NCBI RefSeq assembly: GCF_000373105.1
Contig: NZ_KB890416.1
Span: 1-64,000, forward strand
From: Neolewinella persica DSM 23188
Lineage (GTDB): Bacteria > Bacteroidota > Bacteroidia > Chitinophagales > Saprospiraceae
DNA length: 64,000 nucleotides
Direction of reading: 5' to 3'
Below are positions 1 through 64,000 of the stretch, piece after piece. Under the pieces are notes generated by a model. That model was not told the DNA's origin. It searched no databases and was given only the letters and a program-made list of their open reading frames with translations. The position numbers and the translations under genes were made by a program. The stretch's first letter is position 1, and every line of letters begins with the position of its first letter.

Positions 1-2
1 TT

Positions 3-260
3 CTCAAGTCAGAGCTGGGTTTGGAATCGCCAAGGCTATGGTTTTGGGACAACCGCATGAAGCTGATGAGTATCGTCACCTTGGTCTATGACTTCATGCT
101 CCAGATATTGCGCAACTGGAAAGGCTGGGTTCCTCTTTTTTTAAGAAATTACTGTCATAGAACTGGAAAGCGGTACCGAGATGTCTCGATACCGCTCTAC
201 AGACTTAGAATGGCCATCTCGATTTGCCTCACTTTAATGTGGGCTCAAAATTCGGGATGA
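3..260 (+). CDS. C-terminal fragment of a DDE-type transposase (5' end outside window)
   Basis: The frame is open from the first bases of the window to a TGA at 258-260. The peptide (WFWDNRMKLMSIVTLVYDF, then WVPLFLRNYCHRTGKR) has the look of the C-terminal end of an IS4-like transposase: an aromatic/basic stretch, a hydrophobic helix and a short basic tail. The catalytic core would lie upstream of the window, so it cannot be checked. The sequence just past the stop (247-269) recurs at 10508-10530, consistent with an insertion-sequence end. The family assignment rests on general resemblance only. Confidence 0.5.
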   Translation, partial: LKSELGLESPRLWFWDNRMKLMSIVTLVYDFMLQILRNWKGWVPLFLRNYCHRTGKRYRDVSIPLYRLRMAISICLTLMWAQNSG

Positions 261-269
261 CTCATGTTT
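247..269 (+). repeat. Possible insertion-sequence terminus, copy 1
   Basis: This 23-bp stretch with core GGGATGACTCAT spans the end of the transposase fragment. A copy with two mismatches stands alone at 10508-10530. The position at the 3' end of a transposase frame suggests an IS end; the other end lies outside the window. Confidence 0.45.
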
Positions 270-289
270 TTATTTAAAACTCCCGGACT

Positions 290-1723
290 TTAGTCCACAA
301 TGGTGATCTTCAGCATGTTCGTTCGCCGTTGTTTCTCCAAAGGCATGGAGCCGGTATTAACGATCATGTCTCCAGCCGCAACGTGCCCATTCTCCTTAAG
401 GATCCTTGTAACGTCCTCGACCGTTTGGTCGGTGCTGGTGAAGTTGTCGTAGTGGTAGCAACGGACCCCCCAGCAAAGGCTCATAGTGTTGAGCATGTGC
501 TTGAGATCACTAAAGATATAGATCTTGGCATTGGGCCGGAAGCTGGACAATTTGAAAGCCGTGTAGCCGGAACGGGTCATCCCGACGATGCCCCGGGCAC
601 CAACATTCTGTGCCGCCCAGGCGGCGGCGGAACAAACTACGTCGCTGACGAAAGTGCCACTTTTTTGGTTGGCCTTCGGCCGCTTCATTCCGATCTCGTA
701 AATCTTCTCCGCTTCGTGGATGATGGCATTCATCGCCTTAACCACGAGTTCCGGATGGCGGCCGACACTGGTTTCGCCAGAAAGCATTACGGCATCGGTA
801 CCGTCAAGTACGGCGTTGGCCACGTCCGTTACCTCCGCTCGGGTAGGTCCGGGGTTGTTGATCATGGAGTCCATCATCTGAGTCGCAACGATGACGGGGC
901 GCGCCCGCTGGATACACTTGCGGATGATCTCCTTCTGGATGATCGGCAGGCGCTCCATCGGCACTTCGATGCCGAGGTCACCACGGGCAACCATGATGGC
1001 GTTGGAATGCTTGATGATTTTGTCCAGATTTTCAATGGCTTCCGGCTTCTCGATCTTAGAAATGATCTTTGCCGGATGGCCTGCAGCGTCAATGCGCTTC
1101 TTGAGATCCTTGAGGTCTTTGGCGTAACGCACAAAGCTCAAAGCAATCCAGTTAACCGGTTGCGTAAGGATGTACTCCAGGTCTTTGAGGTCCTTCTCCG
1201 TCAGGCTGGGCAGGCTGATCTTCGTGTTAGGCAGGTTAACGCCTTTGTTCGATTTGAGGACGCCGCCGAATAGCGTTTTCAGTTTTACGGTATCGGTGCC
1301 GTTGGTTTCTACCACCTCAAACACCAGGGTGCCGTCATCGACCAACACGCGTTCTCCTACGGTAACGTCTCGTGCAAACTCCGGGTAGCTCATGTACACC
1401 CGCTCAGCATTACCGACGCACTTAGTATTCGTAAAGGTTACGATCTGACCTTCGGCTACGGGTAGGCCGTCACCTTCCATTTTACCAACGCGCAGTTTCG
1501 GTCCCTGTAAATCGGCAAGGATGCTGACGTGGGTTCCCAACTCGTCATTGAGTTTGACAATGTTTTCTATCGTGCCGCCGTGCACGTCGTGAGTGCCGTG
1601 GCTGAAATTGAGGCGAAAAACGTCTACGCCTGCTTTAATCAGTCCTTTGAGGCCTTCGTAAGAGCTGCATGCGGGGCCAACGGTGGCCACAATCTTAGTA
1701 TTCTGATGGTCGGTAATTTTCAT
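290..1723 (-). CDS. pyk: Pyruvate kinase
   Basis: It transfers phosphate from phosphoenolpyruvate to ADP in the last step of cytoplasmic glycolysis. The 477-residue length is normal. Visible are the N-terminal KIVATVGPAC strand (about 10-19), the substrate-loop RLNFSHG (about 38-44), a B domain (about 75-170), the KIEKPEA active-site lysine segment (about 223-229) and the metal-site motif MVARGDLGIEVP (about 244-255). The C-terminal allosteric domain is complete. The frame opens 14 codons earlier, but the ATG at 1721-1723 (MKITDHQ) is chosen: it fits the family start, and a -7 element TACCTTTG at 1763-1770 would overlap the longer start. It stands alone, convergent with the transposase fragment. 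Confidence 0.95.
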   Translation of the reverse strand: MKITDHQNTKIVATVGPACSSYEGLKGLIKAGVDVFRLNFSHGTHDVHGGTIENIVKLNDELGTHVSILADLQGPKLRVGKMEGDGLPVAEGQIVTFTNTKCVGNAERVYMSYPEFARDVTVGERVLVDDGTLVFEVVETNGTDTVKLKTLFGGVLKSNKGVNLPNTKISLPSLTEKDLKDLEYILTQPVNWIALSFVRYAKDLKDLKKRIDAAGHPAKIISKIEKPEAIENLDKIIKHSNAIMVARGDLGIEVPMERLPIIQKEIIRKCIQRARPVIVATQMMDSMINNPGPTRAEVTDVANAVLDGTDAVMLSGETSVGRHPELVVKAMNAIIHEAEKIYEIGMKRPKANQKSGTFVSDVVCSAAAWAAQNVGARGIVGMTRSGYTAFKLSSFRPNAKIYIFSDLKHMLNTMSLCWGVRCYHYDNFTSTDQTVEDVTRILKENGHVAAGDMIVNTGSMPLEKQRRTNMLKITIVD

Positions 1724-1762
1724 CTTGGGCGGGGGGATAGTGTAGAAAGTACAATAATACGC

Positions 1763-1770
1763 CAAAGGTA
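1763..1770 (-). promoter_or_regulatory. Putative -7 promoter element of pyk
   Basis: TACCTTTG on the minus strand matches the Bacteroidota -7 consensus TAnnTTTG, 39 bases upstream of the chosen ATG. No clear -33 TTG was seen at the usual distance. Confidence 0.45.
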
Positions 1771-1838
1771 CGTTTTTCGTAATTCATCCTTCGTTTTTAT
1801 TACAGTGGCTGGGGTTTCTGTACCGTTTGGTGACGGGG

Positions 1839-2021
1839 CTACTCGGTGAAAATTCCGGTGATGATGGTGCCGGGCAGGACCTCGGTAGTGGCGGTCAACT
1901 CCCCCGTTGAAAGATTGATGTGGAGTAGAAAATTTTTGGGCGACCCAGTGGAGTTGTTGCCCGATGTAACGATCAATGAATTGGTCGCTGAATGTAGTGC
2001 TCTAAGGTTCTTCTTTAGCAC
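1839..2021 (-). pseudogene. Remnant of a secreted-protein gene, or a very small hypothetical gene
   Basis: A 60-residue frame starts at a GTG and directly follows an in-frame stop upstream. The peptide (ALHSATNSLIVTSGNNSTG, then HINLSTGELTATTEVLPGT) reads like one blade of an extracellular repeat protein, where phrases such as 'LSTGELTAT' are common. There is no signal peptide and no good ribosome-binding context, and a similar-size frame lies on the opposite strand. A decayed fragment is the most likely reading; function cannot be stated. Confidence 0.3.
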
Positions 2022-2097
2022 AACCGTTTAGGTACAGCAAAACTGGGAATAGAAGTAGGTAAATATTGGGTTTTATGGTAAAGGCGTTTCGCTAACC

Positions 2098-2122
2098 AGG
2101 GTAGGGTAGGGTAGGGTAGGGT
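2098..2122. repeat. Short tandem repeat, five units of AGGGT
   Basis: Five perfect tandem copies of the 5-mer AGGGT lie in the gap between the 1.9-kb fragment and the end of the next gene. This is a simple-sequence repeat that could vary in number by slippage. No gene reads through it. Confidence 0.9.
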
Positions 2123-2157
2123 ACCAGAAAAATCAATAATTCGCCAATAAGCAAAGG

Positions 2158-2982
2158 TTAAAAAAGTACTTCCTCCCGACGCACCTTCAAGTTCTTATCC
2201 GCATGTGTCTTGAACAGATTGTCCCACAAAAAAGCCAATGCACCAACGGCTTTACCGGCAGTGCTTTCGACGGTAAACAGCGGGAAGAGTCGGGAATGGC
2301 TGTAAACGATAAAGCTCATGGCCAACAGCTCGCCCTCCGGGCTTTCCACGGCGTGGGTACCGCCCCAACTACGGTGCAGTACCTGATACATGAGGCGTTG
2401 CATGGCGTGGTAGGTCCATTCGTTACCGGCAGATTTTCCGTTGACCTTTAACCAAAAGTCAGCTAATCGCTCTGGCTTGAAACTGGATCCGGGGCGCAGG
2501 CTGGCCATCTCCGAACGAATGAGGCCTTCGTGGTATTCGGGGGAAAAGTCGCCAATGATTTCTTCATACGGCTGGTTGAGAAAAAGGGCGGAGCCGTCAG
2601 CGGTACCGACGGTGAAACGGCCGTTGTTTCCGGGGACGGATGCGGGCTCTACGATGAGCTCACCGCCACGGAAGACTTCAGGTACGGCGTCCCAAAACGC
2701 CTGAATGCGTTTGGGGCTGAGTGGTTTTACGGAGTAAATGGCCAGCTCCGGGACCAGGCGGGGCTGTTCGAGCTTACGACGGCCCAACCAGCTGTTGATG
2801 TGGGGTAGGGGCATCACACTGACCCAGCGTTCCTCCTCCACTTCTACCAACAGGTCCCACTCCTTGGCCGTGGCGTTGAGAAACCAGTCGTAGCCGTAGA
2901 GGCTGCCGTTGGTGGCAAAGTGTACACAACTGTTGTAGAGTTGCTTGTCGAGATCGTCTTGAGCAATAAAGCGAATGTCCAT
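2158..2982 (-). CDS. Conserved hypothetical protein, possible GNAT/FemAB-like acyltransferase fold
   Basis: The protein has 274 residues from the ATG at 2980-2982 (MDIRFIAQDDLDKQLYNSC). The frame continues 47 codons upstream, but that extension reads through the dispersed 18-bp repeat at 3049-3066 and looks untranslated. Segments such as GSLYGYDWFLNATAKEWDLL and the C-terminal LMYQVLHRSWGGTHAVESPE followed by a hydrophobic strand recall the Bacteroidota proteins of unknown function that resemble N-acyltransferases. No catalytic residue can be assigned. There is no signal peptide or membrane segment, so it is probably cytoplasmic. It is divergent from the M50-like gene at 3226. Confidence 0.6.
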   Translation of the reverse strand: MDIRFIAQDDLDKQLYNSCVHFATNGSLYGYDWFLNATAKEWDLLVEVEEERWVSVMPLPHINSWLGRRKLEQPRLVPELAIYSVKPLSPKRIQAFWDAVPEVFRGGELIVEPASVPGNNGRFTVGTADGSALFLNQPYEEIIGDFSPEYHEGLIRSEMASLRPGSSFKPERLADFWLKVNGKSAGNEWTYHAMQRLMYQVLHRSWGGTHAVESPEGELLAMSFIVYSHSRLFPLFTVESTAGKAVGALAFLWDNLFKTHADKNLKVRREEVLF

Positions 2983-3048
2983 AATAAAAAGGTTGGAATG
3001 AGATAATGCGAATGGGGCAGCTTCGTTCAATGAATGGTTGTTTTTTAG

Positions 3049-3066
3049 GGCGGGGCCGCAGGTGCA
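3049..3066 (-). repeat. Dispersed 18-bp motif (NotI-core family), intergenic copy
   Basis: The minus strand reads TGCACCTGCGGCCCCGCC (one mismatch to consensus). It lies in the divergent gap between 2982 and 3226, flanked by a T run on the GGC side. Confidence 0.85.
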
Positions 3067-3225
3067 ATGCCCCCGTCCGGGCCTTCCGGCCCGGTCCCTA
3101 AGGAGGAAGGGATTAAGGAGCAAAGGACGGCTTGGACAAAACGACCTAAGGAACGCGAAATAAATAATTCACCTCTTGGTCGAGGAATCGTGCGGAGTAT
3201 TGAGGTTAGTACTATTTTACCGGTC

Positions 3226-4338
3226 ATGAAGAAAGTACTAGGTTTTATTGCAATGTTGGCCGTGGGCGGGCTGTTGGGTTATGTGGGAGCGACCCTGGTT
3301 CTGGGAGACCGGGAACCTGATGGTGTCCCGGTGTTGCCCGAGGACTACGGCACCTATCTGCTACTGTTGTTACCCGTTATATATCTGGTAGTGGTTGGCA
3401 TACATGAATTGGGACATGTACTGGCGGGCCGATGGCAGAATTTTAAATTTTATAACCTGACGATCGGCCCCTTTGCCTGGAAGCTGGACGACGATGACCG
3501 GGTCAGGTTCGTGTGGAACAAAAACCTCAACGTTGCTGGCGGAGTAGCGGTGATGCTGCCCAACGGCAGTAATGCCTTGCGCAAGCGATTCATGTGGTTT
3601 GCCGCCGGAGGCCCGTTGGCGTCGCTGGTGCTGGCGATGACCTGTTATCCATTGGCTCAGGTCTTTGGAGAAACCTCCTTCCTGCGGTTCGTCGCTTACA
3701 CCACCGCTGCACTTTCTATAGTGATCTTCATCGCCACAATACTACCTTTTCGCACCGGAGGTTTTGCGAGCGATGGGTTGCGCATCCTGACTTTTGCCAG
3801 GAACGGTGCCACCGCTTTGGCTGACCTTACCGGGCTACGGGCCCTTGCTCACTTAAGGGCCGGCAAAGCTTACGACGAGTTACCAGTGGAGGAAATGGCC
3901 GCAGTATCGGCCAATGAGGAAGTACCCGGACAGCAACGGGTAACGATGGATTATTACCGTTACCTGCATGCCATCGGGGTAGGGGATATCGCAAAAGCCA
4001 ATAGCCTTTTTACTTCAGTTATGGACCGCCTGGACGTTTACCCTTCGGGTACGCACGGGAATTTTTTCCTGGAGGAAGCGCTCTTTTCCGCTAAATACCT
4101 AAACGACCTGCCAGCTGCTGAGGCTGCTATGGAAAAAGTGACCAGTAGTCCAATGACTGAGCCTTTGAGCATACACCTCGCTAATGCTGCGATTGCGGAA
4201 CTGAAGGGGGATGCGGAGGCTCTCGCTACGGAGCTTCCCGGTATAGAAAAGGGTTTAGCCAGGAGCATGGACCAGAGCCGGGTATCCACCATCCGAACAT
4301 GGTTGTCGGGATGGAAAGACCTGGTGGCGAAAGGCTAG
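3226..4338 (+). CDS. M50-like membrane metalloprotease with a repeat-like C-terminal region
   Basis: The 370-residue protein starts at the ATG at 3226 (MKKVLGFIAML); the frame extends upstream through repeat sequence without a better start. Hydrophobic segments lie near residues 3-25 and 42-60. The second runs into HELGH at about 60-64, the zinc-binding and catalytic HExxH motif of site-2-type proteases. Two more hydrophobic stretches follow (about 130-175). The C-terminal third is soluble and helical, with paired Ala/Leu-rich helices that could be TPR-like and might bind a partner. Membrane proteases of this type usually cut transmembrane substrates. The second zinc-ligand motif is not obvious, so activity is inferred from HELGH alone. 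Confidence 0.6.
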   Translation: MKKVLGFIAMLAVGGLLGYVGATLVLGDREPDGVPVLPEDYGTYLLLLLPVIYLVVVGIHELGHVLAGRWQNFKFYNLTIGPFAWKLDDDDRVRFVWNKNLNVAGGVAVMLPNGSNALRKRFMWFAAGGPLASLVLAMTCYPLAQVFGETSFLRFVAYTTAALSIVIFIATILPFRTGGFASDGLRILTFARNGATALADLTGLRALAHLRAGKAYDELPVEEMAAVSANEEVPGQQRVTMDYYRYLHAIGVGDIAKANSLFTSVMDRLDVYPSGTHGNFFLEEALFSAKYLNDLPAAEAAMEKVTSSPMTEPLSIHLANAAIAELKGDAEALATELPGIEKGLARSMDQSRVSTIRTWLSGWKDLVAKG

Positions 4339-4500
4339 TCATTTGGATCCACCAGTGCGTCAAGATTGAAGTTGTAACTGTGCCGAACTTTGATCTTGAT
4401 GCACTAGCTGCGTTAAGCTATCGTTAACTTCGGTCCACAAATACTGGTTCGATTGACTTTTTCCGGTTTCGTGCGTTTTATCTACCAACTAACGAATACT

Positions 4501-4719
4501 ATGCGTACCATCCAACAATTCTCCACCAACATCAACTGCGGCAGCTGCGTCCGCTCCGTTACCTCCTTTCTGGACGAGGTAGAGGGCGTAACCATCTGGC
4601 GTGTCGATGTGGATGACCCACGGAAAATCCTTTCAGTGGAGGGTTCCGCTGATCCCAAAGCAATCATTACTACCGTACAGGAGGCTGGCTTTGACATTGA
4701 GCCTTTGGTGGAAGCGTAG
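4501..4719 (+). CDS. Heavy-metal-associated (HMA) domain protein, copper-chaperone-like
   Basis: This 72-residue protein starts at the ATG at 4501 (MRTIQQFSTNINCGSC). The CGSC pair at about residues 13-16 occupies the metal-binding loop of the ferredoxin-like HMA fold (usual form CxxC), and the rest follows the strand-helix-strand pattern, ending near GFDIEPL. Such small proteins pass Cu(I) or similar ions to pumps. The usual Met before the first Cys position is Ile-Asn here. No copper pump is adjacent; the nearest candidate is the Cus-like operon at 36-41 kb. Confidence 0.75.
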   Translation: MRTIQQFSTNINCGSCVRSVTSFLDEVEGVTIWRVDVDDPRKILSVEGSADPKAIITTVQEAGFDIEPLVEA

Positions 4720-4783
4720 GTTAGTCTATTGGTCTATTGGGGGGCGACAGAGGCTGGCATTTTAGATTGCCGCCGTCCCGCTA

Positions 4784-5731
4784 TTGCTCCTTAAAACCTT
4801 TTCATTGCACCTGCGTCCGCGCCCAAGTCCGCTTCAGCTGTTACAGCACCCTGCTGCCACTGCCGCAGGAATCAGCTTGTTTTGTAAACGAGATGATCTG
4901 TATACGCTTGCCCCCGGTACGGCGCTGCAGGGAAATAAAGTGCGCAAACTGGAAGGTTTCCTTCAGGCTGCCCTAACGGGAGATCAAAAACCTGTACTCG
5001 TAAGCTTCGGTGGAGCTTACAGCAATCATCTTTCAGCGTTGTCTACTGCCGGTCGGTTGTATGAACTGCGGGTGGTGCTTTACGTACGGGGCGAAGAAGC
5101 CGATAACCCTTTACTTGATCGAGCACGAGCCGACGGGGCCTACCTGCGGCACTTATCGAGGGCGGAGTACCGCCGTAAAGGCGAGGAGGCGTGGTTAAAA
5201 GATAGACAGCTGGAACTGGCGTTGGAGTATCGTCTACCGATCAATTCCATCTGGTTCATTGCCGAAGGAGGAACCTGCCCCGATAGTGCCCGCAACGTCG
5301 GAAAGCTTTACAACGAGGTGGTGGACGAATTGGGCGCGTTGCCCGACTACCTCTGCCTAAGCGCCGGCACCGGTGGCAGTGCAGCGGGGATCATCGGCGC
5401 GGCGGAAGCCGCGACGCGAGTGGAAGTGTTTCCTGCCCTGAAAGGTAACTGGATGGCCGATGAGATCCGGCGACTCTTACCCCAGAATTCTTCAGATAAC
5501 TGGACAACGATTACGGATTACCACTTTGGTGGTTACGGTAAATTTCCGAAGGATTGGATTGTTCCCTCGGAGGGCCTGGCTAAGCGTGCGAAGATCGGTG
5601 AACCCGACTTGCCTCCATTAGAACCGATCTACACGGCTAAGCTATTCTATGGCGTTTTGGACCGGATCCGGAAAGGGGATTACCCGCCAGGGAGTTCGGT
5701 GGTGGTGGTGCATAGTGGGGGGATTTATTGA
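4784..5731 (+). CDS. PLP-dependent D-cysteine desulfhydrase / ACC deaminase family enzyme
   Basis: This is a fold-type II PLP enzyme of about 308-315 residues. GNKVRKLEG (about 50-58) holds the PLP-binding lysine, SFGGAYSNH (about 74-82) is the substrate loop, and AGTGGS is the phosphate-binding loop. Family members deaminate D-cysteine or 1-aminocyclopropane-1-carboxylate; which substrate applies cannot be told. The start is odd: there is no in-frame ATG upstream of the domain, only TTG at 4784 and TTG at 4805, and the latter overlaps the dispersed motif at 4806-4823. That motif is therefore translated as LHLRPRP at the N-terminus. The gene ends in HSGGIY, shorter than the usual glycine-rich tail. 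Confidence 0.8.
   Translation: MLLKTFSLHLRPRPSPLQLLQHPAATAAGISLFCKRDDLYTLAPGTALQGNKVRKLEGFLQAALTGDQKPVLVSFGGAYSNHLSALSTAGRLYELRVVLYVRGEEADNPLLDRARADGAYLRHLSRAEYRRKGEEAWLKDRQLELALEYRLPINSIWFIAEGGTCPDSARNVGKLYNEVVDELGALPDYLCLSAGTGGSAAGIIGAAEAATRVEVFPALKGNWMADEIRRLLPQNSSDNWTTITDYHFGGYGKFPKDWIVPSEGLAKRAKIGEPDLPPLEPIYTAKLFYGVLDRIRKGDYPPGSSVVVVHSGGIY
4806..4823 (+). repeat. Dispersed 18-bp motif, copy at the N-terminus of the PLP-enzyme gene
   Basis: TGCACCTGCGTCCGCGCC, one mismatch to consensus. It lies in the reading frame of the PLP enzyme and is translated LHLRPRP. Confidence 0.85.
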
Positions 5732-5777
5732 AGTAGAGAATGCAGGTCTTTTTATCATTCTCTAATTCATTTATTCT

Positions 5778-6302
5778 CTACCGGGCAAAAACCTGCGTCC
5801 AATACAGATCCTCCTCAGCCATACCCATCACGGTATAATCGGCTCCCATGATGTTGCGGCAATGGCCGGGGCTGGAGAGCCAGCCGGCGAACACCGCATC
5901 GACATCCGGGTAATTCCAGGCAACGTTTTCTGCCACGGTGCGCCAGGTGTAGCCGGCCCGCGTGACGCGGGTGCCTACTTTGGAGCCGTCGCTGCCGAGG
6001 TGTTGCATTTTTCTCATGTTCGCCTGGTCCGCCGAGTGGCTGCGGGCGGCAGCGGTAAGCTTTGCATTAAGGGAGACTGGGGAGACGGGTGGCATGTTGC
6101 GACTGCCACACTTGCATCCCGCCCGGCGAGTCCGGTTAACCAACTCGAGGGTTCGTAAAGAGAGCTCGTCGAAGCCAGTGGATGTCGTCACCTCGTCTTC
6201 TTCCGCCTGGTCTGGGATAGAGACACCGGTAGTAAGGTCCGTTTCACAGCCGGTACAGGAGAAGAACAAAGAGAGCAGAATAATTGGAACGAGTTGACGC
6301 AA
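5778..6302 (-). CDS. CAP-superfamily (SCP/YkwD-like) lipoprotein
   Basis: The 174-residue protein begins with a lipoprotein signal (hydrophobic core, then LFFSC with the lipid-attached Cys near 16). The CAP domain follows from about residue 50: LVNRTRRAG opens it, HSADQANMRKMQH carries the first conserved His, and AENVAW and GWLSSPGHCRNIM carry the rest of the CAP cavity including the second His. In bacteria these domains are extracytoplasmic and of mostly unknown function. Three extra Cys (CKC and GHC) could form disulfides. It is convergent with the PLP-enzyme gene. Confidence 0.85.
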   Translation of the reverse strand: MRQLVPIILLSLFFSCTGCETDLTTGVSIPDQAEEDEVTTSTGFDELSLRTLELVNRTRRAGCKCGSRNMPPVSPVSLNAKLTAAARSHSADQANMRKMQHLGSDGSKVGTRVTRAGYTWRTVAENVAWNYPDVDAVFAGWLSSPGHCRNIMGADYTVMGMAEEDLYWTQVFAR

Positions 6303-6407
6303 GGCGGGGGGGATTTGGGGGGGAGAAGCAGGATTAGGTTACCGTACCGTTCAGACGAACGGAATTGCAAACGAGCGGTGGTGAAACGCTGCTTTTCTAA
6401 GAATCAT

Positions 6408-6425
6408 TGTACCTGCGGCCGCGCC
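6408..6425 (+). repeat. Dispersed 18-bp motif, intergenic copy
   Basis: TGTACCTGCGGCCGCGCC, one mismatch to consensus. It lies in the divergent gap between the CAP lipoprotein (start 6302) and the asparaginase-like gene (start 6515). Confidence 0.85.
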
Positions 6426-6485
6426 GTAACATTTTTCTAAGGCGAAACATCGGTTGGAAAACGTTTTACTCCGCACGTGTCAACC

Positions 6486-6493
6486 TATCTTTG
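6486..6493 (+). promoter_or_regulatory. Putative -7 promoter element of the asparaginase-like gene
   Basis: TATCTTTG matches TAnnTTTG and lies 21 bases before the GTG start at 6515, implying a very short leader. No -33 TTG at standard spacing is evident. Confidence 0.45.
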
Positions 6494-6514
6494 CCGGGCA
6501 AAACTCCCAGCTAA

Positions 6515-7003
6515 GTGATTCAAATCTTCGTAACCGGCGGCACCTTTGACAAGGAATACAACTTCGTAACCGGCAAACTATTTTTTCAGGATTCAAACTT
6601 GCCTGAAATGCTGGACCGGGGGCGCTGCACCCTCGATCTGAACGTTCGTACCCTGATGATGGTCGATAGCCTGGAAATTACCGACCTCGACCGGGAGAAC
6701 ATTGCTAATAATTGTCGTGGCGTGGAGACCAATCAGATCCTGATTACTCACGGTACGGATACAATGGTAGAAACTGCTGAATACCTGGCTCAAAAGGCCA
6801 TCGCGGGTAAGACCATCGTGCTGACCGGAGCAATGATTCCTTACGCCTTCGGCTCTTCTTCAGACGGATTTTTTAACTTGGGCAGTGCATTGGCATTCGT
6901 GCAAGCACTTCCTCCGGGTGTTTATGTTGCCATGAATGGACGGTATTTCAACTGGGACGCTGTGCAAAAAAATCGAAGTACTGGTTACTTTGAGGCCGTC
7001 TGA
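6515..7003 (+). CDS. Short asparaginase-like protein (N-terminal domain only)
   Basis: This 162-residue protein starts at a GTG. It keeps the two active-site motifs of type I/II L-asparaginases: TGGTFD near residues 7-12 (first catalytic Thr) and ITHGTDTMVETA near 78-89 (second Thr-Asp pair), followed by LTGAMIP. Full-length asparaginases are about 330 residues; the whole C-terminal domain is missing, yet the frame ends cleanly at FEAV. Single-domain asparaginase-like proteins occur in bacteria, so this need not be a truncation. Hydrolysis of asparagine is inferred, not certain. The PlsC-like gene follows after 47 bases. Confidence 0.75.
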   Translation: MIQIFVTGGTFDKEYNFVTGKLFFQDSNLPEMLDRGRCTLDLNVRTLMMVDSLEITDLDRENIANNCRGVETNQILITHGTDTMVETAEYLAQKAIAGKTIVLTGAMIPYAFGSSSDGFFNLGSALAFVQALPPGVYVAMNGRYFNWDAVQKNRSTGYFEAV

Positions 7004-7050
7004 CCGTAAAGGTTCGGCAAAAAAATGTTTTCTAACCAAACGATAAGATC

Positions 7051-7641
7051 ATGATGCCCGCCTGGTTTGCCCGCTTTATGCTTCGCCTGCTTGGCGTTCG
7101 CGTTATAGATCACAATAAGGGGAACTGGCCCAGGAAGTATGTGATGCCAGTGGTTACCCATACTTCTAACCGGGACTTTTGGTACGGAGTGTATTCCCGT
7201 GCCATTCTGGGCGAGTACATTAGGTTTGTCGGGAAGGCTTCCTTGTTTAAGGGGCCACTCGGGGTGTTCCTCAAATGGATGGGCGGGGTGCCGGTGGTGC
7301 GCGAAAAGCGATCGAATTTTGTTGATTCCGTTGCCGATATTTTTAAAGAGCGTGATGAATTTCGGCTTAGCCTGGCAGTGGAAGGCACCAGGGCTAAGGT
7401 CGACCATTTCAAGACGGGCTTTTATTTTATTGCCAAAAAGGCGGGAGTCCCTTTAGTGATGTGCAAATTTGATTTTGGTAACGAGGGCGTTATTGAATTT
7501 TCAGAACCCTATCACCTAACCGACGACATCCGGGCGGATTTCGACTTCATTTACCGGTACTTTGAGGGAGCAATTGGGCTGGTGCCGGAGAATAGCTTTG
7601 TTTATGATCCTAAGGTGCTTGATCTTCTGCCGAAGGAGTAG
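7051..7641 (+). CDS. PlsC-like 1-acylglycerol-3-phosphate acyltransferase family protein
   Basis: This 196-residue protein has the acyltransferase motifs HTSNRD (HX4D, about 37-42) and VEGTR (about 110-114), plus a VPVVRE segment near 80-85. The family transfers acyl groups to lysophosphatidate or related lipids at the inner face of the membrane. It is shorter than typical PlsC (about 240) and resembles the small Bacteroidota acyltransferase set, so the exact acceptor is unknown. It is 47 bases downstream of the asparaginase-like gene and may be cotranscribed with it. Confidence 0.8.
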   Translation: MMPAWFARFMLRLLGVRVIDHNKGNWPRKYVMPVVTHTSNRDFWYGVYSRAILGEYIRFVGKASLFKGPLGVFLKWMGGVPVVREKRSNFVDSVADIFKERDEFRLSLAVEGTRAKVDHFKTGFYFIAKKAGVPLVMCKFDFGNEGVIEFSEPYHLTDDIRADFDFIYRYFEGAIGLVPENSFVYDPKVLDLLPKE

Positions 7642-7827
7642 ACGAAAACTTGCTTCGCTCGGCTGCTTCGCAGCATTAATTTCACAGAGGTTGGCACGGA
7701 GGAATGCACGGAGTACGCACAGAGGGAAATGTAGGGGCGCTCAATCGAGCAAAGCGAGCTGGCACTTGCGGTAGCACTACCCACTACCGAGGCCGAAGGC
7801 CATCTACCGAGGTCGTGCAGCGACTGT
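7642..7827. other. Repeat-rich intergenic spacer
   Basis: No gene was seen here. It holds small inverted repeats (GGCTGCTTCGCAGC around 7661-7674) and near-direct repeats of the GCACGGAG type. It lies between two convergent genes and probably includes transcription ends, but no T-tailed hairpin stands out. Confidence 0.5.
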
Positions 7828-8517
7828 CTATCCCTCCAGGAAACGAGCTTCATTCACCAGCATATAATTCCCCGTGCTGTTATAAAGCGTGCCTTCAGGG
7901 AAAGCTTTTTTGAAAGGCCCTTCGTAATACTCCAAAGCCATCCGGGCGTGTTCTTTGGTATCAGCCAAACGGTTGAAGGCGATAGCTCCACCCGGGGCGA
8001 GGCTTGATTTCAGGAGATCCAGAAAATCATCACCATTAAGGTGTTCGGGGACGGTGGCGTCCTGAAAGACGTCGACGCAAATGAGGTCATACTTGCGGGC
8101 ATCTAGTTGCAGGAAAGCGTAGGCATCGGCCTGGCGTACTTCAACCGGAGACCGCAGCGCAGGCAAGCTGTACTCCGAAGCTAGTTCGATGATGACGGGG
8201 TCAATTTCTACGGCGACGTATTCGTAGTCGAGGGCAAGGTAGTCTTCCAGTAATTCGGGGATGCTGCCGAGGCCGAGGCCCAGGACCAGCACGCTGGCTT
8301 TCTCGGGCAGAAGTTCGAATTCGAATCGTTCGAACAGTTTGCGAAAATTCAGGTAGTAATCCCCGAAGCTGTAGATGGCTTCTTCGGCCACGAGCTGCAG
8401 CCTTCCGTGTACCAGGCTGACCTGTAGGAATGTGTTGTAATCGGACGAAGCAGTCTCCAACACCTGTTCGGTGATGTAGCTGAGCCAGACTTTATATTTT
8501 GGGTAAGGAGACTTCAC
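7828..8517 (-). CDS. Spermidine synthase-like (SpeE family) methyltransferase-fold protein
   Basis: The 229-residue protein has a Rossmann methyltransferase-type core. VLVLGLGLGSIPELL (about 76-90) is the nucleotide loop, VAVEIDPVIIELA ends strand 2 with its acidic residue, and YDLICVDVFQDATVPEHL carries the conserved Asp of the spermidine synthase group. The polyamine-site residues are not clearly preserved, and stand-alone SpeE-like proteins in Bacteroidota often have unknown substrates. The start is a GTG at 8515-8517; a -7-like element lies only 7 bases upstream, suggesting a nearly leaderless mRNA. Confidence 0.75.
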   Translation of the reverse strand: MKSPYPKYKVWLSYITEQVLETASSDYNTFLQVSLVHGRLQLVAEEAIYSFGDYYLNFRKLFERFEFELLPEKASVLVLGLGLGSIPELLEDYLALDYEYVAVEIDPVIIELASEYSLPALRSPVEVRQADAYAFLQLDARKYDLICVDVFQDATVPEHLNGDDFLDLLKSSLAPGGAIAFNRLADTKEHARMALEYYEGPFKKAFPEGTLYNSTGNYMLVNEARFLEG

Positions 8518-8523
8518 TGGGCG

Positions 8524-8531
8524 CGAAGATA
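8524..8531 (-). promoter_or_regulatory. Putative -7 promoter element of the SpeE-like gene
   Basis: TATCTTCG on the minus strand differs by one base from TAnnTTTG and lies 6 bases before the GTG start. Confidence 0.35.
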
Positions 8532-8634
8532 GCAGGATTGAAGGTTTTGATGGTTATAATTCACGGGCTTGGAAAGGTAGAAACCGGAGCTCTCCATTTA
8601 ACCGCAATGCGCTAAGTGAGGGAAAGCAATGGTG

Positions 8635-8652
8635 GGCGCGGCCGCAGGTGCA
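8635..8652 (-). repeat. Dispersed 18-bp motif, intergenic copy
   Basis: The minus strand reads TGCACCTGCGGCCGCGCC, a perfect consensus match, in the divergent gap between 8517 and 8748. Confidence 0.9.
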
Positions 8653-8747
8653 AAGTGGAGGAGCGGCGCAAGCATAATAAGCCCGGTCGATAATCGATGA
8701 AAGGCGGTAACTTCCGCAGACCATATAATGAAATAACCTTCCTTCTA

Positions 8748-9392
8748 ATGCGCTTCTGGCTCCTCTTTCCATTTTGTTGTCTATTCGCTTGTTCCCCAAA
8801 AGTCCCGGAAGAAATAAACGGTTACGTGATGGTGGAAGCTGAATCCTATCTAAAACAGACCCAGGATGACATACGCCGCTGGGAGATCATCGATTCCGAT
8901 AGCCCTAAGAAAAACCTGGTGGACCCCGACGAAAGTCACCACGAAACGGCCTCCGGCAGGGCGTACCTGGAGGCCTTGCCGGATACCCGGGTAACGCATG
9001 ACGACGTGCTTACTCCGGGAGTCAACTTCAGCAACGAGCCCGGAAAAATGGCGATAGTCGACTATAAAATAAAGTTCAATACGCCGGGACGTTATTACGT
9101 TTGGGTACGCGCTTTTAGTTCCGGAGCCGAAGACAACGGAATTCATGTCGGCCTGAACGGCGAATGGCCGGAAAGTGGGCAACGTATGCAATGGTGTGAA
9201 GGAAAAAAGCAATGGACATGGGACAGTAAGCAACGGACCAAGGAGGTACACTGCGGAGAGGAAAAGCTGTTGTACCTGGACATCCCCGAAGCGGGAGTTC
9301 ATAAAATATCTTTCTCCTTACGGGAAGACGGCTTCGAGTTTGATGCTTTCGTGCTGAGCCAGGCGTACGTTTCTCCAGATAACCGTCCTTAG
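8748..9392 (+). CDS. Lipoprotein with a carbohydrate-binding-like domain
   Basis: The 214-residue protein starts at the ATG at 8748 (MRFWLLFPFCCLFAC); the lipobox Cys is near residue 15. The domain opens with YVMVEAES and ends with FEFDAFVLS, the usual start and end of CBM6/CBM35-like or glycosidase-accessory beta-sandwich domains; VWVRAFSSGAEDNGIHVGL resembles the middle strands. No catalytic domain is attached, so it probably binds a sugar at the cell surface. Its stop codon coincides with the left end of an inverted-repeat element at 9391, which may have set the present C-terminus. Confidence 0.65.
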   Translation: MRFWLLFPFCCLFACSPKVPEEINGYVMVEAESYLKQTQDDIRRWEIIDSDSPKKNLVDPDESHHETASGRAYLEALPDTRVTHDDVLTPGVNFSNEPGKMAIVDYKIKFNTPGRYYVWVRAFSSGAEDNGIHVGLNGEWPESGQRMQWCEGKKQWTWDSKQRTKEVHCGEEKLLYLDIPEAGVHKISFSLREDGFEFDAFVLSQAYVSPDNRP

Positions 9393-9551
9393 GGACACCG
9401 TACAAATAACTTACGCCTTTTGACCGCCTTATTTTGCCCTCACCGTCCTTAAAAATCATTTCCGTAACTGAGGCTATGCAAAGAATTTTGAAGAACAGTG
9501 AGAGCAAAAATGTCAGGTTAAAAATCAGAAAGTTATTTATACGGCGTCCCT
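9391..9551. mobile_element. MITE-like element with 22-bp terminal inverted repeats
   Basis: The two ends (9391-9412 and 9530-9551) are inverted copies with two mismatches over 22 bp, with core AAATAACTT next to GGGAC. A second inner inverted pair (about 9433-9457 against 9482-9507) lets nearly the whole 161 bp fold into one hairpin. TTA flanks the GGGAC ends on both sides, which may be a target-site duplication. No coding capacity. It abuts the stop codon of the upstream lipoprotein gene. Confidence 0.6.
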
Positions 9552-9718
9552 TAATGAACAAACGACCTGTATACTTTGAGCAGGATCGGAGGCGTTGAAC
9601 ATATTTCTCTATATTCAGTTGCTTTCAAAGGAGGTAAGTTAATTTATGACCTATCTTCCGGCTCCTCCCTTTCAGGAGAACGCCACCTATTTTTACAAAA
9701 ACCATAAAAGAAATACTA

Positions 9719-10285
9719 ATGGGAATTAATGAAGTTATAAGCCGTCTTGAAACTGGAAACAAACGATTCGTTGCCGATAAACTGGATGGCAAACTGCAAG
9801 ATTCAAGCCGGAGAGGTGCCCTGACTGGGGGACAAGAGCCCTACGCTATCGTACTGAGTTGTGCGGACAGCCGGGTAGTACCCGAACTGGCTTTCGATAC
9901 GGGGCTGGGCGAATTATTCGTCGTCAGAGTAGCCGGAAACATCGCCAATACTTCTTCTATCGCCAGCATCGAGTATGCTGTGGCGCACATCGGTTCCAAA
10001 GTGATCGTTGTTTTGGGCCACCAAAGTTGCGGTGCGGTTACTGCTGCCGTTGCCGGTGGAGACAATGGCCATAACCTGAACCACCTCCTGGCACATGTGA
10101 CACCCGCAATTGCCGCGTCTAAAGAAGGTGCTAACATAAACGACGTTGTAAAAGTGAATGCTGAGCTGACCGCCAAGGAACTGGCCAGCCGTTCCTCGAT
10201 CATCTCCGGTGCGGTTGCGAAAGGAGATCTGAAGATCGTCCCTGCATACTATAACCTGGACTCTGGTAAGATCGACTTCCTCTAA
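9719..10285 (+). CDS. Beta-class carbonic anhydrase
   Basis: It interconverts CO2 and bicarbonate. The zinc ligands and catalytic pair are present: CADSR at about 48-52 (Cys ligand, Asp-Arg dyad) and HQSCGAV at about 101-107 (His and Cys ligands). The 188-residue length is within family range, with no signal peptide, so it is probably cytoplasmic. The ATG at 9719 follows an A-rich stretch. It stands alone after an approximately 170-base leader region downstream of the inverted-repeat element. Confidence 0.92.
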   Translation: MGINEVISRLETGNKRFVADKLDGKLQDSSRRGALTGGQEPYAIVLSCADSRVVPELAFDTGLGELFVVRVAGNIANTSSIASIEYAVAHIGSKVIVVLGHQSCGAVTAAVAGGDNGHNLNHLLAHVTPAIAASKEGANINDVVKVNAELTAKELASRSSIISGAVAKGDLKIVPAYYNLDSGKIDFL

Positions 10286-10507
10286 ATGACTACCACCAGA
10301 GACAATAGCGCTAAACGCTGAGACCGAACATGGGCCATCAGGTCCATTATTTGTGATCAGCCGGGGACACAGCCAAAGGGTAGTGCTACTTTTTCCCATG
10401 AAAAGTAGGCCCCCGGCAGGGAGGTTAAACGGTCAACGAATACCAAATTTGCAATTGTCGAGGAATGAATACTTCATTTTAGTGACAGAAGTAATCAGGG
10501 AAGGGTT

Positions 10508-10530
10508 AAAATTTGGGATGACTCATATTT
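10508..10530 (+). repeat. Possible insertion-sequence terminus, solo copy 2
   Basis: It matches 247-269 at 21 of 23 positions (core GGGATGACTCAT). No transposase remains nearby, so it may be the scar of a lost element. It lies between carbonic anhydrase and the AlkD-like gene. Confidence 0.45.
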
Positions 10531-10550
10531 GAATTTTTGGAAGGTTACGG

Positions 10551-11327
10551 TCAGAGATTAGCAACGATCTCCTCCGCCCAGGCCTTTTCCGCCTTTAACT
10601 GGTTGCGTAGCGCGTGTTTAATGATCCACTTCCGTTCTTTGCCGGGAGCGGGCAACCAGCTTTCGATCAATTCCCGGCCGAGGGCTTCGTTGTCTTTCAA
10701 AATGTCGTTAAGGCAATTAGCCACAGATTTTTGGACGAACTTTTTAGGATCGTCTTTCAGGGTAGACAGGATAGGGAACAAGGGAGTGGGGTCATCAATG
10801 AATTGCTGGAGCTTTGGTGCCCAAGGCAGCTTGGGCCGACCACCCTCGCTGGCTAGCCTGCGAAGATGGAAGCTATCTGCCTTGGCCCAGACAGCCATCT
10901 GCTTCAACATCGCTTTCGGGTACTTCTCCAGGTAAGGCCGAATGGTATATTCCGCCGTACTGCGCTGGGTGATTGCTACCATGGCGGCGACGGAATCGGC
11001 GAAATGATCCAAGCCGTACTTTTCCACAAACTTGGCCACGGGCATCAACCAGTAGTACTCCTTGAACATCCCCGTTTCGTTAGGATTAGGCGGGCCGAGA
11101 ATTTGCATCAAGATGGCTAGCTGCTTGGGGTAATCATCCGGAAGGTTATCCTCCAGGCTGTCGGCGATGAGTTCTACGCGGTCTTTAAGCTCCAGCGCAT
11201 CGGCATTATCCTGTACGGTTTGAACGAAGGCAGCAGTATCGAATTTCGGATAGATCGGCTTGATCTTTTCGGCGATTAGCGTGGCTAAGTCTGCGTCGAA
11301 CCAGAGTTTTAGTTGCTTGTAGGCCAT
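10551..11327 (-). CDS. DNA alkylation repair (AlkD-like) HEAT-repeat protein
   Basis: The 258-residue protein starts at the ATG at 11325-11327 (MAYKQLKLWFD); the 12-codon upstream extension is unlikely. It is all helical with tandem Leu-rich pairs and contains VAMVAITQRSTAEYTIRPYL, VWAKADSFHLRRLASEG and FVQKSVANCLNDILKD, the HEAT-like layout of AlkC/AlkD DNA glycosylases. The phrase HALRNQ near the C-terminus is common in Bacteroidota AlkC-like members. It would excise bulky or positively charged alkylated bases. The active-site residues cannot be assigned with certainty. Confidence 0.75.
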   Translation of the reverse strand: MAYKQLKLWFDADLATLIAEKIKPIYPKFDTAAFVQTVQDNADALELKDRVELIADSLEDNLPDDYPKQLAILMQILGPPNPNETGMFKEYYWLMPVAKFVEKYGLDHFADSVAAMVAITQRSTAEYTIRPYLEKYPKAMLKQMAVWAKADSFHLRRLASEGGRPKLPWAPKLQQFIDDPTPLFPILSTLKDDPKKFVQKSVANCLNDILKDNEALGRELIESWLPAPGKERKWIIKHALRNQLKAEKAWAEEIVANL

Positions 11328-11405
11328 GGGAGTGAAGTTAGGATGGTTGGACAAATCCCACAAGCCAAAAAACGATTAGCGGTTCAAAATCGTTATCTTT
11401 AAACC

Positions 11406-12040
11406 ATGGGCAACGACGTTCCTCCATACACGGCTTATGAAATGCTTACTTCTTTGGGCCCTTTGGCCTAGGAAGGGCCCGTTCGCCTTGAGGCATTCAC
11501 AAAGTTTTGCGAGAAGTTTCCGGATTTAATTGCCGAGCGGGAAACTTCGGGTAAGGTTATTGTTATGTCGCCCGTAAAATCTGGTTCCGGAGAAAACGAA
11601 AGCTATCTTAACGGATATGTGTTCGCTTGGAACCTTGCTAATAAGAAACCAGGCAAAGTATACAGCCCCTCAACCGGCTTCCTACTGGAAGGAGAAGAAG
11701 TAGATGCGGCGATGCCGTATGGATTTCCAACGAGCGGCTGGCCCCTTTCGTCGCAGACCCTGATCATAAAGATAAATGGGTAGCGGCAGTTCCGGAGTTC
11801 GTCGTAGAACTCAGGTCAACATCTGATATTCTCAAAAAACTCAAGCGAAAGATGAGTAAGACCTGGATGGCCAATGGTGTCCTGCTCGGTTGGCTCGTTG
11901 ATCCGAAGAAAGAAGTTGTCTACATCTACCGTCAGGGGCAGGAGGAACCGGAAGAGGTTCGCGGCTTTGCGACATCTGTACTTAGCGGAGAGGAAGTGCT
12001 TCCGGGGTTTGAGTTTCCGCTGGTGGAGCTTAATCTGTAA
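11406..12040 (+). pseudogene. Uma2-family endonuclease-like gene broken by a stop codon and a frameshift
   Basis: Translation from the ATG at 11406 gives MGNDVPPYTAYEML and meets TAG at 11469-11471, then continues in the same frame through VIVMSPVKSGSGE to VDAAMP near 11715. There the coding sense moves to another frame: WISNERLAPFVADPDH, VVELRSTSDILKKLKRKM and LLGWLVDP follow and end at 12040. Together these make one Uma2 (PD-(D/E)XK-fold) protein of about 210 residues, including VVELRS and the conserved GVLLGWLVDP. Two lesions argue for a real pseudogene rather than a single sequencing error. Uma2 genes are usually multicopy and of unclear function. Confidence 0.75.
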
Positions 12041-12052
12041 TGCGAAAATGAT

Positions 12053-12742
12053 TTACAACTTTTTTTTAAAGGCTCGAATTTTCCGTAGTAAGCTTTTCCT
12101 TATTTCAGGAGCACCATTTCTCTCTTGATGAGACTTTTCCAGGTAGAATATGTAGTCAATACCTGGAATTGTTGTTTGCTCAACTAAGTAATATCTGAGA
12201 GGGTAAAAGAGATCGTGATCCAGCGGGATTTGTTCCTTCGAAATGATGGAGTTGCCCATAACGTAAACCACAGACTTGCCATTAGTATCGTAAACTTTTC
12301 CATTAAAGGTTTCGATGATGAACCTTCGTTTATAGTTTAAACTGTCGTAGGACGGTTCATGATTGTAATACACGGAATTGAAGCGATCATTCAATAAGTC
12401 AATATCCCTTGCATTGGCAAAAGATATTGTCCTGCTACAGTTGTGTACAGCGTAATTCTCAAGATAGAACAAGTAAGTGTTTGCTTTTTCAAACGTTCGT
12501 CTTGTACAGGAATTTAAGCCTTGAGTTATTCTAATAGTGTCGCTTGTTCTCAAGGAAATTCTGCTGCTCCATTCTTGTTTGATTAACAAGTCGTAGATGT
12601 TCCCCTTTCGTTCAATGACTTTTGCGACGATGATAATTTCGGCAAGTTCTACTTCTTTCTCAAACGAGCGGTCCACGCATTTGCAGGCAAATCCGGTGCT
12701 ATTGGCACAAACTAATAGAACGAAAGTTAGGATGTACTTCAT
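12053..12742 (-). CDS. Exported protein with a possible NTR/TIMP-like domain
   Basis: The 229-residue protein has a signal peptide (MKYILTFVLLVCANSTGFAC) directly followed by CKCVDRSFEK, with VELAEIIIVAKVIER next. An N-terminal Cys-x-Cys after the signal followed by a strand of this kind is the start of netrin-like/TIMP-like modules, here with further Cys at about residues 79 and 102. The rest is unrecognised. The gene is clearly richer in A+T than its neighbours, which may indicate transfer. It lies 2 bases downstream of rlmD on the same strand. Confidence 0.5.
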   Translation of the reverse strand: MKYILTFVLLVCANSTGFACKCVDRSFEKEVELAEIIIVAKVIERKGNIYDLLIKQEWSSRISLRTSDTIRITQGLNSCTRRTFEKANTYLFYLENYAVHNCSRTISFANARDIDLLNDRFNSVYYNHEPSYDSLNYKRRFIIETFNGKVYDTNGKSVVYVMGNSIISKEQIPLDHDLFYPLRYYLVEQTTIPGIDYIFYLEKSHQERNGAPEIRKSLLRKIRAFKKKL

Positions 12743-12744
12743 GT

Positions 12745-14166
12745 CTACCGCAACTCCAACCGCACCACCGACTCACAATGACTGGTCTGCGGAAACATGT
12801 CCACCGCCCGCGCCCTAACGACCTTATATTTCTCGTCTAGCAAGGCCAGGTCCCGCGCCTGCGTCGCGGGGTTACAGGATACGTAGACGATGACGGGAGG
12901 GGCAAGTTGTAGCAGCATCGGAATAACCTTGGGGTGCATGCCCGCCCGCGGCGGGTCGGTGATGAGCACGTCGGGGCGACCGTGTTTCTCCGCAAACTCG
13001 GGCGTCAGGATGTCCTCCGTCCGTCCGGCGTACCAGGTGCAATTGTCCAGGCCGTTCATCTCTGCATTGACCTTAGCGTCGTCGATGGCGGCGGCAATCT
13101 CCTCGATCCCCACCACGGCACCTGCGTCCTTCGCCACATACTGCCCGATGGAACCGATGCCCGTGTAGAGGTCGTAAACGTTCTCGGTGCCCGTCAGACC
13201 GGCATACTCGGCCGTGATGTCGTACAGGCGCTTGCCCTGGCGGGTATTCGTCTGAAAAAACGACTTCGGTCCGATATGGAAACTTACGTGGCCCAGCGTT
13301 TCTTTGATGGTGGAGGTACCCGCGAACAGGTGCATCTCCAGGTCCATCATGTATTCGTTGATCTTGCCGTTGATGCAGTAGTACAGGCTGGTGAGGTGTT
13401 CCCCATAGTCGGCCATGATGGCGTCCAGGAAAGGCTTGATCTGGTCCTGGTCGTTTTCGAAAAAGGCCAGTACCAGCATGCATTCCCCCGTAGTGGTGGT
13501 CCGGATCATGAACTGGCGGAAAAGTCCGACCCGCTCCCGCATATCAAAGAATGGAATCTCCATCCGGATGGCCAACTCCCGGATGCCGTTGCGCAGTTCG
13601 TTGCTCGGGCCGTGCTGGAGGTGACATTTTTTGATGTCGATCAACTTATCGTAAGCACCGGCTTTGTGGAAACCTATGACGTCCATCTCGTTAGTCACCG
13701 TATCATCACCGACTTCGTCGGCCGTCAGCCAGCGGCGGTTGGCGACGCCATATTCAAGCTTGTTGCGGTAGAAACTCGTCTCCTCGCTGCCCAAAATTGG
13801 TTCCCATTCACCGACTTCAACTTTGCCGATACGTGTCAGCGCATCCCGAACAATGCGCTCTTTTTCGCGCAACTGGCCCTCGTAGCTGAAGTCCTGCCAT
13901 TTGCAGCCGCCACAAACACCGAAGTGCTCGCAAAAGGGCTCGACCCGGTCCTCACTTTTCTTATGAAATTCCAGCGGTGCGGCAAAAAGCACCTTTTTTT
14001 TCTTGCGGAAGGGGCGTACGTCCACCACGTCTCCGGGGACTACTTTTTCCACGAAGACGACCATGCCTTCTTCGGTTTTACCCACGCAAAAGCCTTTATC
14101 GGCCAGGCCGGTGATGGTCACATTGTCAATGCGTTCGGGGAAGCGGTTGCGGCGGTTACGGGCCAT
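12745..14166 (-). CDS. rlmD: 23S rRNA (uracil-C5)-methyltransferase, RlmD/TrmA family
   Basis: The 473-residue protein methylates a uracil at C5 using SAM. It has an N-terminal TRAM-like domain (about 12-65), an iron-sulfur-type Cys cluster (C79, C85, C88 in FCEHFGVCGGCKW, plus a later KKCHLQHG), the SAM loop VYDLYTGIGSIGQYVA, and the catalytic loop VYVSCNPATQARDL near the C-terminus. RlmD (position 1939) is the usual assignment for proteins with the Cys cluster; RlmC-like or paralogous specificity cannot be excluded. A -7-like element lies at 14279-14286. Confidence 0.88.
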   Translation of the reverse strand: MARNRRNRFPERIDNVTITGLADKGFCVGKTEEGMVVFVEKVVPGDVVDVRPFRKKKKVLFAAPLEFHKKSEDRVEPFCEHFGVCGGCKWQDFSYEGQLREKERIVRDALTRIGKVEVGEWEPILGSEETSFYRNKLEYGVANRRWLTADEVGDDTVTNEMDVIGFHKAGAYDKLIDIKKCHLQHGPSNELRNGIRELAIRMEIPFFDMRERVGLFRQFMIRTTTTGECMLVLAFFENDQDQIKPFLDAIMADYGEHLTSLYYCINGKINEYMMDLEMHLFAGTSTIKETLGHVSFHIGPKSFFQTNTRQGKRLYDITAEYAGLTGTENVYDLYTGIGSIGQYVAKDAGAVVGIEEIAAAIDDAKVNAEMNGLDNCTWYAGRTEDILTPEFAEKHGRPDVLITDPPRAGMHPKVIPMLLQLAPPVIVYVSCNPATQARDLALLDEKYKVVRARAVDMFPQTSHCESVVRLELR

Positions 14167-14278
14167 GGTCTAGTCAATTAATCAGCGAGTCAAATAGTCA
14201 AGTAGTCAGGCAGGCTCCGGTCCGTTGGCAGCGACTGTTTGACTACCGGACTATTTGACTGCGTAACTAAATAGTCCG

Positions 14279-14286
14279 CAAAGGTA
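14279..14286 (-). promoter_or_regulatory. Putative -7 promoter element of rlmD
   Basis: TACCTTTG on the minus strand, matching TAnnTTTG and identical to the pyk element. It implies a leader of about 110 bases. Confidence 0.4.
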
Positions 14287-14309
14287 CGTTGGAATTTCAC
14301 GGTTTTTTT

Positions 14310-14327
14310 GGCGGGGCCGCGGGTGCA
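14310..14327 (-). repeat. Dispersed 18-bp motif, intergenic copy
   Basis: The minus strand reads TGCACCCGCGGCCCCGCC, two mismatches to consensus. It is flanked by a T run, 24 bases upstream of the rlmD -7 element. Confidence 0.8.
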
Positions 14328-14361
14328 AAAAGAAGGTTTTTAGGCACAAGGCCTTAGCGCC

Positions 14362-14742
14362 TCATCTCCGGACGGTGAGCAATACTACGGTTGACATTAG
14401 GTGTTGGTGGGTTTCGGTATTTGATGGCGATGCCTCCTTCGAATTCCCCGGCAAGGTGCCCTTGAGCAATAATTCGTTCCCCTCAATCTGTAGTGTAAGG
14501 AAGTCATCCGGTTGGCTGAAGAGTTCGCTGCGGAGCCGGGCGGTACGCCCCGTTTTCAGATCAATCAGGAAGATGGCCTCGCCACCGCTCACCGGTTTTC
14601 GGTGCTGCAGCATAGGCAGTTGATCTCTCCAGACCTCCACTTGGCTGATGGAGGCCCATCGAAGTTTGTCCGGAGCGCCGGTAAGCGCTGCGCCGGTCAC
14701 AGAAATCCATCGGTGCTGCCCGGCTTCGTTTTTTTGGACGAG
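14362..14742 (-). pseudogene. Fragment of an unrecognised protein gene
   Basis: A minus-strand frame runs from a stop near 14743 to 14362 without an initiating ATG near its 5' end; the first usable codon is a GTG at 14700. The peptide (AGQHRWISVTGA, KLRWASISQVEVW, GEAIFLIDLKTGRTARLRSE) has normal amino-acid balance and alternating strands, like the inner part of a soluble or PH-like domain. Lack of a start and the small size suggest a remnant. No function is proposed. Confidence 0.3.
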
Positions 14743-14950
14743 TCAGTGGTGCGTCTTAAATATCCTGCCTTCCAGGCCAGGTAGCTCCGTCAATACATAT
14801 GGCTGACCGGAAGGTTGTTGTTGCTGGCCTCGGAGATTATGGCCATATTAGACCAATAAGCCTCCTTCAGTGCTGCCCTCGCATCTGGGAATCATAACGA
14901 AGCCACCGTTTGTTTTATGGTAACCTTCATACTGACCCCGTAGGGGTTGA

Positions 14951-15035
14951 CCCTGAGTAACCCCGGATGGAGGTCGCGGAGTGACCGGCATCCGGGGTGA
15001 GTAGCCAAGGCCGCTCAGCGGCCAAGCACTCAGGG
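14951..15035. repeat. Nested inverted repeat that can fold as a three-way junction
   Basis: CCCTGAGT (14951) pairs with ACTCAGGG (15028). Inside are two hairpins: CCCCGGATG with CATCCGGGG (14961-14997) and GGCCGC with GCGGCC around TCA (15009-15023). The CCCCGGAT arm also occurs at 61162-61205. It sits in a gene-poor stretch (14743-15147) with no other visible content. Confidence 0.65.
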
Positions 15036-15147
15036 TAATAACAGGAAGCAACAGTCATACTCCAGCGATGACTGCCTGTATCCATTGTGTAGTGTGGCTG
15101 GTACCGCCGCTGTACTCTAGTGGCGATCACCAGGTGGCACACAACCC

Positions 15148-16476
15148 CTACAGCCCCAACTCCAAACCAACCCCCTCCGGCACCTCTGCCCTGAAGTGTG
15201 AGATGAAGATCAGCGTCCGTTCCGGCGTAAGTACCGCATCCAGTAATCGGCGACAGCGCTCAATGGTCTTAGCGTCAAGTCCCTGAAAAGGTTCGTCGAG
15301 CAAAAGTACCGGAGGTGCTTTGATCAAGGCCCGCAGCAGGAGGAGCAGTCGTTGCTCTCCGGTAGAAAACTGCCGGAAAGGTTTTGACGTATGGAGGGCT
15401 AATCCGGAAAATCGTAGCAGCGCGTGCAATAGGTCTTCTTGGGCGGAGGTGATCGTTTTCGGCGGTCGAAAGGTATCGTTAAGCCCGCTGAGGAGGACTT
15501 CCCGGGCGGTCAGGCTGCCATCGAAGAAGGCATGCAGTTCCGGCGAGGTGAAACCTATCCGTCTTTTGATGTCCCAGATGCTTTCTCCCCGGCCCCTGCG
15601 GCGGCCGAAGAGGTGGATACGGTTGGCATATGCCTGAGGATGATCGGCATAGATCAGGCTTAGCAACGTTGATTTTCCACTGCCGTTGTTGCCGGAGACG
15701 ACCCACTGCTCTCCTGGTTTCACCAGCCAGTTGAGCTGGTCAAGCACGACTTTCTTACCGTAGGCAACGGATACATTCACCAGTTTTAGTACCTGATCGT
15801 AATCCGGGGCTTTAGCGGTCTCCTGAAAGTATCGGACGATGTCGGTTATTGGTTCGTCGGTTGCTCGTTTCGGGACGGTGTCTATTGGGTAGTCGGAGAA
15901 ATTACCTTGAAAGGCGATTGTCCCCTCTTTCAGGTGTAAACGATGGGTTATGCAAGTGGGCGGGGCATCAGTCATTCCAACCAGGATGAGGCTTACGCCA
16001 TTATTCGACACCAGGTCATCAAGTAAAGTATTCAACCGTGACCGACTTCTGGCATCCAGACCGAGGTACGGGTTATCGATGATCAGTATTTCCGGCTGAC
16101 CGGCAAGGGCTTTGGCCAACAGGAGCTTTCGGGTTTGGCCACTGGAAAGCTTGATGCGTTCCAGGTCAAGTAAATCCGTTGCGTTTAAGTGGCTAAGGGC
16201 GGCTACGGCGGAGGCTTCATCGTGCCCGTTGGCGAGGAGGTAGTCGCGAACGGTCAGGTGCCCGTCGGCATCAAAGGCATTGAAGCGCTGCTGGTAATAG
16301 TGGACGGCGTTGGCATTGTGGAATAACCGGCCGCTGTCAGTGAAGGATACCGTGCGGATCGCTTGGAAACGCTCCCCGGTAAGCCCCGGCCAGCTGCGTT
16401 GTCCGCTAGTTACCCGGTGCCGACCTGACACAGCTTCAGCAAGGGAACTCTTCCCCACGCCGTTGTTTCCCGTCAC
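15148..16476 (-). CDS. Tandem ABC ATPase (two nucleotide-binding domains), ModF-like
   Basis: Two ABC domains in one chain. The first has Walker A GNNGVGKSS, signature LSSGQTRKL and Walker B ILIIDNPYLGLDA. The second has GNNGSGKST, FSTGEQRLLLL and VLLLDEPFQGLDA, and ends with an ISH switch. There is no membrane segment and no permease neighbour, so it resembles ModF or other duplicated soluble ABC ATPases; the substrate system is unknown. The given start is a GTG lying too close to Walker A. The frame stays open to 16608 and encodes a plausible N-terminus (LLRFKDLALARGSAPVLHG) but has no ATG, GTG or TTG before the stop, so the true start is non-canonical or displaced by a frameshift. Confidence 0.8.
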   Translation of the reverse strand: MTGNNGVGKSSLAEAVSGRHRVTSGQRSWPGLTGERFQAIRTVSFTDSGRLFHNANAVHYYQQRFNAFDADGHLTVRDYLLANGHDEASAVAALSHLNATDLLDLERIKLSSGQTRKLLLAKALAGQPEILIIDNPYLGLDARSRSRLNTLLDDLVSNNGVSLILVGMTDAPPTCITHRLHLKEGTIAFQGNFSDYPIDTVPKRATDEPITDIVRYFQETAKAPDYDQVLKLVNVSVAYGKKVVLDQLNWLVKPGEQWVVSGNNGSGKSTLLSLIYADHPQAYANRIHLFGRRRGRGESIWDIKRRIGFTSPELHAFFDGSLTAREVLLSGLNDTFRPPKTITSAQEDLLHALLRFSGLALHTSKPFRQFSTGEQRLLLLLRALIKAPPVLLLDEPFQGLDAKTIERCRRLLDAVLTPERTLIFISHFRAEVPEGVGLELGL

Positions 16477-16833
16477 CAGCCAGTGTTCGCCGGGGCGGAC
16501 GGTCCAGTTGATGCCATGGAGTACCGGGGCGCTGCCCCGGGCCAGGGCCAGGTCTTTAAACCGGAGCAGGGGAGTTGTATCTGGAGGAGATGTATTGATG
16601 GGGCAAAACTAAGTAGTTGCAAGGAATTTACGCCTAAATACTCTACTGCACCTGCCCCGATAGCTATCGGAATACCTTTCTATCCAACCTGTGGCCGCAG
16701 TAGTCTATATGACCAGATGCCGCCTGCGAAACCGCTCAATAAGTGGTAGTCGCCTCAGAAAATAGAGATCAGGAATGATGTCAGCGAACTTGTCTGACCC
16801 ACGGATATGTTACAATTATCAAGAATAGAAAGC

Positions 16834-17349
16834 ATGAAAAACACTTACTGGGCAGGAATCATCGCTGCTGCCATCATCCTAAGCGGGAATTACCTACTCG
16901 GCATTATTAACAATGCAGATGCCCTCGAAATGATCAACGGTAGTCAGCCTACTATCCGTTTCATGTGTTCCGCCGTTATGACGGCAACAGCTACCATTCT
17001 TGCGCTGCTGTTAACCATTTTATCTTTTACCGTTAATCGGGAGGAAAAGCTGAGGAAGGATCACTTCAAACGACTTCGGACAATTGCGAAAATGTGTACA
17101 GGAACTTTCGTTGCGTCAATGATTGGATTGTTGCTGTTGAGCATCCCCTATACCAAAGCAGAAGGAACTAATGAGATTGCAGAATATTTTAGCATCATCT
17201 ATTATGTGATGCAGATGTATGCTGCTTTAATGAGTGCAGCTTTGATTACCATTGTTTTCATGTTGTACGAAACGGCAAAAACCGCCATCGTTTTGGTGGA
17301 CCCGTCATTGGATTCTACTCCAATACTTCGCCAGGTGGAAGAAGAATAA
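16834..17349 (+). CDS. Integral membrane protein of unknown function
   Basis: The 171-residue protein has four predicted membrane segments (near residues 5-25, 42-65, 86-106 and 121-145), separated by a basic cytoplasmic loop (FTVNREEKLRKDHFKRLR). The ATG at 16834 is preceded by a purine-rich GAATAGAAAGC; an in-frame ATG nine codons upstream is possible. It resembles small Bacteroidota inner-membrane proteins without assigned function. No partner is evident; a DJ-1-type gene follows after 85 bases. Confidence 0.65.
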   Translation: MKNTYWAGIIAAAIILSGNYLLGIINNADALEMINGSQPTIRFMCSAVMTATATILALLLTILSFTVNREEKLRKDHFKRLRTIAKMCTGTFVASMIGLLLLSIPYTKAEGTNEIAEYFSIIYYVMQMYAALMSAALITIVFMLYETAKTAIVLVDPSLDSTPILRQVEEE

Positions 17350-17434
17350 AACCTGTTACACTGATGAACCCGAACTTGAGGCAGCGCCCTCCCGTAATAA
17401 CAACAGCATTAGTAAATTAATAAAAAGCTGAATT

Positions 17435-17980
17435 ATGGATATTTCTAAACTAAGAGTGGCCGCTTTGGCGACCAACGGATTTGAAGAAGTCGAATACACC
17501 AAACCACGAAAAGCCCTGGAGGAGGCCGGAGCAACTGTTCATCTCGTCAGCCCTGAAAAAGGTGGCGTCCAGGCATGGGCAACTGACGATTGGGGTGGCA
17601 TCTATGACGTTGATAAGTTACTTTCCGAAACCAATGCGGCGGACTACGACGCTTTGCTGCTGCCGGGAGGTGTCCTTAATCCAGATATCCTTCGTGTCAA
17701 TGATGAGGCACTTTCCTTCGTGAAGCATTTCGCCCAAAATGATAAACCTATTGCCTTCATTTGTCACGCCGGGCAAATCCTTATTTCTGCTGGTCTCATT
17801 AAAGGCCGCAAAGTAACGGGCTATAAATCCATTCGTACCGATTTGCGCGGTGCTGGTGGCATTGTCAGTAATGATGAGCAGGTGGTAGTGGATAATAACT
17901 TCATCAGTAGCCGTAATCCTGACGACATCCCTGCCTTCAATGAGAAAATGCTGGAGGTCTTTGCCAAAATGGCCGCATAA
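17435..17980 (+). CDS. DJ-1/PfpI family protein (type 1 glutamine amidotransferase fold)
   Basis: The 181-residue length is typical. The nucleophile elbow AFICHAGQILISAG carries the reactive Cys followed by His, and LLLPGG lies upstream as expected. GFEEVEYTKPRKALEEAGA at the N-terminus places the conserved Glu that tunes the Cys. Members act as deglycases, glyoxalases, chaperones or proteases in stress response; the exact activity cannot be read from sequence. A strong hairpin terminator follows at 18006-18040. Confidence 0.9.
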   Translation: MDISKLRVAALATNGFEEVEYTKPRKALEEAGATVHLVSPEKGGVQAWATDDWGGIYDVDKLLSETNAADYDALLLPGGVLNPDILRVNDEALSFVKHFAQNDKPIAFICHAGQILISAGLIKGRKVTGYKSIRTDLRGAGGIVSNDEQVVVDNNFISSRNPDDIPAFNEKMLEVFAKMAA

Positions 17981-18005
17981 GACTGTCCATCACAGTCGGC
18001 CTGCT

Positions 18006-18040
18006 AGTGCCCCGTATTCGAAGAACGAATACGGGGCACT
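18006..18040 (+). terminator. Hairpin terminator after the DJ-1/PfpI gene
   Basis: A perfect 15-bp stem (AGTGCCCCGTATTCG and its complement) around loop AAGAA, followed by AATTTTATG. It lies 26 bases past the stop codon. Confidence 0.8.
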
Positions 18041-18100
18041 AATTTTATGTACAACTTAGGTGTAACAAACCAATAGTAACTGGAATAAAGAAAAAAAACT

Positions 18101-18589
18101 ATGAGAAACTTCTTTTCTGTCTTCCTGCTAATTGCTACCTCCATACTCTTCACCTCCTGCGGTGCCGACGGCAACTTAAACGCTGAGCTGATCAAAGGCT
18201 ACGTCGATCAATTCCAGGAGGAGATAATGCCGACCAAGGAAGAATTTCGCCAGATGGCCGAGCAGCAAATCGCTCGTATGCCAGCCGGCGAACAAGCCGA
18301 AGCCCGCGAAGCCCTGGCTGAAACCCTGGCCAACTGGCCAACTAGCGAACAATTAGACAGTCTGGTTGATGGTGCCGTATCAGAAATGCCTACCCGGGCT
18401 GAATTCGACAAAGCAATGGACGAACTGGCCAGAGAAATGCCCGGAGGAGGTTCTCTGCAAAAAGCCATCGAAGAAGCTATGGATGAAATCCCTCAGGGGG
18501 AAGAACTGAATAAGGCCGTAGAGAAGAGCCTGGAGGAAATGGAAAAATCCGCTAAAGAAACTCGGAAGGCGATTAAGGAGAACCGTTAG
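18101..18589 (+). CDS. Lipoprotein with helical, charged repeats
   Basis: The 162-residue protein has a lipoprotein signal (lipobox LFTSC, Cys near 20). The rest is strongly helical and rich in Glu, Lys and Ala, with a loose repeat of the form MPT-x-EEF / MPAGEQ / MPTRAEF / MPGGGSLQKAIEEAM / IPQGEELNKAVEKSLEEM spaced about 20-25 residues. This points to a periplasmic coiled-coil or helical-hairpin protein. No homologous function is recognised. It is flanked by terminators on both sides, so it is a single-gene transcript. Confidence 0.7.
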   Translation: MRNFFSVFLLIATSILFTSCGADGNLNAELIKGYVDQFQEEIMPTKEEFRQMAEQQIARMPAGEQAEAREALAETLANWPTSEQLDSLVDGAVSEMPTRAEFDKAMDELAREMPGGGSLQKAIEEAMDEIPQGEELNKAVEKSLEEMEKSAKETRKAIKENR

Positions 18590-18617
18590 GTCCTCTAATT
18601 CTGGATCAGAAATAGAA

Positions 18618-18650
18618 ACGGCCCACCAGGATTAACTCCGGGTGGGCCGT
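18618..18650. terminator. Hairpin between convergent genes
   Basis: Ten-base-pair stem ACGGCCCACC / GGTGGGCCGT with a 13-base loop, between the lipoprotein (stop 18589) and the E2 gene (stop 18706). It could serve both strands. Confidence 0.65.
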
Positions 18651-18705
18651 ATTCATTACCGTTGGGATCAAGGGTAGACTATGAACTGCCGACTATTGAA
18701 CTAAT

Positions 18706-19998
<1,293 letters not shown>

Positions 19999-20289
19999 AT
20001 TAGTGCAAGATTTTTAGCGATGCTTTAGCCTTGATTAACAGATTACCGGTCCACAGGTTTATGCATTGGGCAATCAGAAGGCAAAGTTCGGCTAAATTTA
20101 TTTAGGGACAAAGTTATATGTCCATTACTAGGTCCGGGCGGTTAAGCTATATCGCCTATTAAGCCCGTAAAATGCCCCAGCGAAAGAATTCACTTTTTCG
20201 GATAGACTACAATCGTAATTCGTTATTCGACAACTGGAGATTTTCAGCAATACCAGCGAGCTATTTCTTATTGTCGGTCAACACTTCCC

Positions 20290-20307
20290 TGCACCTGCGT
20301 TCTCGCC
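20290..20307 (+). repeat. Dispersed 18-bp motif, intergenic copy
   Basis: TGCACCTGCGTTCTCGCC, a degenerate copy preceded by CTTCC. It lies in the 404-base gap between sucB and the TonB receptor; the rest of that gap holds only the terminator at 20339-20368. Confidence 0.7.
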
Positions 20308-20338
20308 TCCTTAACTGCATCAGGTTTTAAACAAAAAA

Positions 20339-20368
20339 AGCCAGGATTCAGTATACTGAATCCTGGCT
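20339..20368 (-). terminator. Perfect hairpin terminator of the TonB receptor gene
   Basis: A 13-bp perfect stem (AGCCAGGATTCAG) closes on TATA. On the minus strand it is followed by a run of seven T. It lies 34 bases after the receptor stop codon. Confidence 0.9.
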
Positions 20369-20402
20369 TCTCTAAATAGAAAATAAGCGACCTAAGTGCT
20401 GC

Positions 20403-23162
20403 TTAAAGTACAAAGCTTAGGCGGGCAAATGCATACCTTCCGTTGGCACCAAACTGCTGCGAGCGGCGGCTGTACAGGAAGCGGCCGTCGCTCTGGTTGG
20501 CCTCAATATTGAGGTCAGGGTAAACGTCGAGCAGGTTGTTAGCTCCAATGGTGAAGCCGACTCGCTTGCTGAATTGGTAGCCGAGGCTGAGGTCGGTTAC
20601 CGTCTTGCCGGCAAATTCCTGGTCGTTGGCCGTAGCGTTGGTTGCCTCATCTACGGCACCGAAGTAGACGTTGCGGAAGAAGACGTTCAGCTTATTGATC
20701 TTGTAGCTCAGCGTCAGGTTGATCTTCGTACGCGGTACGGCACTTTCCAGGAAGATCTGGCTGGTGCGGTCGAAGTAAGTATCCTCAAGGCCTTCCAGTA
20801 CGTCACCGGTGTTGATATTCTGCAGGGTAGTCTGGGCGAAGGTAGCGGCGAGGCTCGTGTTGAGTTTACCGTTGCCGAGCCGGGCGTTGTGCGTAACTAC
20901 GATGTCGACACCGGCGGTGCGCGAGTCGATGGCGTTGGCGAAGAAGGCCGCCCGGTTGGCGTTGGCCTGTTGCAGCAAACGGCTGATCTCCCGCTCCTGA
21001 TCGGTCCCGGTGCCCCCTTGGAAATTACCGGTGAGGACCACCCGGTCCTGAATATCGATAAGGTAACCATCGATAGTAATCGACAGGTTGGCGGAGGGAA
21101 TACGACCGGTGATGCCACCGCTGAAGTTGGTGCTTACCTCCTGCTTCAACTGGGGAATACCAAGCAACTGGGCCGGCCGACTTTCATTGTTGAAAACGCC
21201 GACTTCAAACGCTACCCCGTCAACGAATATCGTTGAGGTAGAATTAAAGTTAAGCTGGTGCAGCGAGGGCGCGCGGAAACCGGTACTGGCTGCGGCGCGG
21301 AGGGTCCAGTTGTCAGAAACCAGGTAGCGGGTGGTCAGCTTACCGTTGACGGTAGAGCCAAAATCGCTGTAGTTCTCAAAACGGCCAGCAAAGCCAAGCA
21401 GGAATTTTTCAGTAAGGTCAGCTTCCAGGTCACCGTAGAAGCCTAAGCTATTACGGTAGGCGTTTACTTCGTTGTTCGGGCTAAAACCGGGAAATACCTG
21501 CGCCCCACCGGGGCGGGCGCGGCCGAGGGGGTCGAATACGGTGCTGATCGGTCCCTGTCCGTCGCGGATCAGGATGGTGTCGCCGCCGTTGGTCTCAAAC
21601 TGGGTGGCCAGGCCGTAGTTGGTGTAGCTGGCTTCTTCGCCGGCGTTGATCTGGTAGTTCTCCAGACGGTACTCGGCACCGAAGGCGACGTTGAGGCCGG
21701 CGAAAATGTCGCCGAAGTAGCGGCGCACGTCAAGGTTAGAGGTGTTCTGAGCGAAGCTGAAGCCACCGGCGTCGAAGGAAGTCGGCGATGCCGATTCCAG
21801 GCTGGCGTTGAGGGTATTGGTAATCAGGTAGTTGAAGCCGTTGGTGCCGTAGACGTTGCTGAAGTCAACGTCCCAGCCTTCGTACTCCCCCTTGATGCCG
21901 AAGCCGAGGCTGGCGTCGTTGATGTTGGAGTTGATCTCGGGCAGGAAGCCGTTGGGGTAGATATCGGTAACCGTACGTTCCTGGTTGGGCAGGCGGTAGA
22001 AACCGGCGGCGTTGCCGCGGCGGTAGTTGAGGCCGCCGAAGGCGTAAACCTCGGCCTGGTCTGCCACGGGCAGGCTGAAGTTCATCATCATGCCGCCGTT
22101 GCGGATGGCCGACTGGCCCACGCGCATGTTGAAGTCGCTGCGCTGCAAGCCCCGCCGCTGAAGTTCGGCATCGGTGATGTTGTCTCCCGGTGCCGCACCG
22201 GAAGCCGGGTTGTTGTAGCCACTAAAGATGGAGCCGCCCCATTCCTTCATCCGGTTGGTGTACTCCCGGTTGTCAAAGGTGCCGGTAAGGTTGATGAAGC
22301 CGCCCTGGTCGCCGACGGCCAGGCCATAGTTGGCGCTAAGTTGGTTGAACTCTCCGTCGATGCTGCCATCCTGCTCGGGGATTTCGCCGCTGAGGTAAGC
22401 GCCGGTTTCGGCGGTGAAGGCCAGACCTTTGTCGTCTTTCAGGATGATGTTGATCACCCCCGCGATGGCGTCGGAACCGTACTGGGCGGAAGCCCCGTCA
22501 CGCAAAATCTCAATCCGCTCAATGGCGGCTACGGGAATGGAGTTAAGGTCAGTACCTACGTTGCCCCGGCCGAAGGTGCCGTTGACGTTAACGAGGGAGG
22601 TGTTATGCCGCCGCTTACCGTTGATGAGTACCAGCACCTGATCCGGACCCAGGCCACGCAGGGAAGCTGGGTCGATGTGGTCCGTACCGTCGGAGATCGT
22701 CTGGGTATTGGAACTGAAGCTGGGGGCTACGAAATTAAGTAGCTGATTAACATTGGTCTGCGCCGAGGAAGACACGAGCTCCTTGACATTAACAATGTCC
22801 ACCGGGACGGGTGTCGTGAGCTTGGTACGTCCGGTAGACCGGCTGCCGATCAGGACAATCTCGTCGAGATCGTTGCCTACCGCAAGCACTACGTCTATTT
22901 TATCTGCATCACCGATCATCATTTCTTTGTTGCCAAAGCCGAGGAAGGAGAAAACCAGGGTGTTGTAGCCTGCGGGCACGGAGATGTCGTACTTGCCGTC
23001 GAAATCGGTAACGGTACCCAGGCTCTGTCCCTTGATGGTGACATAGGCACCGATGAGTGGTTCACCGTCCTCTCCGGAGACGGTACCTGAAATCATACGC
23101 TGCGCAAACAGCGAGGTTGCCGTAAGGAGTATACCTACGGCAAGTAGTAGAAAACGTTTCAT
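20403..23162 (-). CDS. TonB-dependent outer-membrane receptor
   Basis: The 919-residue protein starts at the ATG at 23160-23162 (MKRFLLLAVG); a longer frame upstream has no signal logic. A signal peptide ends at LFAQ, followed by a carboxypeptidase-regulatory-like domain (SGTVSGEDGEPLIGAYVTIKG), then the plug domain with SLRGLGPDQVLVLINGKR and YGSDAIAGVINIIL, then a long beta-barrel ending in an aromatic-rich strand (GRYAFARLSFVL). It would import a large ligand using TonB energy. No SusD-like partner is adjacent, so the substrate may be a siderophore, vitamin or peptide rather than a glycan. It is a single-gene transcript with a strong terminator. Confidence 0.9.
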   Translation of the reverse strand: MKRFLLLAVGILLTATSLFAQRMISGTVSGEDGEPLIGAYVTIKGQSLGTVTDFDGKYDISVPAGYNTLVFSFLGFGNKEMMIGDADKIDVVLAVGNDLDEIVLIGSRSTGRTKLTTPVPVDIVNVKELVSSSAQTNVNQLLNFVAPSFSSNTQTISDGTDHIDPASLRGLGPDQVLVLINGKRRHNTSLVNVNGTFGRGNVGTDLNSIPVAAIERIEILRDGASAQYGSDAIAGVINIILKDDKGLAFTAETGAYLSGEIPEQDGSIDGEFNQLSANYGLAVGDQGGFINLTGTFDNREYTNRMKEWGGSIFSGYNNPASGAAPGDNITDAELQRRGLQRSDFNMRVGQSAIRNGGMMMNFSLPVADQAEVYAFGGLNYRRGNAAGFYRLPNQERTVTDIYPNGFLPEINSNINDASLGFGIKGEYEGWDVDFSNVYGTNGFNYLITNTLNASLESASPTSFDAGGFSFAQNTSNLDVRRYFGDIFAGLNVAFGAEYRLENYQINAGEEASYTNYGLATQFETNGGDTILIRDGQGPISTVFDPLGRARPGGAQVFPGFSPNNEVNAYRNSLGFYGDLEADLTEKFLLGFAGRFENYSDFGSTVNGKLTTRYLVSDNWTLRAAASTGFRAPSLHQLNFNSTSTIFVDGVAFEVGVFNNESRPAQLLGIPQLKQEVSTNFSGGITGRIPSANLSITIDGYLIDIQDRVVLTGNFQGGTGTDQEREISRLLQQANANRAAFFANAIDSRTAGVDIVVTHNARLGNGKLNTSLAATFAQTTLQNINTGDVLEGLEDTYFDRTSQIFLESAVPRTKINLTLSYKINKLNVFFRNVYFGAVDEATNATANDQEFAGKTVTDLSLGYQFSKRVGFTIGANNLLDVYPDLNIEANQSDGRFLYSRRSQQFGANGRYAFARLSFVL

Positions 23163-23385
23163 AACTAGTGCGTTTAATTGATTAATACAGATTTGTTTAA
23201 TGCCTATACAGGTGTAAAGGCAAGACCTCATCTTCCAAACAAGTTGCTTCTCTTGCTTCGGATACAGCTTTAAAATATCTTTAGGTTAGGTTCATTGAGG
23301 AGTAGACAAGGACGGCCATAAGCCAGCGGACTGTTCCTGTAACTTACGGGAAAAATACTAATATATTCGTGGTAAGGCACAAAAA

Positions 23386-23412
23386 AGCCCACTCCGAGGG
23401 TGGGAGTGGGCT
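23386..23412 (-). terminator. Terminator at the end of the tRNA-like array
   Basis: Stem AGCCCACTCC / GGAGTGGGCT with a 7-base loop, followed on the minus strand by six T. It lies about 25 bases beyond the 3' end of the last tRNA-like unit and supports minus-strand transcription of the array. Confidence 0.8.
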
Positions 23413-23436
23413 AACCGCATGCTAGCAGTTGTTGGC

Positions 23437-23589
23437 TGTAAGGGCAGGAGTCGAACCTGCAAAAGGCGGTTAGTCGATAATTCATCGCTCCGGAAGAGCC
23501 GGGCCCTGCCAGAGCCGTGAATCATGATTTATCCCGGATTCCTCACCCGCGAGACAAGCGGGCATGGCTGCCAGTTTCATCACCTTACA
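23437..23589 (-). ncRNA. tRNA-like RNA, type A copy 1, with oversized variable region
   Basis: Read on the minus strand: acceptor TGTAAGG pairs with CCTTACA; a three-pair D arm with loop AAACTGGCAG; an arm CCCGC-TTGTCTC-GCGGG in the anticodon position (GTC at 34-36); a T arm GCAGG-TTCGACT-CCTGC; and G-CCA after the acceptor. Between the anticodon-type arm and T arm lie about 85 bases, against 13-21 in normal class II tRNAs, themselves able to pair (GATAA with TTATC, GCTC with GAGC). The 153-nt length rules out an ordinary tRNA. Position 37 is U, also unusual. Decoding function is uncertain. Confidence 0.65.
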
Positions 23590-23714
23590 AGGTGCAGGTT
23601 GCAGGTTACAAGTTGCAGGTTACAAGGTGCAGGTTGCAGGTTACAAGTTGCAGGTGTCGGAACCTGTAACTTGCAACTTGCAACTTGTAACTTGTAACTT
23701 GCAACCTGTTTCGC
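23590..23714. repeat. Heptad-repeat hairpin between tRNA-like units
   Basis: Tandem 7-mers of the type GGTTGCA / GGTTACA / AGTTGCA on one side face their complements on the other around TGTCGG, making a long hairpin. The same class of repeat fills 23867-23939 and 24093-24161. Confidence 0.8.
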
Positions 23715-23866
23715 TGTAGAGGCAGGAGTCGAACCTGCAAGGGGACGTTAGCCTTGAACTGTTGCTCCGGAGAGGCAAGCCCCTTACGGAGCATCAATTC
23801 GTGGTTTATTCGTGGTTCCCCACCCGCGAGACAAGCGGGCATGGCTGCCAATTTCATCACTCTACA
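23715..23866 (-). ncRNA. tRNA-like RNA, type B copy 1
   Basis: Acceptor TGTAGAG/CTCTACA, D arm with loop AAATTGGCAG, the same CCCGC-TTGTCTC-GCGGG arm as type A and the same T arm, but a different 84-base variable region. That region closes with GGGGA/TCCCC and holds a long internal hairpin (GCTCCG...CGGAGC enclosing AGGGG...CCTCT). The 3' side continues GCGA rather than GCCA. It is identical over its length to the copy at 24162-24313. The compensated acceptor stem relative to type A (two pairs differ on both sides) is evidence of selection on the RNA fold. Confidence 0.65.
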
Positions 23867-23939
23867 ATGTTCAGGTTTCAAGTTGCAGGTTTTTAGTTCC
23901 CGTTGGAACCTGCAACCTGCAACGTGCAACTTGAATGGC
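23867..23939. repeat. Heptad-repeat spacer
   Basis: GTTGCAGG-type 7-mers followed by complementary AACCTGC-type 7-mers form a shorter hairpin between type B copy 1 and type A copy 2. Confidence 0.7.
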
Positions 23940-24092
23940 TGTAAGGGCAGGAGTCGAACCTGCAAAAGGCGGTTAGTCGATAATTCATCGCTCCGGAAGA
24001 GCCGGGCCCTGCTAGAGCCGTGAATCATGGTTTATCCCGGATTCCTCACCCGCGAGACAAGCGGGCATGGCTGCCAGTTTCATCACCTTACA
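23940..24092 (-). ncRNA. tRNA-like RNA, type A copy 2
   Basis: It differs from copy 1 at two bases of 153, both in the variable region; acceptor, D, anticodon-type and T arms are unchanged. G-CCA again follows the acceptor. The A-spacer-B block is therefore a tandem duplication. Confidence 0.65.
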
Positions 24093-24161
24093 AAGTGCAG
24101 GTTGCAGGTTATAAGTTGCAGGTGTCGGAACCTGTAACTTGCAACTTGCAACCTGTTTCGC
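24093..24161. repeat. Heptad-repeat hairpin between tRNA-like units
   Basis: A shortened version of the 23590-23714 hairpin, again closing around TGTCGG. The length difference fits loss or gain of 7-mer units. Confidence 0.75.
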
Positions 24162-24313
24162 TGTAGAGGCAGGAGTCGAACCTGCAAGGGGACGTTAGCC
24201 TTGAACTGTTGCTCCGGAGAGGCAAGCCCCTTACGGAGCATCAATTCGTGGTTTATTCGTGGTTCCCCACCCGCGAGACAAGCGGGCATGGCTGCCAATT
24301 TCATCACTCTACA
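24162..24313 (-). ncRNA. tRNA-like RNA, type B copy 2 (promoter-proximal unit)
   Basis: Identical to type B copy 1. It is the first unit of the array on the minus strand, beginning about 70 bases downstream of a promoter-like sequence at 24382-24413. Confidence 0.65.
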
Positions 24314-24381
24314 TTGTGTCCGGGTTGTAGTCCCGGAAAAACAACGGAACGTTTTCCATCGCTGTGTCCTTTTGACATTGG

Positions 24382-24413
24382 CAAAGATGCAATGATTAAA
24401 GTCAATTGTGCAA
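24382..24413 (-). promoter_or_regulatory. Putative promoter of the tRNA-like array
   Basis: On the minus strand TTG (-33) is followed after 21 bases by CATCTTTG, one mismatch to TAnnTTTG. Spacing and location fit a Bacteroidota promoter reading into the array. Confidence 0.5.
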
Positions 24414-24613
24414 GTATTTTCAATGAATTGGTTGTATTTTTATCATTTGATTAATAATTAGGCATTATACATGTTGAATTGTTAATTGCATATACTCAAT
24501 TTGGCTTTTGATTGAAAAATCACCAATAAGCCACTCGGAATCCCGTTTTTAGCTTGAATATTGGGTCGCACTCATTGCAAAAACCGGACATCATTGCTCT
24601 TTGTCCTTTTCTC

Positions 24614-24631
24614 TGCACCTGCGACCGCGCC
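24614..24631 (+). repeat. Dispersed 18-bp motif, intergenic copy
   Basis: TGCACCTGCGACCGCGCC, one mismatch, 82 bases upstream of nadA. Preceded by a pyrimidine run (CTTTTCTC). Confidence 0.85.
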
Positions 24632-24712
24632 ACACCTTCTTACTAAGCTTAAAGATTAAGCAAACAAAAATAGTAACCGCTACGTTATCTTGTCGTCTCA
24701 AATATAAAAGCC

Positions 24713-25720
24713 ATGTCTGCCGAACTCGACCTTGCCACTAAGAACCTGAACAGAATGGGCTTCCTCGACCTCGAGGTTGACCCGACACTCGACCTGGTGG
24801 CCGAAATTAATAAGCTTAAGAAAGAACGCAACGCCGTTATCCTGGCTCACTATTACCAAGAGTCGGAAATCCAGGACATTGCTGACTATATCGGTGATAG
24901 CCTTGGGTTGAGCCAGCAGGCTGCCGAAACGGATGCGGACATCATCGTCTTTGCCGGCGTACACTTTATGGCCGAAACGGCCAAAATGCTCAGTCCCGGT
25001 AAGAAGGTATTGCTGCCCGACCTGAAGGCTGGCTGTTCCCTAGCTGACAGCTGCCCGGCACCGGTTTTTCGCAAATTCAAGGAAAAGTACCCCGACCATA
25101 AGGTGGTCTCCTACATTAACTGTACGGCTGAGCTGAAAACCCTGACGGACATTTGTTGCACCAGCACCAATGCCCGCCACGTCATCGATTCTATTCCCAG
25201 GGACCAGCCGATCATCTTTGCGCCTGACGTTAATCTCGGTCGCTGGCTGGTGAAAGAAACCGGTCGTGATATGGTGCTGTGGAACGGTTCCTGTATGGTC
25301 CACGAAATCTTTAGTCACGAGAAGATCACCAAGCTGCGGATGAAGCATCCGGAAGCAGCGTTCATCGCACACCCCGAATGTGAAGCTCACATCCTCGATG
25401 CGGCTGACCACGTTGGCTCTACTTCCAGCCTGCTGCGGTTTACCCGCGAAAGTGATTACCAGGAGTTCATCGTTGCTACGGAGCCCGGCATCATCCACCA
25501 AATGGAGAAAGAAAGCCCCGGGAAAACCTTCTACCCTGCGCCACCCAACAACACCTGTGCCTGCAATGAGTGCCCGCACATGAAGCGGAATACAATGGAG
25601 AAGCTCTACCTGTGTATGAAGCACGAAATGCCGGAGATCACTTTGCCTGAATGGGTGATTGAGCAGGGAGTGGCTAGTATAGATCGGATGCTGGAGATTT
25701 CGGCCCGGGCGGGGTTGTAG
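24713..25720 (+). CDS. nadA: Quinolinate synthase
   Basis: It condenses iminoaspartate with dihydroxyacetone phosphate to quinolinate in de novo NAD synthesis, using a 4Fe-4S cluster. The 335-residue length is normal. [20 protein letters not shown] (about 45-64), [12 protein letters not shown] with a cluster Cys near 108, [10 protein letters not shown], and THPECEAH-like [14 protein letters not shown] are all family hallmarks; the third cluster Cys lies in the [12 protein letters not shown] segment. nadB and nadC are not nearby. The second Met (residue 15) is a less likely start. Confidence 0.95.
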
Positions 25721-25844
25721 TCTTCCTACGGGTGTTGATTTAGTCAAATGATCAGGTTGGCTTAGGTGCATTCAATCAGACATCCCTATATTGGATGGGG
25801 TAGGAGTCTTCTATTGATAAACTCCACCTGAAAAATAAACACCA

Positions 25845-28718
25845 ATGACTGTTAACCGCCTTACCCGCTGGGTCTTCTGCCTGTTTTCTTTTTTGCTAGT
25901 TAACCAACTTTATGCCCAAAAAGGAGGCTTGAAGGTTACGGATATTCCGGACCCTGCTCCGCTCGATTTTCCCAGCTTAGCACGCGTAACCGACGGAACG
26001 TTTTACAACCTTACGCCCAACAATACCCTGGTCTATAAAGATGGTGGATTCACTTTAGCCTATCGTACCGACGGAACCATAGCCGGTAGCGGAGAAACGC
26101 TTGATGAGTTTGCGGGCTTTTTCTTTGACCCCATCGGATCGTCTGATTCGAGTGCTTGGATTGTACATGATTTTTCTCAGTTACTTAGGTTTGATAACTC
26201 GCTGGATGAACCGGAATCGATGTTGATTGAAGACCTATTTTATTCCGGGTTATCGCTTCCTACAGATCAAAAAAGCATTGTTGCAACAGACGACCGTATA
26301 TACGTCAATAATGTCCGTCCTTTGTTTGTTCTCCCTGCAGGGCGATATATTATGGAACTGCTGGAGCACCGTTATGGTGAGAGTGGCTATAATACATTAT
26401 TTAGCGATACCCTATCATATGATCCTTTTTTGGCACTGACTTACCAACTTGGAGATGAGGTGGTCTTTTCCCGTTATGCGAATTGGGAAGATTCACAAGT
26501 TGGATTAAGCCTTTGGGTATATTCACCTGCATCGGATAGTATTCGGCAGGTAGCCCCCGCTCGAACGGGTACTAATTGGATACGCTTAGGCCGAGCAGGT
26601 GACTACTTGTACGGAAAGTCGGAGAGAGGTAGTGATCCATCGACGGTTTTATTACTCAAGGAAGGAGATGAACGGGCAAAAGAAATAGAGTTGCCGGGCC
26701 CTTTTACAAGACTCTATCACTTAGACGGTGAACGCTTCGTTTATGATGTTGGCGGAGTTTTATATGGTTTGGATGCCGCTACGGGGGAAAGCGAACTACT
26801 TAATCTGGTTCATCGTCCAGATATATCTTCTTCGCTCGTTGGTAGTATCCGTGGAAAAGATGGCAATGATATTGTACTGGATTTACCTGGAGACGGAAAT
26901 AATAGTAATCGGTATTATCGAACAGACGGTACCCCAGGCGGCACCAGGCTTCTGTTTGACATAGACGAATTAGGCTTGCCCAATGGTTTTAAAAGACTTA
27001 CCGCAGCATTGGATAATGTATTCATTTCTGTCCCTACTGATACCGCTACATTGTTATACGCTTACTATCCTCCAACGGAAGAGCTCGGGCAGATTGACCT
27101 GCCCCTGGCTTTTGGGGATTTTAGAATGCACCCTCAGGAAGATCATTTGTTTCTGTTCGGAGTAACCCCGGAAACAACGCCTTTCAGTGCGCAATATGTA
27201 ACGGCTAGTGTGTCTGCTGCTCCCGGAGGTGCCCTTCGAGCGCGGGTTTTTCGAGACGTCAACGGAGACGGTGTTGCCCAGGCTAATGAGCCTGCCATGC
27301 CCAACTATGCGATAAACTATACTGGAGACGGTACTGCTGGTCGTCTTTTCTCCAATCGGGAAGGACGAGGGAAATTATTTACGCGTGCTGGCGTGGCATA
27401 TGAAGTTTCACCGGTTGCTCCACCTTGTTATGAAATCACTACGGATTCGAACCTAGTTTTTGTAGCGAACCCAGATAGTAATGTGTTTTTTAACATAGGG
27501 TTTCAGCCAATGGAAATGGGTGACCCTTCCGTGAAAGGAGGAATATTCCCTTTTTCCGCTTCGCGCTGCGGTTTTCAAAGCCGAGTGGCGTTCAGGGTCG
27601 TCAACAACGGTTGCACGGATCTTGAAAATATTGAGGCGTTTATCTCGATTCCAGAAAACGTTACATTGATGGGAACCCCGGTTCCTTCCCCGGCAACCAA
27701 CATAGACAACACCTTAGGGTGGAGCATCGATTCTTTGAAAATCGGGGAGGAGCAAATTTTTGTGATTAACCTGCAAATGCCCGGAGAGGAGGCGGTGGGG
27801 CAGCCTATTTCAATGGGTGCAGAAATTGAAGCTTTTGATCCTTTAACCAATGCTGTTATTACGGATACGTTGGTTTACACCGACACCCTCCGCTGCGCCA
27901 TCGACCCCAATGATAAGCAAGTCTACCCCAATCGCCCCGAACCCAGCAACTCCAACTACACCCGCTTCGACGAAACCCTGACCTACACCGTCCGCTTTCA
28001 GAATACCGGCAACGACACGGCCTTCACTGTTCGCATCGAAGACCAGTTGCCTGGAGACCTGGACCTGGAGACGTTCAAACCACTTGCGGCGAGCCACCCT
28101 TACACGGCATCGCTGACGGAAGATGGACTTGCAACCTTTCTTTTTGAGGATATACTCCTGCCCGACAGTACAACTAACCAAGTGAAAAGTAATGGTTTTG
28201 TCTCCTTTGAAATATCCACGAAGCCCGGACTCGAAGAATTTACTTCAGTCAATAACACCGCCGGCATCTTCTTCGACTTCAACGCCCCAGTCATCACCAA
28301 TACTGTGACCAGTACACTGGTTGAATTTCTTGACGAGGACATGGACGGTTTCTTCTTCTGGAATGAGTGTGACGATGAAAACGAGTTCATTTCTCCCGGG
28401 GCACCCGAGATCCCGGGCAATGGCATCGATGACGACTGTATGGGGGGAGATGCCCCCGTCGCTACCTGGGAGCCTTTACCGGGCCGATTGGAGGTGTTTC
28501 CTAATCCAACCAATGGTTTACTTCAGGTGCTATATGACCGTAATACCAAATTACGGGGAGAGCTGCTCAGTTTGCTCGGTCGCGGCATACAAGACTTTGT
28601 CTTTCAGCGTAGCTATCAATTGGAACTGGCCGAACTACCCGTTGGAACTTACCTCCTACGGCTCACGGACGTACAAAGTGGTGCAGTAAAGGTGGAGAAA
28701 ATCAATGTGGTGCGGTAA
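25845..28718 (+). CDS. Large secreted protein with type IX secretion sorting domain
   Basis: The 957-residue protein has a signal peptide ending LYAQ. The first half (to about 450) resembles ELWxxDGT-like propeller proteins, with phrases such as YRTDGTPGGTRLLFDI. A short SdrD_B-like segment (RARVFRDVNGDGVAQANEP, about 463-481) follows. Next come DUF11/DUF7619-type beta domains (about 565-825, with CAIDPNDKQVYP) and an acidic Asp/Asn-rich MopE-like segment (DEDMDGFFFWNECDDENEF) probably binding calcium. The C-terminal sorting domain starts LEVFPNPTNG and ends VEKINVVR. It would be exported and attached to the surface. The 5' half is richer in A+T than the 3' half. Confidence 0.85.
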   Translation: MTVNRLTRWVFCLFSFLLVNQLYAQKGGLKVTDIPDPAPLDFPSLARVTDGTFYNLTPNNTLVYKDGGFTLAYRTDGTIAGSGETLDEFAGFFFDPIGSSDSSAWIVHDFSQLLRFDNSLDEPESMLIEDLFYSGLSLPTDQKSIVATDDRIYVNNVRPLFVLPAGRYIMELLEHRYGESGYNTLFSDTLSYDPFLALTYQLGDEVVFSRYANWEDSQVGLSLWVYSPASDSIRQVAPARTGTNWIRLGRAGDYLYGKSERGSDPSTVLLLKEGDERAKEIELPGPFTRLYHLDGERFVYDVGGVLYGLDAATGESELLNLVHRPDISSSLVGSIRGKDGNDIVLDLPGDGNNSNRYYRTDGTPGGTRLLFDIDELGLPNGFKRLTAALDNVFISVPTDTATLLYAYYPPTEELGQIDLPLAFGDFRMHPQEDHLFLFGVTPETTPFSAQYVTASVSAAPGGALRARVFRDVNGDGVAQANEPAMPNYAINYTGDGTAGRLFSNREGRGKLFTRAGVAYEVSPVAPPCYEITTDSNLVFVANPDSNVFFNIGFQPMEMGDPSVKGGIFPFSASRCGFQSRVAFRVVNNGCTDLENIEAFISIPENVTLMGTPVPSPATNIDNTLGWSIDSLKIGEEQIFVINLQMPGEEAVGQPISMGAEIEAFDPLTNAVITDTLVYTDTLRCAIDPNDKQVYPNRPEPSNSNYTRFDETLTYTVRFQNTGNDTAFTVRIEDQLPGDLDLETFKPLAASHPYTASLTEDGLATFLFEDILLPDSTTNQVKSNGFVSFEISTKPGLEEFTSVNNTAGIFFDFNAPVITNTVTSTLVEFLDEDMDGFFFWNECDDENEFISPGAPEIPGNGIDDDCMGGDAPVATWEPLPGRLEVFPNPTNGLLQVLYDRNTKLRGELLSLLGRGIQDFVFQRSYQLELAELPVGTYLLRLTDVQSGAVKVEKINVVR

Positions 28719-28764
28719 ACGGAATGAAATGGCCGTTAGCTCTTTCCTTTCTTCCTTTACGTAG

Positions 28765-28800
28765 CAAGGGAGCCAGCGCCCATAAGCCCTGACTCCCTTG
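28765..28800. terminator. Hairpin between convergent genes
   Basis: CAAGGGAG pairs with CTCCCTTG across a 20-base loop, with additional inner pairing. It lies between stops at 28718 and 28830. Confidence 0.5.
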
Positions 28801-28829
28801 TCCGTAGTTGTTGTGAGTGATACTGTAGC

Positions 28830-29324
28830 CTACCGACCAAGTACGTAGCGTACCGCGAGGTTGCCGTAGCCACCACCAAAACCACCGGTGCCGAAGCCAT
28901 CTCCAAGGAAGAAGGTGGGCACCCAGTCAGCAGTTACCGAGACGGGGGCATCGGCGAAAGTGTACTGCAGGCCGAGGTAGCCAGAAACGGAGAAAGTAGT
29001 TTCTCCACCATCGAAGAATTCAGAGTTCCATAGCTGGACGCCGGCACCGCCACCGTAGTACCATTGAAGGCCGTCGACGGAACTGATGTCATTATGAATC
29101 TGGTAGGCACCATTGATGGTAATCCAGCTGAAGCTGGAGTAGCCGCGGTAACCGACGAAAGCCTCGATGGCGCTCGATTCGGAAATGAAAGTTTTGTAGC
29201 TGGCTGCCCAGGGGTAACCCAGACGAAGGCCAACGGCTGATTTGTAATCCTGTGCTACTGCTTCGGTCTGGTAAGCGAAGCAAAGACAAAGGGTGAGGGC
29301 AATTAAACGTAGGAGGTTTTTCAT
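28830..29324 (-). CDS. Small outer-membrane beta-barrel protein
   Basis: The 164-residue protein has a signal peptide (cut near AVAQ). The mature part alternates Gly/aromatic strands (GLRLGYPWAASYKTF, IEAFVGYRGYSSFSW, WYYGGGAGVQLW, GYLGLQYTF) and ends YGNLAVRYVLGR, typical of an eight-stranded barrel. Such proteins are structural or adhesive in Bacteroidota; no specific role can be given. It is a single gene, convergent with the T9SS cargo gene. Confidence 0.75.
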   Translation of the reverse strand: MKNLLRLIALTLCLCFAYQTEAVAQDYKSAVGLRLGYPWAASYKTFISESSAIEAFVGYRGYSSFSWITINGAYQIHNDISSVDGLQWYYGGGAGVQLWNSEFFDGGETTFSVSGYLGLQYTFADAPVSVTADWVPTFFLGDGFGTGGFGGGYGNLAVRYVLGR

Positions 29325-29548
29325 AGAATAATAACTGCGGGTACCTCGGGTGGGAAGTACCCTGGGTGAATTGATGTTTTAACAAAAGTAATTCTCAGGA
29401 GGGAAACCCGCCCAAGAAGAGGACGATATTATATGCATTGAATCCATAAAGCGTTACGGAAATGATGCATCGGTTGCGAAAATTTATTTATCGGAAGAAA
29501 TTGGCCCCTAATTTTAGTGTGCCTGACGTTGCCATTTAACCATTACTA

Positions 29549-29566
29549 TGCACCTGCGGCCCCGCC
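29549..29566 (+). repeat. Dispersed 18-bp motif, intergenic copy
   Basis: TGCACCTGCGGCCCCGCC, one mismatch. It lies in the 425-base divergent gap 29325-29749, where otherwise only a small GGTAC/GTACC hairpin near 29339-29361 was noticed. Confidence 0.85.
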
Positions 29567-29749
29567 TGAAAGGTAGAAGAGAGACAGTCGAAGGCAACAG
29601 CGCAGCTAATGGAATAATAGGAGGACCGGGAATGAAGCACTCACTGCGCAGCGTAGGTTAACCTAAACATTAGCTACTTCTGCCAACGGCGTTCACTCGT
29701 TCTCTTATTCTCCACTGTACCTTAGTGCTTCATCCAATCCTGCAAACTC

Positions 29750-31522
29750 ATGCGTTTCTTTCCACTTTTACTATTGTTCCTGCTCTTTGCCTGCGGTAGT
29801 GAGCCCGTTTCTACCGAGAATCCTGTGCCCGCAACAACGAATGAATCATTTACGGATCTATTAGAGGAGTATTACGAAATGCGTCTTGAGCTGTACCCGC
29901 TCGAGGCCACCTTTATCGGTGATAACCGCTATAATGACCAGTTGCCGAATTCACTAACTAAGGAGTATAAGAATCAGGTGGCTGCATTTTTTCAGGGTTC
30001 GCTGGACGAACTCAACGCTTTCGACAGGTCTTCCCTCAACCCTACTGAACGGGTGAGTTATGACGTGCTGAAATGGGAATGTGACATTAACCTGGAAGGA
30101 CTCGAATTCAGTACGGAATTGCTTCCACTGGATCAATTCAATGGTTTTCACTTAATGATCGGTCAGCTGGCCAGCGGGCAGAGTGCTCAACCTTTCGTTA
30201 CCATAGAAGACTACGATAACTGGTTGGCACGCCTGGAAAGCTTCAACGCTATGTTGGATACGGCAGTCGTGAACATGGACCGTGGTATCCAGGCGGGCTA
30301 TGTTTTACCACAAAGCCTGACCGACAAGCTGCTGCCGCAACTGGAAGCCATGACCCGGGAACCACTCGAGGATCACCTCTACTACGGTCCTGTATTGGCC
30401 ATGAGTGATGAGATCAGCCCCGTTGATCAAAATCGGATCAAGGCCGATTATGGCACAATGGTCACCCGTCTGATTGATCGGTTCCGCCGGGTAGCGGCCT
30501 ACGTAAACGATGAGTACCGCCCCGCGAGCCGAACCTCCAGCGGCATCAGTGAAATCCCGGATGGGGCCGCCTATTATAACCATCTGATTAAGCTGTACAC
30601 CACCACCAACATGACGGCGGACGAAATTCACCAACTGGGCCTTAAAGAAGTTGCCCGCCTGACCAGCGAAATGGAGCAGGTGAAGGCACAGGTAGGCTTC
30701 ACCGGAGACCTGAAACAGTTCTTTGACGAAGTAAGGGTAAAGCCTGAACTGCGCCCATTCACCAAACCGGAAGAAGTGATCGCTAATTTTAACGCCATCC
30801 ATGAAAAGATGAAGCCCCAGTTAGCCAAGCTTTTTGACCAGACCCCCAAAACGTCTTTTGAAGTACGTCGTACGGAGGCCTTTCGCGAAGCAAGCGCTTC
30901 GGCGGAGTACAACCCCGGTAGCCAGGACGGCACCCGTCCCGGTATCTTTTACGTTCCCATTCCTGACGTAGAAACCTATAACATCTTTAGTGACGAAGAC
31001 CTTTTTCTTCACGAAGCCATTCCGGGCCACCATTACCAGGTAAGTCTTACTCAGGAGAATGAGGACCTGCCTGATTTTCGCCGCTCTCTCTGGTACTCCG
31101 CCTACGGTGAAGGTTGGGCACTCTACTGCGAAAGTCTGGGCGAAGAGCTTGGCTTATACGATGATCCTTACCAGTACTTCGGGATGCTGAGTGCTGAAAT
31201 GCACCGTGCCATCCGCCTGGTGGTAGATACTGGCATCCACTCCAAAGGCTGGAGCCGGGAAAAGGCGATCCAGTACAGTCTGGACCATGAAGCGGAATCG
31301 GAGGCAAGCATCACGGCGGAGATTGAACGATACATGGCCATCCCCGGTCAGGCCCTCAGCTATAAGATCGGCCAGCTTAAGATCAGTGAACTCCGCGCAA
31401 AGGCGGAGACGCAGATGGGAGATGAATTTGACATCAAGGAGTTCCATAACCTGGTCCTGAGCCCCGGCTGTGTACCATTGGCGGTGCTGGAAACTATGGT
31501 GGTGGAGTGGATGGAGAAGTAA
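29750..31522 (+). CDS. DUF885 family lipoprotein, predicted zinc peptidase
   Basis: The 590-residue protein has a lipoprotein signal (LLFACGS, Cys near 15), so it acts outside the cytoplasm. HEAIPGHHYQ at about residues 421-430 is the HExxxGHH-type metal motif of DUF885, and YGEGWALYCESL about 35 residues later supplies the probable third zinc ligand. The family is related to M32/gluzincin-like carboxypeptidases and is presumed to cleave peptides. The gene stands alone. A long hairpin lies at 31631-31669 after the stop. Confidence 0.85.
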   Translation: MRFFPLLLLFLLFACGSEPVSTENPVPATTNESFTDLLEEYYEMRLELYPLEATFIGDNRYNDQLPNSLTKEYKNQVAAFFQGSLDELNAFDRSSLNPTERVSYDVLKWECDINLEGLEFSTELLPLDQFNGFHLMIGQLASGQSAQPFVTIEDYDNWLARLESFNAMLDTAVVNMDRGIQAGYVLPQSLTDKLLPQLEAMTREPLEDHLYYGPVLAMSDEISPVDQNRIKADYGTMVTRLIDRFRRVAAYVNDEYRPASRTSSGISEIPDGAAYYNHLIKLYTTTNMTADEIHQLGLKEVARLTSEMEQVKAQVGFTGDLKQFFDEVRVKPELRPFTKPEEVIANFNAIHEKMKPQLAKLFDQTPKTSFEVRRTEAFREASASAEYNPGSQDGTRPGIFYVPIPDVETYNIFSDEDLFLHEAIPGHHYQVSLTQENEDLPDFRRSLWYSAYGEGWALYCESLGEELGLYDDPYQYFGMLSAEMHRAIRLVVDTGIHSKGWSREKAIQYSLDHEAESEASITAEIERYMAIPGQALSYKIGQLKISELRAKAETQMGDEFDIKEFHNLVLSPGCVPLAVLETMVVEWMEK

Positions 31523-31630
31523 ATAGTCGCTTATATATCTCCTTATCGCCGAGCGAAGCCGAGGTGGTTCAGCATGGAGAGGGCAAATACCATCGGGCTA
31601 CTTAATGGCCTCTCTATATGCCCAGAATGA

Positions 31631-31669
31631 AGAAGCGGTTCGCAGATAATTTATCTACGGACCGCTTCT
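31631..31669. terminator. Long hairpin after the DUF885 gene
   Basis: AGAAGCGGT pairs with ACCGCTTCT, and the inner bases continue the stem (GATAA/TTATC). There is no strong T run on either side, so termination is plausible but not certain; it could also end the minus-strand tRNA transcript. Confidence 0.45.
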
Positions 31670-31734
31670 AAATAAAATCACGGAGAAAACCGGGGCCGGT
31701 GTATAAAGCAGGCCCGTTTTGCTTTGGATATAAT

Positions 31735-31762
31735 TGGTGGACCTGCCTGGATTTGAACCAGG
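31735..31762 (-). tRNA. Orphan tRNA 3' half (T arm, acceptor 3' strand, encoded CCA)
   Basis: On the minus strand CCTGG-TTCAAAT-CCAGG is a perfect T arm, followed by CAGGTCC, discriminator A and CCA. The required 5' acceptor strand GGACCTG is not found between here and tRNA-Tyr at 31824. The intervening 61 bases fold into small hairpins (GAGG...CCTC) but not into D and anticodon arms. It is either a degraded tRNA or an attachment-site-like duplicate of a tRNA end. Confidence 0.5.
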
Positions 31763-31823
31763 TATACGAGGGGTTACCTCATAATTCAACCGAAGGAACC
31801 GACATTCCTAACTGCCGTGAAAG

Positions 31824-31908
31824 TGGGATGAGAAGGACTCGAACCTCCAAGATCGTTAAGACAGACGGGTTACAGCCGCCGACGCTACCAGTTACGCGCT
31901 ATCATCCC
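31824..31908 (-). tRNA. tRNA-Tyr (anticodon GTA)
   Basis: Acceptor GGGATGA/TCATCCC, D arm GCGC/GCGT, anticodon arm GGCGG-CTGTAAC-CCGTC with GTA at 31871-31873, class II variable arm of about 15 bases as expected for bacterial tRNA-Tyr, T arm GGAGG-TTCGAGT-CCTTC, discriminator A. CCA is not encoded. It is the only normal complete tRNA recognised in the window. Confidence 0.93.
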
Positions 31909-31970
31909 TGATAGGTTGTAAATGCTGGTGGGCAGGTTGAAAGTTGCAGACCCCCTAATACAATTTTTTA

Positions 31971-32033
31971 AAAAGTTGGACCTGAGGAAACATGCGGGTT
32001 TCAGCACTTTGGTGTCGGCCCACTCCAACTTTT
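31971..32033 (-). terminator. Hairpin downstream of the S15 peptidase gene
   Basis: AAAAGTTGG at 31971 pairs with CCAACTTTT at 32025; on the minus strand the stem runs into a T-rich stretch. It lies 16 bases past the stop at 32049. The loop is long (45 bases). Confidence 0.4.
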
Positions 32034-32048
32034 CAAAAAGATGTAAGC

Positions 32049-33887
32049 TTACTCCTCAAACGCCGCCTTAAGCGCCTCACTCCCCCCCACCACCGGCAGG
32101 GTAACCATCGTCCCACCCAGGTCCACGGTCACTTCCGTACCCGGTTCAGGCTGCAGGGTAAATTCCTTGTCGCTGGAAAAAATCATCAGCCCGATCTGCT
32201 GCCCCGCCCGGATAATCTGGTCGTCGGGCATTAGGTCAAAGGAGACAGTAACAAAATTACCGGGTTTCAGCGGTTCGCTTTTGCGAATAGATTTGGCATT
32301 TTGCGGGTCGGCCCAGCCGCGGGTAATAAGGTTGTCGGTAATGACGGTCCTGCGACCACTCTCCCAGGGCAGGGAAACGAGGTAGACAGAGAGGTTTGCG
32401 GCCGGCTTATCGGCAGCCAGTTTTACGGTGACGCGGGGCGTGCCAGAAATGTGGACGTCGGTTTTCAGGGTGGGCGTGACGTAGATCAGCCGGTGTTTAG
32501 TGAATTCTGCATCCGCCAAAGCTTCCGCTTTAAAGGAATAATTATCGGTAAATGTTTCTGTCTTGGTAGTTCTGGTCAGCGTTGTGCCCAGGGTTCCCCG
32601 GCCAGGGGCTCCTCCCATTCCGGGGTAGAGCGAAACATCGGCGGCTCCGGGATTCGGATAGTCATCGTAAGGAGTTGGGTCTTCGCGTTCGTCACGCTCG
32701 CGCACAATCCAGGCTTCACTATCTTTTTCCACACCGTTTTCTACGCCGTGCAGATAGCGGGTAAACCACCGGTTCATCATCTTGATGGGCGGTGGGCCTC
32801 CGTGTCCATCCTGATGGTAATAGACTTGAGTCGGCAGGCCCATCTCTTTCGCTTTGGCGTAGATGCGGTAGCTGTGCTCGGGCATCACGTTCCAGTCATT
32901 GAAACCGTGACTCATTAGCAGCGCAGCCTTCATGCCGTCCATATGGTTAAGGTAGTCACGGCCGGCCCAGAAGTCGTTGTAGTCTCCCGTAATCCGGTCC
33001 ATACCGTTTTTCATTTCCGTATTTCGGGTGACCTTGTTGTTGTAGGCCCGCTTGGACTCATCGCCGCTGTGAATGAAGTCGTACAGTACGTCAATGTCTT
33101 CTCCGAGGTAACCACCGGGGCTACGGACCAGGCCGTTGGACCGGTAATAGTGATAATAACTCGTGTTTGGGGCAATGGGGATGATTGCTTCCAGGCCCTC
33201 CACGCCGGTAGTGGCGGCGGCCAGGGGTAGGGTGCCGTTGTAGGAAGTGCCGGTCATGCCAACCTTTCCCGTGGTCCAGGTCGCCTTTACTTCAACGTTA
33301 CCGTAGGGTTCTGAGTAGCCCTTAGCCCGTCCGTTGAGCCAATCGATGACGGCCTTCGGCGCAAGAGATTCATTCTCACCGCCCACTGTAGGGGAGCCTT
33401 GCGAAAGCCCGGTGCCAGGAGAGCAGGAGTGCACGACAATGTAACCACGGGGTACCCATTTCTTGACTTCTGAATTGGAGATAATCGGGCGCTCACCAGT
33501 CCGGGTAACTTCAGGGTGGACATGGTCTTCAGGCGCCGGTTCGCCGAGTTCGTGCCGGACATTCCAGAACAGTTCCTGCCCCCCCCGGGCTACGCCAGCG
33601 TAGTACGGGCTGGAGGCATAGATCACGGGTAGTTTTAATCCCTCAGTTTCTGTCTGCTTCGGTCGGGTCACATCAACGTGCACCCGGTCCGGTTTACCAT
33701 CACCGTCCGTATCGAAGGTGGTTTCTACAAAAAGATCGTGCCGAATCCAATCGTCCGGGTTTTCGAAGGCGGGAACGATCTGGGCCTCACCGTCTTTGAA
33801 GACTGGTTGGGCTTTGTCTTCAGCCTGGGCCACCAGGCCAGCTGTTACAGCCAAAAGGAGGAAGAGCAGGGAGCTTAATTTTTTCAT
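32049..33887 (-). CDS. X-Pro dipeptidyl-peptidase (S15 family), exported
   Basis: The 612-residue protein starts at the ATG at 33885-33887 (MKKLSSLLFLLLAV) with a signal peptide ending LVAQ. The alpha/beta hydrolase part has the nucleophile elbow GMTGTSYNG (Ser near 215), with SHGFNDWNV (Asp) and YYHQDGHGGPP (His) completing the triad. The C-terminal jelly-roll (about 420-612, from SFKAEALADAEFTKHRLIYV) is the X-Pro DPP C-terminal domain. It would release dipeptides from proline-containing peptides in the periplasm or outside. Alternative family roles are cocaine-esterase or ampicillin-esterase-like. Confidence 0.88.
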   Translation of the reverse strand: MKKLSSLLFLLLAVTAGLVAQAEDKAQPVFKDGEAQIVPAFENPDDWIRHDLFVETTFDTDGDGKPDRVHVDVTRPKQTETEGLKLPVIYASSPYYAGVARGGQELFWNVRHELGEPAPEDHVHPEVTRTGERPIISNSEVKKWVPRGYIVVHSCSPGTGLSQGSPTVGGENESLAPKAVIDWLNGRAKGYSEPYGNVEVKATWTTGKVGMTGTSYNGTLPLAAATTGVEGLEAIIPIAPNTSYYHYYRSNGLVRSPGGYLGEDIDVLYDFIHSGDESKRAYNNKVTRNTEMKNGMDRITGDYNDFWAGRDYLNHMDGMKAALLMSHGFNDWNVMPEHSYRIYAKAKEMGLPTQVYYHQDGHGGPPPIKMMNRWFTRYLHGVENGVEKDSEAWIVRERDEREDPTPYDDYPNPGAADVSLYPGMGGAPGRGTLGTTLTRTTKTETFTDNYSFKAEALADAEFTKHRLIYVTPTLKTDVHISGTPRVTVKLAADKPAANLSVYLVSLPWESGRRTVITDNLITRGWADPQNAKSIRKSEPLKPGNFVTVSFDLMPDDQIIRAGQQIGLMIFSSDKEFTLQPEPGTEVTVDLGGTMVTLPVVGGSEALKAAFEE

Positions 33888-33914
33888 GTCCCCAAGATAA
33901 TGTTTTGATAGGAA

Positions 33915-33983
33915 ACCGGACCTCGCAGCGTCCTCCATAACGCCGCCTCAGGCGAAGCTATGGAGGACCTACGGGCGTCCGGT
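33915..33983. repeat. Imperfect palindrome related to the 150-bp MITE-like family
   Basis: Outer arms ACCGGAC/GTCCGGT and inner arms GTCCTCCATA/TATGGAGGAC make a hairpin. The right end (CGGGCGTCCGG) matches the ends of elements at 52240-52388 and 63186-63335, so this may be a deletion derivative. Confidence 0.6.
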
Positions 33984-34006
33984 CTTCTTGCGATTATACT
34001 GACACC

Positions 34007-34375
34007 TTACCAAAAGGCCGCCAGGTAAGCCCGTTGCAATCGGAGCCAAAAACCTGGCGCTTCCATTTTGACCACGGTAGCAGATGGAATATCAGGGACT
34101 ATTTTCTTGTCGTCATGCTTTTCTGCTACCTCCTCACGACCTTCAGGACCAAAGTAGATCAACTCCAGCTCACGGCGGCTGTCGGCCAGCATTTCATCGA
34201 TCTTTGTCTCATGAGAAGCCTTAAGTTGAGCGGCCACCCGGGCGCGTGCCTCGGCGGTTCCCATGAAGATAAAATTAACGTCAGCCTGTTCGAATTGCTG
34301 ACGGATATAGTAGGCGCGGAGGGCAAAATCCTTGTCGAACTGCTCGCACGCCTGGCGGTATTCAGCCTTATTCAT
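34007..34375 (-). CDS. Hypothetical protein, third gene of a sigma-factor locus
   Basis: The 122-residue protein has no signal or membrane segment. It is predominantly helical and charged (FALRAYYIRQQFEQADVNFIF, RARVAAQLKASHETKIDEML). No family recognised. It lies 102 bases downstream of the membrane partner of the sigma factor, on the same strand, so cotranscription is possible. Confidence 0.55.
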   Translation of the reverse strand: MNKAEYRQACEQFDKDFALRAYYIRQQFEQADVNFIFMGTAEARARVAAQLKASHETKIDEMLADSRRELELIYFGPEGREEVAEKHDDKKIVPDIPSATVVKMEAPGFWLRLQRAYLAAFW

Positions 34376-34477
34376 CGGAATAGGATTTTGGTGAAAAGAT
34401 TGTGCTCCGATAATGGCTTGAAGGGGCGGAAAGTTCCTGGTCCAAATGAAAAACGCCTGAAAACTGAACCCTAAACC

Positions 34478-35029
34478 CTACTCCCCTAATTCCGCAAGCG
34501 TAGCCTCCAGCTCTCGGAAGTGCTTTCGCCAGATCAGATAGTTGACGAGCAGGGCTACACCGGTCCAGATCAGAATGGTACCTACGAGCCAAACACGAGG
34601 TGTATCCAACAGGCCGGTAACGTTGGAAACCAGGAAACCAAAGAAAATAAGCAGGGTAACGGTTCGCAATGTCATGGAAAACCAACTGTAGCGCCGTAGT
34701 GCGTGCAGCTGACTGGTCAGTGCCTGGCGCAGCGGAGCTGCGCCAACTGCCCGGCCCGCCAACCGGTAGCCAAGGATACCGTGAGCAATGAGTAAAACCA
34801 GGCCTGCTGCCAGGGCAACGTTCCAACCAACTGGCTTTAGATGACCGTCCAAACCAGTATAAAAAAGCACCAGGAAAAGTAACCAGCAAACGGTTTCGAA
34901 AACGAGTTGCCGCTTGAGGGAACGAAGACGGGGGTGGTCCCAGTGCTGGTTTAGGTTGGCCGCACTCCAGTTCGAAGCATCTGTAGTGCCAGCAGCTTGC
35001 CATTGTTTTTTTTGTTCGTTAAAATCCAT
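34478..35029 (-). CDS. Membrane protein, probable partner/regulator of the adjacent ECF sigma factor
   Basis: The 183-residue protein starts at the ATG at 35027-35029, two bases after the sigma-factor stop. An N-terminal soluble segment of about 50 residues (WQAAGTTDASNWSAANLNQHW) precedes four hydrophobic segments in two pairs (about 52-70, 74-94, 122-142 and 148-166). Position and topology suggest control of the sigma factor at the membrane, but it lacks a recognisable ZAS anti-sigma motif. The role is inferred from context only. Confidence 0.6.
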   Translation of the reverse strand: MDFNEQKKQWQAAGTTDASNWSAANLNQHWDHPRLRSLKRQLVFETVCWLLFLVLFYTGLDGHLKPVGWNVALAAGLVLLIAHGILGYRLAGRAVGAAPLRQALTSQLHALRRYSWFSMTLRTVTLLIFFGFLVSNVTGLLDTPRVWLVGTILIWTGVALLVNYLIWRKHFRELEATLAELGE

Positions 35030-35031
35030 GA

Positions 35032-35508
35032 TCAATTTTGGTTTAAGAGGTTTTTTAATTTGGCTTTGATGCGGTGCAAACGAACGGCAACGTTGTTTTC
35101 GGTAACGCCAAGTACCCGTCCGATTTCGTCATGGCTGAGATCTTCAAAAAATAGCGCAATCAGAGCCCGGTCCGTCTTTGGAAGCTGCCGAATAGCGGCA
35201 AAAAGACGTTGCATCGGGCTGTCGTCATCTTCTGGCGGTTCGCCGTATTCGGGTACCAGCGCACGGTAGCTGATGAGCGGCTTGCGTTTCCGGATACGCC
35301 CCAGCGCGGTATTGAGGGCAACGCGGTACACCCAGGTGCCGCTCTTGCTGTCTCCCCGGAAGGATGGGAATGCTTTCCATAGCTGGTAGGCAATTTCCTG
35401 CATCAGGTCTTCCCGGTCGGCAGGAGAATCGGCGTAAAGCCGGCTCACTTTGTGGAGGATGCCGATGTGCTCTTTAAGAAGTTGTTGAAAAATAATTTCG
35501 GTTGTCAT
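35032..35508 (-). CDS. ECF RNA polymerase sigma factor
   Basis: The 158-residue protein has sigma-70 region 2 (DREDLMQEIAYQLWKAFPSF, then GTWVYRVALNTALGRIRKRK) and region 4 (LPKTDRALIALFFEDLSHDEI, GVTENNVAVRLHRIKAKLK). Region 3 is absent, as in ECF factors. It is the first gene of a probable three-gene unit with the membrane protein and a hypothetical protein. A degenerate copy of the dispersed motif lies 58 bases upstream. Confidence 0.9.
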   Translation of the reverse strand: MTTEIIFQQLLKEHIGILHKVSRLYADSPADREDLMQEIAYQLWKAFPSFRGDSKSGTWVYRVALNTALGRIRKRKPLISYRALVPEYGEPPEDDDSPMQRLFAAIRQLPKTDRALIALFFEDLSHDEIGRVLGVTENNVAVRLHRIKAKLKNLLNQN

Positions 35509-35565
35509 ACTGCTTCATTAGTAGCGGTATTGGACAAAATCTTACGAAGGCAGGAAGATTTTTTT

Positions 35566-35584
35566 TGCGCGGCCGCAGGAGGCA
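35566..35584 (-). repeat. Dispersed 18-bp motif, degenerate intergenic copy
   Basis: GCGCGGCCGCAGG is intact but the TGCA end has become AGGCA with one extra base. A T run precedes it and CAAAG follows, as in other minus-oriented copies. Confidence 0.65.
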
Positions 35585-35650
35585 AAGTAAGGGGATGGAA
35601 GAGCAGGGCAGGACAGTGCCAGGTCTTTTCGCCAGACTCAGGGACCAAAA

Positions 35651-35693
35651 TATACTCTCATAAATTCGTCTTAGACGAACTTATGAGAGTATA
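35651..35693 (-). terminator. Long palindromic terminator of the metal-efflux operon
   Basis: A nearly perfect 43-base palindrome (outer arm TATACTCTCATAA, inner arm TTCGTC/GACGAA), followed on the minus strand by TTTT. It lies about 80 bases after the end of the CusB-like gene. Confidence 0.7.
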
Positions 35694-35772
35694 ACACGCA
35701 ATTGGGCGGCGGCAAAGCTTGTCGAAGCAATGCCCGTGGGCTTATGCGGCAGCCCTGAGAGGGGTAAGTCGA

Positions 35773-36852
35773 TTATTCACCCTCCCCAAGGTAGTAAGCC
35801 CCTCCCGTTACCCAATCTCCATCGGGGGCGTTAGAAAAAGTAACGAAATCACCATTGACCTCGGCGTCATGAAGCGCCATCTTTTCGTGCGTGCCATCAC
35901 GGAATTGAAAAGCGAAATAAGTCTGCCCTTCCTTGACCACGGCGTCCAACGGAAGTCCATACACCTCTTGAGTACCGGTCAGGACCGTGGCGTTTACGAA
36001 CAGGCCAGGGAGTAGCTTCTCATTGTCTTTGCCGTTGAAATGACAGTGTACCTGAAGCGTAGCAGAAGCATCGTTGACCATCGGGTTGATCTTCTCAATG
36101 GTCGCCGTTCCGGTCTCCGACTCGAAGGGGAGGGTATAGTTGACGGTTTGCCCCTTTTTCAGCCGACCGATCTGTTGCGACGGTACCATGAGTTCCAGGT
36201 GCAGGTGTTCCGTTCCGGCAATTTCCATTAATTGATCGGTAGGCGACACCATCCGGCCCTCGTTAACCGTGACCTCATGGATGTACCCGGCAGCCTGCGC
36301 ATAGATGCTCACACTGCTCTGAAAGGTCCCTTCGTTTTCCAGGGCATCAACTCCAATGCCGTACTGTTGCAACTCGCTCTTCAGGCCATTATAGGTAGCC
36401 GTCAGTAGCGCGACCCGGCCTTCGCTGTCTTGCAGGGCGGCAGCGGTGGTCGCTTCTCCAGCGCTGAGGATGCGCTGCCGCTCCAGCGTCTGCCGGGCGG
36501 TAGCCAGGCTGGCCCGGGTTTCCAGTAACTGCCTTTGCAGGGGAATCAAGGCAGGGTTCGATATACGGCACAGCAGCCCTCCTTTACGTACATAGTCGCC
36601 GGGAATCAGCCTTAGCCCGGAAACCTGACCGGAGGTTCGGGAATGCACGGAAATCCGGTCCGACGGAGGTATTTCAATGGTGCCGGTACAAGCAATGGAC
36701 TTGCTGATCATGCGACGCTCAACCGGGCCGGTGGTAACCGCCTTATTCGGAGCTGTAGCGACGGTCTGCTCCATCGGTGTTTCAGCGGGAGCATCCTGCT
36801 GGCAAGCAGAAAAAGAAAGCGCGAAGATGGGGAGTAGGAAGAAGTATTTCAT
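35773..36852 (-). CDS. Periplasmic adaptor (membrane fusion) protein of a heavy-metal RND efflux system
   Basis: The 359-residue lipoprotein (lipobox LSFSAC) belongs to the CusB/CzcB-like family. A barrel-sandwich hybrid (GTIEIPPSDRISVHSRTSGQVSGL, closed by IYAQAAGYIHEVTVNEGRMV) surrounds a helical hairpin (LLETRASLATARQTLERQRIL), followed by beta-barrel and membrane-proximal domains. It links the inner-membrane pump to the outer-membrane channel. The ATG at 36850-36852 is two bases after the stop of the pump gene, so translation is probably coupled. The N-terminal stretch after the lipobox is short, without an obvious Met/His metal-binding arm. Confidence 0.9.
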   Translation of the reverse strand: MKYFFLLPIFALSFSACQQDAPAETPMEQTVATAPNKAVTTGPVERRMISKSIACTGTIEIPPSDRISVHSRTSGQVSGLRLIPGDYVRKGGLLCRISNPALIPLQRQLLETRASLATARQTLERQRILSAGEATTAAALQDSEGRVALLTATYNGLKSELQQYGIGVDALENEGTFQSSVSIYAQAAGYIHEVTVNEGRMVSPTDQLMEIAGTEHLHLELMVPSQQIGRLKKGQTVNYTLPFESETGTATIEKINPMVNDASATLQVHCHFNGKDNEKLLPGLFVNATVLTGTQEVYGLPLDAVVKEGQTYFAFQFRDGTHEKMALHDAEVNGDFVTFSNAPDGDWVTGGAYYLGEGE

Positions 36853-36854
36853 GA

Positions 36855-39800
36855 TCAAAGCTGATTTTGGGTGAGGTAGCTCAGTTCAATGACCAGCTGG
36901 TTAAATTGTAAGAGTTGGTTGAGGTAGTTGCGGCGATTGTCAAGCCCTTTTTCGGTGAGCTGGCTGAAGGTCAGAAAGTCAATGGCGCCCTGCTCAAATT
37001 GTAGTTGGGCGATACGACTAATCCGGGCGTTGCTTTGATCGTTGGCCCTGGCGTATTCAGTAATCGTGGGGCGGAGCCGATCAATTTGTTGCCGGAGGGC
37101 GCGAATACGGCCGCTGTAGCTGTCCGTTATCAACTGCCGTTGATTCGCCAGGCTTTCTTGCTGTAGCTGTAGTTGCTCCGACCGCACCTTCTGGTTCCGT
37201 CGGTCAAGTGGGAGACCAACACCGATGGCGAGGCCCTGAAAGGCAAAATCATTCTCGATGGTCTGGATGAAATAGCCGGCGGAGAGCTGCGGTTGGCGTT
37301 CCAGTCGGTTGGCCAGTGCGGTCTCTTTTTCCAGTCGTGCGCCCTGGCGATCAAGGGTGACCAGGTACGGGTTGTTGCCAGCATCGTCGCCCGGCACTGG
37401 AAGCAGTATCGGGGGGCGGGGCCGCAGGTACAGAGAATCGGGTAAAAGAGCAAGGATGCGCAGCTCCGTCTCTGCAGCTGCCACTGTTTGTTCTGCGGCG
37501 ACAACCTGTTGCCGGATGTTCCGCAACTGTTGGTTAAAGAGTTCTTCGTCAAGAACTCCCAGTGTTCCAGCCTGGATACGGACACCAATATTGGTCCTTA
37601 ATTGCTCGTAGCGAAAGGCCAGGGAATCCAGTAGCTGAAGCTGGGCGTGCTCGTGCTCCCAATTTAAATAGGCCCGCCGGAGCTTATGGCCCAGTTCTCT
37701 GGCGAATACCAGTTGACCGGCTTCCAACTCTGCCACCCGAGCATCGATGACTTCCGCACGCGGCCCCCGCAAAAAGAGGTGATTAAAGTTCTGGCTCACG
37801 CTTACGTTATGGTCAAACTCTTTGGTATTTATCTGACCACCCTGGTAGCCGACCTCCAGCGGAGACCAGGCACCGATTGACCGCCGGTTGAGGCCCTCCG
37901 CCGCAATCGCCAGTTGCTGGCTGCGCGGGGTAGGGTGGTTGCTGATGGCGTATTCGTACAACTCCGAATAACTACCGATGGTTTGGGCGGAGAGACCCGG
38001 ACTGAGGAGCATGGCTATTAATAATCCTCCCATTGCACCTGCGGCCGCGCCCCCTGGTCTATCCTTTCGCAAGGGAGGGGCTTGCCCCCTCCCGCCTGAG
38101 TCCACACCCCTAAACTGCTTACGGTTAACCAGGTAATACAGCGCAGGCAACACAACGAGCGTAAGTAAAGTGGAGGAAAGCAGGCCACCAATGACCACCG
38201 TAGCCAGCGGCCGCTGCACCTCCGCTCCGCTTCCGTTGGAAAGCGCCATCGGCAGAAAGCCAAACGCCGCGACGGCCGCAGTCATCAGCACGGGCCGTAA
38301 ACGGGTGGCGGCCGCTTCGGTGATGAGCGCGGAGAAGTCCGGAAAATCCTCGGCCTTCAAATGCTTGATTGCGCTGATCAGGACAATCCCGTTGAGCACC
38401 GAAATGCCAAACAAGGCGATGAACCCGATGCCCGAAGAAATACTGAACGGCATGCCCCGTAGCTCCAGCGCCAGAATTCCACCGATCGCCGAAAGCGGCA
38501 CCGCAACAAAGATCACGAGGGCATCCCGGAAGGACCCGAAAGCAAGGTACAGCAACAAGAGAATGAGCCCCAACGCCAGCGGCACCGCCACCAATAAACG
38601 AGCGCGGGCCGACTGCAAGGTCTCAAACTGCCCGCCATATTGAATCTCGTAACCAGGCGGCAACTCAAGCTCCGCATTAAGTGCTAACTGGATCTCCGCT
38701 ACCAGGCTTGCCACGTCGCGGTTACGGACGTTGACGCCAATATTGATGAATCGGCGGGCCTGCTCCCGGGAAATCAGCATCGGGCTTTCCCGCTCTTCCA
38801 CCGAAGCGACTTCACTCAGCGGAATCAGCTGGCCGTTCCGCGCCGTAATGCTCAGTTGGTCGAGGTTCAGTTCCTGTCGCGACTGGTCGTTAAGCCTGAC
38901 CACGAGGTCAAACTTCCGCTCTTCCTCGTAGACGTTCCCGACAATCTCCCCAGCGTAGGCTGCCCGGATGAGTTGGTTGGCCTCCCGGACATTGATTCCG
39001 TACTGCGCCATTTTATCCCGATCATAATTGACGGAGAGTTGCTGCAGCCCGTCCGTCCGGTCAACGCGTACGTCGCCGGCACCATCGATACGCTGAATAA
39101 TTCCGGCGGCATGGTCGCCGGTCTCCTTGAGTGTCTCCGCGTTTTCCCCAAAGATTTTGACGGAGATGTCGGATTTAGCTCCGGTCATCAGCTCGTTGAA
39201 ACGAAGTTGGATGGGCTGGGTGAAATCAAAGGAAGCCCAGTTGATCGGTGTCAGCTTTTCTTTCATCATCGCCATGAGATCTTCGCGGTTATCGGCCGAG
39301 GTCCACTCCTCTTTGTCTTTTAGGATGATCATGATGTCGGCATCCTCGATGGCCATCGGGTCGGTCGGTACTTCGGCTGTCCCGATTTTGGAAACGACGT
39401 GCTTCACTTCCGGGAAATTATCGAGCAGGATCTTTTCCGCCATCGTCGAGGTATGGATGCTTTCCTGCAGGGAACTGCCGGGTTTGATGGCCTGCTGCAT
39501 CGCAATGTCCCCTTCCTCCAGCGTTGGGATGAACTCGCCACCCATCCGGCTGAAGACGAAGAGCGAAGCGCCCAGCACCACTAGTGCAATCAGTAGGGTA
39601 GGAGCGGCATGTTTAACGGCGGCCCGCACGACTGGCCGGTACCAACGTTGTAGCGTGCCCATAAGCCGGGCGGCGAAACCCGACTCGGCCCTGATCTTCT
39701 TGGAGATGAACAAGGAGGCCATTACTGGCACGTAGGTAACGCTGAGGATCAGGCTGCCAAGAATGGCGAAACTGACGACCTGTGCCATCGGGCGGAAGGT

Positions 39801-41210
39801 TTTTCCTTCCGTGCCTTCCAGGGTCAGAATGGGTAAAAAGACGAGCAGGATGATCAGTACGCCGAAGGCGGCGGAGCGGTAGATATCGCCGGTGGATTTG
39901 CGGACGGCCTGGTCCATTTCTCCCTGGGTCAGATGTCGGCCGACGTAGCCCACCGCCAGGGCGTGCAGCAGCCCTTCCACGATGATCACCGCTCCGTCAA
40001 TGACGATACCAAAGTCGATGGCGCCCAAAGACATCAGGTTCGCAGAAATACCGAAATAGCGCATCATGATGAGCGCGAAGAGCATGGAGAGGGGGATGAC
40101 GGAGGCGACGATGAGCCCCGCGCGCAGATTGCCGAGTAACAACAAGAGTACAAAGATCACGATGAGCCCACCCTCAATAAGGTTGGTCTGAACGGTGTCG
40201 ATGGTTTTTCCGATCAGGCTGGCCCGGTCGAGGTAGGGGTAAATGGAAACGCCCTCCGGCAGGGAAGCTTCCACCGTTACCATTCGCTCACGGACGTTGC
40301 GTAGCGCTTCGGAAGAGTTCGCTCCTTTGAGCATCAGGGTGATGCCACCAACGACCTCCCCCTTGCCGTCCATCGTCATGGCGCCGTAGCGCTTTGCACT
40401 ACCGATGGTCACCTTGGCAACATCGCGGATGCGTAGCGGCGGGCCGTCAACGTTCCCGAGGGGAATGGCCATGATGTCCGCTTCAGTGCTAACCCGCCCT
40501 TCGGTACGGATGTAGTAGGAATAGCTGCCCCGTTCGAGGTAACTGCCCCCGCTGTTCTCATTGTTTTCTTCCAGCGCGGTGATCACCTGGTCGACGCTGA
40601 CGTTGTAATTGCGTAGCGCCACGGGGTCAATGGCGACTTCATACTGCTTGAGATAGCCACCGAAGCTACTTACTTCAATGATGCCCTCGGTTCCGTTCAA
40701 CTGTCGTTTGACGATCCAGTCCTGGATGGTCCGCAGCCGGGTGGCATCATATTCGTGGGCATGCGCTGCGTCGACGGTCAATACGTACTGGTAGATCTCG
40801 CCCAGGCCAGTGGTGATCGGCATCAGTTCGGTCTCCACTCCTGATGGCAATCCCCCGGCGGCGACGTTCAGTTGTTCCTGCACGTACTGGCGGGCCCGGA
40901 GTACTTCGACGTCTTCCTCGAAAACGATGGTGATCACGGAAAGACCATACCTGGAGATGGACCGCACCTCCACAACGTCGGGAATGTTGGTCATCGACGC
41001 TTCGAGTGGGTAGGTGATGAGTTGTTCCACTTCTTCGGGAGCAAAGGTTGGCGCAACGCTGACGATCTGCACCTGGTTGTTGGTGATGTCGGGGACGGCG
41101 TCCAGCGGGATTTGGGAGGCGGAGAAAACACCGATGATACCGAGGGCGAGGACGCCGAGCAGTACGATCAGTTTGTTCTCCAGAGAGAACCTGATAATAG
41201 CATCAAACAT
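36855..41210 (-). CDS. CusA/CzcA heavy-metal RND pump fused to a TolC-like outer-membrane channel
   Basis: One 1451-residue chain. Residues 1 to about 1040 are an HME-RND pump: LSLGAIDFGIVIDGAVIIVEG-type DFGxxxDGAVxxVE carries the proton-relay acids, with repeated membrane blocks and the metal-channel domains between them. Around 1045-1090 is a linker (GRGQAPPLRKDRPGGAAAG) and a signal-like hydrophobic stretch ending LSAQ. From there to the end is a TolC/CusC-type coiled-coil channel (ALRQQIDRLRPTITEY). Fusions of this kind are known in Bacteroidota; cleavage at LSAQ would release the channel. Two dispersed motifs lie inside, one exactly in the linker. Likely ions: Cu/Ag or Co/Zn/Cd. Confidence 0.88.
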   Translation of the reverse strand: MFDAIIRFSLENKLIVLLGVLALGIIGVFSASQIPLDAVPDITNNQVQIVSVAPTFAPEEVEQLITYPLEASMTNIPDVVEVRSISRYGLSVITIVFEEDVEVLRARQYVQEQLNVAAGGLPSGVETELMPITTGLGEIYQYVLTVDAAHAHEYDATRLRTIQDWIVKRQLNGTEGIIEVSSFGGYLKQYEVAIDPVALRNYNVSVDQVITALEENNENSGGSYLERGSYSYYIRTEGRVSTEADIMAIPLGNVDGPPLRIRDVAKVTIGSAKRYGAMTMDGKGEVVGGITLMLKGANSSEALRNVRERMVTVEASLPEGVSIYPYLDRASLIGKTIDTVQTNLIEGGLIVIFVLLLLLGNLRAGLIVASVIPLSMLFALIMMRYFGISANLMSLGAIDFGIVIDGAVIIVEGLLHALAVGYVGRHLTQGEMDQAVRKSTGDIYRSAAFGVLIILLVFLPILTLEGTEGKTFRPMAQVVSFAILGSLILSVTYVPVMASLFISKKIRAESGFAARLMGTLQRWYRPVVRAAVKHAAPTLLIALVVLGASLFVFSRMGGEFIPTLEEGDIAMQQAIKPGSSLQESIHTSTMAEKILLDNFPEVKHVVSKIGTAEVPTDPMAIEDADIMIILKDKEEWTSADNREDLMAMMKEKLTPINWASFDFTQPIQLRFNELMTGAKSDISVKIFGENAETLKETGDHAAGIIQRIDGAGDVRVDRTDGLQQLSVNYDRDKMAQYGINVREANQLIRAAYAGEIVGNVYEEERKFDLVVRLNDQSRQELNLDQLSITARNGQLIPLSEVASVEERESPMLISREQARRFINIGVNVRNRDVASLVAEIQLALNAELELPPGYEIQYGGQFETLQSARARLLVAVPLALGLILLLLYLAFGSFRDALVIFVAVPLSAIGGILALELRGMPFSISSGIGFIALFGISVLNGIVLISAIKHLKAEDFPDFSALITEAAATRLRPVLMTAAVAAFGFLPMALSNGSGAEVQRPLATVVIGGLLSSTLLTLVVLPALYYLVNRKQFRGVDSGGRGQAPPLRKDRPGGAAAGAMGGLLIAMLLSPGLSAQTIGSYSELYEYAISNHPTPRSQQLAIAAEGLNRRSIGAWSPLEVGYQGGQINTKEFDHNVSVSQNFNHLFLRGPRAEVIDARVAELEAGQLVFARELGHKLRRAYLNWEHEHAQLQLLDSLAFRYEQLRTNIGVRIQAGTLGVLDEELFNQQLRNIRQQVVAAEQTVAAAETELRILALLPDSLYLRPRPPILLPVPGDDAGNNPYLVTLDRQGARLEKETALANRLERQPQLSAGYFIQTIENDFAFQGLAIGVGLPLDRRNQKVRSEQLQLQQESLANQRQLITDSYSGRIRALRQQIDRLRPTITEYARANDQSNARISRIAQLQFEQGAIDFLTFSQLTEKGLDNRRNYLNQLLQFNQLVIELSYLTQNQL
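37415..37432 (-). repeat. Dispersed 18-bp motif, in-frame copy in the TolC-like part
   Basis: The minus strand reads TGTACCTGCGGCCCCGCC and is translated YLRPRP (within DSLYLRPRPPILLP), between helices of the channel domain. Confidence 0.8.
38034..38051 (+). repeat. Dispersed 18-bp motif, in-frame copy at the CusA-TolC joint
   Basis: Perfect consensus TGCACCTGCGGCCGCGCC on the plus strand. The gene reads its complement as GAAAGA, at about residues 1053-1059. Confidence 0.9.
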
Positions 41211-41281
41211 GGTAGATAACGCTTAGCAAAAAGACAAAAAGACCCTTGCCGACGGATGCCGGTATGGGGGATTAAAAAAGG

Positions 41282-41692
41282 CTAAGCTAGTGCGGGCGGT
41301 CCGCGGGGAGCAGCTCTATCCGGGTAAACACCGGCCGGCGGAAAGTGTCGGCTCCGAAACACACGTTGGCGACGGATAGCGGGGTTTAACGCACGGGGTG
41401 CTAAAACGATGGTCGGGAGATCGGCCGGAGGCAACAAGGCTATTACCTCAAGGTCCAGCGTGGCATGGTTATCGGAAGAGAAGTGCTCCAGATGGTCTTC
41501 GCCGAGATCGGTGTTGGTAAAGAAATTCTGAAGCAGACCTAGTAAGTCACCATTCGTTCCGGGAATAATCTCGGCCGACACTTCTCCGGAGCTATCGCTA
41601 TGTCCGCTGTGAACGTGGGGCACCAGTGAATGCAGGCTGAGTAAGAGCCCGGCCAGGAGTAAAAGCGCACGATGGAAACTAGTGGTCTTCAT
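41282..41692 (-). CDS. Small exported His-rich protein at the head of the metal-efflux operon
   Basis: The 136-residue protein has a signal peptide (MKTTSFHRALLLLAGLLLSL). The mature N-terminus has closely spaced histidines (HSLVPHVHSGHSD) and more follow (EDHLEHFSSDNH), suggesting metal binding in the periplasm. Small proteins like this often precede CusA-type pumps in Bacteroidota. It lies 71 bases upstream of the pump gene on the same strand. The C-terminal third is Arg/Pro-rich and unrecognised. Confidence 0.65.
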   Translation of the reverse strand: MKTTSFHRALLLLAGLLLSLHSLVPHVHSGHSDSSGEVSAEIIPGTNGDLLGLLQNFFTNTDLGEDHLEHFSSDNHATLDLEVIALLPPADLPTIVLAPRALNPAIRRQRVFRSRHFPPAGVYPDRAAPRGPPALA

Positions 41693-41944
41693 GTAGTCGC
41701 AAGGTACGTGACCTGAACTACTTTACACTGTGATGTAGGTCGCATACCGAAAATTTGGAAGGAGTCTTGATAGTGGGGCAGGAACGACTTCTTTTTTGTC
41801 TAACTTAAGCAGTGTAGTACGGAAGCATCAACCAAAGACCCTGTGATGTTTATGGTTTAGAAAGCGTTGTGCTAGATCGGCCTGTGGATGCCCAAATTGG
41901 CTAAAATCAATAATACCATTAACGACGTTACCGTTCCGGTAACG

Positions 41945-42613
41945 ATGAGAGTTATAATCGTTCTTTTTTTGCTGGTCTGCTGCCTTATGAAGTCCGTTTT
42001 GGCCCAAGGTGATTTGGTGGTCCTCCCTGAAAGAGGGCTCTTTGCCGGATATTCGAACGCGATCAAACTAGTGAAACTGCCCGATACCTGCCCACAACCT
42101 GAACTGGTGGGGATATTTCAAAATGATTGGTGGTTATACCAAAACGCGGGCGGACCAAGACCTGTATTGCTTGAGCTAAAGCATGAATACGGGGCTTGGC
42201 ATGTCCGACCGGAAATGGGTGTCGTGAATTTAGTGGCTCGCTTGGGGAGCCGTTATGATACTCTGGGGCTTGATGTAAACCCTTTGCCAGCGACCATCTT
42301 TCTGGGGAATTATAGCGGACAGGATCCTAGTATTAATCGAAGGGTAGTAAAAGAGCAAAGGGGACTAATCGCGGAGGTACTGAATCTGAATATTAACCTC
42401 CGGTGCTCCATAAAAGCGTATGAACTGACCATTGCCTGTGAATACGGTAAGCAAAGCTATCAAGTCGCCGGCAGTAGGTTCAGTGAAGAGATTGTTGAAG
42501 CGATACAGCTGATTCAACCCGGAGACTTGATTATTTTCCGGCAGATACGTTATCAATGCCCCGGAGCGGACGTTGTTCAATATGCACCGAATATGGTTTT
42601 TGAGGTCAAATGA
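41945..42613 (+). CDS. Exported protein with a GldM C-terminal-like domain
   Basis: The 222-residue protein starts at the ATG at 41945 (MRVIIVLFLLVCCLMKSVLAQ); the 19-codon upstream extension lacks a signal. The mature part begins with a short beta domain (GLFAGYSNAIKLVKLPD, in the style of GldM 'LYAGYNN' repeats) and ends with LIAEVLNLNINLRCSIKAYEL and FEEIVEAIQLIQPGDLIIF-like strands, resembling the periplasmic C-terminal domain of GldM from gliding/type IX secretion. The rest of GldM is absent. It may be a stand-alone accessory. It is divergent from the His-rich gene. Confidence 0.6.
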   Translation: MRVIIVLFLLVCCLMKSVLAQGDLVVLPERGLFAGYSNAIKLVKLPDTCPQPELVGIFQNDWWLYQNAGGPRPVLLELKHEYGAWHVRPEMGVVNLVARLGSRYDTLGLDVNPLPATIFLGNYSGQDPSINRRVVKEQRGLIAEVLNLNINLRCSIKAYELTIACEYGKQSYQVAGSRFSEEIVEAIQLIQPGDLIIFRQIRYQCPGADVVQYAPNMVFEVK

Positions 42614-42686
42614 TATCGTTGATGTTTTTGGGAGGAAGGGGTGGAACCTGAAGAGTATTCCAATTCTTGCTTATTACAACCTTCCT

Positions 42687-42704
42687 TGCACCTGCGCCCG
42701 CGCC
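42687..42704 (+). repeat. Dispersed 18-bp motif, intergenic copy between convergent genes
   Basis: TGCACCTGCGCCCGCGCC, one mismatch, preceded by CTTCCT. It ends two bases before the stop of the DUF5777 gene. Confidence 0.85.
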
Positions 42705-42706
42705 AC

Positions 42707-43564
42707 CTAATACCGCCGCCCCTTAACCTTAAACGTCCGCACCATATTAAACCCAAGGTGGATGTCCCCGTCGAGCCAGTTTCCGCTGGTCTCACCAATA
42801 AACTGCTTTTCAATCATGGCAGTACTGTTGGTGAGGTGGAGCTGGAATACGTGGCTTCCGGTATTAATATCGACACCAAAGGATAGCGGATTGGTGGCTC
42901 CGGTAAGTACTTCCCCGCTGATGTTGTAGAAGTATTCTCCGGTGATGGCGAAGTTCTTTGACACCTTGTACCGGAAGGCCGCGCCAACTGAAATCAAATC
43001 GTTGGACTGGTTATTGGTCGTCACCAGATTATAGTGGACGTAGGAGGGCATCAACTGAGCCGATAGCCAGTCCGAAAACTTACGGGCGAGGTAAAACTGA
43101 GAAGTGAAAGCCATTCGGTTTTGCCAGGCCAGCGGCCGCGCCTGGTCAGTAACCTGAGCGGAGTTGTAAGCCGTACTACTGAAGAACGTCAGGGAGAAAG
43201 GCATGAAGCCTTGCCCCGCTAACCGTTGTCGCAACAGTCGCAGTTTCAGGAAACCGTCGAACTCCTTACCCAGGGAACTTCGGCCTGCGCCGACGCTGAT
43301 CCAATCACGAATACCGTAATCAAAACCGATACGGATGTTGGCTTGGTCGAGACCGAACAACTCGTTGAAGCCTTCATTGAAACGCCCGAAACGATGGTTA
43401 ATGATCATTTCCATCTCCCCCTGGCGGAGCATCTCAACGGAGTGGCCGTTGATGACGCGGGTACCACGGAAGGTCGCAGTCGTATATTTTTCCGCTTGGG
43501 CCTGGAGGTCGGCAGTGGTGAGCAGCAACAGGGTGGCTAGAAGGAGCAGCGAGCGTGTGATCAT
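42707..43564 (-). CDS. DUF5777 family beta-barrel protein
   Basis: The 285-residue protein has a signal peptide ending LQAQ. RVINGHSVEMLRQGEMEMIINHRFG (about 35-60) is the family opening, then barrel strands (ANIRIGFDYGIRDWISVGAG, MAFTSQFYLARKFSDWLSAQ) and an aromatic end. DUF5777 proteins sit beside c-type cytochromes and oxidase-related genes in many Bacteroidota; the barrel is presumed to reside in the outer membrane. Here it follows three cytochrome genes on the same strand after a 278-base gap with inverted and direct repeats. Confidence 0.85.
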   Translation of the reverse strand: MITRSLLLLATLLLLTTADLQAQAEKYTTATFRGTRVINGHSVEMLRQGEMEMIINHRFGRFNEGFNELFGLDQANIRIGFDYGIRDWISVGAGRSSLGKEFDGFLKLRLLRQRLAGQGFMPFSLTFFSSTAYNSAQVTDQARPLAWQNRMAFTSQFYLARKFSDWLSAQLMPSYVHYNLVTTNNQSNDLISVGAAFRYKVSKNFAITGEYFYNISGEVLTGATNPLSFGVDINTGSHVFQLHLTNSTAMIEKQFIGETSGNWLDGDIHLGFNMVRTFKVKGRRY

Positions 43565-43667
43565 AATTGAGATAGAACTTAATTGTAGTAGTGATAATTC
43601 TTAGTGTGAAGCCGAGACGTCATAGTTGAGTTAGGCCTGTTTATACGTTGGCCACTTGGGATGATTT

Positions 43668-43785
43668 GCGTTCGCGAAGCGAACGCGGCTATTTTCTTAG
43701 CCGCCAGTAGGGGAAATCCCTTGCGGTCGCCCCACTGAGTAATTCCAGTAGGGACATCCTTCACGGTTGTCCCTTGCAGTCGCGC
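43668..43785. repeat. Cluster of inverted and direct repeats between the cytochrome and DUF5777 genes
   Basis: A perfect hairpin GCGTTCGC-GAA-GCGAACGC (43668-43686) is followed by GGCT/AGCC and then two diverged direct repeats starting CCAGTAGGG at 43704 and 43745. These could attenuate transcription between the genes or be unrelated repeat insertions. Confidence 0.6.
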
Positions 43786-43842
43786 CTCTGGTCATATAAT
43801 ATCACTTCATGTAACCGCACGGGGCAAATTTTTCAATACCCC

Positions 43843-44220
43843 TTAGTTATTTAGCGCACCGGCTTCAATCCAGACGGTCAGTTTTTGAAGGTCACAGGCA
43901 GGAATAGTGCCTCCGCTTGGCGGCATGGCGAAATATCCAGCTTCGTGTTTAGCAGCGCCGAGCAAAGACCCATCATTGGCGTAGGGGCTGACGCGGTCGT
44001 AGCCTTCCAGGTTAACATTGCCGTCGGTGCGCCCATCGCGGTGGCAGCGGTTACAATAAGCGGTGAGAATGGGGACGATATCGGCGGTGAATTCGGCGGT
44101 CATTACTGCACAGTCCGCGCTGCCTTGATCGACGTACTGAAAAAGGTCTTCTTCATTATCGTAATAGCAGGCGGTGAGCAGTAAGCCGGATAGGAGAGAT
44201 AGCACTAGTTGGCGGATCAT
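43843..44220 (-). CDS. Mono-heme c-type cytochrome-like lipoprotein
   Basis: The 125-residue protein has a lipobox (LLLTAC) and one heme-attachment motif CNRCH at about 56-60 within FTADIVPILTAYCNRCH, the opening of Planctomycete-type cytochrome C domains. A distal Met in YFAMPPSGG is a candidate axial ligand. The C-terminal CDLQKLTVWIEAGALNN is typical. It probably shuttles electrons at the outer or inner membrane. It lies four bases after the next upstream gene, forming an operon. Confidence 0.85.
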   Translation of the reverse strand: MIRQLVLSLLSGLLLTACYYDNEEDLFQYVDQGSADCAVMTAEFTADIVPILTAYCNRCHRDGRTDGNVNLEGYDRVSPYANDGSLLGAAKHEAGYFAMPPSGGTIPACDLQKLTVWIEAGALNN

Positions 44221-44224
44221 AGAT

Positions 44225-44944
44225 TTAGTTGTTGGGGGCGCCGGCGGCGATCCAGTTTTCTATCTGAGCAATACGGCAACTACTGACGAAGCTGCCCAGT
44301 GGTGGCATGGGGGCGAAGGATATTTCGCGTTTCATGGCGCCGATCAGTGAACCATTGTTGACGGAGGCGAGTATCTCGGCGTGAGAAGAAAGGTTTACCC
44401 CGCCGTCTTCCCGGTTATTCCCGTGGCAGCCGACGCAATAGTCTTTAAGAATGGGGAAAATGTCTTCGCTAAAGGACGTTTGTGTCGGGTCACAGGGTAT
44501 GCCACAATCGGTATTCTCTGCTCCCTGGTTGATCCAGTCGCGGATGAGGTCAGTTTGTTCACTGGTAAGTGGTGCCGCAGGCCTCTCAGGCATAAAGTCC
44601 TCGTCGTTGGGGTCCTCGGTAATGGACTTGTAGAGATCACTGCGTCCTGCGTCACCGGGGCGGACTTCCCGACGGATACTTTCGTAGTCGACCAGAATAA
44701 CTCCTTCCCGGTGGGAGGCCCGGTCGTGGCATGCGCTGTAACCACAGGCGGAGACCATGATGGGAAGAATTTCAAATTGAAAGGAAACAACGCCTTCCGG
44801 GCAGGGATTGGTCTCGGCGGGATCCTCCACGGGAGGGTCTTCTATTATGCCTCCGGCAGGAATGATGGGATCGGTGGTGCAGGCCGCGATGAAAAGTAAA
44901 AGGAGTAAGGCCGCGGCGGCAAAATGATGTACGTGAAATTTCAT
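44225..44944 (-). CDS. Two-domain c-type cytochrome-like lipoprotein
   Basis: The 239-residue protein has a lipobox (LFIAAC). It has two copies of the same domain as the neighbouring 125-residue protein. The second has a normal CVGCH near 169-173 and a Met-containing SFAPMPPLG. The first reads CGYSACH (67-73), a CX4CH spacing rather than CX2CH; heme attachment there is possible but unusual. Each domain closes with the LTSEQTDLIRDWINQGAEN or IENWIAAGAPNN helix. It lies 12 bases downstream of the di-heme gene. Confidence 0.85.
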   Translation of the reverse strand: MKFHVHHFAAAALLLLLFIAACTTDPIIPAGGIIEDPPVEDPAETNPCPEGVVSFQFEILPIMVSACGYSACHDRASHREGVILVDYESIRREVRPGDAGRSDLYKSITEDPNDEDFMPERPAAPLTSEQTDLIRDWINQGAENTDCGIPCDPTQTSFSEDIFPILKDYCVGCHGNNREDGGVNLSSHAEILASVNNGSLIGAMKREISFAPMPPLGSFVSSCRIAQIENWIAAGAPNN

Positions 44945-44956
44945 GTTGGTTTAGAA

Positions 44957-46000
44957 TTAGTGGGCCATTAGTTCAATGTATGCGCGGAGGTCTTCGACCT
45001 GTTGCTTGCTCATTCGTTCAGCTGGGTAATGGGGCATATAAGGTCGGTGGCCGGGGATGGCGTAGGTACCGTAGGCGACGATCTGGTAAAGCGAGAAGTG
45101 GGAATCTTTAATAATCATTTTGCGGAGGTGGCGAAAACTGAGCTTATCGTTGCCGAGCGGATAATGAGACACGCCTCCGGCTTTGTGGCAGTGCAGGCAG
45201 CTTAATTCGTAGAGGTCTTTACCTCGCCTGGGATCACCGGTTAGGCCGGGATAGCCTTCCCGCTTACTGGGGGGCGCATCGTAAAAATGAGCAGGGGAAG
45301 TTTGGCCGTAAAAGCCGCGTAGCCAGGTGCGCAGAGCTGCTTGTTTTTCGGGTTGGCTGCTTTCGGTATTGATCCGTTCCAGTTCTTCATCCGTCAGGCC
45401 GAGATCCCCCAGGGTGAATTGGAGTGTCCAGTAGTAAGCCAGCACAGCCTCGATTTCCCAGTCTTCCATTTCCCTTCCCTGCGAGCACTCCACGGCGCAG
45501 AGCTGGATGGATTCACGCAGGCTTTCGTGGGCGACTTTGATTTTTTCGTCGCCGTATTTCTTTACGTAATCATCGTTGTACCACGACTCGCGGTTGACGA
45601 TTCCCTTGAAGGTGGTTCCCTGGAGAAAGGGTAGTCCCTTTTGTTTCACATAGGGCAGCCGTGCCTCGGGGTCGCTGAAGCGCAGGTCCGGATCTTCCTG
45701 TTCTATGTTGTGGCAGGAGGTGCAGGAATAATACTTGCTCACGAAATTGGTGCGCCGTCCATCAGCGTTGGTAGTACGACCAGTAAGGACGATTTCCTCG
45801 CCTTTTTTCGCCAGTGCGGGGTCGGCCTGGATATAGTGCTTAGCGGGGGGCTGGCCGAGGTTGTGGAGTACTTCGGCAACGGGCGTCGCTGCGGTGACGG
45901 TGAACACCCCCCTGGTTAAAGACAGGGAGAGGATGGCACAAAGGACGAGTAAGCAGAGGAGTGTATTCTTCAAGGTAGAGGGTGGCATACTTGTGGACAT
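44957..46000 (-). CDS. Di-heme c-type cytochrome
   Basis: The 347-residue protein has an N-terminal hydrophobic anchor (about 14-35), then a heme motif CTSCH at about 93-97 and a second CLHCH at about 266-270. Each is followed by typical cytochrome-c helices, and a late MPHYP supplies a candidate Met ligand. Extra Cys in LCAVECSQGREMEDWEIEAVLAYYW and that phrase itself resemble SoxX/SoxA-like or thiosulfate-type cytochromes, but no sox genes are present. First gene of the cytochrome operon; the start may be Met1 or Met5. Confidence 0.85.
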   Translation of the reverse strand: MSTSMPPSTLKNTLLCLLVLCAILSLSLTRGVFTVTAATPVAEVLHNLGQPPAKHYIQADPALAKKGEEIVLTGRTTNADGRRTNFVSKYYSCTSCHNIEQEDPDLRFSDPEARLPYVKQKGLPFLQGTTFKGIVNRESWYNDDYVKKYGDEKIKVAHESLRESIQLCAVECSQGREMEDWEIEAVLAYYWTLQFTLGDLGLTDEELERINTESSQPEKQAALRTWLRGFYGQTSPAHFYDAPPSKREGYPGLTGDPRRGKDLYELSCLHCHKAGGVSHYPLGNDKLSFRHLRKMIIKDSHFSLYQIVAYGTYAIPGHRPYMPHYPAERMSKQQVEDLRAYIELMAH

Positions 46001-46056
46001 GCCGTTATTCTCCCTTTACGGAACCTTGTTTAAAATGGTTGCCTGACGTTTTTTTT

Positions 46057-46074
46057 GGCGGGGCCGCAGGTGCA
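46057..46074 (-). repeat. Dispersed 18-bp motif, copy in a divergent promoter region
   Basis: The minus strand reads TGCACCTGCGGCCCCGCC. It lies between the divergent cytochrome operon (46000) and sigma factor (46142), with the usual T run on one side and AAAG on the other. Confidence 0.85.
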
Positions 46075-46141
46075 AAGACGGCGTCCCTAAGCGCAGGCAA
46101 CCATTTTTGTCGTATCTCCGTACTGGTTCAAAAGACGCTAC

Positions 46142-46711
46142 GTGCCCACCTCCCCGGCGGAAGAAAGATTGGATCTGATCATCAACGGTTGCCGCGCAGG
46201 CGACCGTAAGGCCCGCGAAACGCTGTACCGGCACTTTTTCAGCTACGGTATGAGCATCGCTTTGCGCTACGGCCGTGACCGACAAGAAGCGGAGGACATC
46301 ATGCAGGAAGGCTTCCTTAAAGTCTTTGTCGGTATCGATAAGTATGACCGAGGGCTTCCGTTCAAAAAGTGGCTGCGGCGGGTATTGGTCAATGCAGCCA
46401 TCGATTATTTGCGGCGCTACAAGCGCCGGCCCGAAGAATTAAGTGACGAGTTGCCAACCACCACCGCCACCGGCAACGACGGATGGGACCAACTACAATA
46501 TGAAGATGTGCTCAAGGGCGTCCGAACATTAAGTCCGGCCTACCGCCTGGTGTTTAACCTATATGCCATCGAAGGCTTCAAACACCGGGAGATCGCTGAT
46601 CAACTGTCGATCAGTGAGGGTACTTCGAAATCCAACTACGCCAAGGCGCGGTTGCAATTACAAACCTATCTCCGGCAGCAAGGCGGAGACAAAAGCAAGT
46701 GGTATGAGTGA
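46142..46711 (+). CDS. ECF RNA polymerase sigma factor
   Basis: The 189-residue protein starts at a GTG. Region 2 is visible in RQEAEDIMQEGFLKVFVGIDKYDRG and FKKWLRRVLVNAAIDYLRR; region 4 in LSPAYRLVFNLYAIEGFKHREIADQLSISEGTSKSNYAKAR. It overlaps the next gene by 8 bases (46704-46711), so the two are translationally coupled. That partner has the membrane topology of an anti-sigma factor. Confidence 0.9.
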   Translation: MPTSPAEERLDLIINGCRAGDRKARETLYRHFFSYGMSIALRYGRDRQEAEDIMQEGFLKVFVGIDKYDRGLPFKKWLRRVLVNAAIDYLRRYKRRPEELSDELPTTTATGNDGWDQLQYEDVLKGVRTLSPAYRLVFNLYAIEGFKHREIADQLSISEGTSKSNYAKARLQLQTYLRQQGGDKSKWYE

Positions 46712-48032
46712 AGACTACTCTTTTGAAGATAAAATGAAGTCCCTTTTGGAGGACGAACGGGAGCACCCGTATGATCCGGACCAGTGGCGCCGGCTGGATC
46801 GCCGTTTGAAAGAAAATGACCGGCCACCAGTAGTCTGGTGGCAACGGTGGCTGCCCTATGGCTTTATGCTCCTGGTCGGGCTGTTGGGGTGGCAGCTTTG
46901 GCAGCAGCAAGGGTTGCAACGGACGGTTGTAAAACTGTCTGAACAGTTAATCGCCATGGAGCAAAAGACCCAAAACTCTGAGGTGACTCAAAATCAAGCC
47001 GTAGTAGTGTATGACACCATTTACCGAAATACGGTGATAGAAACAACCACCGAAAGACGCCCGTCCGAAAAGGTCAGGGAAGTGTTCTCTCCCCGTTATG
47101 GGCTGCGGACGGAAATACTTAAGGCCAGCTATCCGTCATTTTTTACCGCTGAAAATGAAGGCGGACAGGCGGCCACGTTCGGAGCAACGGATTTTGCGCT
47201 AACGGCCCAACGGGGGTTTCAGCAATACCGGACGCTCAACTACCGATATTTAGTTGATGGCGCACAACAACTAAAACGGGAAGCCAGCGGGCCCTACTAC
47301 ATTACAGACTTACTGACCGCTAACGCTGTTCAACAACTTCCCCTTAAAGGCCCTGCTTTTCCAACCTTCCCTACACCTGCGGCCTCGCCTCATAAGCTGC
47401 CCCCTGTTCCTCTTTGGCAACGCATAAAACCAAAAAGCTACGCTGTTTCCATTGGTACGGGGCGTTTCAAATCCTGGGCCTATTCCGGAAATGACGACGG
47501 TGATTTATTTGGGGATCTTAACGTTGAGGCCTTCCTCAAAAGCCGGCTGAGCCTGGAAGTGGGGGCCGCTTACCTCGAGCGCTCTTTTGAACGCATCGAA
47601 CCTGAAAATCTGCCGGATGACCTACCCGTGGCAGCACCACTTGACGGCGACGATGAATTGGAGAGCATCAGCGGGAAGCTACAGCAACTACAATTTCCCA
47701 TTGGGCTGCGTTACTATGCCTGGGAGTCTGGTCGTTTTCAGTTCCACGTTGGTGGAGGCCTGGTCCCCTTGATGGGCTTGTCCTCCTCAATTCTCTACGA
47801 ATATGAGAACGATGAAGACGAATATTACACGGTGCCAGCACTTGGTGTTTTGCCCGCCGGACTTCGCCTGGGAGGCGTCTATGGCCGCGTAGGATTACAA
47901 GCAGGCCTGGGTAAACATTGGCAGGTTGGTGTTAGTGCCACGGCCATGCAAACTTTTGGGACTTATACCTACGCCTATCAGCGGCCTTCCTGGGGGCGTT
48001 GGCGGGTTGGCGTGGGGTATCGGCTCAATTGA
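46704..48032 (+). CDS. Membrane-anchored putative anti-sigma factor with a barrel-like C-terminal domain
   Basis: The 442-residue protein starts at the ATG at 46704, overlapping the sigma-factor stop. Residues 1-45 are cytoplasmic and charged (FEDKMKSLLEDEREHPYDPDQWRRLDR-like), 47-66 form one membrane helix, and 67-110 look coiled. The rest is periplasmic, and about 245-442 consists of strands typical of outer-membrane barrels (LSLEVGAAYLERSF, QFHVGGGLVPLMGL, GRVGLQAGLGKHWQVGVSA, ending RWRVGVGYRLN). The sequence around 223-229 (PTPAASP) is an in-frame copy of the dispersed motif. A link between envelope state and the sigma factor is inferred. Confidence 0.7.
   Translation: MSEDYSFEDKMKSLLEDEREHPYDPDQWRRLDRRLKENDRPPVVWWQRWLPYGFMLLVGLLGWQLWQQQGLQRTVVKLSEQLIAMEQKTQNSEVTQNQAVVVYDTIYRNTVIETTTERRPSEKVREVFSPRYGLRTEILKASYPSFFTAENEGGQAATFGATDFALTAQRGFQQYRTLNYRYLVDGAQQLKREASGPYYITDLLTANAVQQLPLKGPAFPTFPTPAASPHKLPPVPLWQRIKPKSYAVSIGTGRFKSWAYSGNDDGDLFGDLNVEAFLKSRLSLEVGAAYLERSFERIEPENLPDDLPVAAPLDGDDELESISGKLQQLQFPIGLRYYAWESGRFQFHVGGGLVPLMGLSSSILYEYENDEDEYYTVPALGVLPAGLRLGGVYGRVGLQAGLGKHWQVGVSATAMQTFGTYTYAYQRPSWGRWRVGVGYRLN
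47372..47389 (+). repeat. Dispersed 18-bp motif, in-frame copy
   Basis: TACACCTGCGGCCTCGCC, two mismatches, preceded by CTTCCC. Translated TPAASP in a Pro-rich linker. Confidence 0.75.
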
Positions 48033-48206
48033 TATACCCAAACCTTAAAGGTTTGGGATGCAGTTGACTTGAAAGCAGCAGCGATTGCAGGCGCTCAGCG
48101 CCACGGGATTTCCCAAACAACTTCGTGACGAGTATAGCCTGCCGATCCATCGGGCAACTGAATGGAAGGCGCTTGCTGAATATATGGAGGGAGTATCGTT
48201 CCACCA

Positions 48207-48779
48207 TTATTCCCATAGCTTCCGCCCCTCCAGCCGCTCCTGGCCAAACTCCGTCCAGTAGTGATGATTGCGCAAAAAGGCATCGTTGCTGTTTCGCCAT
48301 TCCTCGTCCGTCATGTCAATGCCCAACAACAGCTTCCACTCCTCCCGCAGGAGTTCCTGGTAGTGGTCATAAGTAGGAAAAGAGAGGTGGTAAAGGTCAG
48401 CGTCACAAATCACCATTTCCAGTAGGTCGGTCGGCTGCTGTGGCATCGTTGTTGCCCGGATGCAACGCACAACCTCTGCGGTCCTGGCTTCGGGATATGC
48501 CTGCCCCCGCAGCCATTCCTGCGCCAGCATGATACTTCGGTCTTCATGACCGGCGTAGGTATACACATGCCCCGTATCGTGAAACCATGCGGCCAGCATC
48601 AGGATTTCCATATCCTCTGCCCCCAATTTTTCTTCGCGACCGATGTCGACCACTCCTTGCACCACGTTGATGGTGTGGTGAACGTTATGAAATACGCGAT
48701 TGGCGGGAAGTTGTTCCCGCAACAGACGGACCACATAATTGCCCGCCCGATAAACGATACTTTCCCGATGCTTTTTCAT
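48207..48779 (-). CDS. HD-domain predicted metal-dependent phosphohydrolase
   Basis: The 190-residue protein starts at the ATG at 48777-48779 (MKKHRESIVY). Metal ligands are visible: HNVHHTINV (His near 34-35), WFHDTGH (67-71, the HD pair), YAGHEDRS (His near 78) and CDADLYHL (Asp near 133). The C-terminal EEWKLLLGIDMTDEEW is shared with a paralogue at 57069-57659. HD proteins hydrolyse nucleotide or phosphate esters, sometimes cyclic dinucleotides; the substrate is unknown. The first in-frame Met is 17 codons upstream and lacks a good context. Confidence 0.85.
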   Translation of the reverse strand: MKKHRESIVYRAGNYVVRLLREQLPANRVFHNVHHTINVVQGVVDIGREEKLGAEDMEILMLAAWFHDTGHVYTYAGHEDRSIMLAQEWLRGQAYPEARTAEVVRCIRATTMPQQPTDLLEMVICDADLYHLSFPTYDHYQELLREEWKLLLGIDMTDEEWRNSNDAFLRNHHYWTEFGQERLEGRKLWE

Positions 48780-48872
48780 GATCCTTTTATTTATAAGGGC
48801 CAGTCCTGAATGACCGGCCGGAATGAACACCTTAATATTGTTTGCAGCAGCTTAATTAAACCCATGAACGGC

Positions 48873-49343
48873 TTAATCCTGATCGTCTTCCCCGTCCGGT
48901 TCAACGCGTTTCAGCAACTTACCTTCAGCGGAGAAGATAACGTTGAATTTCTTATCGTTCTTATTTGCCAATTCCGTTTCGTAGGCGATGCGACCATCGG
49001 GGTAGGTAATGCGTGCAGCTTCCTCGATCTCGTGGCCGGAGAACTGTGTTGCGATGGTGGTAAGTATGGCGGAAGGCAGGGCATTTTTCTTGATCTCCAA
49101 CTCCGTTTTCAGCAGCTCGCCGGTGGCCGAGTAGTTGGCGCTGGCTTCCTCGCCGTCCATCTTGAATTCGGCCTCGAAGGTGCCGTCGCCTTCGGCTTCC
49201 CAGGCTACTTTGGTGTTGGGGTGCGCAGCGGCAAAGGCTTGCTGTGCGGCGGTGGGAACCTGGTCCGGGTTCAGGGTTTCTTTGGCGCCATCGCAAGAGA
49301 GAAATACGCTGAGGGCAAGTAGTGAAAAAAGTAATGGTTTCAT
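48873..49343 (-). CDS. PepSY-like domain lipoprotein
   Basis: The 156-residue protein has a lipobox (VFLSC, Cys near 17). The mature part holds two PepSY-like units: PTAAQQAFAAAHPNTKVAWEA with EAEFKMDGEEASANYSATGELL, and AILTTIATQFSGHEIEEAARI with YETELANKNDKKFNVIFSAEGKLL. This is the arrangement of the Bacteroidota PF11396-type periplasmic proteins (BLIP-like). Such proteins may inhibit proteases or respond to metals; the role is undetermined. A copy of the dispersed motif lies upstream in the divergent promoter region. Confidence 0.8.
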   Translation of the reverse strand: MKPLLFSLLALSVFLSCDGAKETLNPDQVPTAAQQAFAAAHPNTKVAWEAEGDGTFEAEFKMDGEEASANYSATGELLKTELEIKKNALPSAILTTIATQFSGHEIEEAARITYPDGRIAYETELANKNDKKFNVIFSAEGKLLKRVEPDGEDDQD

Positions 49344-49394
49344 GGTTGGTTTGTTTTCTCAAAGGTCTGGACGGATTCTGGAGATAAATTGGAG

Positions 49395-49412
49395 GGCGCG
49401 GCCGCAGGCACA
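49395..49412 (-). repeat. Dispersed 18-bp motif, copy in a divergent promoter region
   Basis: The minus strand reads TGTGCCTGCGGCCGCGCC, two mismatches, followed by the usual CAAAG context. Between starts at 49343 and 49501. Confidence 0.8.
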
Positions 49413-49475
49413 AAGTAAGTTGATGAAGCAGGGTTGGGAAGCCGGCGTATCCTAATTTCCTCCAAAATTCCCCCA

Positions 49476-49483
49476 TACCTTCG
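49476..49483 (+). promoter_or_regulatory. Putative -7 element of the outer-membrane receptor gene
   Basis: TACCTTCG, one mismatch to TAnnTTTG, 17 bases before the ATG at 49501. Confidence 0.35.
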
Positions 49484-49500
49484 CGCCAAATTAGCCCCGA

Positions 49501-51909
49501 ATGAAAACCGCTTTACCCGTTTTAATCTTTGTACTCTGCAGCTTTTGCCTGACCGCCCAGGTCACCATCTCCGGCCAGATACTTGAAGCCGACGGTACAA
49601 CGCCCATTCCTTACGCCACCGTTTCTGCCCTGGCTCCGGACAGCAGCCTGTTGGGCGGAAGCCTGACGCTGGACGACGGCTCCTTTGTCCTCAACCTTGC
49701 ATCCCGCGGCCGCGCCCAAATCACGGTCTCCTATATTGGCTATGCTCCTCAGACCAAGGAACTCTTCATCGGGGCCAACAACGACACTTACAGCATTGGC
49801 AAAATCCTCCTGAGCCCCGATGCTCAGACCCTGGAGCAGGTGACCGTGACCGGCGACCGCGCCACTGTTAGTGGTACCCTCGACAAGAAAACCTTCGACC
49901 TCTCCGACCAGCAAGCCCAGGGCGGCGGCTCCGTCCTCGATGCCATGAAGGCCCTGCCCGGCGTCACCGTCACTCAAGACGGTAGCCTCGAACTGCGCGG
50001 CTCCGACCGCGTCGCAGTCCTCATCGACGGCAAGCAATCGGCCATGACTGGTTTCGGCAACCAGCGCAGCCTTGGCAGCATCCCGGCGGGCAACATTGAG
50101 CGGATTGAGATCATCAATAATCCATCAGCTAAATACGACGCGTCCGGCCAGGCGGGCATCATTAACATCATTTACAAAAAGGAAAAGGCCGCAGGTTTCA
50201 ACGGTGAAGTTGGGGTCAGTTATGCCCTCGGCGAGATCACTACCCGCAGAGAAGACCTGCCCACGGAACTCGGTCGCTACCGTCTCAACTCCCACCTTCA
50301 GCCCAATCTGGGGCTGAATTACCGCAGCGACAAAATTCGCGGCTGGTTCCAGGGCTCCGTCCTGGCACAGGAGAAACTGCCCAACAACGAATTCACTACC
50401 CGGAACTACGCCGATGGCCGCCGAACCATCAGCCAGGTGCCGGAGAACCGCCGGCAGATCCACTACGTCGCCAGGGGTGGGGTAGACTTCCTGTTGGATG
50501 AAAATAATACCCTGAGCCTGTCCGGCATCTACGACTACGAGCACCACATCGATACCGCCCAGATTCCCTTCATCGACCTGAACACCAACCAGCGCTACCG
50601 CTACTGGAACTGGAAAGAAGACGAAAGCACCAGCCTGATCAACGGTCGCGCGGACTTCCGCCACAATTTCGGTGCCCCCGGCCACGAGCTGGAGCTCTCC
50701 GCCCAACTCAGCCAGGGTAAGGAAGACGAACAGTACTTCCTCAACGACAGCACCAGCTTCCGTCAGGCCCAGGATACCTCCCACCTCATCGCCATCGAGA
50801 ACATCTCCGCCTTCAACATCGATTACGTTCGTCCGCTGGCGGGTGGCCGCATCGAAGCTGGGGGCCAGTTGCGTTTTCGACGCCTGCCCGTGACCTACGA
50901 GATCGGACAGGGGGTACGCAGCATCATCTACCCCGGCCTGGGGGATGAGTCTCGCTGGACCGAAGACCTCTACGCCGGTTACCTCAACTACGTCTACGAA
51001 AGCGCCGGCTTCGAAGCCGAAGCGGGTCTGCGCGCCGAACAAACGGCGGTGACCTATACCCTCGACCCCGAGAACATATACTACGACGACAACGACGCTT
51101 ATGACTATTTCCGGCTATACCCCAACGTCCGGTTAACCTATAAGATCAATGAAGCCAATAAGCTTTCCCTCTTCTTCAACCGCCGCGTCGATCGGCCAGG
51201 GGAGCAGGAACTACGCGCCTTCGCCAAATATGACGATCCGGAATTACTGAAGGTTGGCAACCCTTACCTGCGGCCCCAGTTCACCCAGACCATCGAAGCA
51301 GCCTACCGCCGGATTTGGGAAACCGGTTCGGCCTTTGCGGCCGTGTACACCCGCCAGAGTGACGATGCTTTTCAGCGTATTTTTAACATTGACAGCAGCA
51401 ACCCGGACTACGATATCATCAACCGGATTTACCAGAACACCGGACGCGCCACCAACCGGGGTGTCGAGCTGCTCTGGAGCCAGGAAGTGAAGGCGATCTG
51501 GAAGTTCAGCCTGGGGGCGAATTTCTACCGCATCGGTATTGAGGAGTATTCGGGCACGCTCTTGTTCCCAACGGTCCGCCCGTTCACGTTGGCGGCTTCC
51601 ACGGGTAACAGTTTTGACCTTAAATTCAACAATCAGTTCACCCTGCCGAAGAATTGGAAAGTACAGCTGACGGGCATCTACCTGGCCCCACGTAACATCC
51701 CCCAGGGCCGCGAACTTGCTCGTTCTTCGGTGGACTTTGCCGTGAGCCGGCCCGTCTTCGCAGGCAAAGGAGAAATGGTCCTGGCGGCAACGGACTTGTT
51801 CAATGGTTTCGGCCTTCGGCAGGAGATTGACGGGGAGGGATTTACGGCGGAGTACCGGAATTTTTATGAGAGCCAGGTGCTGCGGTTGGGGGTAACTTAT
51901 AAATGGTAA
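49501..51909 (+). CDS. TonB-dependent receptor-like outer-membrane protein
   Basis: The 802-residue protein has a signal peptide ending LTAQ. A carboxypeptidase-regulatory domain (SGQILEADGTTPIPYATVSA, about 23-100) is followed by a plug (LDAMKALPGVTVTQDGSLELRGSDRVAVLIDGKQ and KYDASGQAGIINIIYKKEK) and an OMP_b-brl_3-type barrel (NPYLRPQFTQ; final strand ESQVLRLGVTYKW). It lacks a SusD partner. Residues 66-72 (ASRGRAQ) come from a near-copy of the dispersed motif. The ligand is unknown; members of this branch are often tied to peptide or metal uptake. Confidence 0.88.
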   Translation: MKTALPVLIFVLCSFCLTAQVTISGQILEADGTTPIPYATVSALAPDSSLLGGSLTLDDGSFVLNLASRGRAQITVSYIGYAPQTKELFIGANNDTYSIGKILLSPDAQTLEQVTVTGDRATVSGTLDKKTFDLSDQQAQGGGSVLDAMKALPGVTVTQDGSLELRGSDRVAVLIDGKQSAMTGFGNQRSLGSIPAGNIERIEIINNPSAKYDASGQAGIINIIYKKEKAAGFNGEVGVSYALGEITTRREDLPTELGRYRLNSHLQPNLGLNYRSDKIRGWFQGSVLAQEKLPNNEFTTRNYADGRRTISQVPENRRQIHYVARGGVDFLLDENNTLSLSGIYDYEHHIDTAQIPFIDLNTNQRYRYWNWKEDESTSLINGRADFRHNFGAPGHELELSAQLSQGKEDEQYFLNDSTSFRQAQDTSHLIAIENISAFNIDYVRPLAGGRIEAGGQLRFRRLPVTYEIGQGVRSIIYPGLGDESRWTEDLYAGYLNYVYESAGFEAEAGLRAEQTAVTYTLDPENIYYDDNDAYDYFRLYPNVRLTYKINEANKLSLFFNRRVDRPGEQELRAFAKYDDPELLKVGNPYLRPQFTQTIEAAYRRIWETGSAFAAVYTRQSDDAFQRIFNIDSSNPDYDIINRIYQNTGRATNRGVELLWSQEVKAIWKFSLGANFYRIGIEEYSGTLLFPTVRPFTLAASTGNSFDLKFNNQFTLPKNWKVQLTGIYLAPRNIPQGRELARSSVDFAVSRPVFAGKGEMVLAATDLFNGFGLRQEIDGEGFTAEYRNFYESQVLRLGVTYKW
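49698..49716 (+). repeat. Possible dispersed motif, degenerate in-frame copy
   Basis: TGCATCCCGCGGCCGCGCC followed by CAAA: the GCGGCCGCGCC half is perfect, the CACCT part is altered and one base longer. Could be chance within a GC-rich gene. Confidence 0.45.
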
Positions 51910-51961
51910 AATTGCTTGCGGCCGTAGGTCATTCAGAATTTTAGCTGCTCCGGCACGCGTT

Positions 51962-52147
51962 TTACACCTCCGAGAAACTTTTCAAACTGGGCTAACGCCC
52001 GTTTGAAAAGATGCCTCGGAGGAGAAAACGCTAGATTGTGGGTAAACGGCTAGTCGTTAGTGGTAATCTAGGTTTGGGTTCTCCTCGGAGGCATAATTTG
52101 GTTGACGAAGCGCAGCGAAGTCAATCAAATTTTCCTCCGAGGTGTAA
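51962..52147. repeat. Two large adjacent hairpins with matching CCTCCGAG ends
   Basis: Hairpin 1 (51967-52022): CCTCCGAG/CTCGGAGG outside, CTTTTCAAAC/GTTTGAAAAG inside. Hairpin 2 (52083-52142): CCTCGGAGG/CCTCCGAGG outside, TTTGGTTGAC/GTCAATCAAA inside. The far flanks are TTACACC and GGTGTAA. No coding. It follows the receptor gene by about 55 bases. Confidence 0.75.
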
Positions 52148-52239
52148 CCTAACCGGACGCGGCTGAAATTCTGAAGGGTCTACATCGGCCGGGATCGGAG
52201 GCGTGAATAGCAAATAGCACAAATTGAGGCTTTTCGGCA

Positions 52240-52388
52240 CAGACGCACGCGGGGCCCTCAGCCCTTTCACTGCTACGCAGTCTCGGGGCACGGGAGGCCA
52301 CGGGGCCTTGATGGGCGAAGGACCCAGTAGCGTCGGCCAGGTCCTGAAGCGAAGCAAATGGGCTTGGTTGACCTGCGGGCGTCCGGAC
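52240..52388. mobile_element. MITE-like element, copy 1 of a 150-bp family
   Basis: It shares length and much sequence with 63186-63335, including CCCTTTCACTGCT, GCAGT, the GCCACGGGG box and the right end ACCTGCGGGCGTCCGG. Its left end is a diverged inverse of the right end. No open reading frame of note. The 562-base gap 51910-52471 otherwise holds only the hairpins before it. Confidence 0.6.
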
Positions 52389-52471
52389 CTTTGGATCAAG
52401 TCTAGGGGGCGTAACTGATAGGCCGTACAAATTGTTATTCACACAGACTAGAGGAACGACCTGGCTATATC

Positions 52472-53944
52472 CTACCGCTTAATGACCTTCAAAACTTCCC
52501 GCCGACCAGTAGCCTCGTTAACGCAACGCGCAACGTACATACCCGGTGCAAGGGCGGAAATATTGGCTGGGAATTCATCGGCAGAAGCCTTAAAGGAACC
52601 AACCACCTGACCCAGCTGATTTACCAGGGTCACCCGCGTCCCCGGAAGAACACCCGAAAAGGTCAACTGATCACCCGCCGGATTAGGGTAGGCTTTTATT
52701 GCTGCGGTACTGATCGTGCTGACGCTGGAAACAACGGAGGCAACTTCGTAAACCACCACCACCGGCGGCCGGGCGTACGTCCCCTGTTCCGTATCCCCTT
52801 TCTGGATCGTCAGGTAGAGGTTGCCGGAGGCGGGGTCAAAACTGCCGCCGCCGATACCCTGATAAACGTCATTAAACGGTGTGTCGAAAATGCCGTAATC
52901 ATAAGGCCGCACGGCGTGCGGTTCCACCACGCCGTTTTTAACGTCCACCAAATCCTGCACGTCCCACAACCAGTAATATTGATAGTTGTCGGCGGCTTCG
53001 GGCGTGCAGTAGCCGCCGCAAAGGTTGCCATTGTCCTGAGTACATTTGTAGCAAACGCCGCTGTTGTGACCACCACTTTGGCCCATCGTCAGATAGGTTC
53101 GGGTGCCGGGGACAATGAAGCCGTAGGTGACTTGAGACAGGTGCGTCCATAGGTCGTTACGCAGGGAATCGTTCGCGAGGTCAGGGTGGAGACGATCGCT
53201 CAGGGAGAAATCGAGCAATTTTGTGGTGGGTACTTCATCGGTTGCGGACAGCAGGGCAGACCGTTCGAAGGCGAAGGCGGAAGGGCCTACGCTAAGGCGG
53301 GAGATAATAGGCCGGCCGGAGGACTGGCCGGTAAGGTGGTCGCCGCCGAGCGCTTCCCGAAGGTCATCTGGTATTGGAGAGAGCCAGCCGGACGTGTGGC
53401 CCGCACCACCCTCAAATTTCAGGTAACCCCGGGTGTCTGAGTTCTCCAGCCCTTTGGCGTCCTCGATAATGAGAGTGCTGACGGTATTATCTCCTGGCGC
53501 ATCGTAATATTCATAGGCATTTACCACTAGTTTAGCCGTTTCGCCATCCGCTACGTACAGCATCCCGCCGATCCGGTCTATGCCTTCCGGATTTCCGTCG
53601 GGGGTCTCCTCCAAGAAGCTGACGAAGTTCTGCAAGGGTGGTGGCGCAAACGTCAGGTCGGCCAGAGATTCGCTGAGGGTGATTTCGGGAATGGCAAACT
53701 CAGCGATGGCTTGCTGGTGCGCGTGTCCGACCATAAAAAGGGAGTGCCGGTCCGGGTTATAGGCAATTGGTCCTTCGGAGTAGTTGATATCGGAATTGCC
53801 GTAGGTGTCGGCGGGGATTCGGAAAGCACCCTTGTAGGTGAGGTTCTCCATTTGAAACAGGGGGAGGCTGCTGACGTCCTGAGCTCTCACCGACATGGCA
53901 ATTGCCGGGAGGAGGAGTGCAAAAAGTAATTGGGTTGCACGCAT
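52472..53944 (-). CDS. Secreted protein with type IX secretion sorting domain
   Basis: The 490-residue protein has a signal peptide ending VRAQ. The body (about 25-400) is a repeat/propeller-like domain of unknown function: EGPIAYNPDRHSLFMVGH, GIDRIGGMLYVADGE, GGGSFDPASGNLYLTIQKGD. A Cys-rich loop (VCYKCTQDNGNLCGGYC) probably forms disulfides. The sorting domain begins IKAYPNPAGDQLTFSG near 415 and ends VLKVIKR. It is predicted to be exported to the surface. It stands alone, with a -7-like element just upstream. Confidence 0.8.
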   Translation of the reverse strand: MRATQLLFALLLPAIAMSVRAQDVSSLPLFQMENLTYKGAFRIPADTYGNSDINYSEGPIAYNPDRHSLFMVGHAHQQAIAEFAIPEITLSESLADLTFAPPPLQNFVSFLEETPDGNPEGIDRIGGMLYVADGETAKLVVNAYEYYDAPGDNTVSTLIIEDAKGLENSDTRGYLKFEGGAGHTSGWLSPIPDDLREALGGDHLTGQSSGRPIISRLSVGPSAFAFERSALLSATDEVPTTKLLDFSLSDRLHPDLANDSLRNDLWTHLSQVTYGFIVPGTRTYLTMGQSGGHNSGVCYKCTQDNGNLCGGYCTPEAADNYQYYWLWDVQDLVDVKNGVVEPHAVRPYDYGIFDTPFNDVYQGIGGGSFDPASGNLYLTIQKGDTEQGTYARPPVVVVYEVASVVSSVSTISTAAIKAYPNPAGDQLTFSGVLPGTRVTLVNQLGQVVGSFKASADEFPANISALAPGMYVARCVNEATGRREVLKVIKR

Positions 53945-53968
53945 TGTCTTTGGGTATGTGGGGCAATT

Positions 53969-53976
53969 CGAAGGTA
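53969..53976 (-). promoter_or_regulatory. Putative -7 element of the T9SS cargo gene
   Basis: TACCTTCG on the minus strand, 24 bases before the ATG at 53942-53944. Confidence 0.35.
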
Positions 53977-54217
53977 ATATACGGTAGACAGGCGCGTGAT
54001 CACGGAGCGCTGCGCTAAGTTAGTTGCTTACCCCCGCCGAAGCTCAAACCGGCATCATCAGTCAGGTCATCTCTCCGCGCGGTGCCTAAAGTATTGGATG
54101 TCAGCATAGTGGCCCGGAAAAGGAGGGTGGCCCCGGCTACTTTGCGAAGCTGTCCAGTAGAAGACTTAGCGGTAGTAGTGAGTATTGTGTTGATTTGATT
54201 TGTCGTGGTGTTTGGGA

Positions 54218-54694
54218 TTACATAAACCATTTATAGTCCTCCGCTTCGGTTTGGCTGATCACCTTTCCGTCCCGCGTCAAACGCAGGACGAAATTGGCAC
54301 CCTGCGGACCTTTGAGCCCGACGTCCCATACCTGCTCTCCATCGGGAAACGTGATTTTGCTGGCCTCCCCGATTTGATAATCAGCATATTCCCTGAAAAT
54401 AAATGAATTTACCCCCTCTGGCAGGGTAGCTTGCCAAGTTTCTTGTTGGGTTTGGATCAACGCTCCGCGAGTGTCCAGCAAGTCACGATAACGAAACCCC
54501 GTAATACGGTAGCGGACGCTGTACCTGCCGTCCGGTAGGATGGTCCATTGTTGGTTGGTATTCTTTTCGTGAAGCTTGTTGAAACCGTTTAATACTTCCG
54601 TTGGGACGGTCCCTTCACCGGGTAATTTTACCTTTGTTGTCGTACAAGCGAACAGCATTGACGTGAAGGCAATTAATGCTATTGATCTTTTCAT
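54218..54694 (-). CDS. PepSY-like lipoprotein
   Basis: The 158-residue protein starts at the ATG at 54692-54694 (MKRSIALIAFTSMLFAC). The lipobox Cys is near 17. The mature part has the two-unit PepSY-like pattern: VLNGFNKLHEKNTNQQWTILPDGRYSVRY, then FREYADYQIGEASKITFPDG and FVLRLTRDGKVIS. It is a distant relative of the protein at 48873-49343. It begins 22 bases after the stop of the MFS transporter gene and is probably cotranscribed with it. Confidence 0.65.
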   Translation of the reverse strand: MKRSIALIAFTSMLFACTTTKVKLPGEGTVPTEVLNGFNKLHEKNTNQQWTILPDGRYSVRYRITGFRYRDLLDTRGALIQTQQETWQATLPEGVNSFIFREYADYQIGEASKITFPDGEQVWDVGLKGPQGANFVLRLTRDGKVISQTEAEDYKWFM

Positions 54695-54716
54695 GCTGTA
54701 AATCAAGTTCCCCATT

Positions 54717-55898
54717 TTAGAGAGATTTTGGAGATGCCTCCGGAACGGTGAAGAAATATCCTGCCACCATCAGGGACAGCCCTGCCGTCGCTATAAATAG
54801 CACCTCCGGCCCCCAGAATAACCAGACGAGACCGGCTGCTGAGCTTGCCCCCAGTGCCGCCAGACTCTCCCCCGCGCTCACCGTCCCCGTCGCTGTTCCC
54901 ATCTCCGCCTGCGACACCAGACGGCTGATCCAGGCTTTGGCCACGCCTTCGGTCGCCGCAGCGTAGAGTCCGTACGCGGCGAATAACACGGCAAAGTGCC
55001 AGGGAGCTGCCGCAAAGGGCAACCCCAGGTACACGCCGGCAAAAACCAGCATGCCCGCCAGATAAATTCGTTTTGGTCCAAACCGGTCCGCCAGCCCGCC
55101 GAAGGGGTAGGCCGCCAGCGCATAAATCAGGTTATAGAATACGTACCAGCCGATCAGCGCTACATCACTAAGTCCCACTTGCTTGAGTAGTAGCAGTAGA
55201 AATAGATCCGAGCTGTTGATTAAAGCGAAGGCGATGATGCCGAAAGTCAGCCGTCGGTAAGCTTTGTTGGCCCGGCGGAAATGCTGTAGGAAGTCGAGTA
55301 GGCCAGGTCGGTCTTTCACTAACGTCGTCCGGGTTTTTTCTTTGAGCAAAAGCGTTGCTCCGACCGCGATCAAACCTGGTACTACTGCCAAAACAAATAG
55401 CCAGCGGTACTGACCGGGGTAGGCCCACAGGAAGCCCAGGGCCAGTAACGGTCCCAAGGCTGCGCCCGTGGTGTCCAGTGCCCGGTGAAAACCGAAGACC
55501 CGCGCCTTCGTTTCCGGGCGCGCCTCGGCGGAGAGCAGCGCATCCCGTCCCCCGGTGCGGATGCCTTTACCTAGCCGCTCGGCCGTCCGCGCAAACAAAA
55601 CCCAGGCGGGTGCCGTCCACACCGCCATCAGCGGTTTGGCCAGCGCGCTGATGCCGTAACCGATTTGTACGAAGGGTAATCGCCGTCCGATCCGGTCTGA
55701 CCACTGCCCGAAGTAACCTTTGCTTAGCCCCGCCGTCGCCGCCGCGATCCCCTCAAGGATGCCGATGCCGGCAACGGAGAAACCGATGCTCTCCAGGTAC
55801 AGCGGCATGACCGGATAGAGCATCTCGCTGGCCACGTCGGTAAACAGACTGACCAGGCCAAGCAGGACGACCGTCCGGGTTATTATTTTTTCGCGCAT
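54717..55898 (-). CDS. Major facilitator superfamily transporter
   Basis: The 393-residue protein has about twelve hydrophobic segments. The loop 2-3 motif reads GQWSDRIGRRLPF and its repeat GGLADRFGPKRIY, the MFS signature. The N-terminus LVSLFTDVASEMLYPVMPLYLESIG is typical of a Bacteroidota/proteobacterial drug- or nickel-type efflux group. The substrate cannot be told. A PepSY-like lipoprotein gene follows directly. Confidence 0.9.
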   Translation of the reverse strand: MREKIITRTVVLLGLVSLFTDVASEMLYPVMPLYLESIGFSVAGIGILEGIAAATAGLSKGYFGQWSDRIGRRLPFVQIGYGISALAKPLMAVWTAPAWVLFARTAERLGKGIRTGGRDALLSAEARPETKARVFGFHRALDTTGAALGPLLALGFLWAYPGQYRWLFVLAVVPGLIAVGATLLLKEKTRTTLVKDRPGLLDFLQHFRRANKAYRRLTFGIIAFALINSSDLFLLLLLKQVGLSDVALIGWYVFYNLIYALAAYPFGGLADRFGPKRIYLAGMLVFAGVYLGLPFAAAPWHFAVLFAAYGLYAAATEGVAKAWISRLVSQAEMGTATGTVSAGESLAALGASSAAGLVWLFWGPEVLFIATAGLSLMVAGYFFTVPEASPKSL

Positions 55899-56080
55899 GG
55901 TATCAGGTAGTAAACTTAACCCGGTTCGTTCCTAACGACCGGGTGATAAAATATGAGGGGATTGAAAAACCTAATTTGCCGTTTCCACTGGTTTCCGCAA
56001 CGCTTCTCTCGTCTTGCGCGAGCTGGAACTGATGCCCGGGTTTACTATTGTCCGGTACTGCTCCTCCAAAAGCTTTCCTT

Positions 56081-56098
56081 TGCACCTGCGGCCGCGCC
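56081..56098 (+). repeat. Dispersed 18-bp motif, perfect intergenic copy
   Basis: TGCACCTGCGGCCGCGCC preceded by CTTTCCTT and followed by CAAAAAA, a complete example of the extended consensus. Between the MFS gene start (55898) and the PAP2 gene end (56189). Confidence 0.9.
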
Positions 56099-56188
56099 CA
56101 AAAAAGGTAATATGGAAGAGGGTTACCTGCTTAAGAGCATTCGGTAGATTATTGGTCACACTTCGCGGCTTCTATCTGCACTTTTACC

Positions 56189-57001
56189 CTAAAACCGATA
56201 GTCCAGCTGTACCCCGGTCGCCCCCGCGTTGATCCGCATCCCCTTCGGTAGTATCGGCTTCTTATGCAGCTTCGGCACCAGGTAGCCCACCGTTGCGCCC
56301 AACGCATACCCCACGATCACGTCGGTAGGGTAGTGCCGCCCGGCACGTATCCTCAGGTAGCCCGTAACGGCCGGCACGGTGGCTGCCAGGCCCCAGACGT
56401 AGGGCTTCAACTTGCTGTCCGGATGGTAATCTGAAAACACCCGCGCGAAGAAGAAAGAACCTGCGGCAGACAGCGACGTATGCCCCGATACAAATGCTGC
56501 CTGATCTCCGGATTTGAGTTCTGTCCCCGGCACCCAATCCGGTCCGTAAACGTATGGCCGCGGCCGGGCAAAGCCCGCCTTCGTAATGTTGGTCAGGCCT
56601 CCGGCAACCATCATCGTCTCGGCGTAGAGCAGCGTTATTTTACCAAAGTCGCCACGGGTGTCTTTATCCAGGATCAATAGTCCCGGTAGCGCCACGCCGG
56701 CGTACAACCCATAATCACTCAGTTTACGCGAGTTGCCTAACTCATAATTAGATCCCAGCCGGTCGAAGGCATTGATCTGGTCGTACGCGGTGATCTCCAG
56801 CTCGCGCCGCAGCGGCGCGTCCAGCTGAGCTTGCAAGTAAGTGCCAACGCCCAACGACAAGGCTCCCGCACCACCGTAAAGCAACTCCCGCTTCAGCGAA
56901 AGATAATAAGGGCCGTTTCCGTCAGCCGCTTGGCCAAAAGCAGAAATGGTGGAACAGCAGAAAAGCAGGAGCAGGCTCCAGCGAAGCATTGTTTTATACA
57001 T
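56189..57001 (-). CDS. PAP2-family phosphatase, exported
   Basis: The 270-residue protein has a signal peptide ending AFGQ. The three phosphatase motifs are present: KAGFARPRP (KX6RP, about 143-151), SGHTS (about 172-176) and RIRAGRHYPTD (SRX5HX3D-like, about 218-228, with the catalytic His). Several hydrophobic segments place it in or at a membrane. It would dephosphorylate lipid phosphates such as undecaprenyl pyrophosphate or phosphatidate. Confidence 0.88.
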   Translation of the reverse strand: MYKTMLRWSLLLLFCCSTISAFGQAADGNGPYYLSLKRELLYGGAGALSLGVGTYLQAQLDAPLRRELEITAYDQINAFDRLGSNYELGNSRKLSDYGLYAGVALPGLLILDKDTRGDFGKITLLYAETMMVAGGLTNITKAGFARPRPYVYGPDWVPGTELKSGDQAAFVSGHTSLSAAGSFFFARVFSDYHPDSKLKPYVWGLAATVPAVTGYLRIRAGRHYPTDVIVGYALGATVGYLVPKLHKKPILPKGMRINAGATGVQLDYRF

Positions 57002-57068
57002 GATTACCTTAGTTGTTGGATTGTACGGACAAATTTCGGGGAGGAACTTGGAGAGAATTTGGAGAATC

Positions 57069-57659
57069 CTATTTTAGCAATGGATGCGGCTTATCTGGTT
57101 CCAGTTCCCGCCTCCCGTACGCCGTAAAGTAGCGGTGTTCCGTTAGGAATTTATTGTTGGCCGCTTCCCATTCTTCATCAGTCATCTCAATCCCCAGTTC
57201 CAGTTTCCACTCTACCCGCAATAACTCCTGGTAGTCGCTGTACATGTCGAAAGCCAGGTGCCGGAGATCGGCGTCACAGAGTATTTCCTCGACTTTGTTA
57301 CGGGGATGCTGTGGCATTGTGGTGGCCTCGATGCAAGCGAGTACCCGCGCCAGTCTGTCTTCCGGATAGTCCTGTTTCCTTAGCCATTCCTCCGCAATAC
57401 GCATGCTCGCCGCCTCATGGCCTTTATAGCACTCGACGTGCCCGCTGTCGTGGAAAATTGCCGCCAGCTTCACGATCTGCATTTCTTCCCTACTCAGACC
57501 TTCGGCTTTGCCAATTACCTTTACGCCCCGCAGTACGGTAAGCGTATGGTGGAGGTTATGAAAAATCCGGTTGTGCGGCAATTCCCGAATCAATCGTCGG
57601 GTAATATACCGTGACGCCCGTTGCGCCAGACTTTTTTGTTTTTTTACTTGTTTGGCCAT
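57069..57659 (-). CDS. HD-domain predicted metal-dependent phosphohydrolase (paralogue)
   Basis: The 196-residue protein starts at the ATG at 57657-57659 (MAKQVKKQKS). Motifs: HNLHHTLTVL (about 34-42), IFHDSGH (HD at 70-71), YKGHEAAS (His near 81), CDADLRHLAF. It closely parallels the HD protein at 48207-48779, including the terminal EWKLELGIEMTDEEW, so the two are paralogues. It is the next gene on the same strand after the histidine kinase, 69 bases from its stop. Confidence 0.85.
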   Translation of the reverse strand: MAKQVKKQKSLAQRASRYITRRLIRELPHNRIFHNLHHTLTVLRGVKVIGKAEGLSREEMQIVKLAAIFHDSGHVECYKGHEAASMRIAEEWLRKQDYPEDRLARVLACIEATTMPQHPRNKVEEILCDADLRHLAFDMYSDYQELLRVEWKLELGIEMTDEEWEAANNKFLTEHRYFTAYGRRELEPDKPHPLLK

Positions 57660-57727
57660 TACGCTAGAGTGTGTTTTTTCTCCTCCCTTGAAAAGGCGGA
57701 GGTTTTTTCTTTTCTTCTCAATATTTT

Positions 57728-58993
57728 TCAACCAAACGCCACCGTCATTCGGTGCCGCCCCGCCTCGGAGGTGTACCGTAGGTTGTAGTTGTATTTGTCG
57801 CAGATCTCCCGCACGATCGCCAGGCCGAGGCCCAAAGATTCAGCTGATTTGCTCTCCTTCCGAAACCGCTCAAACAACAGTTCAGGAGCCTGCCGCAGTG
57901 GTGGGCCCGTATTCTCGATGACGAGAAAATCATCCGCTAACCGGATGCTCAAATCCCCCCCGTCAACGTTGTGCCGGATGGCGTTACCGATCAGGTTATT
58001 CAGTAAAATATCCGCCAGCATCAGCGGCATCCGTACCGATCGTGGTGCCAACTCTCTATGCAGGGAGATGCCCCGCGCTTCCAGGCCCGGAACTAATTGT
58101 TCCAGCTTCCGCTCGATCAGGGGATTGAGGTCGATCCATTCTGCTTCCGGCACCTGCCCCCGCTCAATCTTCGTCAGCAACAGTAGAGATTGATTCAGCT
58201 TACCGAGCCTGCTTACCGCCTCGCTTACTTGTTGAATGATGTTGTAATCCTGCTCACTTCGTTCTCCTTCCCGCAGCAGCAGGTCTATCTGGTTCCTGAT
58301 GATGGCCAGCGGGGTCTGCAACTCATGACTCGCGTTCTCCGTAAAGCGGCGTAGGGTATTGTATTCCTTGATCAGTTGCCCCGTCATTCCTTCCACGCTT
58401 CGATTTAAGTCCTCAAATTCTGTGGTGTCACTGTGTGAGAACGAAGGTGCTTTATCCTTTTGTATGGAGAAATCCTTGATTTGCGCCAGTGTTTGGTAAA
58501 ATGGCCGCCAAAGTTCCCTCGACAGATAACGGTTCAGCAAATTGATGGCTAGTAGAAAAAGTAATAGCCCGCCAAGCACAACCAATAATAAAGTCCGGAT
58601 GAGGTCTTCATTCTCGACGGTACTCAGACTAATGGAAACCTGATAGGGTTTACCGTCGACCAGTTCTTCGTAAGTGTATTTTCTAAACGGCTCTGGTTCT
58701 AACGCTCCGTTATCTTCCACAACCATGATCGTTGTGTCCCTAAAGAACTCTCGATCGGATACCTGAAGAATTGGACGAACCTCCACGATCTCATCCATAA
58801 TGTACATGGTAGGTTCCAGCTCCTTCAGTTGCAGCAGTTCCCGGGCCAGGGCGGGGCGGGTATGCTCCAGGCTGTCGTCCGTACTGTGGTCCAGCGTGTA
58901 CCGCAATGCGAAAAACAAGGCCAATCCGATAATTGCGAAGATCAGCAGCGAAAAGAACAAATAATACCGACTTGTTCGGTTTAGCAGTTTCAT
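57728..58993 (-). CDS. Sensor histidine kinase
   Basis: The 421-residue protein has two membrane helices (about 9-29 and 133-153) enclosing a short periplasmic sensor, then a dimerisation domain with ENASHELQTPLAIIRNQ (phospho-His near 220) and an ATPase domain with LLNNLIGNAIRHN (N box) and SLGLGLAIVREI (G2 box). The region between the second helix and the H box is HAMP-like in length. It overlaps the response regulator by four bases. The signal is unknown. Confidence 0.93.
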   Translation of the reverse strand: MKLLNRTSRYYLFFSLLIFAIIGLALFFALRYTLDHSTDDSLEHTRPALARELLQLKELEPTMYIMDEIVEVRPILQVSDREFFRDTTIMVVEDNGALEPEPFRKYTYEELVDGKPYQVSISLSTVENEDLIRTLLLVVLGGLLLFLLAINLLNRYLSRELWRPFYQTLAQIKDFSIQKDKAPSFSHSDTTEFEDLNRSVEGMTGQLIKEYNTLRRFTENASHELQTPLAIIRNQIDLLLREGERSEQDYNIIQQVSEAVSRLGKLNQSLLLLTKIERGQVPEAEWIDLNPLIERKLEQLVPGLEARGISLHRELAPRSVRMPLMLADILLNNLIGNAIRHNVDGGDLSIRLADDFLVIENTGPPLRQAPELLFERFRKESKSAESLGLGLAIVREICDKYNYNLRYTSEAGRHRMTVAFG

Positions 58994-59667
58994 GTTTTAG
59001 CCCATTTGTATCCCACTCCGTAGACACTCCGAATGTAGTCTCCAGCCCCGGCCTCCAATAGCTTTTTGCGCAGGTTCTTCACGTGGCTGTAAATAAAATC
59101 TATTTTATCCAGAAGGTCTGCATCGTCACCACTAAGGTGTTCGGCTACGCTTTCCTTTGTGATCACCCGGTTGGGATTGGCTAAAAAATATTCCAGTAAA
59201 CTGTATTCCGATCGGGTCAGCTTGATCGGCTGGCTATTCACCGTCACCGCCTGCTCCGTTGGGTTCACCGTTATCTCACCGAACTCGATTACCCGCTCGC
59301 CGGCAAAGGACTTGCGGCGGTAAATGGCACGAATTCGCGCGTTCAGTTCCGCCAGGTGGAAGGGTTTCGGCAGGTAATCGTCCGCCCCCAGGTCCAGGCC
59401 CGTGATCCGGTCGTCAATGCTGTCCTTAGCAGAGACGATGATGATGCCGGCGCGCTGGTGGTCCGCCTTAAGTTGTCGTATAATGTCCAACCCACTGCCA
59501 TCTGGCAGGCCAATGTCCACCAGGATACAGTCGTATTCGTACACGCTGGATTTATCCAGCGCGTCGTTTAAGGTCCCGACGCTTTCTACCAGGTGGCCGT
59601 CAGCAGCCAGGTAACCGGAAATGGAGGCAGCCAGACTGGGTTCGTCTTCGATTAAGAGGATCTTCAA
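58990..59667 (-). CDS. OmpR/PhoB-family response regulator
   Basis: The 225-residue protein has a receiver domain with acidic pocket IEDE (7-9), phospho-acceptor D51 (LVDIGLPDGSG) and the conserved Lys in VSAKDS near 101. The winged-helix effector domain follows (LTRSEYSLLEYFLANPNRVITKE, IYSHVKNLRKKLLEAG, YIRSVYGVGYKW). It is the first gene of a two-gene unit with the kinase. Confidence 0.94.
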   Translation of the reverse strand: MKILLIEDEPSLAASISGYLAADGHLVESVGTLNDALDKSSVYEYDCILVDIGLPDGSGLDIIRQLKADHQRAGIIIVSAKDSIDDRITGLDLGADDYLPKPFHLAELNARIRAIYRRKSFAGERVIEFGEITVNPTEQAVTVNSQPIKLTRSEYSLLEYFLANPNRVITKESVAEHLSGDDADLLDKIDFIYSHVKNLRKKLLEAGAGDYIRSVYGVGYKWAKT

Positions 59668-59787
59668 AAGATGGATTTACGTGTAAAATAGGGAAGAGAT
59701 TTTGGAGAAATTCTGTAGAACTACTGAAGTCGAATCCTCCTGGAAATGCATTTTGTCAGCATCAGGGATGCCTTTCAATGGAGATAC

Positions 59788-61107
59788 CTATTTCTCAATC
59801 ACAAACTTAACCCCCACAGCTCCCTGAATGGCCGAGAATCCGTTATCTCTGTTGTACGAACTGAAATTCAGGTCCACGCTCTTTAGCCCAAATCGCCAAA
59901 TATGAGCGGAAGCGAGAATGTCGGTATAAGTGACGCCAAGGCTATATTGATTAGCGACAAACTCAGAGAGGTCGTAGTCAGACGTATAGAACGTACTGGT
60001 GGACAGGTGCTCGTCGTAGGGCGCGAAGTGATCCGCCGCCGTCTGGGTGTAGTACCGGAAGGCCGGTCGCAGCGTGAATTGTTGGGTAATCTTCACCGGC
60101 ACTTCCACGTTGGCGGTCACCGAATTAATGCCCCAATCGTCGGTATAGTACCGTAGGAAGGAGCGGACGACGATGCGCTCATTGATGTACGCATGCAGGC
60201 GGCCACCCAGGGCGATCTTCGTTCGGCTATTCGGCAACCGTTCGATGTCATCGGCCAGGGCGAAATCTTCGATGAAGCTGTTCTCAATGTCGGCAAAATA
60301 AACACGCTGAAAGGGCGTGGAAAGCAGCCCGCTTTGTTGTACCACGTCGAGGGAAAGGTTACCCTGCAAGTTGCGACTCAGTATCTGGCTAAAGTTTACC
60401 CCCAGGTTGTAACTCTGGCGGCCCGTCTTGTCCAACCGTGCGAAATTGGGGTTGTAGTTAGCATTTCCGGTAATGGTATGACTTTGAAAGAGACGGTTGG
60501 TCAGTCCACTTCCATCGTCGAAAGGACGAAGCTCGGAAGGGTAAATGGCGTTCCAGCCATCAATAAAAACGTTGGCTTTCAGGCTCAGTTCCGTATTTTT
60601 CTGGTTCATGATTCGTGTGTAGCTACCGCCGACCCCTACCGAAGTGTAGTCATATTCAGTTGAGCCGGAGAGGTTGGCGGACCAAACGATATTGCGATCG
60701 TCGGAACTGTGACTGTAACTGGCCGTGACGTTCGTCCAATTATCACCTTTGGAAGCACCGGAAGATGCCTGGAAGGGGTCGGCCCGGCCACCACCGTCGA
60801 AGGGGTTCACGTTGCTGGAGGATGCCGAAGAGTAAGCGGAGATGCCGACGTTGACGGTGAGCACGTCATCGTCGTTGAGTGGAACAGCGTAGATGACGGT
60901 TGGGTGAATATCGGTCAGTTGCTCCGTACCGGTCCCTCCAGAAACGGCGGCATTATTTCCGTCCTGGCTGTAGTAACTGGTAAGAATCTGCAGCTCGGCG
61001 GTTTCCAGCACGCGCTTTTTATACGACGTGTCCTTCACGGTACTTTGGGCGAGGGCGCAGGTGCAGGGGAGGAGTAGGAGGAGCAGGGGGAGGAGGTATA
61101 GCTTCAT
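59788..61107 (-). CDS. DUF3570 family predicted outer-membrane barrel protein
   Basis: The 439-residue protein starts at the ATG at 61105-61107 (MKLYLLPLLL); the 52-codon upstream extension reads through repeats. The signal peptide is unusual: its last part (CTCALAQ) is encoded by the dispersed motif. The mature chain is rich in outward-facing aromatic strands and ends AIQGAVGVKFVIEK, as a barrel. Near residues 115-119 is S-S-G-A-S, which resembles the S/T-G-A-S/T flavinylation site used by ApbE. It is last in the order thioredoxin, ApbE, DUF4266, DUF3570, a grouping I know from other bacteria. Confidence 0.85.
   Translation of the reverse strand: MKLYLLPLLLLLLPCTCALAQSTVKDTSYKKRVLETAELQILTSYYSQDGNNAAVSGGTGTEQLTDIHPTVIYAVPLNDDDVLTVNVGISAYSSASSSNVNPFDGGGRADPFQASSGASKGDNWTNVTASYSHSSDDRNIVWSANLSGSTEYDYTSVGVGGSYTRIMNQKNTELSLKANVFIDGWNAIYPSELRPFDDGSGLTNRLFQSHTITGNANYNPNFARLDKTGRQSYNLGVNFSQILSRNLQGNLSLDVVQQSGLLSTPFQRVYFADIENSFIEDFALADDIERLPNSRTKIALGGRLHAYINERIVVRSFLRYYTDDWGINSVTANVEVPVKITQQFTLRPAFRYYTQTAADHFAPYDEHLSTSTFYTSDYDLSEFVANQYSLGVTYTDILASAHIWRFGLKSVDLNFSSYNRDNGFSAIQGAVGVKFVIEK
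61048..61065 (-). repeat. Dispersed 18-bp motif, in-frame copy in a signal peptide
   Basis: The minus strand reads TGCACCTGCGCCCTCGCC. Translated CTCALA, covering the signal-peptide cleavage region of the DUF3570 protein. Confidence 0.85.
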
Positions 61108-61161
61108 GGATGATCGTTGGTGGAGTGAGTATGCTGGAACTATCGTTCCTGCATCGGTGTA

Positions 61162-61205
61162 CCCCGGATTACGCGACGGGCTGCGCCACGCCGCTGCATC
61201 CGGGG
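61162..61205. repeat. Inverted repeat CCCCGGAT...ATCCGGGG
   Basis: A 44-base hairpin-capable unit between the DUF4266 and DUF3570 genes; the same 8-base arm forms part of 14951-15035. It probably belongs to a repeat family. Confidence 0.55.
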
Positions 61206-61243
61206 TTAAAACGGTTTGATCCCTCCGGGATCGGTCAGTACAG

Positions 61244-61273
61244 CTGCAACTTGCAACCTGCAACCTGCAACCT
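61244..61273. repeat. Heptad repeat, TGCAACC/TGCAACT units
   Basis: Four consecutive 7-mers of the same class that separates the tRNA-like RNAs at 23.6-24.2 kb. They abut the 3' end of the DUF4266 gene. Confidence 0.7.
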
Positions 61274-61484
61274 AGTTACAGCCACAGCCGCCACCTGTTT
61301 TGCCGCCGTTAGCGCCGGAGGCGGCTTCGCGGTAGCTCTGGAAAGTGGTCTGGTAGCCGTCTATACTGGTGGGGGAAAGGGCCATGTCAGGATCGTTGAG
61401 GTTGACCATTTCATAACCCTTTACGGTTACGCAGGAGGACAGGCCAGCTGCGGCGATAAGGCAAAAAAGCAAGCGCTTAATCAT
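61272..61484 (-). CDS. DUF4266 small lipoprotein
   Basis: The 70-residue protein has a lipobox (AGLSSC, Cys 18), leaving a mature peptide of about 52 residues. The family core VKGYEMVNLNDPDMAL is followed by a Gly-rich tail ending GGCGCN, whose two Cys could bind metal or form a thiol pair. It overlaps the ApbE gene by eight bases (61477-61484), implying tight coexpression. Role unknown; context points to an extracytoplasmic redox or flavin system. Confidence 0.85.
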   Translation of the reverse strand: MIKRLLFCLIAAAGLSSCVTVKGYEMVNLNDPDMALSPTSIDGYQTTFQSYREAASGANGGKTGGGCGCN

Positions 61485-62469
61485 GTTGGTAGGTGGTTTG
61501 AAGGTCTATGCTGCCTGAAGTATGCAGGTGGTTGTCTTCGTCGACGATGATGCAGTCGACGTTAGGAATTTGATTAATGAAGTCGAGGCCAGTGTCAACG
61601 CCCATCACGAAGACGGAAGTAGCCAGGGCATCAGCAAGCTCAGTACTTGGGGCGAGGACGGTGACGCTTATAATGCCAGTACTTGGGTAACCTGTTCTGG
61701 GGTCGATGATGTGGGCGTAGCGGGTGCCGTTGAAACGGACGAACTTCTCGTAATTTCCGGAGGTGACAATAGCACGGCCGTTCACCGGCAACCAGGCGAA
61801 CGCCTTCTCCTTATTTAGCGGATTAGTAATGGCCACCTTCCAGTCCTCGCCGGAGGGTTGCCGCCCCCAGGCGGTCAGATCGCCGGATGCGTTGATGATG
61901 CCAGCTTTGCATCCGGCCTTTTCCAAAAGCTGACGTGCCCGATCTGCGGCGTATCCCTTGCCAATGGCCCCGAATCCAATCTTCATGCCGGCTTCGGGAA
62001 GAAACACGGTGCGCTTAGCTTCGTCGAGGACGATTTTATCAAACCCCACCCGGGCGACAGAAGCGGCGATGTTATCGGCTTCAGGCATCGCCTTCATGGA
62101 ACCATCGAATCGCCAGAGGCGGTCCATGCTTGCGTAGGAAATGTCGAAGGCACCGTCGGTAAGCCGGCTCAGGCCTAGGGCCCGCTGGATGAGGCCAAAA
62201 AGCTCGGCGTCGACTTTTACGGGGTGGTCCCCCGCGGCGGCGTTGATGGCCGAGGTTTGAGAATTAGGATCCCAGCTAGAAATCAATCGCTCAATGCGTT
62301 GAATCTCAGCTATGGCCATTGCATTATACCCTTCCTCTGCACCTGCGCCCGCGCCCACGGTCGTAATGTCGAACCGGGAACCCATCAGGAGCAGCGTCTC
62401 GTGGCTGGTTACCTGAGCGCAAATCAATAACGGCATAAAGAGCAGCGAAAAAAGGAGGTGCCTGATCAT
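61477..62469 (-). CDS. apbE: ApbE-like FAD:protein FMN transferase
   Basis: It transfers FMN from FAD onto Ser/Thr of exported proteins. The 330-residue protein has a signal peptide (cut near LLICAQ), then FDISYASMDRLWRFDG, IGFGAIGKGYAADRARQLL (FAD site), INASGDLTAWGRQPSGEDWKVAI and HIIDPRTGYPSTG with TDALATSVFVMG-like LADALATSVFVMG, all ApbE hallmarks. Residues about 39-44 (GAGAGA) are encoded by an in-frame dispersed motif at the strand where homologues have a variable loop. It overlaps both neighbours by a few bases. Confidence 0.93.
   Translation of the reverse strand: MIRHLLFSLLFMPLLICAQVTSHETLLLMGSRFDITTVGAGAGAEEGYNAMAIAEIQRIERLISSWDPNSQTSAINAAAGDHPVKVDAELFGLIQRALGLSRLTDGAFDISYASMDRLWRFDGSMKAMPEADNIAASVARVGFDKIVLDEAKRTVFLPEAGMKIGFGAIGKGYAADRARQLLEKAGCKAGIINASGDLTAWGRQPSGEDWKVAITNPLNKEKAFAWLPVNGRAIVTSGNYEKFVRFNGTRYAHIIDPRTGYPSTGIISVTVLAPSTELADALATSVFVMGVDTGLDFINQIPNVDCIIVDEDNHLHTSGSIDLQTTYQHD
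62338..62355 (+). repeat. Dispersed 18-bp motif, in-frame copy in apbE
   Basis: TGCACCTGCGCCCGCGCC, one mismatch, preceded by CTTCCTC. The gene reads its complement as GAGAGA. Confidence 0.85.
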
Positions 62470-62903
62470 TCGGTGAAGTTTTTAAGCATGTCGGCGTACT
62501 CCACGGGGCTGATTTTCTTATAACCGGTCTGGCCAAGCAGATCACCTTCGGGACTAAGCACCACGACCAGCGGGAAGGAACCCCGGGTATTGTAGAGTTC
62601 GGCTAGTGAGGCGTTGCGTTCACTTGTTTCTTTAGATAGTTTATTGGCCTTGCGCCGGGGGAAATCAGCCTTGTAAAAGACGAAATTCTCTCCTGCGGCA
62701 GTTGCAAATTCTTCTTGTTCCCAAACGTCCCGTTCCAGTTTAATGCAGGGCGCGCACCAGTCGGAGCCGGAGAAGACAAGTACAATGTTTTGTCCTTTTT
62801 CGGCGGCAACTTTCTGTGCGGTCTCAAAGTCAGGTTGCCAGAGTTGAGCAGAAAGGGGAAGGGTAAACAACGCGATGAGGAGCGCTAAGAAAGCAGTTTT
62901 CAT
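62466..62903 (-). CDS. Exported thioredoxin-like protein
   Basis: The 145-residue protein has a signal peptide ending PLSAQ. The active site is SDWCAPC (Cys 50 and 53), followed by YKADFPR and a cis-Pro segment GSFPLVVVLSPEG, as in periplasmic thiol-disulfide proteins of the DUF255/thioredoxin_7 kind. First gene of the four-gene unit, overlapping apbE by four bases. It may keep Cys of the DUF4266 peptide reduced; that link is inferred. Confidence 0.9.
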   Translation of the reverse strand: MKTAFLALLIALFTLPLSAQLWQPDFETAQKVAAEKGQNIVLVFSGSDWCAPCIKLERDVWEQEEFATAAGENFVFYKADFPRRKANKLSKETSERNASLAELYNTRGSFPLVVVLSPEGDLLGQTGYKKISPVEYADMLKNFTE

Positions 62904-63185
62904 AATAGTTGGTTTGATGAGAAGGGCTTAGTAAGAGGGGGGTGTCAATTGGTTGGTCGGGAGGTGGCCAGATAACATGATATTGGAAGTTTTAAGGAGC
63001 AAGCATTCTCCATTCTTTGCCTAAGCCAGTACGGAAAGCGTTCGGAAAAGGTTGCCTTTATAGAAAAGCTTTGTTTGGAGGGATCTGCTCATTTTAAGTT
63101 GAGGAACGAACACGATGATTATGGTCCGTTTGCCGGTAGTAACCATTGTGTGTATAACGAGATGCACCGATTGGAACATCCCGGC

Positions 63186-63335
63186 CCGGACGCCCGCGGG
63201 TCCCTTATCCCTTTCACTGCTCCGCAGTTTCAGGGCTAAGGGACGCCACGGGGTCCTGAGAGTGTTAAGGACCCCGTAGCGTCAACAAGGACCTAAAACG
63301 AAGCGGAAGGGCCTGGTTGACCTGCGGGCGTCCGG
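63186..63335. mobile_element. MITE-like element, copy 2 of a 150-bp family
   Basis: The ends CCGGACGCCCGCGGGTC and GACCTGCGGGCGTCCGG are 17-bp inverted repeats with one mismatch. Internal blocks match 52240-52388. No coding capacity. It lies in the 719-base gap 62904-63622, in which no gene was found. Confidence 0.7.
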
Positions 63336-63622
63336 TCTTTCGGTTAACACGAAACGTCCGTTTCTGAAAAATTGTGCATTTCGTTATGCACACGTAACCA
63401 TTTCCGGTGGAGAGAATTTTGGGCAACCGGCGTACTTTCGGGAAGTGATCAAAAGAGGAATATTAATATTGGCAAATTTGGAAGCGAATTCTGGAGACAC
63501 ATTGGAGGCACAGAATTCCTCCAATTTCTACCACGAATTTTGTAACCGATTCCGCTAAGTCCGCTCTCTACCACACTAGGAGGAGCACATTCCCGGCCTT
63601 CCAGCTGTTTGCTAATAATATG

Positions 63623-64000
63623 ATGAAAGCTTCTTTTTTTGTCCTGATACTTCTCGCGCTGCCGCTGTTTCTCCCGGCGCAGCTCCGCCTCCTCGTGGCT
63701 GGCAACACCGCCGATGCTGACCCCGCTATTTATGCTTCTCTTCAGCAAAGCATCAACGGCCCCGGCGACCCAGCCACCGTGCTTTTCGCCGGCGATTACT
63801 TTCCGGAATGCACCGAAGCCATGGTTAACTACGACAAGAAGAAAGGAAATGGCCCCGAGGTCTTTCCAACGTTAACTCCGGTCCTCCAACTCATTCGCGA
63901 TAATCCGTCAACGGAGTTTTACCTTATCCCCGGCGATCGGGACTGGGATAAATCCGGGAAAAACGGACTGAGTTGCGTTACCGCCCTGGAAGATTACCTG
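63623..64000 (+). CDS. Metallophosphoesterase-like exported protein, N-terminal part (cut by window end)
   Basis: An open frame of 126 codons runs to the last base. The signal peptide (MKASFFVLILLALPLFLPAQ) is followed by LRLLVAGNTADADPAIYASL, then VLFAGDYFPECTEAM and FYLIPGDRDWDKSGKNG. GDRDW corresponds to the GNHDxx-type metal site, and the preceding AGD to the GDxx site, of calcineurin-like phosphoesterases, though the first metal motif (DxH) appears replaced by AGN. The rest lies outside the window, so activity is open. An ATG one codon earlier (63620) is equally possible. Confidence 0.65.
   Translation, partial: MKASFFVLILLALPLFLPAQLRLLVAGNTADADPAIYASLQQSINGPGDPATVLFAGDYFPECTEAMVNYDKKKGNGPEVFPTLTPVLQLIRDNPSTEFYLIPGDRDWDKSGKNGLSCVTALEDYL

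Follow-up and report, generated by a model that had tools for sequence, protein, structure and literature searches.

The 64,000-nucleotide stretch of Neolewinella DNA analysed here (the window) contains 18 copies of the motif TGCACCTGCGGCCGCGCC at up to three mismatches. Chance would supply 0.13 (the mean of 100 shuffles, with a maximum of 1), which rules out a chance origin for these copies. Copies were assigned to intergenic or coding DNA by motif search combined with the gene bounds from our own gene caller. An exact copy with full flanks (CCTTTGCACC...CCCAAAAAA) lies between genes at 56081..56098 on the plus strand, and another exact copy occupies a divergent gap at 8635..8652 on the minus strand. 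Intergenic copies carrying one mismatch were found at 3049..3066 and 46057..46074 on the minus strand and at 4806..4823, 6408..6425 and 29549..29566 on the plus strand. Also on the plus strand and with a single mismatch are the copy in a convergent gap at 42687..42704 and the copy upstream of nadA at 24614..24631, the latter placed by comparison of nadA gaps. Two mismatches are present in the intergenic minus-strand copies at 14310..14327 and 49395..49412, and three in the plus-strand copy at 20290..20307, which is intergenic and aimed at the 3' end of a gene.

The remaining copies in the window were interpreted by reading the coding sequence around them. On the minus strand, a copy with one mismatch (19460..19477) falls in an Ala/Pro linker (PAPAAPP) of a gene that we take to encode a 2-oxoacid dehydrogenase E2-like protein, one with two mismatches (37415..37432) encodes LYLRPRP in the presumably TolC-like part of a long ORF, and one with two mismatches (61048..61065) encodes what is, judged from its sequence, the end of a probable signal peptide (LLLLLLPCTCALAQ). 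On the plus strand, an exact copy (38034..38051) runs antisense through a junction (GAAAGA) of an ORF that appears to us to be a fused RND pump and TolC-like protein, a copy with two mismatches (47372..47389) lies in a coding linker (PTPAASP), and a copy with one mismatch (62338..62355) lies antisense in apbE (VGAGAGAEEGY), where length is equal to that in 8 orthologs. The original prediction had listed twenty sites in mixed orientation; 18 of them lie precisely at the coordinates given and depart from the motif by 0–3 mismatches, and the mixed orientation was borne out. The other two were judged by sequence inspection. The site at 35566..35583 (minus strand), given as degenerate, has four mismatches and keeps its flanks (TACTTT...AAAAAA), so that it is probably a degenerate copy, while the site at 49698..49715 (plus strand), given as possible, matches only with a one-base shift inside what we assume to be a TonB receptor-like gene and is doubtful. 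At gathering scores, the known RNA families present in the window amount to a single tRNA, and a known RNA family was therefore rejected as the identity of the motif. A search of a phage collection with one gene of the window gave no match, which says little about origin.

The core consensus spans 18 bp, TGCACCTGCG[G/t]CC[G/c]CGCC; a pyrimidine lead precedes it and an A-rich tail follows. The flanks that had been described for the window were confirmed on 136 copies drawn from 464 kb: YCYT lies directly 5' of the core, C and an A-rich run lie 3' of it, and a weaker pyrimidine-rich lead reaches to about -22. Across the 84 contigs of the source genome (G000) we counted 1784 copies at up to three mismatches, against 20 for a reversed-pattern control. 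The strands are equal, with 896 and 888 copies as compared with 10 and 10 for the control. The proposed genome-wide repeat had been staked on such a count exceeding expectation, and it survives.

The copies were said to lie mostly in gaps. This holds for 79 of the 136 copies; the other 57 lie inside predicted genes. Density in G000 is 1.18 copies per kb in intergenic DNA and 0.14 in coding DNA (about 8-fold), and two congeners behave similarly, at 1.17 versus 0.14 in G010 and 0.58 versus 0.10 in G001. The 57 coding copies are found mainly in probable signal peptides (CTCxRAQ), linkers (APAAAP) and loops, and 12 of them fall within the first 90 nt of genes, a region that makes up 8.9% of coding DNA. 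Among the classes of gap, divergent gaps are the densest at 1.59 copies per kb. Such a peak might be expected if the motif served a large regulon as promoter, operator or terminator, and the pyrimidine lead ending in TTTG is reminiscent of the -7 boxes of Bacteroidota. The claim that copies often stand upstream of a gene did not, however, translate into an orientation signal: of the copies in co-directional gaps, 18 share the direction of the gene and 25 have the opposite one, 7 copies sit in convergent gaps, and the large share inside genes would serve no such role. The copy in the nadA gap, moreover, changes orientation and distance between species. Since the copies show no orientation towards genes, they are not promoters, and on these orientation and placement counts we rejected a promoter, operator or terminator role as the common function; a regulatory reading is very unlikely.

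Spacing was compared with a null model that preserves the genic/intergenic split. It was more even than chance in G000, where 0 of 2000 null draws were as even, and in G010 (P=0.001); in G001 the excess of evenness was not significant (P=0.056). The longest motif-free stretch within the 464 kb is 10.9 kb, and the genes in the two longest such stretches looked ordinary by eye. Over-even spacing, intergenic preference and strand balance would all suit a compaction or anchoring site, that is, a site kept at regular intervals by selection and bound by a nucleoid-associated protein or by one that organises the chromosome or repairs DNA. According to PMC1939737, Karlin saw in evenly spaced uptake sequences a hint that they serve replication, repair or compaction; the same paper holds that uptake sequences are less even than compaction sites should be. 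The in-frame copies at probable signal-peptide ends and in linkers also look like accumulation up to a limit of tolerance, which counts against a site of this kind.

We sought the origin of the copies by comparing genes that carry the motif in some species and lack it in others. If the motif spread by insertion as a REP-like repeat or, as had been suggested, as a mobile mini-element, then genes with a copy should be longer than genes without one. Length at the copy was instead constant in 9 of 9 ApbE sequences, in 19 of 19 MtaB-like sequences and in all 10 readable HisS sequences (8 of the 18 HisS rows were unreadable), whether the motif was present or absent. A fragmentary match in G007 and a distant match in G003 were left out of these comparisons, and G009 and G019 lack an MtaB-like ortholog, having paralogs at ~31% instead. 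Because length does not change in these three genes across the genus, the copies in them arose by substitution and are not insertions, and a discrete insertion unit with borders of the REP or MITE type was rejected on these alignments. The MtaB-like copies of G013, G004 and G017 bear the bases characteristic of their own genomes; in G006 and G011, by contrast, the MtaB-like copies still have the G000-type form and not the consensus of the genome they are in.

A wider tblastn screen took 96 coding copies (57 from G000, 18 from G001 and 21 from G010) against 2.13 Mb of relatives, with the G001 and G010 queries run additionally against 0.46 Mb of G000. A usable homolog was obtained for 26 copies and none for 70. 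The best alignments were ungapped near the motif in 9 of the 26 and gapped in 17, a result that, together with the many copies in a single genus and their mixed orientation, could be taken to favour a mobile element. The gapped cases, however, are mostly distant homologs in linkers at 22–37% identity, and in the six homologs at 48% identity or above the net length differences were 0, 0, 0, 0, +1 and -3. The even spacing and the fit of coding copies to the reading frame also speak against insertion, and the idea of a spreading mini-element, unsupported by these comparisons, is hardly credible.

The motif is restricted to the genus, with 0–6 matches per genome (at up to two mismatches) in 99 relatives from other genera. 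Motif discovery did not find it in three members of the same family (83 kb of G021, 13 kb of G022 and 84 kb of G023), nor outside Neolewinella in 70 of 80 single loci (those of at least 8 kb, five of them Neolewinella). Other words do repeat in this material: the 13 kb of G022 contain CCATTGCCATC 5 times, GGCGAAAGCC recurs in L066, and further repeated words were seen in L071, L073 and L076. Within the genus, the two sister species poorest in the G000 motif carry different motifs of their own, which appear from their sequences to be dialects of one system. The G001-type motif numbers 691 copies in G001, 398 in G006 and 4–241 in the remaining 19 genomes. The G010-type motif (CATTGCTACTTTGNNAGYCAAAA), a form almost wholly rewritten, core included, numbers 524 in its own genome and has no copy in any of the 20 further Neolewinella genomes searched. 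Further sampled species also yielded a consensus of their own, so that at least five distinct forms exist inside the genus. The dialect refinement, seeded by hand in one round, gave no form for G012, G016 and G020, and G003, G007, G009 and G018 lay outside the sample. On a single-gene nadA tree, with strong support on 5 of 16 inner branches, the sister pairs G001 and G006 and G004 and G017 each have a common form; G008 and G011, also sisters, are unlike at one position of the core, which runs against dialects tracking phylogeny. In 14 of 19 Neolewinella genomes the gap upstream of nadA contains a copy, of one dialect or another (the gap of G013 was read by eye), with orientation and distance varying between species. 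A CTACCCGCG word in the nadA gap of G008 was left out of this count.

Dialects weigh on the choice between the readings that remain. If the motif bound a chromosome-organising protein, then about a thousand sites would have to change jointly in each species, and the absence of the G010 motif from its 20 congeners and the fall of G000-type counts to tens or fewer in some congeners are difficult to reconcile with such a role; we regard it as the main rival, and as unlikely. Sequence-biased gene conversion or mutation in which uptake plays no part, or a mark by which a defence system tells self from non-self, would yield both in-place origin and dialects. For this group of explanations it might be added that in a viral contig collection, searched without a chance control, an exact 22-base form of the motif was absent and the exact 18-mer occurred in only 16 stretches; a third exact form occurred in 1 stretch, and such counts have little bearing on origin. 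Against them, we know of no such process that would build a flanked core of 18 bp, and we consider these explanations quite improbable.

The original prediction had left open a protein-binding or an uptake site. The evidence agrees with this in kind, and of the two the uptake reading appears to fit better, because of the dialects, the balanced strands, the even spacing and the permissive placement in coding DNA. Over-representation, strand balance, origin by substitution and dialects are all found here as in uptake sequences, and even spacing is found in G000 and G010 and not in G001. We therefore propose, from genome sequence, that the motif is probably a DNA uptake sequence, a tag of self-DNA with dialects, in a presumably naturally competent Neolewinella species. 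A surface or periplasmic receptor would bind the motif in external double-stranded DNA, which would cross the outer membrane through a Riemerella-type machine independent of type IV pili and enter the cytoplasm via ComEC, aided by a multi-HHH (ComEA-like) protein, to be recombined into the chromosome by DprA and RecA. Under such biased uptake, alleles that resemble the motif by chance would recombine more often and copies would accumulate wherever selection permits, by molecular drive. A shift in receptor preference would then let a genome drift to a new dialect.

Of the pilus-less machinery known from Riemerella, which also counts an RS04920/RS04915-type outer-membrane pair, RS09020, ComF and RecA among its parts, the set of ComEC, DprA and an HHH protein is present in the genus. 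ComEC was found in 21 of 21 Neolewinella genomes and DprA and HHH_3 each in 20 of 21, the single genome without both being 55% complete. These proteins also match in 10–11 of 14 control genomes; the set is widespread, necessary and not sufficient, and is no proof of competence. A PilB/PilT-type ATPase, the motor of type IV pili, was not recognised in the 21 genomes by a PF00437 search, which gave weak matches in 20 of them at 25.5 bits or less (cut-off 24.9), 11 of the 21 just above it; the one match that was read is a Clp ATPase. By this motor search the genus differs from the known neisserial (DUS) and pasteurellacean (USS) systems, for which a type IV pilus uptake machine is characteristic. 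Among the papers searched, we found no uptake or transformation data for the genus and none joining Lewinella with natural transformation.

A dialect motif in a genus with no recognised pilus motor would suggest an independent origin of motif-specific uptake. On balance we lean towards a third uptake-sequence system of independent origin, one that would be the first in Bacteroidota, would operate without type IV pili and would have at least five dialect forms in one genus. If this is true, the genus offers a natural series of shifted receptor specificities and a genus-wide record of joint change in receptor and motif, the motif could be used as bait for a Bacteroidota DNA receptor, and a tag on donor DNA would make a simple genetic tool for marine Saprospiraceae.

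To our knowledge, uptake of DNA by species tag is known to date from two unrelated bacterial families, and all DUS and USS systems that we know of use pili; our searches of open-licence papers likewise turned up motif-specific uptake only in the pilus-using Neisseriaceae and Pasteurellaceae. The density of USS in Pasteurellaceae is higher than that of the Neolewinella motif. The DUS of Neisseriaceae has very many copies per genome and dialects with a common core, in line with phylogeny (Frye et al. 2013, PMC3630211), and a length of up to about 13 nt (PMC12616744). In that family the distribution of DUS has also served to locate prophages and integrative elements (PMC7371117). The Neolewinella motif is like DUS in its very many copies and in species dialects in line with phylogeny. 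It differs in its unrelated and longer sequence (an 18-bp core plus flanks), in belonging to another phylum, in the common core being largely gone in G010, and in a function read from genomes in which no pilus motor was recognised. For the USS of Pasteurellaceae, with cores AAGTGCGGT and ACAAGCGGT (PMC12616744), PMC12616744 and PMC1939737 describe a core with weaker A/T-rich flanks, even spacing, dialects and build-up through point mutations, both in non-coding DNA and where coding DNA is unconstrained. The Neolewinella motif resembles USS in its core with weaker flanks, even spacing, substitution origin and dialects, whereas its core sequence is different, its distinct forms number at least five within a single genus, and USS uptake is pilus-based. 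Closest in phylum is Riemerella, which is competent without pili by way of ComEC, DprA, ComF, RecA and an HHH protein (PMC8459023), and in which R. columbina DNA outcompetes foreign DNA with no convincing uptake motif, the top k-mers being A-rich (PMC7965970). Competence there is experimental and in Neolewinella is predicted from the genome; both are Bacteroidota with ComEC, DprA and HHH proteins and no recognised pilus motor, and Riemerella is, by analogy, the Bacteroidota precedent for competence without pili.

Within the window, we counted 18 copies of the motif TGCACCTGCGGCCGCGCC at <=3 mismatches, compared with a mean of 0.13 and a maximum of 1 in 100 shuffles. The original prediction had located all 18 correctly; of the two extra copies that it listed, the one at 35566 is degenerate with intact flanks, and the one at 49698 is doubtful. 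The genome-wide excess that it had anticipated was also observed, since the whole genome G000 (7.08 Mb, 84 contigs) contains 896 + 888 copies vs 10 + 10 for the reversed pattern. The window's NadA protein shares 92% identity with its counterparts in Neolewinella aurantiaca and N. lacunae and 90% with that in N. maritima, and on this basis the genome was taken for a Neolewinella (Saprospiraceae, Bacteroidota). Matching nadA upstream sequences suggested that, among the comparison genomes, G014 is N. aurantiaca, G005 N. lacunae, G008 N. maritima, G020 Lewinella sp. IMCC34183 and G004 Lewinella sp. JB7.

Motif anatomy was read from 136 copies in 464 kb (the window plus 400 kb of G000 contigs 1 and 2). 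The core consensus is TGCACCTGCG, followed by G (60%, T 24%), CC, G (65%, C 26%) and CGCC. Before the core stand YCYT and, out to about -22, a weaker lead that is pyrimidine-rich and A/C; after it come C (55%) and a run of five A-rich positions.

At <=2 mismatches, the 20 congeners carry 4 to 1235 motif copies each, and the genomes of other genera (52 from the family, 47 from the order) 0 to 6 each. The two motif-poorest congeners, G001 and G010, carry repeated motifs of their own, TTYTACCTGCGCTCCGCCGCC-AAAA and CATTGCTACTTTGNNAGYC-AAAA, respectively. Genome-wide, the G001 type (<=2 mismatches) was found 691 times in G001, 398 times in its sister G006 and 4–241 times elsewhere; the G010 type (<=3 mismatches) was found 524 times in G010 and 0 times in all 20 others. 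The fitted profiles put one site in every 2.9 kb of G000, 3.1 kb of G010 and 6.1 kb of G001. Seeded motif refinement yielded further forms from 20–34 sites each (0–3 in the reversed-sequence controls that were run), namely GCACCTGCGtcmGCGCC in G002, GCACCtGCGgCAGCGCC in G013, GCACCcGCGwCCGCGCC in G019, GCACCtGCGgCCCCGCC in G011, GCtCCyGCGnCCCCGCC in G004 and G017, and CCcGCGCtCCGgCGCC in G006. The survey gave no form in G012, G016 and G020 and a partial one in G015; G003, G007, G009 and G018 lay outside its sample. The forms of G002, G013, G019 and G011 are one to three positions off that of G000, and we called five forms distinct (G000, G013, G001/G006, G004/G017 and G010). A nadA tree of 19 species, with strong support on 5 of 16 inner branches, paired G001 with G006 (100/98), G008 with G011 (100/100) and G004 with G017 (92/96). 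The first and last pairs each share a form, and one core position separates the forms of G008 and G011.

Genes in the 464 kb were called with a purpose-built ORF/hexamer caller (392 genes, 85.6% coding), which placed 79 of the 136 copies between genes and 57 in coding sequence. Motif density was 1.18 per kb between genes vs 0.14 within them in G000, and for the species' own motifs 1.17 vs 0.14 in G010 and 0.58 vs 0.10 in G001. Orientation and gap type argue against a shared role as directional promoter or terminator: in co-directional gaps 18 copies run with the gene and 25 against it, and divergent gaps hold a further 29 and convergent gaps 7. Many coding copies encode probable signal-peptide ends (CTCGRAQ, CTSVRAQ), Ala/Pro linkers (APAAAP) or, antisense, GAAAGA-type stretches. 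Of the 57, 12 are located within the first 90 nt of a gene, a region that makes up 8.9% of coding DNA. One exact copy sits in the junction of a 1451-aa ORF (window 36855-41210) that we take to resemble an RND heavy-metal pump fused to a TolC-like outer-membrane protein. Spacing was compared with random placement preserving the genic/intergenic split. Copies were more evenly spaced than this null in G000 (variance/mean² 0.541 vs 1.06 ± 0.18; 0 of 2000 trials) and in G010 (0.438 vs 0.99 ± 0.28; P=0.001); the value for G001 (0.528 vs 0.94 ± 0.32; P=0.056) was not significant. Counting copies at <=4 mismatches, the longest motif-free stretch in the 464 kb was 10.9 kb and held ordinary-looking genes.

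Of 19 species, 14 have a copy, in either orientation, in the gap upstream of nadA: pattern matching found it in 11, and in G015, G017 and G020 it was recognised by eye and from the 9-bp core. The copy in G010, G001 and G006 is of the species' own dialect type; G018, G002, G019, G008 and G013 have none. The original prediction had considered a mobile mini-element, and this reading is disfavoured by the absence of length change at copies in three genes. In apbE, 23 residues separate the same anchors in 9/9 species read, the copies of G018 and G019 lying two codons beyond the position of the G000 copy. In a gene with Pfam UPF0004 and Radical SAM domains, presumably MtaB-like, exactly 8 residues separate the anchors in 19/19 sequences; the motif is present in 15, encoded as G(A/G)NAGA(K/R), and absent from G016, G012, G001 and G010. 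Here the copies of G013, G004 and G017 have bases of their own dialect, and those of G006 and G011, contrary to expectation, retain the G000-type form. HisS is equally long with and without the motif in the 10 readable rows out of 18. These constant distances and lengths indicate that the copies in these three well-comparable genes arose by substitution, not insertion; a broader screen of coding copies returned mostly distant homologs.

Other repeats were seen alongside the motif. The window has a tandem array at 23433-24318 (226-bp unit, 2.9 copies), composed in part of heptamers such as AACTTGC; similar heptamers form a small island at 61244-61273, 37 kb from the array. A ~190-bp repeat in gaps (52203-52394 and 63150-63343; 74-82% identity, ending in GGTTGACCTGCGGGCGTCCGG), part of which recurs at 33961-33986, is possibly a second dispersed family. 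K-mers gave further short repeats in G000 contig 1 (GTTGTCGGGTTGTC, TTCTCGATTCTCGA) and G010 contigs 1-2 (GAGTCGGGAGTCGG, TCATTAGATCAT). Among stretches from relatives, L071 (Saprospiraceae MAG-358, 14.5 kb) contains CCCCCTCAGTA 8 times, 7 on one strand, dense, oriented and dissimilar to the Neolewinella motif; L073 and L076 (Saprospira grandis) contain a longer dispersed repeat around GGGCCGAGCAGACCTGCGAGC (about 6-7 copies/21 kb); and L176-L177 (G022, same family) contain CCATTGCCATC 5 times in 13 kb (expected <=0.02).

Among candidate uptake proteins, ComEC (PF03772) was detected in 21/21 genomes, and DprA (PF02481) and HHH_3 (PF12836) each in 20/21, the exception for both being G009, which is 55% complete. 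The G000 HHH_3 protein has 452 aa and three HHH stretches. These families also occur in 10 to 11 of 14 control genomes. Matches to PF00437 (PilB/PilT family) in 20/21 genomes were weak, covering at most about a quarter of the profile and reaching at most 25.5 bits (cut-off 24.9, barely exceeded in 11/21), and the one examined was a Clp-type ATPase. Any uptake is therefore probably not pilus-driven. According to PMC8459023, Riemerella is competent without pilus genes; besides ComEC, DprA, ComF and RecA, it requires an HHH protein and other proteins whose function is unknown. It is a precedent for pilus-less competence and shares ComEC, DprA and HHH proteins with the Neolewinella genomes. R. columbina favours its own DNA, but only A-rich k-mers stood out in it (PMC7965970). 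Besides that inconclusive Riemerella k-mer table, no report of an uptake motif in Bacteroidota came up in searches of open-licence papers, among them one for Lewinella natural transformation.

Known uptake sequences are described as evenly spaced and subject to molecular drive in unconstrained regions (PMC1939737); their dialects, built around a conserved inner core, track phylogeny (PMC12616744 and PMC3630211). Even spacing, accumulation in unconstrained regions and phylogeny-linked dialects are common to the Neolewinella motif and the uptake sequences of Neisseriaceae (DUS) and Pasteurellaceae (USS), and the Haemophilus USS likewise has a strong core with weaker flanks. Those systems require a pilus; in the Neolewinella genomes no PilB/PilT-type pilus motor was recognised. 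Weighing the common features against this difference, we lean towards a motif that works like DUS/USS, of which it would be a putative member.
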